DNA of 64,000 nucleotides from Oasisia sp. SBJ-2009 (lineage: Eukaryota; Annelida; Polychaeta; Sabellida; Siboglinidae): contig OZ024865.1 in NCBI GenBank assembly GCA_964017155.1, forward strand, positions 45,102,696 through 45,166,695, written 5' to 3'. This document shows positions 1-64,000 of this stretch, in pieces (position 1 is the first letter of the stretch; every line of letters starts with the position of its first letter). Below the pieces are notes generated by a model, which saw only the letters and a list, made by a program, of their open reading frames with translations, was not told where the DNA came from and did no database searches. A program made the translations under genes and the position numbers.

Positions 1-380
1 GACGGCAAGCACCCTGGATGTAACCACCCTATGGTCGGTGTAGGGTAAAATGTCATGAAAGAAATGACTACAGACCATAACGTTGTGGACAAAATAGCTA
101 GATAACAGTCAGTTAATATAATATTGCCGTATACTGGAAACAACTAGACGTTCGACAAGGCTACTATATGCATGAGTACCCATACTACTAAAAAGGTTGG
201 ATATTTGTGTACGGGTAATATTCGAGCAGTAATTTCAGGAATGGTGGAAGCCTTAATAAGTGGATATACTGTTCCACTGAACAGGTCTACTAACGAGTAA
301 ATTGTAAAGCATTTGAGATAGTCTTGGTGGCGGTATAGTGTATTATATAATAACTTATAAAAATCTTTTTGTTTTTAAAT
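1..380. other. Outer end of left palindrome arm, no gene seen
   Basis: AT-rich sequence that mirrors about 57294-57671. No exon with module 1 or a signal peptide is visible here; if pseudogene F ever had them they lie beyond the window. Confidence 0.6.
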
Positions 381-1054
381 GAGCACGCAGGGATCGCTGC
401 AGCTACACCCGAAACGTCTACTCTTACTACTCGAGCTACTTCTCCGGTCGCTACTACTACCAGTGTAACCGTGGATTAATGTACTACCGCTCGTGTCGAT
501 TTAACCATTCGTACTACCCGGGACTCGGCCGCTGCGGTTCGAGTACAATCCATATGTATTCAAAAACAATATTAATCATAGAACACAAGGTCTCACATAC
601 TGAAACCGTTTGTCGTTAGACTGATTTATTGACCATGTTCCTTAAAATATTTGCGTAACATATTTGAGTTCAGACTACCAATTATATTCTGATTACAACG
701 CTTGTGTTAATTACTTGGTGATATCTCTTCGTATCTATTTCGTTTTATTTGCAGCAGATAAAGTAACGTTCTTATTAATCGACAAATGTGTTATTGTTAT
801 ATGCACAATTGCGATTAGGATTCATACGCATATTGTATTCCGCAGGTTGCAGAGAGACTTACTGTTAGAGGTACAGCGGCTGGCAGGCGACCGTTTGCAA
901 CGTATGTGGAAGCTATGTCTACTGCAGATATGGACGTCCCATTCGCTACAGGAGATGCCCCTGGAACAGAGGTCACTACGACTGTCATCATCGTCGTTGT
1001 GTCAACAGGTGCAACGGCTGCTGTGGCGAACGACAAATGTGTAGCAAACGGTGA
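381..1054 (+). pseudogene. Pseudogene F: last two coding exons of the Cys/Tyr-rich secreted protein family
   Basis: Two exon-like blocks match the family: 381-536 (156 nt, module 2) and 846 onward (module 3). Module 2 is open and keeps YYYQCNRG and PGLGRCG, but its usual TTTCAG acceptor is replaced by bases ending AAT, and the first module cysteine has become Arg (CGC). Module 3 begins after CCGCAG but has TAG at 866-868 where the intact copies have GAG (Glu), and the normal TAA at 1034-1036 is CAA, so the frame would run on to TGA at 1052-1054. Exons with the signal peptide and module 1 would lie before base 1 and cannot be seen. Module 2 wording (TRNVYSYYSSYFSG) places it in the E-like subfamily. 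The mirror copy is pseudogene G, which shares the TAG and the lost acceptor. The intron 537-845 shows nothing else. Confidence 0.78.
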
Positions 1055-1230
1055 CTAGATAATATCCCTCATTAGTTGGTTCATCTGATTATCGTTCTGA
1101 TCGGTATTATTCTTGCAGACAATTGAGTTAACATTTGATATTATTATCACCATATTCCAAATGTACACAAACATATTCCTTCGTGTCAAATTAGATGAAT
1201 AAATGTAAATGTGACATTTAACGGAAGAGA

Positions 1231-2500
1231 TTTTGATCTCCTACAAAGCAACCACAGGATTGTATGAAGGAGGACATCTGAACACAACACATAGCGTACC
1301 CATTATACATGCGGGGTAAATAGAAATAATACGTGATCTTCGACGATACATAAAACTTCAAACCAATTAGCTATTGGAAGCAGCAAAAACGGCAGGCATA
1401 GATTATGATTCACTTGAATGAAGTACTCTGATTCTAAAAAAACAACTACAAAAACAGTCGTGTATCGACTTCGTGATGTGTCGTGATTTAACATTTTTTA
1501 CGTCGGCGTCACTCCGCGGACGAGCAGCATGATGTTTGCAAGTCACCCAAAGGGTCATTTTTTTATCAGAAACCAACAGACAACAAAAAACGAGTGCATG
1601 CTGGTCAGACAAAGTTCAGCTCAACAAAAACATGTAAAACCATGCGTTATAGTTAACGGCAGAACGAGTGTGTTGCGTGTTTGAATATGTTTAACTGTTT
1701 TTGTCTGTTTCGTCTGACATTTCTAACGTTGGCGGTTTGCCTACGTAAACGTTTGATTGGTGTAATGCACTGTTACCTGACTTGCTAATGTAGTGAAACA
1801 CCTACAGAGTGGTTTGTTGCGGCACAGTTTGAAGTACAAAAAGTGTAGCCTCGACATATATTCACGCATCGGATTCACGTATAAAAAAATTCAGAATACA
1901 CGTCGTCCAATAAAATATGATGAATTCTGACAGCTCGCTCTCACGCAAAACATTCACGTATACATATATAGATATACATATATACAGCCTACCCGCTGTC
2001 GAACACAACTACACACATTCATATAGTACGCTCGCGTACACAACTCTTACCTTCGGCTGCACATAGGGGAAGGAGGGGCATGTCCGCACACTTAGATGAA
2101 ACACGCTTTAGATAATGCACTATGTGTGCTAAGAGGGAGATAGTTAGCATTCAAAATGAGCAATCATATTATTTCATTGTTAGTTTGTTAGAAATCGCAT
2201 ATCCCATCAGATATATTTACATATATGGGTAAATGTAGAGGCATACCTTTGTGCGGACATGCACCAAGGTACGGGGCATAGCAGCGCTTATGCCCCAGGA
2301 ATGGCAAAGCAACAGCTGGTCTCACATAGCACACTATTAACTGCAATACTAATATGTGTAGGCTTCATGCACGTGAATTACTTTAAGACAAACTTACAAG
2401 AAACACAAGAGAACACAAATCAACGGTTTCAAATGTTCATATGTAAGTCCACGTCATTTGATATCTTGGTTTCTTTTGTCTGTGAGCAATGATCAATTAA
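1231..2500 (+). repeat. R1 repeat, copy 1
   Basis: Begins near the motif GATCTCCTACAAAGCAACC and ends near TCAATTAAGCTTTATTTA. Other copies are at about 4295-5700 (+), 15490-16840 (+) and 55190-56430 (-), with parts at 3425-4060 and 9408-9780. All hold an internal foldback element flanked by GGGGCATGTCCGCACA. No conserved reading frame survives in all copies, and no transposase or RT was recognised. Unclassified dispersed repeat tied to this locus. Confidence 0.75.
2078..2266. repeat. Foldback element in R1 (GGGGCATGTCCGCACA ends)
   Basis: The left end GGGGCATGTCCGCACA is answered about 190 bp later by TTTGTGCGGACATGCACC, an inverted match. Equivalent elements sit at about 5249-5445, 9414-9608, 16420-16570 and (inverted) 55383-55567. 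It looks like a small non-autonomous inverted-repeat element; no coding capacity. Confidence 0.6.
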
Positions 2501-2509
2501 GCTTTATTT

Positions 2510-3921
2510 AGTTAACGGACGAAATGCTTTTAACTTTTACAGAAACTGTCTTTAATACATTACCGTGATATATCTTCGTCTGATCATGCAGCCTTTCCTC
2601 TTCACTTAGCAAGTTATTTTTTGATATACTTTCAGCTAAACAGTGTAATAAACAGGTATACATTCACGTTACAATAATACAGTATTGTATAATGAAACAT
2701 AAAATACGTTTTTTTCTAAACACGATTTTTCATTTGAAATAGCCTTGAAAATCTGGTCGTTTCACTCTAATGTTCCCACATGCATTATATATGCATCTGA
2801 GTGATGTGTATAGCCTTCTATGTAGAGCGATTGGGGAATAGCATGTCATATCCACATGAATACGAGTACATTGACCAGCTTGTTTGCAGCAGTCCACCTC
2901 ATCACATCAGCAGGTGTACGTTAAGTTGATGTTCTTTTCGTCGGACCATTCTGAACTTCGACATGCAGCTATAGATGACCATATCTAGACACGCATCGTG
3001 CATAGGAGGTGGTCTTGTCCAGACAGCTTTCGAGCTATCTTACTATGTCGTCTATGTAGAGGTGTCGGTGGGAGAAAGGATGACTATATACATGCACCTG
3101 GTCTTCCTGCAGCCAGGTGTTTGCCTGGGAGTTGGCGTGTGTTGTGTGAATTTCCACGACCTCTCTGATAGGGGTAACATCTCTAGATCAAGCCATGCCT
3201 TTCCGAAACGTTGAAATATGGCATTGACGACGGTTGACAACGCATGTGTGCCATATAGGTGACACGCAAATGAATATGAACATTACATTTCATCTGTTAC
3301 GGTTACATATACAAATGGTTCAACTGTTGCAATTGTCCATCATGCCCAATTTCCTGGACAAGGTGTGGATGGTTAAACAGCGTTTCTTTTCATCAGTAAC
3401 ACAGCTTCCCATGGTTACTAACCGCTGACGTTGAATCGCAACCTGTGAGTGCGTGGAAACCCAGTAGGTTATCCTTAATTGCTTTTGTAAATTTCTCAGA
3501 CAGCGCATATATTGGATACCGAGTGTTGCGTTTTTGAATGTGTTTAACTGTTTTTGTTTGTTTCGTCTGACATTTCTAACATACGTGTTTTTGGTGGTTT
3601 TCACGACAGTCAAACCTTTGCTGCCGGTGTTGTTTGAGTGGTCTATGATACATTGCACCGTTACATAACTTGGTAACGCAGTGAAGCACCTACAGAGAGG
3701 TATGTTGCGACACAGTTTGAAGGAACAAACAAACCAGCATACATCTACCGACGTTCCAAATGCCACGCCGTAGTGAAGCCCCCGACATATATGCAAGCGT
3801 CGCATTCACAAATACATAAATTCAGACTACACGTCATCGAACCAACTATGATGCATTTAGACAGCTCGCTCTCACGTAACGCATTCACCACACACACACA
3901 CGCGCGCGCGCCCCCCCCCCC

Positions 3922-3980
<59 letters not shown>

Positions 3981-4290
3981 GATTACCCGCTGTCGAACAC
4001 AACTACACACATACATATAGTTCGCTCGCTCACACAACTCTTACCTTCACATGGTATATTTTGTGTATGCTGCACATTGTGTATGTTGTGGCAAATGATG
4101 CAGGGCGCCAGAACGAGTTTTTTTAATACAAAGTGGTGGCTGCGGGTGAAACGATATTGTTGCTGGGCGGTGAGGGCTCTGGATGTTACCAGATTGTTGT
4201 ACTGTATTAAACGTAATTCCGCCAGGATAATGAAGTTAAATGAGGTACTATCACTATTACCTTTCTCCTATAAAGGAATACTACGTTTAA
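2510..4290. repeat. Extra block in left arm made of duplicated gene-flank and R1 pieces
   Basis: This stretch interrupts the left arm relative to the right. Bases 2535-3300 match 50030-50840 in direct orientation and 21560-22000 plus 24990-25370 in inverted orientation, that is, DNA which elsewhere lies beyond the 3' side of genes A and D. Bases 3425-4060 repeat the middle of R1. No gene was recognised. Confidence 0.6.
3889..3977. repeat. Compound microsatellite (CA)-(CG)-C-(TA)
   Basis: Runs of CA, then CG, then thirteen C, then about 53 bases of TA, without interruption. It sits inside a partial R1 copy at the position where other R1 copies have only a few TA units. Confidence 0.95.
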
Positions 4291-4294
4291 GATT

Positions 4295-5700
4295 GCCTGA
4301 ATCAGTACAATCTCAACTTGATCGCAGTCTGTTACAAAATACATCATAAACCATTTTGAAGGATGGAACCGTAAATATCAGCAGCTGTCGGTATGTGGAC
4401 TTTGCGATGAGTAGATTATTGTAAATTCCTCGAAGTGCTAATATTTAGCAAAGGGTCATTAGCCGTGCTATTGATCTCCTACAAAGCAACCACAGCATTG
4501 CCTGACGGATATCGTCTGAAAAAAGCAGCATATCCATTATACATGTGGGGTAAATAGAAATGAATTTAATACGTGTTCTTCGACGATACATAAAACCTCA
4601 AACAAATTAGTTAGTGGCAGCGGCAACTACTGCATGTATAGTTTGTGATTCACTTGAATAAAGTTCTCTGATTCTAAAAAACAGCGAAAAACAGTCGTGT
4701 ATCAACTTCTTGATGTGTCGTGATTTAACCTTTTTCACTTCTGCGTCACTCCGCTTACTGTTTGCAAATCACCCAAACGTTCATCTTATCAGAAACCGAC
4801 AGACAACAAAAAACCAGTACATGGTGGTCAGACAAAGTTCAACTCAACAAAAACATGTAAACCAATGCGTTGTAGTTAACGGCACAACGAGAGTGTTGCA
4901 TGTTTGAATGTGTTTAACTGTTTTTGTTTGTTTCGCCTAACATTTCTAACGTTCGTGTGTTGGTGGTTTGCCGTCATAAACATGACAGCCATAGAGTGGT
5001 CTGTTGCGACACAATTTGAAGAATAACAAGTAAAGCTGCGACATATATGCAAGCATCGCATTCACATATACATAAATTCAGACTACACGTCGTCGAACCA
5101 AATATGATGCATTCAGACAGCTCGTGCTCACGCAAAGCATTCATATATATTATATACAGACTACCCGCTGTCGAACACAACTACACACGTTCATATAATA
5201 CGCTCGCTCACACAACTCTTACCTTCGGCTGCACATAGGGGAAGTAGGGGCATGTCCGTACACTTAAGATGAAACACGCCGTAGATAATGCATTGTGTGG
5301 TCGCTAAGAGGATGATATTTAGCATTCAGAATGAGCAATCATATTACTTCGTTGTTAGTTAGTTAATTAGTTAGAAATCGCATGTCCCATCAGATATTTA
5401 CATATTTAGGCATATGTAGAGGCATTCCTTGGTGCGGACATGCAATAAGGTACGGGGCGTGCGATTATGCCCCAGGAATGGCAAAGCAACAGTTGGTCTC
5501 ACACAGCTGACTATTAACTGCAATACTAATATGTATGTGTATGTGTAGGCTACATGCACGTGAATTACGTTAAGAAAAATTTACAAGAAACACCAGAGAA
5601 CACAAATCAACGGTTTCAAATTTTCATATGTAAATCCACGTCATTTGATATCTTGGTTTCTTTTGTCTGTGAGCAATGATCAATTAAGCTTTATTTATTT
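4295..5700 (+). repeat. R1 repeat, copy 2
   Basis: Same order of blocks as copy 1 and ends at the same AAGCTTTATT motif. It also shows an upstream extension (about 4295-4470, with ACAAAATACATCATA) that is shared with the copy at 15490. After it the left arm resumes collinearity with the right arm. Confidence 0.7.
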
Positions 5701-6360
5701 AACGGACGTAATGATACACAACATGATAAATGTGAGGCCAATACGATATAGCATATTGCACATTGATGAAGCATTGAATGATATAAAATAAAAGTGTGAT
5801 AATATTAACTAATCATATAGTAATCATCATGTATTATCTCACGGCAAAGTTGTCTATAATAGTTGTGGAAAGCTCCAGCAATGCGATGATATATTTTGCC
5901 ATAACTTCTGTCTTACTATGAAATAAGCAAATGCATGTGCTGAACATCTTACTAAAATGCGAAGTATTGTAATGTCCCCAATAAACTAACAGATTCAGTG
6001 AAGTATGAAACAAAACAACTTATCTACAAAGCATATGACAACAAGAAGAGAAGAAAATTCCATGAAACGTGTCACTTACCGGGCAGACAACGCCTTCAGC
6101 TGTGTCCTATGGTGCAACACACCCGGGAGTCAGAGGACTCATCACAAACATTACACATCAAGGTATTCACACAATTGTATTATTTTGTTATTTGTAATGT
6201 CAACCTCCATGTGGTCTTAAATGATGCATCGACGTTTAGTAATAGACAATTGTGATCAGTCATCCGAAACCCATTTACCAAAAACACATAACGTATCAAG
6301 CATTCAGCTCCATATGCCCAATGATGTAAACATGTCATTCGTAAAACACACATTTACATG
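5695..6360 (+). repeat. R2 repeat, copy 1
   Basis: Starts near AATGATACACAACATGATAA and contains the gene 5'-end relic. Other copies: 16835-17520 (+), 54480-55195 (-), 37680-38200 (+, in the palindrome spacer) and a 5' fragment at 10085-10320. Confidence 0.7.
5872..6135 (-). pseudogene. Relic of a gene 5' end (signal-peptide exon and first exon)
   Basis: Read on the minus strand, the ATG at 5902 begins MAKYIIALLEL, close to the family signal peptide (gene E: MAKYFIALLAL), then diverges, with no usable donor where the intact genes have G|GTAAG. Upstream at 6080-6130 is a block ending in GTCTGCCCG followed by GTAAGTG, matching the non-coding first exon and donor of gene E (GTCTGCTCG|GTAAGT). 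No module exons follow. It is part of the R2 repeat, which also occurs at 17.1, 37.7 and 54.8 kb. The short exon match alone would be weak; the paired first-exon and donor match make it convincing. Confidence 0.6.
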
Positions 6361-6524
6361 ATACATGTGTGTAGCCGGATTAATAGTTATATCGTTAATG
6401 TTTGTGATGAATCCTCCAAACTTCTGCAAACTGCAGTGGTTGCCAATAGCAATAACTAAGATAAATGAATATTGTTGTACTCACGCAAGAAGTCCTGGCT
6501 GGACGCGCACAGCAATATCTCTCC

Positions 6525-7250
6525 CATTGTGTAGGCCTGCATCAGAAAAACGACACCGCTGCGCTCGAGTGAACACAGTCAACCGGGTGTCTTAAGTGCA
6601 AGACGCCGGTGGATGACAGCTCACTCACGTGGCTGCTTCAACACTGTGCAACTTGCTGCCACACCGTGTCGGCAATCTAATAGTGGACCATTCAAACATT
6701 GCAAAGTCCTCTAGAATTGTTTTGTCGGCATTGTTTGTGTTAAATAAAGGGCAGCCATGCTAGATCAATCATGACGAAAGTAAGAGAAACATGACTAGGT
6801 GGATGCCCCGATCAGTTTTGAATTTAATGGCCATTATTTGAAGGTCACGAACTCAACTGTGTCTTAATTTAGGTTTTTATTTTACTGATGAAATACATTC
6901 TCAGGAAGTCGATCTCTACATAGCAGTAGCGATTTTACGATCAGGGCACTTATTGGCTGAGATATAAGGCGTCTAACGTTGCACTTAAACACAGATGCAT
7001 AGGATATTGCAACACTACAATTGGATTATCTCGAAATATGTTTTTCTTGTATGCACAAGTTGTTTGCTTATCCACTATTGCCAGGTTAATCTGTTTTGAA
7101 AACAATACAATACAGTACCGGCAAAAAGTCTTCGGAACATCAAGAAACATTGACGCTGACCTGTTTCATGTTCTGAGCAACTTCCTATGTTTATGTTTCC
7201 ATGTGTGTCAATTATTTCTTGATGTGATGATATTGCATTCCTGACAATAC
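6525..7250 (+). repeat. R3 repeat, copy 1
   Basis: Runs from CCCATTGTGTAGGCC to the block around TGCACAAGTTGTTTGC. Further copies, many partial: 7735-8060, 17700-18420, 18850-19500 and 38370-39050 on plus; 37040-37450, 52700-53265 and 53630-54365 on minus. No consistent reading frame across copies, so treated as non-coding flank sequence that was duplicated with the genes. Confidence 0.7.
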
Positions 7251-7458
7251 TGTTAACAATAAACAATAAATTAACAGTTTTATAAATATTTCGATTTGAA
7301 ACATGACACATATCAGTTTTGTTGCTGTTCCCATGACTTGTTGTCGGAACTGTACATGTCAATATACAACACGTCCATCTTGTATTAAATGATGCATCGA
7401 CGTTTAGTAATAGACAATTGTGATCAGTCTTCCAAAACCCATTTACGTAAAACACATA

Positions 7459-7604
7459 ATTTATCAAACACTTTGCGCCACATGACCACTGATGTAAAAT
7501 ATATCATTCGTAAAACACAGAGCATGTAACATAATAATGTTACATGTTCTGTGTTTTACGAATGATATGTTTTAGTGGTCATTTGGCGTAGAGTGTTTGA
7601 TAAA
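7459..7604. repeat. Small foldback, arms about 70 bp
   Basis: Bases from TTTATCAAACACTTTGCGCC to CATGTAACAT are followed after a few bases by their near-exact reverse complement ending GTGTTTGATAAA. A second small palindrome (TACGGTTATATATAC and its complement) follows at 7606-7639. The mirror region in the right arm (about 53430-53515) carries only one half of the larger foldback. Confidence 0.85.
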
Positions 7605-8044
7605 TTACGGTTATATATACATTATATATGTAACCGTAGTAATAAATCCATCATTAATGTTTGTGATTAATCATATAACTACTGCAAGCTGCAGTGGCTG
7701 TCAATAGCACAACTAAGATCAATGACAACAATTATATCTCCCATTGTGTAGGCCAGCACCAGACAACTATACCGGTGCGCTCGAGTGAACACAGTCAGTC
7801 GCGTGTCTTAAGTGCATAATGTCAGTGGGTGACAGCTCACTCCAGTGACTGCTTCAACAGTGTGCAACTTGCTGTGTCGGAAATATAATAGTGGATCAGT
7901 CAAACATTGAAAAGTCCTCTAGAATGTTTCTATCGGTATTGTTTTTTTAATAACGGGCATCAATGCTAGTTGGGATGAGGAAAATTAATAGGGTGGATGA
8001 CACGATCAGTTTTGAATTTAAAAGTCATTTGAAAGATCACGTTT

Positions 8045-8990
8045 CTTAAGCGGTTTGAGAAAAAGCGAACTATTGATATAATAGATCGTTCACTGAGTAA
8101 TCCGTTGACATGTAGTCAATCAAAGCCGGCATTAAGACAGACAGTTTGTGTTTTTGTGTTTTGGTTCTCTGGCGAGCGTCGGTTAGTCATAAAACAAACC
8201 ATACTAGCTCATGGTGTAGGGTAATCAGTCTATTAAAAAGTAATGTGTAAAATGCGATTGTAATAACATACATTTTGTTGCAGTGTTAGCTGTCTAATAC
8301 TTCACAGATACGAGCCGCTGAAAACATTGACCATTATATTGAGACACACACGCACGCACCTATTCCTCAATTTGTCACTTACCCGTATGTTTTCTTTTCT
8401 CAAGATAATTCAAATATATGACATACTTTTTCTAGCTTTGCTTGGACCGCTGCAACCTTTTCTGGGCCTGCTGGAAAGTATCGAAGTTTTTGCACCGATT
8501 CTACCTGCTGTATGTACGCGTGAGTTGTATAGTTATCTGCTATTCATCTTATAATATACGTGTCTTACTTGTTATGTATCTTCTGTGTACCACAGTTCCT
8601 TGTATGTCTAGCTTTCAATGGTTTCTATCTGATTGATGTTGGAGTATATTAGTGTGTTATTTTCTACCATCACCTTTCGAGTCAATTTATTCACCTTCTC
8701 GTATGTTAGCGCATATTGCTTTGTCGTCGTCGAAGCGAAGATGACTGAGATATACTCCATCTATCAAGAAGCCTCTAATTTTCCAGGTAACAAATACGTT
8801 GGTAAATATACTCAAATATCGCTTATTACGCAACAATTATTTACATTATGTGTGTATGTTTTATGTATTCATGTGAGTCTGCATATATATCGTTACGCGT
8901 GATTGTGTGCGTGCTGTTTGGTAAGATTGTGTTTGTGTGTACAATATGTTTTTAATAAGATACGTGGGATTTTGTTTGTGGGAATATGTT
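8045..8990 (+). repeat. R4 repeat, copy 1
   Basis: Begins with GGTTTGAGAAAAAGCGAACT and matches 63130-64000 in the same orientation; a third, partial copy is at about 62500-62760. A 75-residue frame at 8327-8554 is not preserved in the other copies, so no gene is called. Confidence 0.75.
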
Positions 8991-8999
8991 AGATTTCAG

Positions 9000-9001
<2 letters not shown>

Positions 9002-9051
<50 letters not shown>
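9002..9051. repeat. (TA)n microsatellite
   Basis: About 50 uninterrupted bases of TA at the end of R4. Confidence 0.95.
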
Positions 9052-9054
<3 letters not shown>

Positions 9055-10360
9055 ATAGTTACGATATATGTCATAGTTAACTTTTCAACAAAAATATACC
9101 CTGCAATATTCACGTTTTACACACTTCAGTAACCGACATCACTGAGTGCGAAGCTATGTTTTATGACGTACCGACCTATGCACAAACATAAAAACAAACA
9201 TTCAAGAACATGAGGTGTTCATCATGTCGTCTTTGCATGTCTACGTCCATACGATAAAGAATTGGTTATGAAACGATGTGACATAGTGCAGTCCTAAACC
9301 ACGACAACAAACTTGTACGAATGATATGGAACACTTAATTTTTATGACATCACGCTGGCTAAATTGAACAAAAATGCCAGATTGTAATTTCATAGAATCC
9401 AGTAGGGGAGGTAGGGGCATGTCCGCACACATAAGGTGATACACGCTATAGACAATGCACTGTGTGTGCTAAGAGGGTGATATTTAGCATTCAGAATGAG
9501 CAGTCATATTACTTTGTTGTTAGTTAGTTAAGAAATCCCATATCCCATCAGATATGTCAATATTTGGTCAAATATAGAGGCATAGCTTTGTGCGAACATG
9601 CCCCAAGGTAAGGGGCATAGCCGCACACTGTGTGCGGTTATGCCCCAGGAATGGCGAAGTAACAGCTGGTCTCACAGAGTTGAATATTAACTGCAGTAAT
9701 AATATGTATTGGTACGTGTAGGCTACAGGCACGTGCCTTACGTTTAAAAAACTTACAAGAAACACCAGAGAACACAAATCAAAGGTTTGAAGTATTCAAA
9801 TATTAGTAAAGTTGAGAAAATAGTGGCCTTAAATCATAGTCCACGTTTATTCCTCTTTAAGCGTCAAAGCAAACAAAAACATGGATTTGTAACGGGTAAA
9901 GTCAAAGTTTGCAACCCAGCTACTCTGATGCCTTCTAGCTAAAAACAGCATATGTGGCTTCGTACCGCGCAAAGTCAAATTCAAAACTCGGTTTGTCGGG
10001 CGTGCGAGCATGTCTTTGTATGGACTAACGTATACGGGCAATGTTCTATATTATAGATTATACATCATTTGTCATCTTGTTGAACAATTAAGCTTTATTT
10101 ATTCAATGGACCTAATGATATACAACATGGGAAATGTGAGGCCAACACGATATAGCCTATCGCACATTGATGAAGCAATAAAAATATATAAAAGTATGAT
10201 AACTTAAAAAGTATATATTATACTATCTCACATCAACGTTTCCTGTAATATGTGTGGTAAGCAACTGACGTATCTAAATATGTATCTAAGTAGACTATGC
10301 AATGTTATAGGCACCGATGCATGACATACGTCTGCACGGCGGGTGGGGCATGACCGCACA
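9052..10360. other. Non-coding stretch with R1 foldback and R2 fragment
   Basis: Bases 9414-9608 are a foldback element of the R1 type. Just after, around 9610-9650, GGGGCATAGCCGCACA is followed by TGTGCGGTTATGCCCC, a near-perfect hairpin. Bases 10085-10320 match the start of R2 and stop where the signal-exon relic would begin. The rest shows nothing recognisable. Confidence 0.6.
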
Positions 10361-10386
10361 GGACTGTATCAGTATACATGCAAGTA

Positions 10387-10469
10387 GCTGATTGTACGAT
10401 AGGCTTTTTGTTGTACTTGGATGCTTATCATTTACCATAATACTGTATGTCTTTCAAGGTACAATCAGC
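10387..10469. repeat. 83-bp element with 11-bp inverted ends, copy 1
   Basis: Starts GCTGATTGTAC and ends GTACAATCAGC, exact inverted ends. A near-identical copy is at 23282-23364, also preceded by TGTATCAGTATACATGCAAG. MITE-like in shape; no target duplication was identified. Confidence 0.6.
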
Positions 10470-12800
10470 AGAGCGCACACCACAACGCAGAGGCTAACAA
10501 GATGGCTGAACAAAACCTAGAGAAGGCCACGGACATGCAGCCAAAACCGTGAGACGACGACACACATAACGGAACGCGTCTGTAATTAAGATCAAAGCAG
10601 ACAGACACGGCATATTCACACATGCAGACGTGCACGAAAGCATGACAATGCATGCGAGACAAAGGAGACCACCGCATGTTCCGAAACAGAGCAGACATGG
10701 TACATATGCACTGAGCAAGTCGCACCATATCGCGCGCAGATACAAGTTGAATAAGCAAATGATGCCACACCACCCAATGTCCACGCACACGCAAACACCC
10801 AAGGAAACGTCATTACAGGAAAATTCCCATCGGCACAAACACCACGTAAACACACATGATTATAACGACAAATTAACAAGTGTTGTGTGCACGTATGTAT
10901 ATGTTGTGTAACCGCATCATGATAATCAAAACTAAGAAGCGCCACGTAACAATTTTATGAAAAGGGTTCACAGGGATAGACACACATAAGTGTTGCACTT
11001 CATGGCTACTCCTCTTCAAAACATAGTTCTGAATAGTACTTCATGCGGCTTACGAGTAGTAATCGGATGGCATGCTTTTGAATAATGTTGCATGTTTTGA
11101 AATAAAATGAATGAAAAAGAATTGAATTGTAAAATAAGCAAACACACATAAGATGTGACATCATATCAAGAACCCAAAGATGGTAGATATTGGTCAGTAA
11201 TAGACACTGCCAAACCGTAACAAACAACTAAACGAGATGGAAGTGTCCATGGTCATCAATCATGTTAAAACAAAGCACGCACCAAAATACGTAGAACAAA
11301 GCCGGAAGCACATAATACCTCACACTTTCTCAGGCGAGAGAAAGACATATAAACACAGGAAAAAGACACCCAATAACATGCGCCGAAACAAGAAGGCCAT
11401 GGAAGATGAGAACAGTGTTGGAAAACAAATACCTACCATGCGTGGACACGGATCACGTGGACACGGATCATTAGAGCAGACGATGGCACATCGTAACATA
11501 CGTCCCAGATAAGGACAGCAATCCAAAGTGATTATATCCTCCAGCACATGCGTCACAACAAATGAATAAGACACATAAACACGATCCACCCAGAACAGGC
11601 AAGCAGAATATAGAAATGGGGCAACTGCGTAGAAAAGAGCAGACCGCATCAAGCGCCCAAACACGTCAAACCGGGATAGACAAAATCCGCGGTCGGACGA
11701 CATCCTGCGCGTAGAAAGTGTGGGCATGGCTTATACATAATAGGCCGAGTCCGAAAATAGCAACCACCCAAAACCAAGTGGCCCAGAGTCGGATAACCCC
11801 ATGTGCCTGACAATAAGAGCCGCCCAAACAAATCGGACATGCATCAAAGTAATCACGTCAACCACAACGGGCGCCCAAACTAAGTGAACACCGTTCAAAA
11901 ACAAGCAATGCGAACACAGGCCGAACGATGTGAACACGCGTCCAATCAAATGTGACACGCACACCGGCGCGGAAGTCGGCCGGCACCGGATAAAAAACGT
12001 GAACGGAGTGTGAAGTGGAATCTGGCGGTCAATATTCTTCCCGCCAGGTAGAGCAACTGTGTAATACGTAAGCAAAACAAACACAGCTGAAACAGACGAC
12101 GCTTCGCAAACAACTGGCATGTATGTATTGGTCAATATACATGACGCCAGGGAGTCTCGCTTAACCGACTGTCGGGCGGCTGCAGAACTACGCCGAGAAG
12201 ACATTCTGGCGACTTTGCCGGCCTGTAAAATTGATCCGTGTGAGGTTAAGCCATGCTGCCATGTCATGGATACTGTTTAATCCAGCTGAATACATAACAG
12301 AAACAACCGGACATTTTAAATTTTATTTTCGTGGTAGTATAAGTTTTACGTTTTGAATAGTTTTAAAATACAGCAATAACTGCTAAAGAGTGTCGTTATT
12401 CTATTAGTTATGTGAAAAAACGGCCTGGGAAGCAATCAGGGTAACTACCCTAATCTGGTAGAAGGTCGCTTTGGCGGTTACACTTGCAGCCCATAATTTC
12501 CCAGGCAGAGTTGAGAGGTGACAATTCCGCCACTTCACCTAGCCTGGGTGAACGAGGATAGGCACCAGATAGACATATGTGGATCACGCCGGCAAAGAAC
12601 GCACAGGTGAAAAAGACATCCTGCAATACACTTGGCACTAGGCCGAACCGCCCGTGTATGACGCAGGCAAAACACACACACAGCTGAAACAGACGACGAC
12701 TCGCAGGTACCGCCAACCCACTTGGCGCCAGTAGTAACACCGAGGAAACACGGCGGCAAGTAACGCACAGCTGAAACAGACGACATCTCTCTGTGTTTTT
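10470..12800. other. GC-richer unclassified insert
   Basis: Composition changes clearly from the AT-rich surroundings and the text is rich in ACAC/GCGC words. The motif CACAGCTGAAACAGACGAC, the core of the 81-bp satellite, already appears singly near 12080, 12678 and 12768. Many open frames exist because of composition, none with a recognisable domain. Nothing firm can be assigned. Confidence 0.5.
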
Positions 12801-12960
12801 TTTTTTTTTTTTTTTTAACTAATGTAGATATTTCATGTCATGTTTTAACGAGTTTTAACTTTGGGTATCTTTCTATGATTTCTTGTAACAGCGCCTTCGA
12901 ACAAGGTAACTTGGATTAATGGTGCTATATAAATGCTTATATTATTATTGTTATTATTAA
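12790..12960 (+). mobile_element. SINE/LINE-like 3' tail after a poly-T run
   Basis: A run of about 22 T is followed by about 150 bp ending GTGCTATATAAATGCTTATA and a TTATTATTATT tail, the usual look of retroposon 3' ends in animals. Only the tail is visible and the family is not identified. Confidence 0.4.
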
Positions 12961-13925
12961 ATTAAGGCCAATATACTTGTCGCCAGGTAGGGCCGTGAGG
13001 TAAATCACGCACAGCTGAAACAGACAACACCTCTGTTATCCTAGCATATTACGGCCATATACTTGGCGCCAGTCAATGAGGTAAATCACGCACAGCTGAA
13101 ACAGACGACACCTCTGTTATCCTAGCATATTACGGCCATATACGTGGCGCCAGTCAATGAAGTAAATCACGCACAGCTGAAACAGACGACACCTCTGTTA
13201 TCCTAGCATATTACGGCCATATACTTGACGCCGGGCAATGAGGTAAAACACGCACAGCTGAAACAGACGACACCTCTGTTATCCTAGCATATTACGGCCG
13301 TATACATGGCGCCAGGCAATGAGGTAAATCACGCACAGCTGAAACAGACGACACCTCTGTTATCCTAGCATATTATGGCCATATACTTGACGCCGGGCAA
13401 TGAGGTAAAACACGCACAGCTGAAACAGACGACACCTCTGTTATCCTAGCATATTACGGCCATATACTTGGCGCCAAGCAATGAGGTAAATCACGCACAG
13501 CTGAAACAGACGACACCTCTGTTATCCTAGCATATTACGGCCATATACTTGGCGCCAGGCAATGAGGTAAATCACGCACAGCTGAAACAGACGACACCTC
13601 TGTTAACCTAGCATGTGACGGCCATATACATGGCGCCAGGCAATGAGGTAAATCACGCACAGCTGAAACAGACGACACCTCTGTTTTCCTAGCATATTAC
13701 GGCCATATACATGGCGCCAGGCAATGAGGTAAATCACGCACAGCTGAAACAGACGACACCTCTGTTATCCTAGCATATTACGGCCATATACATGGCGCCA
13801 GGCAATGAGGTAAATCACGCACAGCTGAAAAAGATGACACCTCTGTTATCCTAGCATATTACGGCCATAAACATGGCGTCAGGCAATGAGGTAAATCACG
13901 CACAGCCGAAACAGACGACACGTCT
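12961..13925 (+). repeat. Satellite array, 81-bp monomer, about 12 copies
   Basis: The word ACGGCCATAT recurs at 13051, 13132, 13213 and 13294, so the period is 81 bp. Each monomer reads through TTGGCGCCAGGCAATGAGG, AATCACGCACAGCTGAAACA and CCTCTGTTATCCTAGC. The first and last copies are most diverged, as expected for array edges. Direct tandem copies with no separate spacers, so not CRISPR-like. Lone ancestral-looking units lie upstream at 12.0-12.8 kb. Confidence 0.95.
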
Positions 13926-14290
13926 GAAAGTACATCGGCGTACGTCGCGCGTAAAAATATAAACCAAATGCATATAAATGAAAAAGTGCAAACGAGACAT
14001 CCTGCTAATCCCGGTGTGTAAAATAAAAACGAAGTGAACAGGACACTGAAAAGCGCAAGAGAGAGGGTCCAAAATAGCGCCCACTAAACGGAGTGGGAGA
14101 ATGCGCGAGGCAGAGAAACGGCCCTTGTTCAGCCGTAGGCAGGGACCGAAGCAGTGTAACTGACCTCCGCTTGATGACGCCCAAGGGGCATGTAGTGGAA
14201 GCAAGGGAAAAAAGGTGTGTGTGTGTGTGTGTGTACACGGACGTGTCCAGGAGTTAACATGGGCGTACTAACGTATACACAGGTATATAC

Positions 14291-14357
<67 letters not shown>

Positions 14358-14439
14358 ACATACATACACATACACAAACATATATATATATACATATACA
14401 CACACATACACACACGCCTGCACAGACACAGCGAAACAT

Positions 14440-14485
<46 letters not shown>

Positions 14486-15234
14486 ATATACATAGACACA
14501 CATATGCATACACACATGTAGACCCCGAGTCTATACTCAGCAGAGCCAGCAGCACAGCGTGGGACAACCGCATATACATCCGGGGCGCCCCCGGACGACG
14601 CAGCCTGCGGCTGTAGACTTTACCACCCGCCAGGAGTAATTAAACCGTATCTCTAAGGCAGGGTCCCCGCGGCGAACTTCAAACGGTAATTAACCCGTCG
14701 TCAAATAGCGCTAACCAGCCGGCGCCTGGACAGCGTCGGACACCCCAGTGTCCTCGACCGATAGGACCCAACCGTACACAGCCCGACATTCAAAAGCTGC
14801 GATCGTGCCCAGGACAAGACAAAAATAGTTGTGTAAACAAAACGTAAACTTTCAAAGGGACGTGAGGATATGTTAGCGTCACCTAGATTACATCTCACCG
14901 GCACTGAGGCAACAAGCAATCAACACCTCTTTTACCGATGCAACCGTAGCTAAAGTGACTCGCACGAAGAAGAAACGATGGCAGCAAACACCCACCGGTG
15001 TGTCAACTCACGCGAAAATCATTATACAACGAGCAAAGCATACTACTACAGCTGGATTGTGTCGCAAAAAAGAAATAAACATACGTGACGTGGAGGGAGT
15101 TCCGCAGAGCAAACGTCCAATTAACAGCACATATCTCAGATCAACCACGAAATGTATGTGATGATCGCAGAGTGGATTCCCGCAGAGTTACAACACCGCG
15201 CTGTATAGTCAATGAAGACAGCGGGATGAAAATG
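13926..15234. other. Unclassified insert with microsatellites
   Basis: Continues the GC-richer insert. Holds (GT)n at 14216-14233, (TA)n at about 14282-14354 and 14443-14470, with CA-rich spacers. No gene recognised. Confidence 0.6.
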
Positions 15235-15480
15235 TCGTTAAAACCAACAGAGGTACCGACAAACCCTGTTGCCAAGTCAACGAATACAGCGGAACTGCCG
15301 GTTCGAGGTCACCGGCTAGGTGGCTGTCACACTGCCCTCTCCTGCCCGGGGCTGGGCGACGGGAAACGTTGACCTTAGGTGGCCTCCATTCGTTTCGTGT
15401 GCCTAGCTTCATTCAGGGCTTGCCTCAAAATTATATTGCATCCCCCTGGACACAATACAGTTTTTGCGATCTCACAAAAT
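15235..15480 (+). repeat. Dispersed repeat shared with 22490-22740 (opposite strand)
   Basis: Matches the reverse complement of 22490-22740, including AACGAATACAGCGGAACTGC and ATTATATTGCATCCC. It is the right edge of the GC-richer insert here and the left edge of the similar insert at 22 kb, suggesting both inserts share a source. Confidence 0.7.
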
Positions 15481-15489
15481 GTATGATTA

Positions 15490-16840
15490 CCTGAAACAGT
15501 ACAATCTCACCTTGATCACAGTCTGTTACAAAATACATCATACACCAGTTTGTAGGATGGAACCGCAAATATCAGCAGCAGTCGATATGTGGACTTTGCG
15601 CTGACTAGATAATAGTAACTTCCTTGTAATAAACATTTAACGGAACGGTCGTTTGATCTCCTACAAAGCAACCACAGAGTTGTCTGAAGGTGGACATCTG
15701 AACACAACACATTATACATGCGGGGTAAATAGAAATGGATGTAGTACGTGATCTTCGACGATACATACAACTTCCAACAAATTAGCTAGTGGAAGCGGCA
15801 AAAACGGCAGGCATAGTTTGTGATTCACTTGAATGAAGTACTCTGATTCTAAAAAAACAACTATAAAAACAGTCGTGTATCAAGTTCGTGGTGTGTCGTG
15901 ATTTAACCTTTTTCACGTCGGCGTCACTCCGCAGAAGAACCACATAATGTTTGCAAGTCAGCCAAAGGTTCATTTTATCAGAAACCAACAGACAAAAAAA
16001 AAACAATGCAGGCTGGTCAGACAAAGTTCAGCTCAAGAAAGACATGTAAAACCATGTGTTGTAGTTAAGGGCAAAATGAGAATGTTTCGTGTTTGAATAT
16101 GTTTAACTGTTTTTGTCTGTTTCGTCTGACATTTCTAACGTTCGTGTGTTGGCGGTTTGCTTACGTAAACGATTGATTGGTTTATGATACACTGCACCGT
16201 TACCTGACTTGCTAATGCAGGGAAGAACCTACAGAGACATATGCAACAATTCAGAATACACGTCGTCGAACCAAATCTGATGCATACAGACAGTTCGCTC
16301 TCACGCAAAACATTCACATAAACATATTCACAGACAACCCGCTGTCGAACACAACTACACACATTCATATAATACGCTCGCTCACACAACACTTACCTTC
16401 GGCTGCACATAGGGGAAGTAGGGCCATGTCAGTACATTTAAGATGAAACACGCTGTAGATAATGCACTGTGTTTGCGCAAAGAGGGTGATATTTAGCTTT
16501 CAGAATGAGCAATCATATTACTTCGTTGTTAGTTAATTAGTTAGTTGCCTTTTTGCGGACATGCACCAAGGTACGGGGCATAGCCGCACATTGTGTGCGG
16601 TTATGTCCCAGGAATGGCAAAGCAACAGCTGGTTTGACAGAGCTGAGTATTAACTGCTATACTAATATGTATGTGTATGTGTAGGCTACATGCGCGTAAA
16701 TTACTTTAAAAAACTTACAAGAAACATCAGAGAACACCAATCAACGGTTTCAAATGTTCATATATACGTCCACGTCATTTGCCATCTTGGTTATTTATGT
16801 CTGTGAACATTGATCAATTAAGCTTTATTTATTTAACGGA
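15490..16840 (+). repeat. R1 repeat, copy 3
   Basis: Collinear with the copy at 4295-5700, including the upstream extension and the foldback element (about 16420-16570). Confidence 0.7.
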
Positions 16841-17520
16841 CGTAATGATACGCAACATGATCAATGTGAGGCCAACACGATATAGCCTATTGCACATTGA
16901 TGAAGCAATGAATTATATAAAATAAATGTGTGATAGTATTAAATAATCATATAATAATCATCACATATTATCTCACAGCAACATTGCCTATAATATGTGT
17001 GGTAAGCATCTGAAGTATCTAAATATGAATGTAAGTAGACTACGTAATATCATAGGCACCGAAGCTACTGCATCTAGCGCCAGCAACGCAATGATATATT
17101 TTGCCACAACTTCTATCTTACTATGAAATAAGTAAATGCATGTGATGGCCATTTTACTAAAATGCGAAGTATTGTAATGTCCTCCATAAACTAACATATT
17201 CAATGAAGTATGAAACAAACCAACTTATCTACAAAGCATATGACAACAAGAAGAGAAGAAAATTCCATGAAACATGTCACTTACCGGGCAGACAACGCCT
17301 TCAGCTGTGTCCTGTGGTGCAACACACACGGGAGTCAGAGGACTCATCACAAACATTACACATCAAGGTATTCACACAATTGTATTATTTTGTTCTTTGT
17401 AACGTCAACGTCATCGTCCATCTTGTTTTAAATTATGCATCGACGTTTAGTAATAGACAATTGTGAACAGTCATCCAAAACCCATTTACCTAAAACACAT
17501 AATTTATCAAACACTCTGCT
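16835..17520 (+). repeat. R2 repeat, copy 2
   Basis: Same layout as 5695-6360 and carries the relic gene 5' end described separately. Confidence 0.7.
17069..17335 (-). pseudogene. Relic of a gene 5' end (signal-peptide exon and first exon)
   Basis: On the minus strand the start codon position (17105-17107) is GTG instead of ATG, followed by AKYIIALLALDAV, the best-preserved relic signal peptide and closest to gene E. The donor is degraded. The matching non-coding first exon ends at 17285 with GTCTGCCCG then GTAAGTG. No module exons are found downstream, so it cannot make a family protein. Confidence 0.65.
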
Positions 17521-17699
17521 CCGTATGACCACTGATGTAAAACATATCATTCGTTAAACAGAGGGCATGTACCATATATGTAGCCGGATTAATTTATCTA
17601 ACTACTGCAAGATGCACTGACTGCCAATAGTACAACTATGATAAATGAATATTCTTCTACTAGCGCACGAAGCCCTGGCCGGCCGCGCACAACGATACA

Positions 17700-19500
17700 T
17701 CTCCCATTGTGTAGGCCAGCACCAGACAACTATACCGCTGCGCTCGAGTGAATACAGTGAATCGGGTGTCTTAAGTGCATGACGCTAGTGAGTGACAGCT
17801 CACTCCTGTGGTTGCGTCAACACTGTGGAACTTGCTGTCACACCGTGTCGGCAATATAATAGTGGACCAGTTAAACATTGCAAAGTCCTGTAGAATTGTT
17901 TTATCGGCATTGTTTTTTTTAATAAAGGGCAGCCATGCTAGATCAATGAGGAAAGTAAGAGAAACATGACTAGGTGGATGCCCCGATCAGTTTTGAATGT
18001 AATGGCCATTATTTGAAGGTCACGAACTCACCTGAGTCTTAATTTAGGTGTTTATTTTACTGATGAAATAAATTCTCAGGGAGTCGATCTCAACATAGCA
18101 GTAGCGATTTTACGATCAGGGCACTTATTGGCTGATATATAAGGTGTTAAACTTTGTACTTAAACATAGATGCATAGGATATTGCAACACAAAAATTGGA
18201 TTATCTAGAAATATGTTTTATTGTATGCACAAGTTGTTTGCTTAACCACTAATGCCAGGTTAACCTGTTTTGAAAACCATGCAATACAGTACCGGCAAAA
18301 GGTCTTGGGAACATCAAGAAACATTGACGCTGACCTGTTTCATGTTCTGAGCAAACTCCTATATTTATGTTTTCAAGTGTGTCAATTATTTCTTGATGTG
18401 ATGATATTGCATTCCTGAGAATACTGTTAACAATAAACAATAAATTAACAGTTATATAAATATTTCAATTTGAAACATGACACATATCAGTTTTGTTGCT
18501 GTTCCCATGACTTTTTGTCGGAACTGTACATGTCAATATACAACACGTCCATCTTGTATTAAATGATGCATCGACGTTTAGTAATAGACAATTGTGATCA
18601 GTCATCCAAAATCCATTTACGTAAACACATAATTGATCAGCACTTTGCGCCACATGACCACTGATGTTAAATATAGCATTCGAAAAATAAAATACATGGC
18701 ATGTATCAAATATATGTAACCGGAGTAAAATTACATCGTTAATGTTTGTGATTAATCCTCTAACTACTGCAAGCTGCACTGGCTGCCAATGGCACAACTA
18801 AGATAAATGAATATTCTTGTGCTCACGCATCAAGCCCTGGCTGGCAGCCTACAACATCGCCCATTGTGTAGGCCAGCACCACACAACAATACCGCCGGGC
18901 AAGAGTGAACACAGTCAGTCGCGTGTCTTAAGTGCATGATGGGAGTGGGTGACAGCTTACTCCAGTGACTGCTTCAACACTGTGGAACTTGCTGTGTCGG
19001 AAATCTAATAGTGGACCAGTCAAACATTGAAAATTCCTCTAGAATGTTTTTATTGGCATTGTTTTTTAATTGCGAGCATCCATGCTAGATTAGTTACCCA
19101 TAGGATGAGGAAAATGAATAGGGTGGATGCCGTAATCAGTTGTGAATATATAGGTCATTTGGAAGGTCACGAACTCAACTGGGTCATAATTTCGGTTTTT
19201 ATTTTCTTGACAAATTAAAATATACATGTGTAGATATCTACACAGCAGTAACGATTGTTCATCCAGGACACTATTTGGCTGAGATATAAGGTGATAGACG
19301 TTGTCACGACATAGAGATGCATAGGATAATGCAACACATAAATGTGATTATCTCGAAATGTGTTTTATTGTATGTAAATATTATTTGCATATCTATTATT
19401 GCCAGGTTAAACTGTTTTAAAAACCATACAATACAGTATACTCCTGCACATACTAGTACACATAACTTCGTTCGTAAAAATGATATCGATGCAAAATAAC
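17700..19500 (+). repeat. R3 repeats, copies at 17700-18420 and 18850-19500
   Basis: Two head-to-tail R3 units joined by about 430 bp that repeats 7240-7680. The second unit is the one mirrored by 52700-53265 in the right arm. Confidence 0.65.
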
Positions 19501-19739
19501 TAGCCAACATGTGGGAAAATTACTTAAGAAATGAGTTAACAACCGCAGAATAACATTCTGCATAACAACAGGCCAACTCTCTGATGTTCTGACGACTGAT
19601 AATGTTCAAATCCACACAATTCTTACTATATTGATCGTTCGTAGGATAACAACAAAGTTGTGCGTGACGACGTCTCCGATTTTAAAATTGAAAGTCATAT
19701 TGAAGGTAAACTTCAGACAAAAAAATTGTGTTTTCTATT

Positions 19740-21211
19740 ATTTGGCATCTGGTTTAGTTCATACTTAATAGGCCGCACAAACGCAGTAAAGATACGCAGC
19801 AAAGTTGCATCTGCTCCGGTGATTACTCAACATGGTGTTCCACAGGGCTCGGTCGTAGGTCCACTACTATTTAACATTTACTTTTTACCTATTACGGACA
19901 TTTTCGATCGCCACCAGATCCGCTATCATATATACGCAGACGACACTCAATTGTACACTGAGTGCCCGTCATCGAGTCACGCTAATGCACAACGAAAAAT
20001 CGAGGAATGCGTGAGTGATATTAGACAGTGGCTGGATTACAACCATCTTCTTCTGAACTAGGCGAAGATCGAAGCAATCGTTTTTCGTTCCTCCGTTGTC
20101 CACTCGCCTTCTTCGTTGTCCACCATCTGTGTATGTGGGACATCTATATCACTGTCGCTAACTGTTCGTGATATAGGCGTTTTACTTGATAGCCGACTTG
20201 ACATGTCAGCTCAAGTATCGAACGTCTGCCGTGCTGCATACTCACATTTCGTATTGCCAAAATACGAACAAGCCTGACAACTGCAGCATGCAAGACTCTC
20301 GTCCACGCCCTCGTCACATCACGGCTAGACTACGGAAACGCAGTCCTGTATGGCATCTCCGACAGCCTCTTGCACCGCCTTGAGATGGTGCAGCGCTCGG
20401 CAGCCAGAGTTGTGCTGCGACTCAGGCGCTATGACCGGCGAAGCATGACGGCCGCATTGCAACAACTCCACTGGTTGCCCGTGAAGTATCGCATCGAGTA
20501 CAAGATACTCGTCATTGTGTTTCGCGCCCTACACGAGCGGACGCCGGCGTACATTGCCTCGCTGATCACACCGTACGTGCCGCGTCGCGCCCTGCGATCT
20601 GCAGACCACCCGTTGCTAGTGGTTCCTCGGCACAACCTCGAACGTTATGGACGCCGCTCATTCTCTCGTGCAGGACCAACTCTTTGGAACGCACTACCTG
20701 AGAACTTGCGTTCTACAGTGTGCATGAACAAGTTTAAAACACACCTTAAGACTTACTATTTCAAGATTGCTTTTAATGTCTAGTTTGTCTACACCTTTCA
20801 CCCTTTTATATTTTTATTTATTTACTCATTTACTCTTAATTAGCTCAACCAGCATGTCATTTTAATTATTTATTAATTAATAGTTTACAAATTAACATAT
20901 ATTTGAGTTTTTATAATTACAATTGACACAACTAGTATATTGCTGTAGTCATTTGTTAATAATTAAGTACTATGTATATTATTATATATTTATTTATTCT
21001 GCTACATTATTTATTTACTTATTTACGCTTAATTAGCTCAACCAGCATGTCATTTTAATTATTTATTAATTAATAGTTTACAAATTAACATATATTTGGG
21101 TTTATATAATTACAATTGACACAACTATTATATTGCGTTAGTCATTTGTTAGTAATTAAGTACTATGTATATTATTATATATTTATTTATTCTGCAACTT
21201 TATATACATAT

Positions 21212-21247
<36 letters not shown>

Positions 21248-21481
21248 ATTTTCTTGACTACATTGACATATGATATAGACTACAACAATGCCATCTCTGT
21301 TTAATTTGTATTTCTCTTGTAGTTATGTACAACACTGATTTAGACAAACGTACTCATATGTTTTACTTGTACTTTTATCTTATTTATTTCTTAGGATGTT
21401 TTACTGTTGTAAACACTACCGAACAGAGTTTGTACTTTGGATTTTAGTGTCTAAATAAAGTGTATTATTATTATTATTATT
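19740..21481 (+). mobile_element. CR1/L2-like LINE, 3' part, dead (left arm)
   Basis: The reading frame shows RT blocks WFSSYL, GVPQGSVVGPLLF and the catalytic YADD (YADDTQLY), then a C-terminal part with LHWLPVKYRIEYKILV and GPTLWNALPE typical of CR1/L2-type elements. An in-frame TAG after YNHLLLN and a frameshift near 20250 break it. The 3' end is an ATT-repeat tail at about 21461-21481. Within the 3' part about 190 bp are tandemly duplicated (about 20816-21115), unlike the right-arm copy. It has a mirror copy at 50934-52460, so it was there before the arms formed. Confidence 0.85.
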
Positions 21482-22000
21482 TGTATCTACTTTATCATAT
21501 TTTCGCACAGAAACATATACCTTTTGATTATCACATGAATTGTCTGTCGTAAACTTTCAATTTACACGTAACCGTAACGGGTGAAAAATAAGATAAGTTC
21601 GTATACATTTGTGTGTCACCTATATGGCACACATGCGTTGCCAACCGTCGTCAGTGCCAGACTTCAACGTTTTGGTAAGCCATAGTTTGATCTGGACTCT
21701 TTTTCAACTCTTCAGTAAGGCATAGCTTGATCTGGAGATGTTACCCCAATCAGAGAGGCTATGGAAGTTCACACAGCACACACCAACTGTCAGGCACAGA
21801 TATGGCTGCCGGCAGACGAGGTGCATGTATATAGTCATCCCTTGTCCCACCAACACCATTATATAAACGACAGAGTCAGACTGCTCGAAAGCTGTCTGGA
21901 CAAGACCACCTCCTATTCCCGATGCGTGTTTAGATATGCTCATCTGTAGAAGCAACTCGAAGTTCAGAAAGGTCCGACGAAAAGAACGTCAACTTAAAGT
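21482..22000 (-). other. Distal 3' flank of gene A, mirrored in right arm
   Basis: Matches 50400-50930 in inverted orientation and 2890-3300. No gene seen. Confidence 0.55.
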
Positions 22001-24985
22001 GAAAAAGGCAACAGTTTGGTGTTATGCACCTAAACGAGTTTACACAAGCTAATCATTTGCATCTACAATCAAATTTTTCACATCAGTGGTTTCCTCAGAA
22101 GGTAGTCTTCAAGTGGGAAAATCTAGCTAAATCACCGACACCATGAAAGGGCTCATCTTGGTTCTTACAACCAATCACAACCCAGCTTCTATCTGCACTT
22201 TGGAAAAGTGATACGTCGCGGAGTCGTCTGTTGGTTCAGCTGTCATAACAGAGAGCCAAGCGGTTCGCCAAAAGTGCCTTACGCGTCGGTTTACAACAAA
22301 ATCGCGACAGCAATATGCCACACGGTTCCTCATACGCTTGTAGCAACAGTAAAGTGCAAGACAGTATCAGTAAGCTGTCTTTTTGTTACCCTTTGAATTG
22401 ACCAGAACTGAAACAGTGGTTCAGTTGATTCATTTAAGTGTTATTATAATATAATAATATTTTATTTACGCCACATCCATAATTGGTTATGGCGCTTCAC
22501 AAAAACGATATTGTGTCCAGAGGGATGCAATATAATTTTGAGGCCAGCCCTGAATGAAGCCAGGCATACGATACGAATGTAGGACTCCTAAGGTCACCGT
22601 CGGCCGTCGCCGAGCCCGAGCCCGAGCCTGAGCCCGAGCCCGAGGCGCAGCCATCTGGCCGGTGACCTCGAACGAGCAGTTCCGCTGTATTCGTTGACAA
22701 TGCAACAGGGTATTTTGGGTACCTATGTTGGTTTTAACGACATTTCCCGCCCGCCCTCCCTGTTCCTCGACTAGTGTGTCCGTTTTACATGTTTGGTGCT
22801 ACATTGTGTGTTCGTGTCTTCCGTGTGCACTTGTGTTTACACATACGGCGACTATTTGTATATGTCTGCACTTTAATGCGTTCCTCGTTAAGTGGTGGCT
22901 TGATGGGGTTGAGTTACCCCTATTTTCAGCTACTGCTTCCGTCTTACACGCTTGTCGTTATCTCCCTGGATGTTTCTATATCCCCTACCGTTGTTATTTG
23001 TGTACGCTTGTGCGCCATCACTCACGAATAGGCCGTATAAAGTTTTTACTTATTTGACGCTTTTCCCTGCATTCGTTATATACACGAGGTTTGGCAATTT
23101 GCCTTTCTTCCGCTGGATGTTCTGCGGAGTGTACAGGGTTTTTAGTGCGGGTACTCGTTAGAGTACGGGGGGGGGGTTGTTTCCCCCTTTACGGTTTCTG
23201 TCAATGTATACATTCGCTTAACGCATGTGTTTCTGTCGATACACTATTATGCAATATATTGTATCAGTATACATGCAAGCAGCTGATTGTACGATAGGCT
23301 TTTTGTTGTACTTGGATGCTTATCATTTACCATAACACTGTATGTCTTTCAAGGTACAATCAGCCGGGCGCACACGTCAAGTTAGCGCCAGGCAATCCAG
23401 TTGTAAATAAAATATCTAGATTGCCATATTACCATTACAAGGTATTTTGTGTCTTATTGATCTACCGTAAACAGAACCAGGCCCAGCTGTAGTTTATTAG
23501 GGAATATTAGGGCACACCTACGAACGGGAAGGGCGCAGGCACGAAAAATACTGCTATTTAAAATACAATAAGAAGAATACTACCCACACATAATATTTCA
23601 AAATAAATAATGAATATATAGGTGTCTATATAATTAACTAAGTGACCTATCAGTATTACAAAGAACCCATACAAATTTCATAACAACAATAGTGATAAAT
23701 TAAGGTAAAGGTAATAAATAATTAAAATGGTAAACTAATTACGAGGTAACTATAATTTTCTTTCAGCACATACACACATTATGCATAAGAAAATATTATT
23801 GAAGCTATATATTTTTCTACTCATGAATTATATTTCCACCACCAGCAACGACAAGACATTGTATTAATTATCGGGACAATAAATCACTAAAATTTAAACA
23901 GAATATGAATATAATATGGGAAATACATGGTGGTAGAAAAAGAAGGTTTTGGTGCAGTTAAACATTATAACATTATATGTTATTGTTTAGTTATTATTGT
24001 AAATAAAACTTCGTTTATATAATAATAGCTTGCAGTACACGCGGGATGTTTATAGAAATATTCTTAAAATAAACAATGTGACATCATCGAACAACACGTA
24101 ATTTCCATACCTCTTTTATGACTACCTGGGTAATAGACAATGATTTTTTTAAATATTACCTGTGGGCATCTATTTTAATAACATTATATTGTGAAGTGCC
24201 ACAAACAAATATGGATTTGGCGCTATATGAAATAAAAAATTATAATTATATTATAAGCAAACTTAACATTTTCTGAAGATCTTGGTAATGATAATAATTA
24301 ATTATTACTATATTACTTGATTAATTAAACTATTTCGCGCGTGCGAATGCAGTAAATAAAGTTTATAAATATTCGCAGTCTCCGAGGTCGAAGAGCCTGA
24401 GTTGCCGTTGGGATCTACGATCGAGTTGCTTTTGTGAATTTTCTTCGTTAGAGGAATGCAAGTGATTTTATTTTATAGCATAATGTATGTATATGTATGT
24501 AAGACAAGTGAGGAGAAGTTTGGCGGCTGCTGGCGGTCGTTTTCAAAGTTAGGTCGGACAGTAGGCCTACATGTTATTGTTGACACCAGTCGATGCCGTC
24601 TCTGGACTGGTTGTTTCTCTTCTCGTCATTTCAATTTCCCTTGGGTCTTCACCACTATGGACATCTGGTATGTCTGACAGCACAAGCCTTTGTCTTTGTG
24701 GCTGAAATCTATATCCAGCCACTTCTGAATCCGTGCTATTTCCGTCAGACGAAGAATCAGAAAATCATCCGTATTATTTACGCTCTTTTGTGAGCGCAAA
24801 GTCACAGCGCCACCCGACGGAGTTGCCAAGAAGTAGTTCGACAACCACTGGCCTATCAGTGGCGGGTTCTCCGATACGTCACTGTTTTTCTAAAATGGAG
24901 TTATCCATAGACTTTCTATTCTATGTGTTAGTTTTTCTTAGCTCTATTAGGTCAATATCACCAAACCGTAGCAATGTTTTCCCCT
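22000..24985. repeat. 3-kb block present only in the left arm
   Basis: Right-arm sequence is continuous across the matching point (near 50.4 kb). The block includes the shared repeat at 22490-22740, a GC-richer part to 23280, the 83-bp element, an AT-rich part with a retroposon-like tail around 24185-24245 (GGCGCTATATGAAATAAA), and 24370-24985 with no recognised content. Confidence 0.65.
23282..23364. repeat. 83-bp element with 11-bp inverted ends, copy 2
   Basis: Same ends and length as 10387-10469. Lies at the right end of the GC-richer part of the 22-25 kb block. Confidence 0.6.
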
Positions 24986-25176
24986 TTAACGTACGTCTGC
25001 GGATGTGATGGGGTGGACTGCTGCAAACCAGCTGGTCAATATACTCGTATGCAGGTGGATATGACATGCCATTCCCCAATTGCTCTACATAGAAGGCTAT
25101 ACACATCACTCAGATGCATATATAATGCATGTGGGAACATTAGAGTGAAACGACCAGGTTTTCAAGCCTATTTCAA

Positions 25177-26784
25177 ATGAAAAATCGTGTTTAGAGAAAA
25201 CCGTATTTTATGTTTCATTATACAATACTTTATTATTGTAACGTAAATGTATACGTGTCAATTACACTGTTTAGCTGAAAGTATATAAACAATAACTTGC
25301 TAAGTGAAGAGGAAAGGTTTGCATGATCAGACGAAGCTATATCACGGTCATGTATTCAAGACAGTTTCTGTAAAAGTTAAATGTGACATTTCTGCAACAT
25401 ATTAACTGGTTACGCAACTCACTATGCATATGTGTGGGCAGAGACAAAATAGCGAGCATATTTATTATACAATATTGATACCTTAATATAATCATTATAA
25501 CAGATCAGGTGTGTTCCCTTTAAATAATACGCATAAACCATGTAGTGACCGGTACCGCTCAACATTCCTAAGTGACAGAACGCATTGAGGTGTTCTCTCT
25601 ATTTTGTGGAAATGTCACTGATAAATGATAATAAACTAAATTAGAAACTTTACCACATCGTTTGTCACACAGACAATGTCTTTGGCGATGCGTTTAATTG
25701 TTTGCGTGCCGATAAATAACATGTTACCGTTTTTCAACATTTTCAAACAATATAAAAGGTATTGCAGTATCTTCATGGCGCGATGGTTATGATAATATTT
25801 TTTTCAATATGATGAATCCATTGATCAATTATACCAGTGTGGAGTATGATCAATATAATATGTATATAGAATGTGTCATATCAATTGACAAAGGACGTGC
25901 ATTACCATTAGTTAACAATATTTTGTCGACTTTTTATAACATGTTATGAATGTCGGTGTGACATTTCAAGCGTGTATCTCGAAAAAGCGTTAAATATGCA
26001 ATATCAGTCAGACAAAAACAAGAAGACACGGATACATTTCAGATCAAATGAAAAATCGTGTTTTGAGAAAACCGTATTTTATGTTTCATTATACAATACA
26101 TTATTATTGTAACGTGAATGTTTACCTGTAAATTACACTCTTTAGCTGAACGTATATAAAAAATAATTTGGTAAGTGGAGAGGAAAGGTTGCATGATCAT
26201 ACGAAGCTATATCACGGTCATGTATTAAAGACAGTTTCTGTAAAAGGTAAATGTGACATTTCTGCAACATAGTAACTGGTTACGCAACTCACTAGTGACC
26301 GGTACCGCTCAACATCCCTACGTGACGGAACACATTGATGTGTTCTCTATTCTGTTGAAATGTCACTGATATATGATAATAAACTTGTCACACAGACACT
26401 GTCTTTGCCGATGCGTTTCGTTATTTGCGTGCCGATTAATAACTTGTTCCCGTTTTTCAACATTATTAACAATATAAACGGTATTGCAGAATGTTCATGG
26501 CGCGATGGTAATGATAATATATTTAACATATTATGAATCCATCGATATGTTATGCCTGTGTGATGTATGATCAATATAATATGTATATAGAAAGTGGCAT
26601 ATCAATGGACAAAGGATGTGCATTATCATTAGTTAACAATATTGTGTCGACTATTTATAACATGCATTGCTATGAATGCCGGTGTTACATTTCAAGCGTG
26701 TATCTCGAAAAAGCGTTAAATACCTCTCATGCAATATCAGTCATACAAAAACAAGAAGACACGGATACATTTCAGATCAATAGC
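25177..26784. repeat. Tandem duplication, unit about 870 bp, in gene A 3' flank
   Basis: The words AAATGAAAAATCGTGTTTTGAG and following sequence at about 25177 recur at about 26046. The right arm (49.3-50.25 kb) has a single unit, as do the flanks of B and C (36.15-36.85 and 39.4-40.1 kb). Confidence 0.75.
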
Positions 26785-26924
26785 TTTATTGTAGCGATAT
26801 TTTCACAAAATATACCCGGTTACAAAAAGAAAATGTTGATGTCAATTCTGAGAACAATTCTACCCGCTCTGAACGGCGTGTTCCTTGTCACTTCGTAGAA
26901 TAACAGGTCGGTCGGTGAACGCCA
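26785..26924 (-). other. Gene A 3' UTR terminal exon with polyadenylation signal
   Basis: On the minus strand an acceptor (GGTTGTAG|TGGCGTTCACC) begins the block at 26924, and AATAAA lies at 26785-26790 in the conserved context CGCTACAATAAAGC. The same layout is found for B, C and D. The upstream donor is the AAG|GTAACG just after the coding exon. Confidence 0.5.
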
Positions 26925-28244
26925 CTACAACCGAAACCACAAGTCCTGTAATGTATGATTGTATTTTCATATATAAATGAATAGAGTGACATACGCCGCT
27001 CAATTTACAGAGACGCGACACAAATTTTCGTCGTAATAGATAATTGGAATATAATGTAATATAAGCGCCCGCCGAAGATTGGAAGCCAATTGTACGAAAC
27101 TGCACAGAAAACCAAACGGCCATTCAGACTTATTGTTTCTTTGACAGGAGAATGTTATTAATATAGAGTGATTAAAAATTGATGTATCCTTAGCGACATA
27201 AATGACTACACATTACTATAGTTGTTATACACTGGCCACAATACCGATTACATCATGTATTTTCTGTAATTGGAATAGTAATCAGACCAACGGTATGGTT
27301 AGCTATCTCAAGACAAGGAATTTTTCACGTTACCTTATGCTACTTGTTTATAGCGCGCCGCAGCAGCCGTTGCACCTGCTGACACAACGACGATGATGAC
27401 AGTCGTAGTGGCGTCTGTTCCAGGGGCATCTCCTGTAGCGAATGGGACGTCCATATCTGCAGTAGACATAGCTTCCGCATCCGTTGCAAACGGTCGCCTG
27501 CCAGCCACTGTACCTCTCACAGTAAGTCTCTCTGCAGCCTGCCGGACATAATATGCATATAGTATCTGATCACAATTGCATAGGAATATAACACTGATTG
27601 GGACTAGTGTAAAACCCCAATAATTTACACAAGACGAAATATGCACATCAGAAATGGTAAACAAAATTAGTTAATTAACCAGTGATATTAAAAATATGTC
27701 ATATTGCACTCATAATATATATTATAATAGTATATTTACAAATGTGATACCCAATTTCTAAATACATATATAGTTAATAACATTGACAACACCATCGTCC
27801 GTTTTCTCTGTATGCCAACAACGATTCCGAAATGTCGAAACATGTGAATGACTGTTACAATATATCATAATATATTATTTATAATAATATTATTTATACA
27901 CGAACCACAACGGCCGAGTCCCGGGTAGTACGACTGGTTCAGTCCACACGAGCGGTAGTACATTGATCCTCGGTTACACTGGTAGTAGTAGCGACCGTAG
28001 AAGAGCTCGAGTAGTAAGAGCAGACACTGCGGGTGTAGCTGCAGCGATCTACGCATTCTCCTGAAACACAAATAACAACACATCTTCAAATGTTAATGTT
28101 GTATATGCACGGGATATAGTTATAATTTATATTGCTGAACTTGTGAAATGTTAACAATTTAATACAGTGTATTATCAGTTATAATGACGTGATATATTAA
28201 ATTATCAGTTGTAATAATAATAAAGTTTATTTCAGACAAGACGT

Positions 28245-28321
<77 letters not shown>
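28245..28321. repeat. (TA)n microsatellite in pseudogene A intron
   Basis: About 77 bases of TA between the module 1 and module 2 exons; the equivalent introns of B, C and D lack it. Confidence 0.95.
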
Positions 28322-28325
<4 letters not shown>

Positions 28326-29030
28326 CATAAAAAAAAAATAGAAAAGTACAATACATATAATACAATCAAAGCAATGATGAGATCAACGTAAAAATATAAG
28401 TGTAAAATAAAAAAAATTATGTCTAAATATATGAGGAAATTAATTAAATCAGTTGTAAAAAAAAATTAAAAAAAATTTATTAAAACATAAATACAATACT
28501 AATGTCATGTGTACAATAACGACCTCCAGTATGAGTATATATGTATATAATTACGTGATGCATTAACAATTTATAACAACAATAGCATCTTAGCATCTTC
28601 AGCACACTCACCGCAGCTTCCAGAAACAGTGACGCACTGGTTATCGGGACAACGGTCGTACACAAGGCTTCCGCCGTTGCATCTGTAGTACTAGGGGAAA
28701 GGCTTCACCAGAGACGGGTAGTAGAAGTTGGAGAGACGATTTGTGCAGCAATCGTAGTCGTAGCCGTTCCAGCAGCCATCGAAGGGGTAGTGAGGGTTCG
28801 CTGTATATACACGGCTTCTTTCAGGTGGGTGTTTAGAAAGACGGTCGTATTCAAGGGTATACACACAGGCACACAAACACAAATCAAGTAAAATGTCTTT
28901 AATCTCAAAACATACATACGTTAAGTATATACAGCAAACACACACACACAAAAGCACACACAGGCACACACACTCATATACATAAACGCATACACATACG
29001 GATATACGCCACACACGCATACACACAGAG

Positions 29031-29249
<219 letters not shown>

Positions 29250-29594
29250 TACATATACACACAATACTCTCTCTCTCATTCACAGTCTCATACAAGTACA
29301 AAGGCACACATACTTATTATCTTATTCGTATCGCCAGCACTTACCGTTTGCTGCATATATGGCAGCTAAGGCCAGCAATGTGATGACATACTTTGTCATA
29401 TCGCCTGGTGTTTCCTGAAATTAAAATATTGTTTGTTTTTAAATGTAGCTACTTGTGATAATGTACGCAATGGTTACATCCCACCATACACTCCAATGCA
29501 ACATCGTGAAGAATCTAGCACGCGTCATCATACTTACACAACATGTTAGCAGTTATAATAAAAGTATCACATTTACCAATGTTGTTTCACTTAC

Positions 29595-29672
29595 CTTGCA
29601 GCCTGCGTGTGACCCACAGTTATTCGACTGTTGCAAGTGGTACTGGTATCTGGACCTGTATCTGTATTTATA
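29595..29672 (-). promoter_or_regulatory. Pseudogene A promoter: TATA box and non-coding first exon
   Basis: On the minus strand TATAAATA lies at 29672-29665; about 30 bp on begins a block (TGCAACAGTCGAATAACTG) ending GGCTGCAAG|GTAAGTG at 29595. The acceptor before the signal exon is ATTTCAG. The same arrangement is conserved in B, C, D and E. Confidence 0.7.
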
Positions 29673-29679
29673 CAACTTC

Positions 29680-31160
29680 GTTTATATCAATCATTACTTC
29701 TTATAAGCCACTATGCACACATTGACACAAAGGAATGTCGTTGAAATTACGTCATATCATAAACATAACACATTTTATACTGTTGTATTATTTTATTGGT
29801 GGAATCACGCCACTATCCACCGTGCCTCAAGTTCGTACATTACTAGATACCATGATGCATATGTCAGTTTATGAAAACACTTTTAATGTTTAAAAGTAAT
29901 AACGTTACACGCAGTGGGATGAATAAGTGTCGTGCGTCATTCAGTCGAATATCTTATCGATGCCAGTCAGGCTCACGTAGCTGCATACACGCACATTCAA
30001 AAACAATCCACCGTGTAAAAACAAGGATCTTATGTTACTTTAATAAATACGTGAAGCTTACACGTCTACTGCTATATGAACTGGCTTTTCATATAGTTGC
30101 AGACATATATTTTTGAAAACTATGTTCACGAACATTGAACATATACGTGTGTATTTTAAATGATATGCTCTTGAAATTATCGTCTTTGAACAGGTTTCCA
30201 TATTTTACTATACGGAATGACGAATCTGTTGATTAAAACATTCTTGTTTCCAAGGCACCACGCACTTTAGTGGATCCTGCGCTACCCTCCCCCCACCATA
30301 TCCAAGTTATCATTGTATGTATATATGTACTTATTAAGAAAGAAAACACTTTTTAACATCAACTAGTAAATTATGCATGCCATAACATGTTTGTTATGTA
30401 TACTATGCATTGAAACACATAGGGCCTATATCAGTATTACAGTTAAACCGACTCGTCAAATGACGTACCAATAAAACGTATGCCGCGACCATAATTGAAA
30501 AAAATAATGGCCACTTTTACCGAATCCACCCTATCCGATTTTTAACGTTAAAATGATACAGGGTAATGTGTTACTTTCATTGTTGAACGTCATTCCAGGT
30601 ATATTTATATAAAACAAAAATTACATCTTAGCGCACTTTTGAAACACTAAAATCGAACCGAGTAGCGACAGTCTGCCCCGCTTTGGCCACGCGATACCGG
30701 CGTGAGCACTATGTAGCAGAGTATGCTGAAGCAATCAGGCCCGCCATGTGGACGTATTCCTGGATGACTGTGAATGTTGGAACTATCTCACTACAGTCAA
30801 CAATTTAAGCAGGAACATAATGATAATATCGAGGTGTTTTCAAATAAAAAGTGCGTCGGGAACCTTCAGTCTACAAATAAATATGGTCTTCGTTGTGCTT
30901 AGACATGTGCCAAATGTACCTGTTGGTTAGTCATTCATGCATGCCTTGCCCCTCTCTATATCCAAATAAGCATTCATACAGTTGAATTCATTAGAGCAAT
31001 TAGAGTGAGTGACCATGTCCATGCACATGTTTTAATACGGTTGTACGATACACCATTATTGATGGTTTGGGGTTGTGTGTAGTGTATGCAGTTCCGCGAT
31101 GTACGAAGTGTAAACTTGGTATATTATCTGTGCTTGCTACTTATTAGGAAAACAGTTGAG
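29680..31160. other. Left half of the divergent A-B intergenic region
   Basis: Contains the upstream flank of A, which is inverted in the upstream flank of B (shared words AACGTTACACGCAGTGGGAT and GAATTCATTAGAGCAAT). It is also mirrored at 45.2-46.6 kb. No gene seen. Confidence 0.65.
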
Positions 31161-31165
31161 CACAG

Positions 31166-31541
<376 letters not shown>

Positions 31542-31669
31542 CAGTAATAAATGGTCAACTAGTTTTACACTTTACTCCATGGCCAATGTGTTCAATAGAA
31601 CAATATCTCTGTTTATCTTGGAAACAATAAGCCACGCAACAATTAACAAGATAAATATATTTCTATACA

Positions 31670-31830
31670 CATATCCATCACTGTCATATACCCAGTCATA
31701 TAGGTGAGTGTAATAGAGGAATGTAGAAAGAAACATGTGCCCATGGATTGACACAGCAGCACATAATTCCACCTCGTGTTCCACATTCGAGAGTCCGAAG
31801 GTCTGGCCACTGCGCCAAAGAGCTACGGCC
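31670..31830 (-). mobile_element. Decayed tRNA-type SINE-like sequence (left arm)
   Basis: Minus strand reads TTTGGCGCAGTGGCCAGAC, like a Pol III A box with tRNA D-arm, then a stem-loop like an anticodon arm, a weak B-box-like stretch, and a downstream GGGCACATGTTTCTTTCTAC block resembling SINE bodies. It mirrors 44653-44812. A 108-residue open frame overlaps it in both arms but differs mainly by amino-acid-changing substitutions, so it is not called as a gene. Confidence 0.4.
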
Positions 31831-31899
31831 AATACGAACCTTACTCTTATGCAAACGAGTTTCTGTTTTTGTGCCATACAGTTGTACAAGTCAGTCAAC

Positions 31900-33650
31900 G
31901 GTTAACATTTTTATTATATTCGTTACCATGTTATTATTATAGCTGGGACGGTATTATTTGAATTATTGTAACAGTTTTAATGAGATATATATTCTGGTGG
32001 AGATACCGTGGTGTGAGCATCATAATCAAATTTGGACACACGCGTGTATATCGCACTTACATGGATGCCTCTTGACGAACATTTTGAATTGCGTACCGTT
32101 GAAGAGGCACACGTACAGGCATATCGCGAGGGCTACACCACCACGTTGATAACATTATAGTTCTTCTTCGAATGTAGTGATACCATTTATTGGTTTATGT
32201 TATTTTGTGAATTTTGCTATCTTGTTGTTTGAAATTATGTTGATGTAAAAAGTGCACAGACCACATACGCACATCAATAGGGGACTTTTCGTTCCACTTG
32301 CAACCATATATAACATATAAGATGGCGATGTTGCATCCTTAATCGTAGTACGACATGCGATAACATATGGAATATACACACATAAATTACTGGAACATCT
32401 CCACTTTCTGTCGATTGGAATTATTGGAAATAATGTACCCAACAACTTCGCATGGGTCTACGACATCAAACATGTTTTCACCACTAGTTTACGAGGTGAC
32501 GTTGCCTGACTATCTCACATCGTAAAGGTGTATATTGGTGTTTGAGTGAAAGGTCAATTTTCGCCTGAGTATCCGACATAATTATATTTCCCAGGGGTGA
32601 TCTTCGTTTGAGTATCCATTTACCGTCACTTGTTTTAATTTTTTTTTTGAACAGATTCCTGACCTGCCATCGTAACTAATGTAAATTTGTAAGGGTTTTT
32701 CTAGATCCGATATCTACCTGACTAGCGTACAGTTTGTATTCTTTTTTGTTGTTTTTAATGTACCCTTAGCTGACTTGCTGTCGTTACGGTGCTCATCTAC
32801 GTAGTGCCGACAATGTATAATATTAAATTAATTGCTATGCACCAAGCAGCTGATAAAATACTGTTTTGTTTTTATAGATAAACGACTGCATTATATGAGT
32901 GAAGCTTACACTACGTATGCAATGATTTTTCTGTCTGTCCTGACTTCGTTTTTTATATATTCAGGTTAATACATTCAGGTTTCTTCACATATAATATACC
33001 AATATTACACTTCGTACGTCGCGGAACTGCAGATACAACACACAACACTAGACCATCAATAAAGGTTTATTGTACTGCCGTGTTAAGACGTGGGCATGGA
33101 CATGGTCATTCACTCATTGCTCTAATGAATTCAACTGTATGAACGTTTATCTGGATATATAGATGGACAATGCAGGCATGGAAGACTAACGAACAGGTAC
33201 AATTACCACGTGTTTAGTGCCTACGAAGACCATCATTATTTGTAGACTGAAGGTTCCCGAACCATTTCTTAATATTAAAACACCTCGATATTATCGTTAT
33301 TTATCTGCGTAAATTGTAGACTGTAGTGAGATATTTTCAATATGCGTGTATGTGGCTGGTTGAGACTGACTGTCACCGATAAGATATTCGTCAGAATAAC
33401 GCACGACATGTATTCATCCCACTGCGTGTAACGTTATTACTTTTAATGTTTAAAAGTGTTTTTCATCAACTGACATCATGGTATCTAATGATGTAGGAGC
33501 TTGAGGCACGGTGGATAGTGGCGTGATTCCACCAACAAAATAATACAGCAGTAAGAAAATATGTCATGTTTATGATATGACGTATTTTCACCGACACTCC
33601 TTTGTGTCAATGTGTGTATAATTGCTTATAAGAAGTAATGATTTATACAA
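31900..33650. other. Right half of the divergent A-B intergenic region
   Basis: Mirrors 42.6-44.55 kb and, in part, its own left half. No exon recognised. Confidence 0.6.
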
Positions 33651-33659
33651 ACGAAGTTG

Positions 33660-33737
33660 TATAAATACAGATGCAGTTCCAGACATCAGTACCACTTGCA
33701 ACAGTCGAAAAACTGTGGGTCACACGTAGGCTGCAAG
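33660..33737 (+). promoter_or_regulatory. Gene B promoter: TATA box and non-coding first exon
   Basis: TATAAATA at 33660-33667. Transcription probably starts about 30 bp later. The non-coding exon contains TGCAACAGTCGAAAAACTGT and ends GGCTGCAAG|GTAAGTG at 33737; the next acceptor is TTAATTTCAG at 33944, 15 bases before the start codon. Conservation across five copies supports the model; the exact start site is inferred. Confidence 0.7.
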
Positions 33738-33959
33738 GTAAGTGAGACAACTTATTTGTCTTTCTTCAAAAACTGATAAATTTGATACTTTTATTATAAC
33801 TGCTAACATTTGTATAAATATAATGACGCGTGCTAGATTCATCACGATGTTGCTTTGCAGTGTGTGGTGGGATGTAACAATTGCGTACATTTTAGGACGA
33901 TTATCACGGGTAGCCGCATTTTCAAACAATTATTTTAATTTCAGAATAAACCAGGCAAT

Positions 33960-35595
33960 ATGGCAAAGTATTTCATCACACTGCTGGCGTTAGCTGCCGT
34001 ATATGTAGCAAACGGTAAGTGCTTGCGATACGACACTATTTCTGTTCCGTGTCCGTTTGTATGTGAGATTGTAGGTGCGTACTTGTGTGCGTGCGATAAT
34101 AAGAATGTGTGCATTTATACTTTCGTGCGAGTGGGGGTGTATGTGTGTATGTGTGTGCGGGATGTTTGTGTGTGTATGTATGTGTGTGTGTGCGCGAGTG
34201 TGTGTTTGTGTGTATCTGTGTGGTGTTTGTGGTGTATGTATGTGTGTGTATGTGTGTGCATGTATGATTGTATGTATGTGTGAGTGTGTTTGCTGTGTAA
34301 GTATATGTATGTTTTGAGAGTAAGGACATTTTATTTGGTGTGTGTCTGTGTGTGCGTTCATGTAAATGAATATGTATGTGTGCGTGTATATGCTCTTGTA
34401 TACGACCGTTGTTCGAAAACATGCACCTGAGAGAAGCCGTGTATATCCAGCGCACTACCCTCACTACCCGTTCGATGGCTGCTTTAACGGCTACAACTAC
34501 GATTGCTGCACGCACCGTCAATCCAACTTCTACTACCCGTCTCTGGTGAAGCCTTTCCCCTACTACTACAGCTGCAACGGCGGAAGACTTGCGTATGGCC
34601 GTTGTCCCTTCAACCAGTGCGTCACTGTTTCTGGAAGCTGCGGTGAGTGTGCTACCAAATATAGCCGATTGGTTTTGCTTTGGTAATCATAAAGATATTC
34701 GCTATTCGTATCAAATTGTGCTTACACAAGACAGTTCCGTCAGAGTTACTCTTATTATGTGTTGTTAATATGTCACGTAATTATAACTGATAATACACCG
34801 TTTTAAATTGTTATAATTTAACAAGTTCAGCAGTAAAATGAGAATTCCATGCCGTGCATATACAATATTAACATTGGAAAATGTGTTGTTATTTGTGTTC
34901 AGGAGAATGCGTAGATCGCTGCAGCCATACCCGTAGTGTCTACTCTTACTACTCGAGCTCCTTCTACGGTCGCTACTACTACCAGTGTAACCGTGGATCA
35001 ATGTACTACCGCTCGTGTGGACTGAACCAGTCGTACTACCCGGGACTCGGCCGTTGCGGTTCGTGTATATATAGCAAATTATGATATACTTGTAATGGTC
35101 AGTCACATATTAAGGCATTTTGGTATCGTTGTTGGCAAGAAAGATGTTGTTGTCAATGTCTTTAATGAATTTGTAGTTATGAATTGGGTGTTACATTCGT
35201 ACAAAACATATTTTAGTGTATATGAGTATAGTGCAACATGTCATATTTTTAATATCACTGGTTAATTACTTAATTGTTGTTACTATTATATATGATGTGC
35301 ATAGTTCGTCTTATGTAAATATGTGGGATTTTACACTGGTCGCAATCAGTATTACATTTCTATGCAATTGTGATCAAACAATGTATACACGTTATATCGG
35401 GCAGGCTGCCGAGAGACCTACTGTGAGAGATACACCGGCTGGCAGGCGACCGTTTGCAACGGATGCGGAAGCTACGTCTTCTGCAGATATGGACGTCCCA
35501 TTCGCTACAGGAGATGTCCCTGGAACAGACGCCACTACGACTGTCATACCCGTCGTTGTGTCAGCAGGTGCAACGGCTGCTGCGGCGAGCGATAA
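33960..35595 (+). CDS. Gene B: secreted Cys/Tyr-rich three-module protein, 197 aa
   Basis: Coding exons: 33960-34014, 34451-34642, 34903-35058 and 35405-35595 (TAA). All junctions are phase 1 and the lengths sum to 594 nt, 197 codons plus stop. The signal peptide is MAKYFITLLALAAVYVANG. Module 1 has FDGC, a CC pair, the PFPYYYSC motif and CVTVSGSCG; module 2 has YYYQCNRG and PGLGRCG; module 3 starts CRETYC and ends CNGCCGER. There are 23 cysteines outside the signal peptide and many Tyr and Arg. Donors are G|GTAAGT, G|GTGAGT and a weak G|GTTCGT. It should be secreted and disulfide-rich; the role is unknown, with diverged chitin-binding (CBM14-like) modules as a possible reading because of the YYxC...C spacing. 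Head-to-head with A, tail-to-tail with C. Confidence 0.85.
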
Positions 35596-35990
35596 TCATA
35601 TAGCAAAAGGTAACGTGAGACATTCCTTGTCTTGAAACAGCTTACCATACTATTGGTCTCATTGTTATTCAAATTACACTAAATATATCATGTAATAATT
35701 TATGTAGCAAGAATATAACAAATATTGTAATGTGTAGTCATTGATGTCGCTATTGATGCACCAATTTTAAAGTAATCTATATTACTAACAGTTTCCGGTC
35801 AAAGAAACAATTAGCAGTTTCATATAATTGGATTCCAAACTTCGGTGCGCGCTTATATTAAATTATATTCCAGTTCTCTTACGACGCAAATGTTTGTTGT
35901 GTCTCTGTAAATTGAGCGCCGTATATCACTCTGTTCATGAATATATGAAGATATAATCACACATTAAAAGACTTGTGCTTTCGATTTTAG

Positions 35991-36128
35991 TGGCGTTCAC
36001 CGATCGTCCTGTTACTCTACAAAATGACTAGGAACACGACATCCAGAGCGGATAGAAGTTTCTCAGAATTGACATCAACATTTTCTCTTGTAACCCGATA
36101 GATTTTGTGAAAATATCGCTACAATAAA
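35991..36128 (+). other. Gene B 3' UTR terminal exon and polyadenylation signal
   Basis: After the stop, AGCAAAAG|GTAACG (exon end 35609) looks like a donor; TTCGATTTTAG|TGGCGTTCACC opens a new block at 35991 and AATAAA is at 36123-36128. These points are kept in A, C and D, suggesting a spliced 3' UTR. If unspliced, the same AATAAA would still serve. Confidence 0.5.
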
Positions 36129-36149
36129 GCTATTGATCTGTCATTTATC

Positions 36150-37512
36150 GAAGTGTTCTTGTTTTTGTCCGTGATACAATGTCACAACGGCATTCATAAC
36201 CCCACATGTTAAGGTTTCCAATATATTCGACAATATATTATTAACTAATGATTAAGCTCATCCTTTGTCCATTGCTATGTCACTTTCTAGATACATATTG
36301 TATTTATTACACACCGAACTGGTATACTGGATCGTTAGTTTAATCATATTTTAAATATGTTACCATAACCATCGCAACCGTTCTGCCATATAATGTATAC
36401 TCTGAAAAAGTTGAAAAATAAGTTATTTATCGGCACGCAAACAACTAAACGCATCGTCAAAAACGTCGTCTGTGGGACAAACGCCACAGTACTGTTACTA
36501 ATTAAGTTTATTATAATTTATCAGTGACATTTAAACAGAATAGAGAATACATCAATGTGTTACGTCACGTAGGAAAGTTAAGCGGTACCGGTCATTACAT
36601 TGTTTATGTATATTATTTAAAAGGAACACATCTGACCTGCTATTATGATTATATTGATGTACCAATATTGTATAATAAATATGCTCACTATTGTGTCCCT
36701 GTCTACACACATACTTAGTGCTTTGCGTAGCCATGTAACATTTAGCAAACATTTTAGCTTTTTACAGTGTCTGTCTTGAATACATGACCGTGATATGGGT
36801 TCGTGTGATCATGCAACTTTTCCTCTTCACTTAACGTCACTATTTGCACCCATTTCCACCTATCGCCCACACATATGAGAATAACTTCCTGATGCATTTG
36901 TCTTGAGGCAACCACATTTGAGAGGCTTTATTTACTTAGTAGTGTTTTGGAGTTATAGTGGACCACCCAACATGTAATTAAAAACTTTCATCGGCAGTTT
37001 TTTAATAGCATGACACAATGTTAGGTAGATCACTCATAGGAGATAAGGGTGGATGCCACCATGGATTTTGAATGTGAAGGTCAATTTCAACATCCTGGCA
37101 CATTATTTGGCCCTGGCCGTCTCCTTTCAACATCAGTGTATAATCAGGAATGGTGGTTGTACCATCCCATCAATGAATAATTTACCTACATGCAGAAGAA
37201 AATATATCAAGTTGAATAGAACATAAAACATATCGTTTTCAGTTTTCTTGCTGTTCCTATGTCTTTTTTGCCGGTAAAGAATACTGGATTGTATGGTTTT
37301 GAAAACAAGTTAACGTGGCAATAATGGATATGCAAACAACTTTTATACACAAGAAAGAAACATTTCGAGATAATCACATTTTTGTGTTGTATTATCCTAT
37401 GCATCTCTGTGTTTATACAAAGTATAACACCTTATATATCAGCCAATACAATACGTATCCAGATCATAACATCGTTACTACTCCGTAGAGATCTACTCAC
37501 ATATATTTTATA
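36150..37512. repeat. Innermost left arm of the palindrome
   Basis: Mirrors 38729-40090 with very high identity; around 36780-37180 and 39070-39470 hardly any difference is visible. Includes the gene B 3' flank and an inverted R3 copy (37040-37450). No gene. Confidence 0.8.
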
Positions 37513-37514
37513 AC

Positions 37515-37595
<81 letters not shown>

Positions 37596-38728
37596 GTCTA
37601 CCATCTGTCGAACTAAACTACACATATTCGTATAGTTCGCTCGCTCACACAACTCTTATCTTTTGCTGCACATGATATATTTTGCTAAACCTTCTGTCTT
37701 ACTCTGAAATAAGCAAATGCATGTTAATGCCATTTGACTAAAATGCAAGGTTTTGTAATGTCCCCATAAACTAACAGATTCAATGTGTTATCGAAAAAAC
37801 AGTATATTTACAAAACATATGACACTAAGTAGGGACGAACATTCCATGATACGTGTCACTTACCGGGCAGACAACGTGCGAGCCACAGGTTTTCAGCTGT
37901 GTCCTGTGGTGCTAATGACTGGTAATGTACCCGTATTTGTACAACTTAAATATGCCACGTTACATGCACATTTGGCTGACTTCAATGGGTCAGGGGATTT
38001 ATCACAAACATTAACGTATTCACACAGTTGTATTATTTTGTTATTTGTAACGGCAACCTCATCGTCCATATTGTCTTAAATGATGCATTGACATTTAGTA
38101 ATAGACAATTGTGATCAGTCATCCGCAACACATTTACCTAAACCACATCATTTATCAAACACTTTGCTCCACATGATCACTGATGGAAAATGTATCATTC
38201 GTAAAGCACAGGGCATGCATCATGTTGTTAGATAAATGAATAATTACACCATTAATGTTTGTGATGAGTCCTCAAACTACTGCAAGCTGCATTGGCTGCC
38301 AATAGCATAACTAAAATAAATAAATATGTTTCAACTCACGCACCAAGCCCTGGCCGACCGCGCACAACAATATGTCTCCCATTGTGAGGGCCAGCACCAC
38401 ACAGCTATACCGCTGCGCTCCAGTGAGCACAGTCAATCGCGTGTCTTAAGTGCATGGTGTCAGTGGGTGACAGCTCAGTCCCGTGGCTGCTTTAACAATG
38501 TAGAACTCGCTGTGTCGGAAATCTAATAGTGGATCAGTCAAACATTTAACAGTTTTTTAGATTCTTTTAATCGGCGTTGTTTTTAATAGCGGACATCAGT
38601 CACCCATATCATAGGAAAAGGACTAGGGTGGATGCCTCGATCAGTTTTGAATACAAAGGTCTTTCTGAAGGTCACTAACTCAACTGGGGTCATAATTTCG
38701 GTTTTTCTTTTCTTGATGATGTAAAATC
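37513..38728. other. Palindrome spacer
   Basis: Unpaired centre. Begins with (TA)n at 37514-37592, then the tail of an R1 copy (CTGTCGAACTAAACTACACA), an R2 copy with a gene 5'-end relic, and the start of an R3 copy that runs on into the right arm. All pieces are the same families as in the outer arms. Confidence 0.75.
37668..37941 (-). pseudogene. Relic of a gene promoter and 5' end in the spacer
   Basis: On the minus strand a TATA-like TACAAATA (37941-37934) is followed by CATTACCAGTCATTAGCACC and a block ending GTTGTCTGCCCG|GTAAGTG at 37864, aligned to the TATA box and non-coding first exon of genes B to E. The signal exon is reduced to a few bases near 37670-37690 before R1 sequence. This is the clearest sign that R2 derives from the gene family. 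Confidence 0.55.
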
Positions 38729-40090
38729 TATGTGAGTAGATCTCTACGGAGTAGTAACGATGTTATGATCTGGATAGGTATTGGCTGAGATATAAGGTGT
38801 TATACTTTGTATTTACACAGAGATGCATAGGATAATACAACACACAAATTTGATTATCTCGAAATGTTTCTTTCTTGTGTATAAAAGTTGTTTGCATATC
38901 CATTATTGCCACTATAACCTGTTTTCAAAACCATACGATACAGTATTCTTTACCGGCAAAAAAGACATCGGAACAGCAAGAAAACTGACAACGATATGTT
39001 TTATGTTCTAATCAACTTGATAGATTTTCCTTTGCCTGTAGGTAAATTATTCGTTGATTCGTACAACCACCATTCCTGATTATACACTGATGTTGAAAGG
39101 AGACGGCCAGGGCCAAAGAATGTGCCAGGATGTTGAAATTGACCTTCACATTCAAAATCCATGGTGGCATCCACCCTTATCTCCTATGAGTGATCTACCT
39201 AACATTGTGCCATGCTATTAAAAAACTGCCGATGAAAGTTTTTAATTACATGTTGGGTGGTCCACTATAACTCCAAAACACTACTAAGTAAATAAAGCCT
39301 CTCAAATGTGGTTGCCTCAAGACAAATGCATCAGGAAGTTATTCTCATATGTGTGGGCGATAGGTGGAAATGGGTGCAAATAGTGACGTTAAGTGAAGAG
39401 GAAAAGTTGCATGATCACACGAACCCATATCACGATCATGTATTCAAGACAGACACTGTAAAAAGGTAATTTTTTTGCTAAATGTGACATGGCTACGCAA
39501 AGCATTAAGTATGTGTGTAGACAGGAACACAATAGTGAGCATATTTATTATACAATACTGCTACATCAATATAATCATAATAGCAGGTCAGATGTGTTCC
39601 TTTTAAATAATATACATAAACAATGTAATTACCGGTACCGCTTAACTTTCCTACGTGACGGAACACATTGATGTATTCTCTATTCTGTTTAAATGACACT
39701 GATAAATTATAATAAACTTAATTAGTAACAGTACTGTGGCGTTTGTCACACAGACGACGTTTTTGACGATGCGTTTAGTTGTTTGCGTGCCGATAAATAA
39801 CTTCTTTTTCAACTTTTTCAGAGTATACATTATATGGCAGAACGGTCGCGATGGTTATGGTAATACATTTAAAATATGATTAAACCAACGATCCAGTATA
39901 CCAGTTCGGTGTGTAATAAATACAATATGTATCTAGAAAGTGACATAGCAATGGACAAAGGATGAGCTTAATCATTAGTTAATAATATATTGTCGAATAT
40001 GTTGGAAACCTTAACATGTGGGGTTATGAATGCCGTTGTGACATTGTATCACGGACAAAAACAAGAACACTTCGATAAATGTCAGATCAA
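38729..40090. repeat. Innermost right arm of the palindrome
   Basis: Reverse complement of 36150-37512; includes an R3 copy (plus strand, to about 39050) and the 3' flank of gene C. No gene. Confidence 0.8.
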
Positions 40091-40094
40091 CAGC

Positions 40095-40232
40095 TTTATT
40101 GTAGCGATATTTTCACAAAATCTATCGGATTACAAGAGAAAATGTTGATGTCAATTCTGAGAAACTTCTATCCGCTCTGGATGTCGTGTTCCTAGTCATT
40201 TCGTAGAGTAACAGGACGATCGGTGAACGCCA
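40095..40232 (-). other. Gene C 3' UTR terminal exon and polyadenylation signal
   Basis: Minus strand acceptor CGATTGTAG|TGGCGTTCACC at 40232 and AATAAA at 40100-40095. The upstream donor GCAAAAG|GTAACG ends the last coding exon block at 40614. Confidence 0.5.
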
Positions 40233-40627
40233 CTACAATCGAAAGCACAAGTCTTTTAATGTGTGATTATATTTTCATATATTCATGAACAGAGTGATAT
40301 ACGGCGCTCAATTTACAGAGACACAACAAACATTTGCGTCGTAAGAGAACTGGAATATAATTTAATATAAGCGCGCACCGAAGTTTGGAAGCCAATTATA
40401 TGAAACTGCTAATTGTTTCTTTGACCGGAAACTGTTAGTAATATAGATTAATTTAAAATGGGTGCATCAATAGCGACATCAATGACTACACATTACAATA
40501 TTTGTTATATTCTTGCTACATAAATTATTACATGATATATTTTGTGTAATTTGAATAACAATCAGACCAAAAGTCTGGTAAGCTGTTTCAAGACAAGGAA
40601 TGTCTCACGTTACCTTTTGCTATATGC

Positions 40628-42217
40628 TTATCGCTCGCCGCAGCAGCCGTTGCACCTGCTGACACAACGATGGCGATAACAGTCGTAGTGGCGTCTGTTC
40701 CAGGGACATCTCCTGTAGCGAATGGGACGTCCATATCTGCAGAAGACGTAGCTTCCGCATCCGTTGCAAACGGTCGCCTGCCAGCCGGTGTATCTCTCAC
40801 AGTAGGTCTCTCGGCAGCCTGCCCGATATAACGTGTATACATTGTTTGATCACAATTGCATAGAAATGTAATACTGATTGCGACTAGTGTAAAACACCAC
40901 ATATTTACATAAGACGAACGATGTACTTCATATAATAGTAACAACAATTAAGTAATTAACAATTGATATTAAAAATATGACGTGTTGCACTATACTCATA
41001 TACACTAAAATTGTTTATGTACGAATGTAACACCCAATTCATAACTACAAATACATTAAAGACATTGACAACAGCATCTTTCTTGCCAACAACGATACCA
41101 AAATGCCGTAATATGTGATTGACCATTACAAGTATATCATAATGTGCAACATATACACGAACCGCAACGGCCGAGTCCCGGATAGTACGACTGGTTCAGT
41201 CCACACGAGCGGTAGTACATTGATCCACGGTTACACTGGTAGTAGTAGCGACCGTAGAAGGAGCTCGAGTAGTAAGAGTAGATACTATGGGTATGGCTGC
41301 AGCGATCTACGCATTCTCCTGAAAACAAATAACAACACATTTTCCAATGTTAATATTGTATATGCACGGCATGGAGTTCTGAGTTTACTGCTGAACTTTT
41401 TAAATTATAGCAATTTAAAACAGTGTATTATCAGTTATAATTACGTGATATATTAACAACATATAGTAAAAGTAACTCTGACGGAACTGTCTTGTGTAAG
41501 CACAATTTGATACGTATATCGAATATGTTTATGATTACCAAAGCAAAACCAATCGGCTATATTTGGTAGCACACTCACCGCAGCTTCCAGAAACAGTGAC
41601 GCACTGGTTGAAGGGACAACGGCCATACGCAAGTCTTCCGCCGTTGCAGCTGTAGTAGTAGGGGAAAGGCTTCACCAGAGACGGGTAGTAGAAGTTGGAT
41701 TGACGGTGCGTGCAGCAATCGTAGTTGTAGCCGTTAAAGCAGCCATCGAACGGGTAGTGAGGGTAGTGCGCTGGATATACACGGCTTCTGTCAGGTGCAT
41801 GTTTTCGAACAACGGTCGTATACAAGAGCATACGCGCACACATACATATTCATTTACACGAACGCGCACACAGACACACACCAAATAAAATATCCTTACT
41901 CTCAAAACATGCATATACTTACACAGCAAACACACTCACACATACATACACTCATACATACACACACATACACACATACACATACCACAAACACCGCACA
42001 GACACACACAAACACACACACATACACACATACACCCCCCACACACACGAAAGTATAAATGCACACATACTTATTCTCGTACGCACACAAGTACGCACCG
42101 AAAATCTCACATTCAAACGTACACTGAACAGAAATAGTGTCGTATCGCAAGCACTTAATTACCGTTGGCTGCATATACGGCAGCTAACACCAGCAGTGTG
42201 ATGAAATACTTTGCCAT
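40628..42217 (-). CDS. Gene C: secreted Cys/Tyr-rich three-module protein, 197 aa
   Basis: Minus-strand coding exons: 42217-42163, 41770-41579, 41318-41163 and 40818-40628 (TAA); lengths 55, 192, 156 and 191, all phase 1, giving 197 aa. Signal peptide MAKYFITLLVLAAVYAANG. Module 1 appears identical to gene B; module 2 has CSHTHSIYSYYSS; module 3 ends CNGCCGER and differs from B at DCYRHRC versus DCHTRRC. All 23 mature cysteines are kept. One oddity: the donor after the signal exon reads GTAATT, because four bases (TTAA) are inserted relative to the GTAAGT of B, which may weaken splicing. C is the palindromic partner of B and is head-to-head with D. Confidence 0.82.
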
Positions 42218-42440
42218 ATCGCCTGGTGTATTCTGAAAATAAAATAATTGTTTGAAAATGCGGCTACCTGTGATAATCGTCGTAAAATGTATGCAATTGT
42301 TACATCCCACCACACACTCCAATGCAACATCGTGATGAATCTAGCACGCGTCATTATATTTATACAAAATGTTAGCAGTTATAATAAAAGTATCAAATTT
42401 ATCAGTTTTTGAAGAAAGACAAATAAGCTATCTCACATAC

Positions 42441-42518
42441 CTTGCAGCCTACGTGTGACCCACAGTTTTTCGACTGTTGCAAGTGATACTGATGTCTGGA
42501 ACTGTACATGTATTTATA
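42441..42518 (-). promoter_or_regulatory. Gene C promoter: TATA box and non-coding first exon
   Basis: TATAAATA on the minus strand at 42518-42511; first exon ends at 42441 with GGCTGCAAG|GTATGTG. Position and wording match gene B. Confidence 0.7.
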
Positions 42519-42519
42519 C

Positions 42520-44147
42520 AACTTCGTTTGTATAAATCATTACTTCTTATAAGCAATTATACACACATTGACACAAAGGAGTGTCGGTGAAAATACGTCA
42601 TATCATAAACATGACACATTTTCTTACTGCTGTATTATTTTGTTGGTGGAATCACGCCACTATCCACCGTGCCTCAAGCTCCTACATTATTAAATACCAT
42701 GATGCATATGTCAGTTGATGAAAAAAACACTTTTAAATTTTAAAAGTAATAACGTTACACGCAGTGGGATGAATAAGTGTCGTGCGTCATTCAGTCGAAT
42801 ATCTTATCGATGCCAGTCAGGCTCACGTAGCTGCATACACGCACATTCAAAAACAATCCACCGTGTAAAAACAAGGATCTGATGTTACTTTAATAAATAC
42901 GTGAAGCTTACACGTCTACTGCTATATGAACTGGCTTTTCATATAGTTGCAGACATATATTTTTGAAAACTAAATTAAATACCATGATGCATATGTCAGT
43001 TGATGAAAAACACTTTTAAATTTTTAAGTAATAACGTTACACGCAGTGGGATGAATACATGTCGTGCATTATTCTGACGAATATCTTGTCGCTGGCAGTC
43101 AGTCTCAACCAGCCACATACACGCATATTGAAAATATCTCACTACAGTCTACAATATACGCAGATAAATAACGATAATATCGAGGTGTTTTCAGATTAAG
43201 AAATGGTTCGGGAACCTTCAGTCTACAAATAATGATGGTCTTCGTAGGCTCTAGACACATGGCAATTGTACCTGTTGGTTAGTCATCCATGCATGCATTG
43301 TCCCTCTATATATCCAGATAAATGTTCATACAGTTGAATTCATTAGAGCAATGAGTGAAGGACCTTGTCCATGCCCGTATTTTAATAAGGCAGTACGATA
43401 AACCTTTATTGATGGTCTTGTGTTGTGTGTAGTATCTGCAGTTCCGCGACGTACTAAGTGTAATATTGGTGTATTATATGTGAAGAAACCTGAATGTATA
43501 AACCTGAATATATCACAAATAAAGTCATGACAGACAGAAAAAATCATTGCATACGTAGTGTAAGCTTCACTCATATAATGTAGTCGTTTTTCTATAAAAA
43601 CAAAACAGCATTTTATCAGTTGCTTGGTGCAAAGCAATTCATTTAATATTAGACATTGTCGGCACTACACATATGAGCACCGTAACGATAGCAAGTCAGC
43701 TAAGGGTACATTAAAAACAACAAAAAATGAATACAAAATGTACGCTAGACAGGTAAATATCGGATCTAGAAAAAACTCTTACACATTTACATTAGTTACG
43801 ATGGCAAGTCAGGAATCTGTTCAAAAAAATTGTAAAAAGTGACGGTAAATGGGATACTCAAACGAAGATCACCCCTGGGAAATAAAATTATGTCGGATAC
43901 TCAGGCGAAAATTAACCTTTCACTCAAACACCAATATACACCTTTACGATGTGAGATAGTCAGGCAACGGCACCTCGTAAACTAGTGGTGAAAACATGTT
44001 TGATGTCGTATACCCATGCTAAGTTGTTGGGTACATTATTTCCAATAATTCCAATCGAAAGAAAGTGGAGATGTTCCAGTAATTTATATGTGTATATTCC
44101 ATACGTCATTGCATGTCATACTACGATTAAGGATGCAACATCACCAT

Positions 44148-44200
<53 letters not shown>

Positions 44201-44930
44201 ATGTGCGTATAATGGTCTGTGCACATTTTACATCAACATAATTTCAAATAACAAGATAGCTAAATTCACAAAATAACTTGAACCAATAAATTGTATCACT
44301 AGATTCGAAGAAGAACTATGATGTTATCAACGTGGTGGTGTAGCCCTCGCGATATGCCTGTATTTGTGCCTCTTCAACGGTACGCAATTCAAAAGGTTCG
44401 TCAAGTGGCATCCATGTAAACAACAAATGCGATGTACACGCGTGTGTCCAAATTTGATTATGATGCTCACACGACGGTATCTCCATCGGAATGCATATCT
44501 CATTAAAACTGTTATAATAATTCAAATAATACGGTCTCAGCTATCATAATAACATGGTAAGGAATATAATAAAAATGTTAACCGTTGACTGACTTGTACA
44601 ACTGTATGGCACAAAAACAGAAACTCGTTTGCATAAGAGTGAGGTTCGCATTGGCCGTAGCTCTTTGGCGCAGTGGCCAGACATTCGGACTCTCGAATGT
44701 GGAACACGAGGTGGAATTATGTGCTGCTGTGTCAATCCATGGGCACATGTTTCTTTCTACATTCCTCTATTACACTCACCTATATGTCTGGGTATTTGAC
44801 AGTGATGGATGTGTGTATAGAAATATATTTCTCTTGTTAATTGTTGCGTGGCTTATTGTTTTCAAGAGAAATAGAGACAGTGTTCTATTTAACACATTGG
44901 CCATGGAGTAAAGTGTAAAACTAGTTGACC
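42520..44930. other. Left half of the divergent C-D intergenic region
   Basis: Mirrors 31.57-33.65 kb. Bases 42697-42760 are locally repeated at 42967-43030. (TA)n at 44149-44198. SINE-like relic at 44653-44812. No gene. Confidence 0.6.
44653..44812 (+). mobile_element. Decayed tRNA-type SINE-like sequence (right arm)
   Basis: Mirror of 31670-31830 with the same GGCGCAGTGGCCAGAC box-A-like word and the GGGCACATGTTTCTTTC body motif. Confidence 0.4.
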
Positions 44931-44940
44931 ATTCATTACT

Positions 44941-46640
<1,700 letters not shown>

Positions 46641-46646
46641 AAGTTG

Positions 46647-46723
46647 TATAAATACAGATACAGTTCCAGATGCAGTACCACTTGCAACAGTCGAATAACT
46701 GTGGGTCACACATAGGCTGCAAG
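46647..46723 (+). promoter_or_regulatory. Gene D promoter: TATA box and non-coding first exon
   Basis: TATAAATA at 46647-46654; the non-coding exon ends GGCTGCAAG|GTAAGGG at 46723; acceptor GAATTTCAG at 46923, 15 bases before the start codon. Confidence 0.7.
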
Positions 46724-46938
46724 GTAAGGGAAACAGGGAAACAACATTGATAAATGTGATACTTGTATTATAACTGCTAATATGTTGTATACATATGATG
46801 ACGCGTGCTAGACTCATCACGATGTTGCATTGGAGTGTGTGGTGGGATGTAACAATTGCGTACATTTTAGGACGATTATCACAGGTAGCCGCATTTAAAA
46901 AACAAACGATATTTGAATTTCAGAAAACACCAGGCGAT

Positions 46939-48736
<1,798 letters not shown>

Positions 48737-49151
48737 GCAAATAGCAAAAGGTAACGTGAGATATGCCTTGTACTGAGACAGCTTACCATATTGTTAGTAT
48801 GATTACTGTTCAACCTACAGAAAATACACGAAGTAATTGGTATTGTGGCATGTGTATAACAATTATAATAATGTGTAGTCATTTATGTCGCGATGGATAC
48901 CGACATTTTAAATTACTCTATATTAATAACATTCTCCTGTCAATGAAACAATTAGTCTGAGTGGCCGTTTGGTTTTCTGTGCAGTTTCGTATACCAATCT
49001 TCGGCGGGCGCTTATATTAAATTATATTCCAGTTCTCTATTACGTCGAATTTTGTTGTCGCATCTCTGTAAATAGACCGCCGTATATCACTATATTCATG
49101 TATTTATGAAAATACAATCATACATTACAGGAATTGTGCTTTCGATTGTAG

Positions 49152-49289
49152 TGGCGTTCACTGATCGACCTGTTATTCTACGAAGTGACAAGGAACACGC
49201 CGTTCAGAGCGGGTAGAAGTTTCTCAGAATTGACATCAACATTTTCTTTTGTAACCGGGTAGATTTTGTGAAAATATCGCTACAATAAA
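49152..49289 (+). other. Gene D 3' UTR terminal exon and polyadenylation signal
   Basis: Donor GCAAAAG|GTAACG after 48750, acceptor TCGATTGTAG|TGGCGTTCAC at 49152, AATAAA at 49284-49289. Confidence 0.5.
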
Positions 49290-49481
49290 GCTATTGATCT
49301 GAAATTTATCCGTGGCTTCTTGTTTTTGTATGACTGATATTGCATGAGAGGTATTTAACGCTTTTTCGAGATACACGCTTGAAATATAACACCGGCATTC
49401 ATAGCAATGCATGTTATAAATAGTCGACAAAATATTGTTAATTAATGATAATGCACATCCTTTGTCCATTGATATGCCACT

Positions 49482-49594
<113 letters not shown>

Positions 49595-49599
49595 TGATC

Positions 49600-50930
49600 A
49601 TACACCACACTGGCATAACATATCGATGGATTCATCATACGTTAAATATATTATCATTACCATCGCGCCATGAACATTCTGCAATACCGTTTATATTGTT
49701 AATAATGTTGAAAAACGGGAACAAGTTATTAATCGGCACGCAAACAACGAAACGCATCGGCAAAGACATTGTCTGTGTGACAAGTTTATTATCATATATC
49801 AGTGACATTTCGACAGAATAGAGAACACATCAATGTGTTCCGTCACGTAGGAATGTTGAGCGGTTCTGGTCACTACATGGTTTATGGGTATTATTTATAG
49901 GAAACACACCTGATCTGTTATAATGATTATATTAATGTACCAAGATTGTATAATAAATATGCTCGCTATTTTGTCTCTGTCCACACATATGCATAGTGAC
50001 TTGCGTAACCAGTTAATAGTTTGCAGAAATGTCACATTTACCTTATACAGTCTTTAATACATGACCGTGATATAGCTTCGTATGATCAGGCAACCTTTCC
50101 TCTCCACTTAGCAAGTTATTTTTTATATACGTTCAGCTAAACAGTGTAATTTACAGGTACACATTCACGTTACAATAATAATGTATTGTATAATGAAACA
50201 TAAAATACGGTTTTCTCAAAACACGATTTTTCATTTGAAATAGTTTTGAAAACCTGGTCGTTTCACTATAATGTTCCCACATGCATTATATATGCCCCTG
50301 AGTGATGTGTATAGCGTTCTATGTAGAGCGATTGTGGAATAGCATGTCATATCCAGCTGCACACGAGTATATTGACCAGCTGGTTTGCATCAGTCCACCC
50401 CACCACATCCGCAGGCGTACGTTCAATTGAGGTTCTTTTCTTCGGACCGTTCTGAACTTTGACTTGCATTTACGGATGACCATATCTACACATGCATCAG
50501 GAATAGGAGGTGGTCTTGTCTAGAGAGCTTTCGAGCAGTCTGACTCTGTCGTCTATGTAGTGGTGTCGGTGGGAGAAGGGATGACTATATACATGCACCT
50601 CGTCTGCCGGCAGCCATATCTGTGCCTGGCAGTTGGTGTGTGCTGTGTGAACTTCCATGACCTCTCTGATTGGGGTAACATCTCCCTATCAAGCTATCCC
50701 TTTCTGAAGAGTTGAACAAGAGTCCATATCAAACTATGGCTTACCAAAAGGTAGAAGTCTAGCATTGACGACGGTTGGCAACGTATGTGTGCCATATAGG
50801 TGACACACAAATGTATACGAACTTATCTTATTTTTCACCCGTTACGGTTACGTATCAATTGAAAGTTTACGACAGACAGTTCATCTTATAATTAAAAAGT
50901 ATGTGTTTCTGTGCGAAAATATGATAAAGT
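49600..50930. other. Gene D 3' flank, mirrored in left arm
   Basis: Matches 24990-26560 and 21560-22000 inverted, and 2535-3300 directly. No gene recognised. Confidence 0.6.
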
Positions 50931-50933
50931 AGA

Positions 50934-51163
50934 TAATAATAATAATAATACACTTTATTTAGACACTAAAATCCAAAGAACAAACTCTGTTCGGTAGTGT
51001 AGACAACATTAAGACATCCTAAGAAATAAATAAAATAAAAGTACAAGTAGCACATATGAGTACGTTTGTCTAAATCAGTGTTGTACAGAACTACAAGAGA
51101 AACTAATATTAAACAGAGATGGCATTGTTGTAGTCTATATCATATGTCAATGTAGTCAAGAAA

Positions 51164-51252
<89 letters not shown>

Positions 51253-52460
51253 AAGTAGCAGAATAAATAAATATATAATAATATACATAGTACTTAATTA
51301 TTAACAATTGACTAAAGCAATATAATAGTTGTGTCAATTGTAATGATAAACACTCAAATATATGTTAATTTGTAAACTATTAATTAATAAATAATTAAAA
51401 TGACATGCTGGTTGAGCTAAGTAAGAGTGAATAAGTAAATAAATAACACTGTAAAAGGGTGAAAGGTGTAGACAAACTAGACATTAAAAGCAATCTTGAA
51501 ATAATAAGTCTTAAGGTATGTTTTAAACTTGTTCATGCACACTATATAACGCAAGTCCTCAGGTAGTGCGTTCCAAAGAGTTGGTCCTGCACGAGAGAAT
51601 GAGCGGCGTCCATAACGTTCGAGGTTGGGCCGAGGAATCACTAGCAACGCGCGGTCTGCAGAACGCAAGGCGCGACGTGGCACGTACGGTGTGATCAGCG
51701 AGGCAATGTACGCCGGCGTCCGCTCGTGTAGGGCGCGAAACACAATGACGAGTATTTTGTACTCGATGCGATACTTCACGGGCAACCAGTGGAGTTGTTG
51801 CAATGCGGCCGTCATGCTTCGCCGGTCATAGCGCCTGAGCACAACTCTGGCCGCCGAGCACTGGACCATCTCCAGGCGGTGCAAGAGGCGGTCGGAGATG
51901 CCATACAGGACTGCGTTTCCGTAGTCTAGCCGTGATGTGACGAGGGCGAGGACGAGATTCTTGCATGCTTCAGTTGTCAGACTTGTTCGTATTTTGGCAA
52001 TACGAAACAAATTTGATTATGCAGCACGGCAGACGTTCGATATTTGCGCTGACATGTCAAGTCGGCTGTCAAGTAAAACGCCTATATCACGAACAGTTAG
52101 CGAGAGTGATATAGATGACCCGCGTACACAGAAGGTGAACAACGAAGAAGGCGAGTGGACAGCGGAGGAACGAAAAACGATTGCTTCCGTCTTCGCCTCG
52201 TTCAGAAGAAGATGGTTGTAATCCAGCCACTGTCTAATATCACTCACGCATTCCTCGATGTTTCGTTGTGCATCAGCGTGACTCGATGGTGGGCACTCAG
52301 CGTACAATTGAATGTCGTCTGCGTATATGTGATAGCGGATCTGGTAGCGATCGAAAATTTCCGTAATAGGTAAAAGGTAAATGTTAAATAGTAGTTGACC
52401 TAGGACCGGGCCCTGTGGAATCTTTACTATACTATCCTACTAAGTATGAACTAAACCAGA
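50934..52460 (-). mobile_element. CR1/L2-like LINE, 3' part, dead (right arm)
   Basis: Minus strand shows PQGPVLGQLLF, the catalytic YADDIQLY, the DYNHLLLN block (GAG here, where the left copy has a stop), then TSRLDYGNAVLYG, LHWLPVKYRIEYKILV and GPTLWNALPE. A frameshift separates the RT part from the C-terminal part near 52.0 kb. The 3' tail is the ATT-type repeat at 50934-50952; a (TA)n of about 75 bases sits at 51170-51245. Same insertion as the left-arm element. Confidence 0.85.
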
Positions 52461-52699
52461 TGCCAAATAATAGAAAACAAAATTATTTTTGTCTGAAGTT
52501 TACCTTCAATATGACTTTCAATTTTAAAATCGGAGACGTCGTCGCGCACAACTTTGTTGTTATCCTACGAACGATCAATGTAGTAAGAATGTTGTGGATT
52601 TGAACATTATCAGTCGTCAGAACATCAAAGAGTTGGCCAGTTGTTATGCAGAATGTCATTCTGCGGTTGCTAACTCATTTCTTAAGTAATTTTCCCACA

Positions 52700-54365
52700 G
52701 GTTGGCTAGTTTTTTTGCCTCGATATCATTTTTACGAACGAGGTTATGTATACTAGTATGTGCACGAGTATACTGTATTGTATGGTTTTAAAAACAGTTT
52801 AACCTGGCAATAATATATATGCAAATAATGTTTACATACAATAAAACACATTTCGAGATAATCACATTTATGTGTTGTATTATCCTATGCATCTCTATGT
52901 CGTGACAACGTGTATCACCTTATATCTCAGCCAAATATTGTCCTGGATGAACAATCGTTACTGCTGTGTAGATATATACACGTGTATATTTTAATTCGTC
53001 AAGGCATCCACCCTATTCATTGTCCTCATCCTATGGGTAACTAATCTAGCATGGATGCCCGCAATTAAAAAAAATGCCAATAAAAACATTCTAGAGGAAT
53101 TGTCAATGTGTGACTGGTCCACTATTATATTTCCGACACAGCAAGTTCCACAGTGTTGAAGCAGCCACGGGAATGAGCTGTCACTTATGACACGCGATTG
53201 ACTGGGTTCACTCGAGCGCAGCGGTATAGTTGTCTGATGCCGGCCTACACAATGGGAGATATAATTGTTGTGCGCGGCCGGCCAGGACTTGTTGCGTGAG
53301 TAGAAGAATATTCATTTATCTTAGTAGTGCTATTGGCAGCCAGTGCAGCTTGCAGTAGTTAGAGGAGTAATCACAAACATTAACGATATATTTATTACTA
53401 CGGTTACATATATAATGTATATATAACCGTAATTTATCAAACACTGCGCCACATGACCACTAAAACATATCATTCGTAAAACACAGAGCATGTAACATTA
53501 TTATGTTACATGCTATTGACATGTACAGTTCCGACAACAAGTCATGGGAACAGCAACAAAACTGATATGTGTCATGTTTCAAATCGAAATATTTATAAAA
53601 CTGTTAATGTATTGTTTATTGTTAACAGTATTGTCAGGAATGCAATATCATCACATCAAGAAATAATTGACACACATGGAAACATAAACATAGGAAGTTG
53701 CTCAGAACATGAAACAGGTCAGCGTCAATGTTTCTTGATGTTCCCATGACTTTTTGCCGGTATTGTATTGTATGGTTTTCAAAACAGGTTAACCTGGCAA
53801 TAGTGGATAAGCAAACAACTTGTGCATACAAGAAAAACATATTTCGAGATAATCCAATTTTGGTGTTGCAATATCCTATGCATCTTTGTTTAAGTTGAAA
53901 GTTTAACACCTTATATCTCATCCAATAAGTGCCCTGGTCGTAAAATCGCTACTGCTATGTAGAGATCGACTCCCTGAGAATTTATTTCATCATGAAGATA
54001 AAAACCTAAATTAAAACTCAGTTGAGTTCGTGACCTTCGTATAATGGCCATTACATTCAAACCTGATTGGAGCATTCACCTAGTCATGTTTCTCTTACTT
54101 TCCTCATGATTGATTTAGCATGGCTGCCCTTAATTAAAAAAAAAAAATGCCTATAAAACAATTCTAGATGACTTTGCAATGTTTGACTGGTCCACTATTA
54201 GATTGCCGACACGGTGTGACAGCAAGTTGCACAGTGTTGAAGCAGCCACGTGAGTGAGTTGTCATCCAACGGCGTCTTGCAATTAGACACCCGGTTGACT
54301 GTGTTCACTCGAGCGCAGCGGTATCGTTTTTCTGATGCCGGCCTACACAATGGGAGAGATATTGC
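52700..54365 (-). repeat. R3 repeats of the right arm
   Basis: Units at 52700-53265 and 53630-54365, mirrors of 18850-19500 and 6525-7250. A half foldback lies at 53430-53515. Confidence 0.65.
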
Positions 54366-54479
54366 TGTGCGCGTCCAGCGATGACTTCTTGCGTGAGTAG
54401 AACAATATTCATTTAACTTAGTTATTGCTATTGGCAGCTACTGCAGCTTGCAGTAGTTTGGAGGATTCATCACAAACAT

Positions 54480-55195
54480 TAACGATATTATTATTAATCC
54501 GGCTACACACATGTAACATGTAAATGTGTGTTTTACGAATGACATGTTTACATCATTGGGCATATGGAGCTGAATGCTTGATAAGTTATGTGTTTTAGAT
54601 AAATGGGTTTCGGATGACTGATCACAATTTTCTATTACTAAACGTCGATGCATAATTTAAGACCACATGGAGGTTGACATTACAAATAACAAAATAATAC
54701 AATTGTGTGAATACCTTGATGTGTAATGTTTGTGATGAGTCCTCGGACTCCCGTGTGTGTTGCACCATAGGTCACACCTGAAGGCGTTGTCTGCCCGGTA
54801 AGTGACACGTTTCATGGAATATTCTTCTCTTCTTGTTGTCATATACTTTGTAGATAAGTTGGTTGGTTTCATACTTCATTGAATCTGTTAGTTTATTGGG
54901 GACATTATACAATACTTCGCATTTTAGTAAGATGGCCATCACATGCTTTTGCTTATTTCATAGTAAGACAGAAGTTATGGCAAAATAAATCATCGCATTG
55001 CTGGAGCTTACCACAAATATTATAGACAACTTTGCTGTGAGATAATATATGATGATTATTATATGATTAATTAATATTATCATACTTTTATTTTATATCA
55101 TTCAATGCTTCAACAATGTGCAATAGGCTATAACGTATTGGCCTCACATTTATCATATTGTGTATCATTACGTCCGTTAAATAAATAAAGCTTAA
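54480..55195 (-). repeat. R2 repeat of the right arm
   Basis: Reverse complement of 5695-6360; contains the relic at 54745-54990. Confidence 0.7.
54745..54990 (+). pseudogene. Relic of a gene 5' end (first exon and signal exon)
   Basis: Plus-strand block ending GTTGTCTGCCCG|GTAAGTG at 54797 equals the non-coding first exon of gene E type. ATG at 54977 is followed by GCA AAA and then TAA, so the signal peptide is stopped after MAK; the next codons still read IIALLEL. Mirror of the relic at 5872-6135, which lacks the stop. Confidence 0.6.
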
Positions 55196-56430
55196 TTGAT
55201 CATTGCTCATTGACAAAAATAACGTAACTTTTTTTAAAGTAATTCACGTGCATGTAGCCTACACATACAAATACATATTAGTATTGCAGTTAATAGTGTG
55301 CTCTGTGAGACCAGCTGTTGCTTTGCCATTCCTGGGGCATAAGCGCACACAGTGTGCGGCTATGCCCGGTACCTTGGTGCATGTCCGCACAAAGGTATGC
55401 CTCTACATTTACCCATATATGTAAATATATCTGATGGGATATGCGATTTCTAACAAACTAACAACGAAATAATATGATTGCTCATTCTGAATGCTAACTA
55501 TCACCCTCTTAGCACACATAGTGCATTATCTAAAGCGTGTTTCATCTAAGTGTGCGGACATGCCCCTCCTTCCCCTATGTGCAACCGGAGGTAAGAATTG
55601 TGTGCGCGAGCGTACTATATGAATGTGGGTTGTCGTGTTCGACAGCGGGTAGTATGTAAATATGTATATGTGTATATGTATATGTGACTGTTTTGCGTGA
55701 GAGCGAGCTGTCAGAATTTATCATATGTTATTCGACGACGTGTATTCTGATTTTTGATTTATACGTGAATGCGATGCGTGCATATATGTCGAGGCTACAC
55801 TTGTTGTACTTCAAACTGTGTCGCAACAAACCATTCTGTAGGTGTTTCACTGCAATAGCAAGTCAGGTAACGGTGCAATACACCAATCAAACGTTTACGT
55901 CAGTAAACCGCCAACACACGAACTTTAGAAATGTCAGACGAAACAGACAAAAACAGTTAAACATATTCAAACACGCTACACTCTCGTTTTGCCGTTAACT
56001 ACAACGCATGGTTTTACATGTTTTTGTTGAGCTGAACTTTGTCTGACCAGCATGCACTCGTTTTTTGTTGTCTGTTGGTTTCTGATAAAATGACCCTTTG
56101 GGTGACTTGCAAACATCTCGCTGCTCGTCCGCGGAGTGACGCCGACGTGAAACATGTTAAATCACGACACATCACGAAGTCGATACACGACTGTTTTTGT
56201 AGTTGTTTTTTAGAATCAGAGTACTTCATTGAAGTGAATCATAAACTATACCTGCCGTTTTTGCTGCTTCCAATAGCTAATTGGTTTGAAGTTTTATGTA
56301 TCGTCGAAGATCACGTATTACATCCATTTCTATTTACCCCGCATGTATAATGGGTACGCTATGTGTTGTGTTCAGATGTCCTCCTTCATACAATCCTGTG
56401 GTTGCTTTGTAGGAGATCAAAATACTCTTC
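55190..56430 (-). repeat. R1 repeat of the right arm
   Basis: Reverse complement of 1231-2500 with its foldback element at about 55383-55567. Confidence 0.75.
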
Positions 56431-56617
56431 CGTTGAATGTCACATTTACATGAATTCATCTAATTTCACACGAGGGAATATGCTTGAGTACATTTGGAAT
56501 ATGGTGATTATAATATCAAATGTTAACTCAATTGTCTGCAAGAATAATACCGATCAGAACGATAGTCAGATAAACAAACTAATGAGGGATATCATCTAGC
56601 CACCTTATGCTATATGC

Positions 56618-57293
56618 TTACCGTTCGCCACAGCAGCCGTTGCACCTGTTGACACAACGACGATGATGACAGTCGTAGTGACCTCTGTTCCAGGGGCATC
56701 TCCTGTAGCGAATGGGACGTCCATGTCTGCAGTAGACATAGCTTCCACATACGTTGCAAACGGTCGCCTGCCAGCCGTTGTACCTCTAACAGTAAGTCTC
56801 TCTGCAACCTGCGGAATATAATATGCGTATGAATCCTAATCGCAATTGTGCATATAACAATAACACATTTGTCGATTAATAAGAACGTTACTTTCTCTGC
56901 TGCAAATAAAACGAAATAGATACGAAGAGATATCACCAAGTAATTAACACAAGCGTTGTAATCAGAATATAATTGGTAGTCAGAACTCAAATATGTTACG
57001 CAAATATTTTAAGGAACATGGTCAATAAATCAGTCTAACGACAAACGGTTTCAGTATTAAATCTTGTTAAATCAGTATGTGAGACCTTGTGTTCTATCAT
57101 TATATTGTTTATGAATACATATGGATTGTACTCGAACCGCAGCTGCCGAGTCCCGGGTAGTACGAATGGTTAAATCGACACGAGCGGTAGTACATTAATC
57201 CACGGTTACACTGGTAGTAGTAGCGACCGGAGAAGTAGCTCGAGTAGTAAGAGTAGACGCTTCGGGTGTAGCTGCAGCGATCCCTGCGTGCTC
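56618..57293 (-). pseudogene. Pseudogene G: last two coding exons of the family
   Basis: Mirror of F on the minus strand: 57293-57138 (module 2, acceptor lost in the same way, AATGAG in place of CAGGAG, first Cys replaced by Arg) and 56808-56618 (module 3). The TAG at 56788-56786 is at exactly the same codon as in F. Unlike F it keeps TAA at the normal stop (56620-56618). No module 1 or signal exon is found upstream between 57294 and gene E, so it is truncated. The shared lesions mean the copy was dead before the arms separated, or that conversion spread them. Confidence 0.78.
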
Positions 57294-57649
57294 ATTAAAA
57301 ACAAAAAGATTTTTATAAGTTATTATATAATACACTATACCGCCACCAAGACTATCTCAGATGCTTTACAATTTACTCGCTAGCAGACCTGTTCAGTTGA
57401 ACAGTATATCCACTTATTAAGACTTCCAGCATTCCTGAAATTACTGCTCGAATATTACCCGTACACAAATATCCAACCTTTTTAGTAGTACGGGTACTCA
57501 TGCAAATAGTAGCCTTGTCGAACGTCTAGTTGTTTCCAGTATACGGCAATATTATATTAACTGACTGTTATCTAGCTATTTTGTCCACAACGTTATGGTC
57601 TGTAGTCATTTCTTTCATGACATTTTACCCTACACCGACCTTAGGGTGG
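57294..57649. other. Outer end of right palindrome arm
   Basis: Mirrors 1-380. No exon seen. The match to the window start ends only because the window ends. Confidence 0.6.
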
Positions 57650-57930
57650 TTACATCCAGGGTGCTTGCCGTCCTCGCTGGTTCTGACTTCAGTAAAGCGT
57701 TCGATACAGTTGTGAGGACCGAGATATGGCAGCTACTGAAGAAGTGTGGATGCCCAAAGAAGTTCACAACTACGATCGAAGCTCCACATACCGGAAGGAT
57801 GACGAATGTTAGTGTTGGAAGGGAAGTCTCGGAATCGTTCAGTGTTACAAATGGGGTCAAGCCATGTTGTTAACTGGCCTCCACGCTCTTCTCCATCTTC
57901 TTGTTGGATGTGATACCATTATACAACGGA
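57650..57930 (+). mobile_element. LINE reverse transcriptase fragment, dead
   Basis: Plus frame reads SDFSKAFDTVVRTEIW, then a block ending VTNGVKPCC, a TAA, and in the same frame LASTLFSIFLLD. This matches the RT blocks around D(F/L)xKAFDTV and GVKQGCVLAPTLFSIF of RTE-like or related LINEs, a different type from the CR1/L2-like element. Stops in frame and short length show it is a fossil. It begins just at the last visible base of the palindrome match. Confidence 0.7.
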
Positions 57931-58230
57931 TTGATCCGCCTTGCATTTGTTACGGTAACTTGGAGTTCTTCTCTGAGCTCGCCAGTTTCCTTTCCTCGTT
58001 TGATTTTTGAAGAAGCTTAATTGTTACTTGGTTGTTAAATAAACACATTTGAAAATGTCGGCCTTGTACGTATTCCCATCAGATGAGTTTTGTACAGCAA
58101 ACTATATTCTTAGAAAATAAATGTGAGATAATTAACTGGTACAATGTAGCGAAACTATTTGAGTGAATTCTGCGAGAGCAATCACGTAAGCAAAACTGTT
58201 CGATTGAGTCATAGTTTATGTAGCGCTATC

Positions 58231-58320
58231 TTACGGAAGCCCGTTGGTGCCACGGTGAAGGTTTTTTCTGACAACCGCCATTTAATTATCTGGCACCATG
58301 GCACTAACGGGCTTCCGTAA
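58231..58320. mobile_element. 90-bp MITE with terminal inverted repeats and TATC target duplication
   Basis: The left end TTACGGAAGCCCGTTGGTGC and the reverse complement of the right end TTACGGAAGCCCGTTAGTGC agree at 23 of 25 terminal bases. TATC precedes (58227-58230) and follows (58321-58324), a likely 4-bp target duplication. The inner 40 bases have no coding capacity. The family is not identified. Confidence 0.75.
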
Positions 58321-58324
58321 TATC

Positions 58325-58601
58325 TCAAACATATCTGACAAAAGGTTATCCGGACACTTAAATCAAACGAAGTCACAATATGTTTACCATGAAGTGGATA
58401 TCAAAACAATTACTATGAGTATATATCATGGTGACTGTGGCATACATATAAAGGCTTAATTATTTACCAAAAACTGCATTCCTCAAGATTCACTCAGCGT
58501 AGTTCCAGCGCAACACGCTGATTCATAGTTATTATTTTGACTTGTGGCAATGACATAGCTATGATAGATCTTGATGTACTGTTGCATATCTGTATACTAT
58601 G

Positions 58602-58699
<98 letters not shown>

Positions 58700-58950
58700 T
58701 TATTTACTTACTTATATTTATATATTACACATTTATATTAACACATATGTGTTGTAGATCGATGTGTCGTGCCCGTGACCGTGACATACATGTTGCTACA
58801 AAATAAATCATTATATAAAAGATTGAGTGAATGTGGGCATGAATGGTCAACGCGTGTTATAATACATGTTGTTTTGAAATATAACGTGACATTTTCGAAA
58901 ATGTCTTAATTCATCTAACGAATAAAGCAATTTTCAAACAAAGATAAAAG
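58325..58950. other. Intergenic stretch with (TA)n
   Basis: (TA)n at about 58607-58695; otherwise no gene or repeat recognised. Confidence 0.6.
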
Positions 58951-58957
58951 TTTCATT

Positions 58958-58963
58958 TTTATT
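58958..58963 (-). terminator. Gene E polyadenylation signal
   Basis: AATAAA on the minus strand in the context TCGCTACAATAAA, followed upstream by GTAACCAGCAGGATT, the same context as the signals of genes B, C and D. It lies about 750 bp past the stop, so a spliced or long 3' UTR is implied. Confidence 0.5.
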
Positions 58964-59164
58964 GTAGCGAGATGTTAACATAATCCTGCTGGTTACAATC
59001 TAACGCGTAGATACATGATCTTCAAAATGTATATCCGCAGGCGTACGCGTGTTCCAAGTTTGTTTTCGAACATCCGTGAACACTCCTACAAACAAAACCG
59101 TAAATCACATATACGATGATTACACAGTGTCCACATGTATAACCACTACGATACATACATATGT

Positions 59165-59215
59165 ATATATATATATATAGAGAGAGAGAGACAGAGAGAC
59201 AGAGAGTGAGAGTGA

Positions 59216-59296
<81 letters not shown>
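59165..59296. repeat. (TA)n and (GA)n compound microsatellite
   Basis: Short TA, then about 118 bases rich in GA, within the gene E 3' UTR region. Confidence 0.95.
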
Positions 59297-59299
<3 letters not shown>

Positions 59300-59711
59300 C
59301 GATGTAATCTTGCAATTGTCCGTGAACACCAAAAATAAATCCAGTTACCGCCGACGTAAAACAAACTTCAATTAAATGTAAATAGCATATTAGCTGTTTC
59401 TATGTATTACACTAGTTTAATATAATCCAGAAACCAATCCATGCTTAGGAGAAACTGTACACCAAAATGCAATCCCAACCAGGATGGCAGCTGGGTAAAC
59501 AGTGCGCTATGATGATATAAATATGGTTAAATTAACGCTGATTTCACATATAAGAAAGAGTCACATTTTTATATAGCGAAGTATTACTCACTGGCGCAAA
59601 CAAAACCAGCATTCTGATCAATGACCATAATGTGTAGTGCCTGCTTAAGCAACAATAGAGAGATAAGAATAATACAAAATAAAACTTAGCAAATTACCTT
59701 ACGCTACTTGC

Positions 59712-61233
59712 TTATCGTTCGCCACAGCAGCTGTTGCACCTGCTGACACAACGACGATGATGACAGTCGTAGTGGCGTCTGTTCCAGGGGCATCTCCTGT
59801 AGCGAATGGGACGTCCATATCTGCAGAAGACGTAGCTTCCGCATCCGTTGCATACGGTCGCCTGCCAGCCGTTGTACCTCTCACAGTAAGACTCTCTGCA
59901 GCCTGCGGAACACAATTTCCATACATTGTCTGACAACAATTACATAAAAACATGATGTTGGCATGTTTCTCACGTGTACACGTAGTGTGGCATACATATG
60001 ACATGATCACTAGGAATATATTATGTTCGCTATATCACATTTCAGGTTCATAGATAGTCTATATTAAGATGTTTCCAATTACTGCTATATGAAATGTATA
60101 ACTTGTAAACTGACCACAACGGCCGAGTCCCGGGTAGTACGACTGGTTCAGTCCACACGAGCGGTAGTACATTGATCCTCGGTTACACTGGTAGTAGTAG
60201 CGACCGGAGAAGTAGCTCGAGTAGTACGAGTAGACATTTCGGGTGTAGCTGCAGCGATCCCGACATGCTCCTGAAACACACAATGGTGGAGCTCAGTTAC
60301 TATAGCACACCGATATATGCCACTCTCCTAAACTACTGATAACGCTGTAAAGTAAAGGTTAAGAATGCATTGACAACATGTTTCAATTACACTGATGAAT
60401 TTGACAAACTCTTTGTTATCTAAAACAACTTTATGTTTTGGTAATGCTAAACATTGAAAAATATAGTTAATTTGACGAAAGCGATAACACAAAACACAGA
60501 GTATATGTTCATATACGTGACGCTATATATCGTATCTGAATAATAGTAAACTTAGTAATAATACTAAAGGGCTTACGTCCTGGTGGATTCGAGATTAGAA
60601 GCGCGACATACAACAATAATAAGCAATATATTATATTGGGAAAAGCAGTTATTGCCAATGAAAAATGGGATCTTCCACTACAACGGGGCAATGTGATATT
60701 AACAATAAAGGTACACATAATGTTACCACACGTACCACAGGAACCTAGTCAAAACCACTAGAAACATGAAGTCGATGATATGAGCCAGTTTGATATTATC
60801 TCTTTATCAGACTTACCACAACTTCCAGACTCGGTGACGCACTGGTGGGCGGCACAACGGCCGTACACAACTCTCCTGTTGATGCATCTGTAGTAGTAGG
60901 GGAAAGGCTTCACCAGAGACGGGTAGTAAAGGTTGGGCCGACGGTGCGTGCAGCAATCGTAGTCGTAGCCGTTCCAGCAGCCATCGTACCGATGTGCTGG
61001 AAGAAGAAACAATACATTTTTAGTTGTGCTTTTTGGAATGCCATTCTTAGATACCAGCTCACGTGTGCTGTAGTAACACTGTTTCACCACAGTCTGGCAC
61101 AAACATATTGGATACACACACTCGCATACATATGTAGTTACAGAAACATCAATGCTCGTACATGGACAGGCAGACGTTCATACAGGTACATCTAATATAT
61201 TCACACGCACACACGCACACACGCACACACAAA

Positions 61234-61310
<77 letters not shown>

Positions 61311-61384
61311 AAGTACACATGTGTCTTACCTTCTGCAGCATATATAGCAGCTAGCGCCAGCAACGCGATGAAATACTTCGCCAT
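59712..61384 (-). CDS. Gene E: secreted Cys/Tyr-rich three-module protein, 193 aa
   Basis: Minus-strand coding exons: 61384-61330, 60996-60817, 60270-60115 and 59902-59712 (TAA); 55, 180, 156 and 191 nt, phase 1, 193 aa. Signal peptide MAKYFIALLALAAIYAAEG. Module 1 is four residues shorter at its start (HRYDGCWNGYDYDCC) and differs most from B (RCINRRVVYGRCAAHQC); module 2 has CRDRCSYTRNVYSYYSSYFSG; module 3 has CRESYCERYNG and ends CNSCCGER. All 23 mature cysteines are conserved although other positions vary, which favours function. Here the module 2 donor is G|GTCAGT, better than the GTTCGT of the others. E lies outside the palindrome and is the nearest intact relative of F, G and the 5'-end relics. 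Confidence 0.85.
61237..61302. repeat. (TA)n microsatellite in gene E intron
   Basis: About 66 bases of TA flanked by CA-rich sequence between signal and module 1 exons. Confidence 0.95.
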
Positions 61385-61739
61385 GGTGTCTGTATGTGTC
61401 ACAAAAACGCGAAATCTTATTAAAATATCCATTATGCGAAAACAACACACGTAAGAATTCAATTAGGTGTGGTCGTCTTGTCAGCTAACGTAATATATTC
61501 TATAATATAATAGGCCCACTAATTATATATGTTTAATTATTTATACGGTGTATCATTTGTAGTATAAATAGGTTTACATTCTGTCAGAAATTATTTGTAC
61601 ACATGTATTATACTTGAATAATTTGCAACATATGTTGTCATATGAACTTCATAATGAGGTTTCAAAATAATGGTCGCATTAGCACATTAAAAATCTAAAC
61701 CAGTTATATAATAAAACCCTTCCGGAAAGTCTAACTTAC

Positions 61740-61817
61740 CGAGCAGACAAGGTGTGACCCGCAGTTCTTCAACGAATGCCAGTGGTGACGGTATTTGGAA
61801 ATGAACCAGTATTTATA
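61740..61817 (-). promoter_or_regulatory. Gene E promoter: TATA box and non-coding first exon
   Basis: TATAAATA on the minus strand at 61817-61810; first exon contains GAAGAACTGCGGGTCACACC and ends GTCTGCTCG|GTAAGTT at 61740. The core AACTG(C/T)GGGTCACAC is kept in all five promoters. Confidence 0.7.
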
Positions 61818-62499
61818 CCACTGCGTCTAAAATCAATCATGTCTCGGTCCACGTCATAGTTCTGCCTTCTTGCTGGCACAAAGGGGTGTTGTTTCAGGTA
61901 GACATATTTGAAACATAACACCCTGTAAAATAAAGATGTTCGTCTGTTGTGTTTTGTTTTTCAAACAACATCCATGTTGTCTAAAGTAGACACATCGCAG
62001 TTTAGGAAACTATATTATGCGATACACTAAACAAACCCTACCTACCTCAACCTCCTCAATTAATGCTTCTGTTGCACGTCACGCCACCGGAGGAGGAACG
62101 TATAACTCATAAATCATATGTCAGTTGTGTTCAGAGTTGAAAAATTACACGGCGACATTCTGAAGAAGAATGTGACGCAGGCATCCAGTCCCAATTAGCT
62201 AAAGGCACGCAAAGCCTACGTAAGCGTCATTATTATTGATACGCAGGAATTGTTTTGCCTGACAAACATGGCGTGATTCGCGTTGTAGAAACATTTAATG
62301 ACATTTCTTAGACTTTTTCCAGGGTTGACACATCGGTGGCAGTGGCCATCCTGTTGTGTGACTGACGGCGATGTAACTAGAGGGTGATACGCGTTCTCAA
62401 TCCCTCAGCCGTCACTAACCCATGTAGCAGTACAGTGGCATTGCCGTCCAGGTTCATCTTCACAAGGCGAACGGCGAATTGTCCAATACCGATACCAAT
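61818..62499. other. Upstream region of gene E, no gene seen
   Basis: Unique-looking sequence without recognised exons or repeats. Confidence 0.55.
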
Positions 62500-62760
62500 A
62501 TATGGCGCCGATGCATGAGTAATCCATTGACATATCATCAATCAAGTACGACATTCAGACACACTGGTTGTTTTTGCTGTCTAGTTTTCTGCCGACTGTC
62601 GTTTCGTCATAAAACGTACCTGTAGCCTGTGGTGTAGAATCAATGTGTCAGGTGATCACTAATGTGTGCAATACACGACTAAATACTGTATATTTTGTTG
62701 GCGTGTTAGCTGTCTAAAATCATGGACACGAACGGCTGTTATCGCTCACCATTAAAGTAA
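62500..62760 (+). repeat. R4 repeat, partial copy
   Basis: Matches 8090-8330 (GAGTAATCCATTGACAT, GTGTTAGCTGTCTAA). Confidence 0.65.
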
Positions 62761-62880
62761 ATATATATATTGTGAGAACAAACATACATACATACACACT
62801 CACCGAACATAAAATGCAAATCTACAGGCCTACACATAAACACGCTGAATTGCATAAACTCGCAAAAATGTATGTATAAT

Positions 62881-62882
<2 letters not shown>

Positions 62883-62953
<71 letters not shown>
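62883..62953. repeat. (TA)n microsatellite
   Basis: About 71 bases of TA between two R4 copies. Confidence 0.95.
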
Positions 62954-62955
<2 letters not shown>

Positions 62956-63129
62956 TTAAATATCGCACATATGGGTAAAAGTACATAAGCACACACATAT
63001 ATATTAACAGACAATGAGCATTGTTTAAAAAATATTATATGCAACAGTTGTACGGGAGAATGGCTATGTAATGTGAGGGCATGTCTCTTGCCTAAGAAAA
63101 ACGTGGTTTATACCGTTACCAAATTGTAT

Positions 63130-64000
63130 ATTTCTGAAGCGGTTCGAGAAAAAGCGAACTATTCGTATAATAGAACGTTGACTGAGCAATTGTTTGACAT
63201 CATACTCAATCAAAGATTACATAAACACGAAACGGTTTGTGTTTTTGTATTCTGGTTCTCGGGCGGTCGTCGCTTCGTCGTAAAACAAGCCATAGTAGCC
63301 TATGGTGTAGGGTAATCAATCAAGGGAAAATTAATGTGTAAAAACAATGCTGTAATACAATACATTTTGTTGGCGTGTTAGCTGTCTATTATTTCACAGA
63401 CACGAACCGTTGCAAACATTGACCATTCTTTTGAAAGACACACGCACGCACGCACCTATTCCTCAGTTTTTCTATTACCCATATATTTTCTTTTCTGTCT
63501 AGATAATTTACATTGAACATACTTTTTTTACAATTTTGCTTGGACCGCTGCTAACCTTTTATGTGCGTGCTGGAAAGTGTCCATGTTTTCACGCCGATTC
63601 TCCCTGCTGTAAAAACGCGTGAGTTGTATACTTATCGATGAAGTTGCGTTGGTGATTATCGCTCTTTAGTCGGCTGTGATTCGTCTTAGAATATCCGGGT
63701 CTTAATTGTTATGTATCTTCTGTGTACCGCATTCCCAAGTATGTCTAAGTTTCAATGATTTATATCTTATTGGTGTCAGAGTATATTAGTGTGTCGTCTT
63801 CTACCATCACTTTTCTCGTTGACTTGTTCATCTTCGCGTGTGCTAACGCATATTGTTTGTCGTCGTCGAAGCGAAGTTGACTGGCTGATATATACTCTAC
63901 CTATCATGAAGCCTCTAATTTTCCAAGTATCAAATACGTAGGAAAATATACTCAAATATCACTTATTACACAACGCTTATTTACATTGTGTGTGTATGTT
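63130..64000 (+). repeat. R4 repeat, copy running off the window end
   Basis: Collinear with 8045-8900 from GGTTCGAGAAAAAGCGAACT to the last base. It continues past the window. Confidence 0.75.

Follow-up and report, generated by a model that had tools for sequence, protein, structure and literature searches.

Gene family and mirrored blocks

The window, by which the whole 64,000-nucleotide stretch of Oasisia sp. DNA analysed here is meant, carries members of a gene family whose product is a Cys/Tyr-rich protein of about 200 amino acids with a signal-peptide-like start. Two open genes lie nearest the centre: g2 (33960..35592, plus strand), a four-exon model of about 203 amino acids with an approximate exon 1/2 boundary, Cys/Tyr-rich and with a signal-peptide-like start, and g3 (40631..42217, minus strand), its mirror partner, which is the same as g2 across the 73-residue exon-2 query. 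Outside these lie the pseudogene g1 (27357..29399, minus strand), which has a stop in exon 2 and exon 3 in two frames, and its open mirror partner g4 (46939..48733, plus strand). An open gene of the h type (59715..61384, minus strand) is mirrored by a gene at -3667..-1974, to the left of the window, and a pseudogene fragment of exons 3-4 with a stop in exon 4 (392..1033, plus strand) by another fragment, with stops, at 56621..57303 on the minus strand. Farther left, two N runs conceal the partners of two genes, visible by exon 1 only. The ratio dN/dS lies between 0 and 0.18 in 28 of 28 h-type pairs and between 0.18 and 0.33 in five of the six g-type pairs, the sixth being g2-g3 with 1.07 on about 10 changes; judged from these ratios, most intact copies are under purifying selection.

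Mirror partners are the nearest relatives among the copies compared (g2-g3 96%, g1-g4 87-91%), with the order g1 g2 / g2' g1' around the axis. The flanks follow the same pattern, as does a LINE fragment found at 19645..20783 on the plus strand, where an ORF at 19645-20061 matches RVT_1 (Pfam, E=8.6e-12), and at 51477..52436 on the minus strand, where it was read from ORFs; the two lie in a block at 19206-21013/53003-51247 (91.6%). Self-BLAST, ORFs and gene models thus bear out the initial annotation, in which genes, pseudogenes and the LINE reverse-transcriptase fragment were described as paired in order across the arms. An Rfam search at gathering scores returned zero matches.

Comparison of the window with itself by BLAST (E threshold 1e-5, without a shuffle control) gave ordered reverse-complement blocks, the outermost at 1-2397/57672-55224 (93.6%, 3732 bits) and the innermost at 33334-37516/42852-38716 (94.5%, 6536 bits). 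With scores of 3732-6536 bits, chance is not the explanation for such sequence matches. From blocks compiled by hand from self-BLAST and a wider self-comparison, the left arm (1..37516, plus strand) is paired in register over 18192 of 37516 bases (48%) and the right arm (38716..57672, minus strand, within the limits first described) over 17923 of 18957 (95%). The mirror blocks are real, but the view of nearly the whole window as one palindrome goes too far: in the left arm some 19 kb lack an in-register partner, mainly at 2.4-5.7, 7.4-18.7 and 22-25 kb. The largest such segment, which by self-comparison has no in-register partner within the window (7365..18709), contains an 81-bp tandem array (12996-13926), and the 5.9-7.5 kb stretch recurs there at 17076-18720. 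Between the arms is a spacer of about 1.2 kb (37517..38715) that includes one copy of a roughly 1.1-kb interspersed repeat, and an (AT)n array at the left-arm tip (37515..37592) may represent the junction of an inverted duplication.

Matches had been proposed to run from 1/57671 inward to 37512/38729. The block ends agree within about 15 bases, but the outer pair is the edge of the window and not of the palindrome. The mirror register, with a coordinate sum of about 57.6-57.7 kb, continues for about 20 kb more on each side, to about -20098 on the left and 77768 on the right, in a chain that left out overlapping blocks such as 31325-33489/42974-45138. The palindrome is overlaid by many further matches in both orientations, for instance 31176-37405 with 88813-95112 in direct orientation, and by tandem units at the left. 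Among the matches listed, copies in the left flank follow one another at 21-28 kb as a tandem array, a further tandem array lies at the right, and three tandem stretches are 98.2-98.4% alike (e.g. -42998..-32806/-16420..-6158). The mirror symmetry is real, but patchy and not bounded by the window, which belongs to a cluster of segmental duplications that covers at least some 190 kb of C12.

Divergence and possible exchange between the arms

Two reverse-complement arms with their contents in the same order do surround a spacer; they are not, however, continuous arms of one age. In addition to the gaps in the left arm, divergence is uneven: with dinucleotide runs masked, K in the mirror blocks ranges from 0.024 to 0.139, being low near the axis (0.038), rising to 0.14 farther out and dropping again in the outer arms, which amounts to 87-98% identity by substitutions. 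As K varies in this way along the arms, the structure is composite and not one clean inverted duplication, and a single such event fails to explain arms whose K differs several-fold.

This divergence also bears on whether the arms are an artefact in which the assembler made a head-to-head join of two haplotypes or of misplaced contigs. A run of 200 N adjoins the cluster at -94699..-94500, and the tandem stretches that are about 98% alike come near the heterozygosity values published for related tubeworms (1.59% and 1.2%) and could be haplotypic. Scaffolding errors have moreover been suggested for palindromes in the Adineta vaga assembly, according to the portions of the literature drawn on here (PMC5916493; the same caution in PMC7953838). 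Nevertheless, N is absent from -61999 to 140500, hence no scaffold join exists there; the arms differ by 2.4-14%, more than the heterozygosity of related tubeworms, and contain large one-sided segments; and other inverted clusters occur on C12 and C13. Such a join is therefore unlikely, and the divergence supports the initial annotation in its argument against a missed-adapter read artefact.

Palindromes of the ampliconic type on sex chromosomes are characterised by near-identical arms that are maintained by arm-to-arm conversion. A palindrome of this type, kept because exchange between its arms repairs genes, would account for mirrored arms that hold multi-copy genes, for the rise of K from 0.038 near the axis to 0.14 farther out, and for one conversion-like tract that spans the axis. 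This tract, in g4 (47458..47742, plus strand; a position deduced from the ungapped BLAST block 34198-34653/47455-47910), matches g2 at 34201-34485. Agreement extends to 56 of 56 informative sites, a result that 0 of 2000 permutations reached in a test assuming independent sites, and to 26 of 26 outside a GT microsatellite. The copies that it links are direct and not mirror copies, however, and K drops again in the outer arms, where the right arm agrees with its mirror copy at 141 sites, as against 132 for the neighbouring tandem copy; conversion running continuously between the arms is thus unsupported in these outer parts. In addition, g1 remained a pseudogene. Arms that are 2.4-14% apart are far from near-identical, and a likeness to sex-chromosome amplicons is not shown; maintenance by conversion is very improbable, and the arm-to-arm exchange suggested earlier is supported in part, by one tract across the axis.

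Copy orientation across the genome

The genome assembly searched comprises 764 Mb in 33 sequences, and all genome counts are lower bounds. Exon 2 gave 115 matches, which correspond to at least 114 loci after removal of one of two overlapping pieces on C8: 107 on C12, six on C13 and one on C8. Neighbouring copies have opposite orientation in 54 of 100 exon-2 pairs and the same orientation in 46. For exon 4, of which 150 of 175 candidates were scored and 148 kept (weak and partial matches included; half of one split exon on C12 and the sole C8 match excluded), the figures are 68 and 64 of 132. Vertebrate tandemly arrayed genes are likewise neighbouring duplicates of one family, but in the material available from PMC2547482 72-94% of their pairs are parallel, compared with 46 of 100 in the tubeworm family; a binomial test against 0.72 gives 4e-8 for exon 2 and 1e-8 for exon 4, so that the family departs from the parallel arrangement. 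Globin genes of the same genome, counted by hand with two C8 pieces 1 kb apart taken as one gene, have seven of 11 neighbours in the same and four in opposite orientation, a small sample that does not differ significantly from the family (Fisher p=0.35). About 50% opposite neighbours is also the expectation under random re-orientation.

The clusters themselves differ in layout. One cluster of eight copies is entirely parallel, and another, at 8.53-8.68 Mb, has strictly alternating strands, with the top exon-4 score reached by six of nine minus-strand copies and two of nine plus-strand copies. On C13, the array is symmetric (−−−+++), and its mirror sums agree within 0.84 kb. The inverted and alternating clusters elsewhere on C12, together with the C13 array, support the earlier suggestion of repeated inverted duplication involving a gene family. 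If tandem duplication had merely been followed by local inversions at random, with no palindromic duplication as such, about half of the neighbours would also be opposite, and the strict alternation at 8.53-8.68 Mb with its strand-specific score classes resembles tandem copies of a divergent pair. This course of events is nonetheless quite unlikely, given that in the window mirror partners are the closest pairs among the copies compared and stand in mirror order, that the pattern extends to the flanks and the LINE fragment, and that the C13 array is symmetric.

Origin and significance of the cluster

The best explanation, which is probably correct, is a birth-and-death cluster built by both tandem and inverted duplication, with fold-back or template switching as a possible inverted step. 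Units with the small Cys/Tyr-rich gene, often as divergent pairs, would have been multiplied by tandem duplication, as in the 21-28 kb spacing at the left, and inverted duplication would have produced the mirror arms of the window. A fold-back or template switch may have left the spacer of about 1.2 kb and the AT-microsatellite junction; later exchange among copies would then have made some patches more alike, and other copies would have decayed.

For the fold-back step, human inverted duplications provide the comparison. In these, too, a short spacer that is itself unduplicated separates two inverted arms; it measures 766-70,466 bp in the portion of PMC3907307 used, a range that includes the roughly 1,200 bp of the window. 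The human cases described there are large duplications beside terminal deletions, translocations or rings, whereas the arms in the window measure tens of kb, are interstitial and have no clean junction homology that can be read. The spacer moreover lies inside an interspersed repeat with other copies, and reading by eye gave no clear junction homology at the left tip, which ends at (AT)n. For the flanking sequence of a third copy (95116-96018), the top-scoring match in the 264 kb lies at the spacer (545 bits, with 453 for the next match to the same part); since this match, at 70.5%, is longer but no more similar than those to other repeat copies (69-71%), it supports the fold-back step weakly. 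Mirror-block ends fall at dinucleotide arrays in 12 of 40 cases, with 2.17 expected, an enrichment confounded by the breaking of alignments at such arrays.

Comparable clusters are found in other invertebrates. As described in the sections of PMC5103432 considered, the Sp185/333 immune gene clusters of the sea urchin also combine gene copies of either orientation with segmental duplications, with dinucleotide arrays close to the genes and with suspected conversion. The protein is unrelated, the segmental duplications share one orientation and one pseudogene is known, while in the tubeworm the duplications are inverted and pseudogenes common. Inverted gene blocks are also described in the extracts for Folsomia candida and Adineta vaga (PMC5490193, PMC7953838, PMC5916493), and two Folsomia palindromes include a multi-copy gene, as in the tubeworm. 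Both species are parthenogens, and scaffolding error has been suggested for Adineta; in the tubeworm, by contrast, one gene family forms inverted clusters repeatedly and mostly on one chromosome. The locus is a known kind of gene cluster in an unusually strongly inverted example, and not a new kind of structure.

Named homologues of the protein all come from Ridgeia or Lamellibrachia satsuma (10 of 18 matches in one search and 13 of 31 in another, the rest being unnamed), and Pfam and PDB searches with the gene's protein gave nothing over cut-off. The protein is probably secreted, and a role in the extracellular matrix of tube or mucus may be inferred. The ChtBD2/CBM_14 chitin-binding proteins of tubeworm tubes are likewise Cys-rich and expanded in vestimentiferans (PMC8476170, in the part used), but the present protein stays under the Pfam cut-off for CBM_14 of 22.1 bits, with 8.0 bits for the window protein and 9.4 bits for P0001; with E values of up to 10 allowed, six of eight relatives match, the best at 0.026. 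An AlphaFold model based on an alignment of eight tubeworm relatives was too poor for a fold search (mean pLDDT 47.2).

Taken further, a single chromosome in vestimentiferans might keep generating copies of a lineage-specific family of secreted proteins as inverted pairs and palindromes, possibly for tube, mucus or symbiont contact. The inverted layout itself might then be favoured, as it could promote copy-number change and sequence exchange in the way proposed for rapidly diversifying immune clusters; taken as a whole, this reading is rather doubtful and speculative. What is at hand is a large family, with named relatives so far only in vestimentiferans, that has expanded in an unusually inverted manner, for the most part on a single chromosome. 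Should the clusters prove real, about 10 of them from the same family in one genome, parallel, alternating and palindromic, would form a natural comparison that bears on the question of when inverted duplications arise, are retained and exchange sequence. The family also points to many uncharacterised, probably secreted proteins in animals with chitin tubes and symbiosis.

Mirror layout of the window and its gene copies

The window (C12:45102696-45166695) was compared with itself on the minus strand, and the comparison was then extended to 264 kb (the window and 100 kb on either side) of an assembly of 764 Mb in 33 sequences. Ordered mirror blocks run from 1-2397/57672-55224 inward to 33334-37516/42852-38716, matching the positions read in the initial annotation; direct repeats are likewise abundant in the window. 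The annotation's claim of a palindrome filling nearly the whole window holds for the order of these blocks but not for their coverage or end: they cover 95% of the right arm (38716-57672) and only 48% of the left arm (1-37516), of which about 19 kb has no in-register partner, and the register goes on through the flanks to -20098/77768, so that base 1 is the edge of the window only. The partnerless part contains an 81-bp unit repeated in tandem (12961-13926, 11.5 copies, 94% match), around which GC is raised and AT skew is strong (10-16 kb).

Tandem copies at a spacing of 21-28 kb form an array in the left flank, three stretches of which are 98.2-98.4% alike. In the right flank, the central gene region recurs at 88.8-95.1 kb as a third copy, directly oriented, and a long, very regular tandem array at about 108820-116765 is approximately 97-99% alike at many shifts, in 6-base steps.

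The gene copies encode a Cys/Tyr-rich protein, and the 264 kb holds both intact copies and pseudogenes. Translation of the four-exon gene g2 (33960-35592, exon joins placed by eye) gives about 203 aa, with a signal-peptide-like start followed by three Cys/Tyr-rich modules. The open copies in the window are g2, its mirror partner g3 (40631-42217, minus strand), g4 (46939-48733, plus strand) and, at 59.7-61.4 kb, an h-type gene; stops or frame breaks occur in g1 (27357-29399, minus strand), the mirror partner of g4, and in the fragments at 0.4-1.0 kb and 56.6-57.3 kb. Beside the outer pseudogene of the right arm lies a weak RVT_1 match (57565-57873, plus strand, E=0.08, below the cut-off). The dN/dS ratio is 0-0.18 across 28 h-type pairs and 0.18-0.33 in five of six g-type pairs, the sixth, g2-g3, giving 1.07 on about ten changes.

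Divergence and exchange between copies

Substitution divergence between the arms (K) starts from 0.038 at the axis, rises to 0.061 at 31-33 kb and to 0.09-0.14 around g1/g4, and then falls to 0.055 at the LINE fragment and 0.024-0.039 in the outer arms. One event on one clock fails to fit this unevenness; the history calls for several duplications or for local homogenisation.

The stretch of g4 matching g2 34201-34485 is g2-like at all 56 informative sites, whereas the whole g4 alignment has 347 g1-like and 176 g2-like sites, a pattern reached in none of 2000 permutations. Without the GT repeat the count is 26 of 26, and the 170 bp after the tract are g1-like again (18 vs 1). The conversion-like tract reads as the footprint of a conversion or double exchange between direct-orientation copies flanking the axis. 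Within it, g2 is closer to g4 than to g3 (0/2000 permutations). In a separate test, g3 is g1-like at 24/24 sites at a block edge (0/2000). The third copy, g5, showed no significant patch when tested against g2/g4 and a single short one at the block edge against g2/g3 (6/2000); its likeness to g2 is 93-99% for most of the sequence up to about 34.66 kb, apart from two windows over the GT repeat (72-87%), and mostly 82-93% beyond. In the outer right arm, 141 sites side with the mirror copy and 132 with the next tandem copy, in a mildly non-random order (as few runs in 40 of 5000 shuffles) that is clearest at the outer end. The arm-to-arm conversion raised as a possibility in the initial annotation is only partly supported, by the g2/g4 tract across the axis, which joins direct rather than mirror copies, and is therefore not claimed as a continuous process.

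Origin of the inversion and the artefact question

The spacer (37517-38715) measures about 1.2 kb, and an (AT)n array ends the left arm. For the flank of the third copy, the top-scoring match is at the spacer (545 bits; the next for that part 453), inverted and adjoining right-arm homology. On this reading the right arm with the spacer would be the older state, and the new junction would lie at the left-arm tip. This match, however, is longer than the others but no more similar (70.5% vs 69-71%), and the spacer sits in an interspersed repeat. A fold-back inverted duplication would fit the layout: as in the human cases, the arms are inverted, and the spacer falls within the 766-70,466 bp given in PMC3907307.

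A join of two haplotypes by the assembler is an unlikely source of the palindrome, since arm divergence exceeds the heterozygosity given for related tubeworms, 1.59% (PMC13080331) and 1.2% (PMC9921365), and since no N occurs between -61999 and 140500. The divergence also supports the initial annotation in its argument against a read artefact. One run of 200 N is found at -94.7 kb; the remaining N runs in the flanks have round lengths of 1000 to 5000 bases, which suggest withheld sequence. In favour of such a join, the left-flank tandem units, 98% alike, could be haplotypic, and palindromes of another invertebrate assembly have been suspected of reflecting scaffolding error (PMC5916493, PMC7953838).

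The family in the genome and its putative role

A genome-wide map with the exon-2 protein gave at least 115 matches, or at least 114 loci after two pieces on C8 were joined; among the matches listed, 107 loci lie on C12, the sequence carrying the window, six on C13 and one on C8. On C12, 15 copies alternate strictly at 8.53-8.67 Mb, eight are parallel at 17.65-17.71 Mb, and the orders are --++ at 17.82-17.86 Mb, -------++++ at 24.90-25.04 Mb and --++-+ at 42.62-42.68 Mb. Copies at 38.3-38.5, 41.5-41.65 and 42.97-43.34 Mb are in mixed order, two copies lie at 41.0 Mb, and the cluster containing the window spans 45.02-45.22 Mb. By exon 4, used for a second count, C12:8525317-8675924 holds 18 strictly alternating copies, apparently nine divergent pairs in tandem. 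The only multi-copy cluster outside C12 among the matches listed, C13:29846729-29895411, has six copies in symmetric order (---+++), their exon-4 mirror sums agreeing within 0.84 kb.

Opposite orientation was found in 54 of 100 exon-2 neighbour pairs at most 60 kb apart (29 divergent, with a median spacing of 6.8 kb, and 25 convergent) and in 68 of 132 by exon 4, whereas vertebrate tandem arrays are given as 72-94% parallel (PMC2547482). A small globin control from the same genome was 7/11 parallel (Fisher p=0.35 against this family); the inverted layout therefore cannot be called special to the family within its own genome.

Homologues numbered 18 by single-sequence and 31 by profile search; every named one (10 and 13, respectively) is a hypothetical protein from either Ridgeia piscesae or Lamellibrachia satsuma, and the others are unnamed ENA entries. 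The host is accordingly taken to be, in all likelihood, a vestimentiferan tubeworm. A Pfam scan of the protein gave no match above the cut-off, and its predicted structure model is poor. CBM_14 appears below the cut-off in six of eight relatives (best E 0.026), a likeness weakly suggested by sequence. No description of the family or its layout was found in literature searchable by term, which takes in few subscription papers, or by term look-ups in PMC8476170, PMC8789280 and PMC9921365. The protein may have a role in the extracellular matrix of tube or mucus. The Paraescarpia tube proteome includes ChtBD2 proteins (PMC8476170), to which the present family may or may not belong. Every ingredient of the arrangement is already known; what is unusual is that a single family shows the inverted layout repeatedly on one chromosome.
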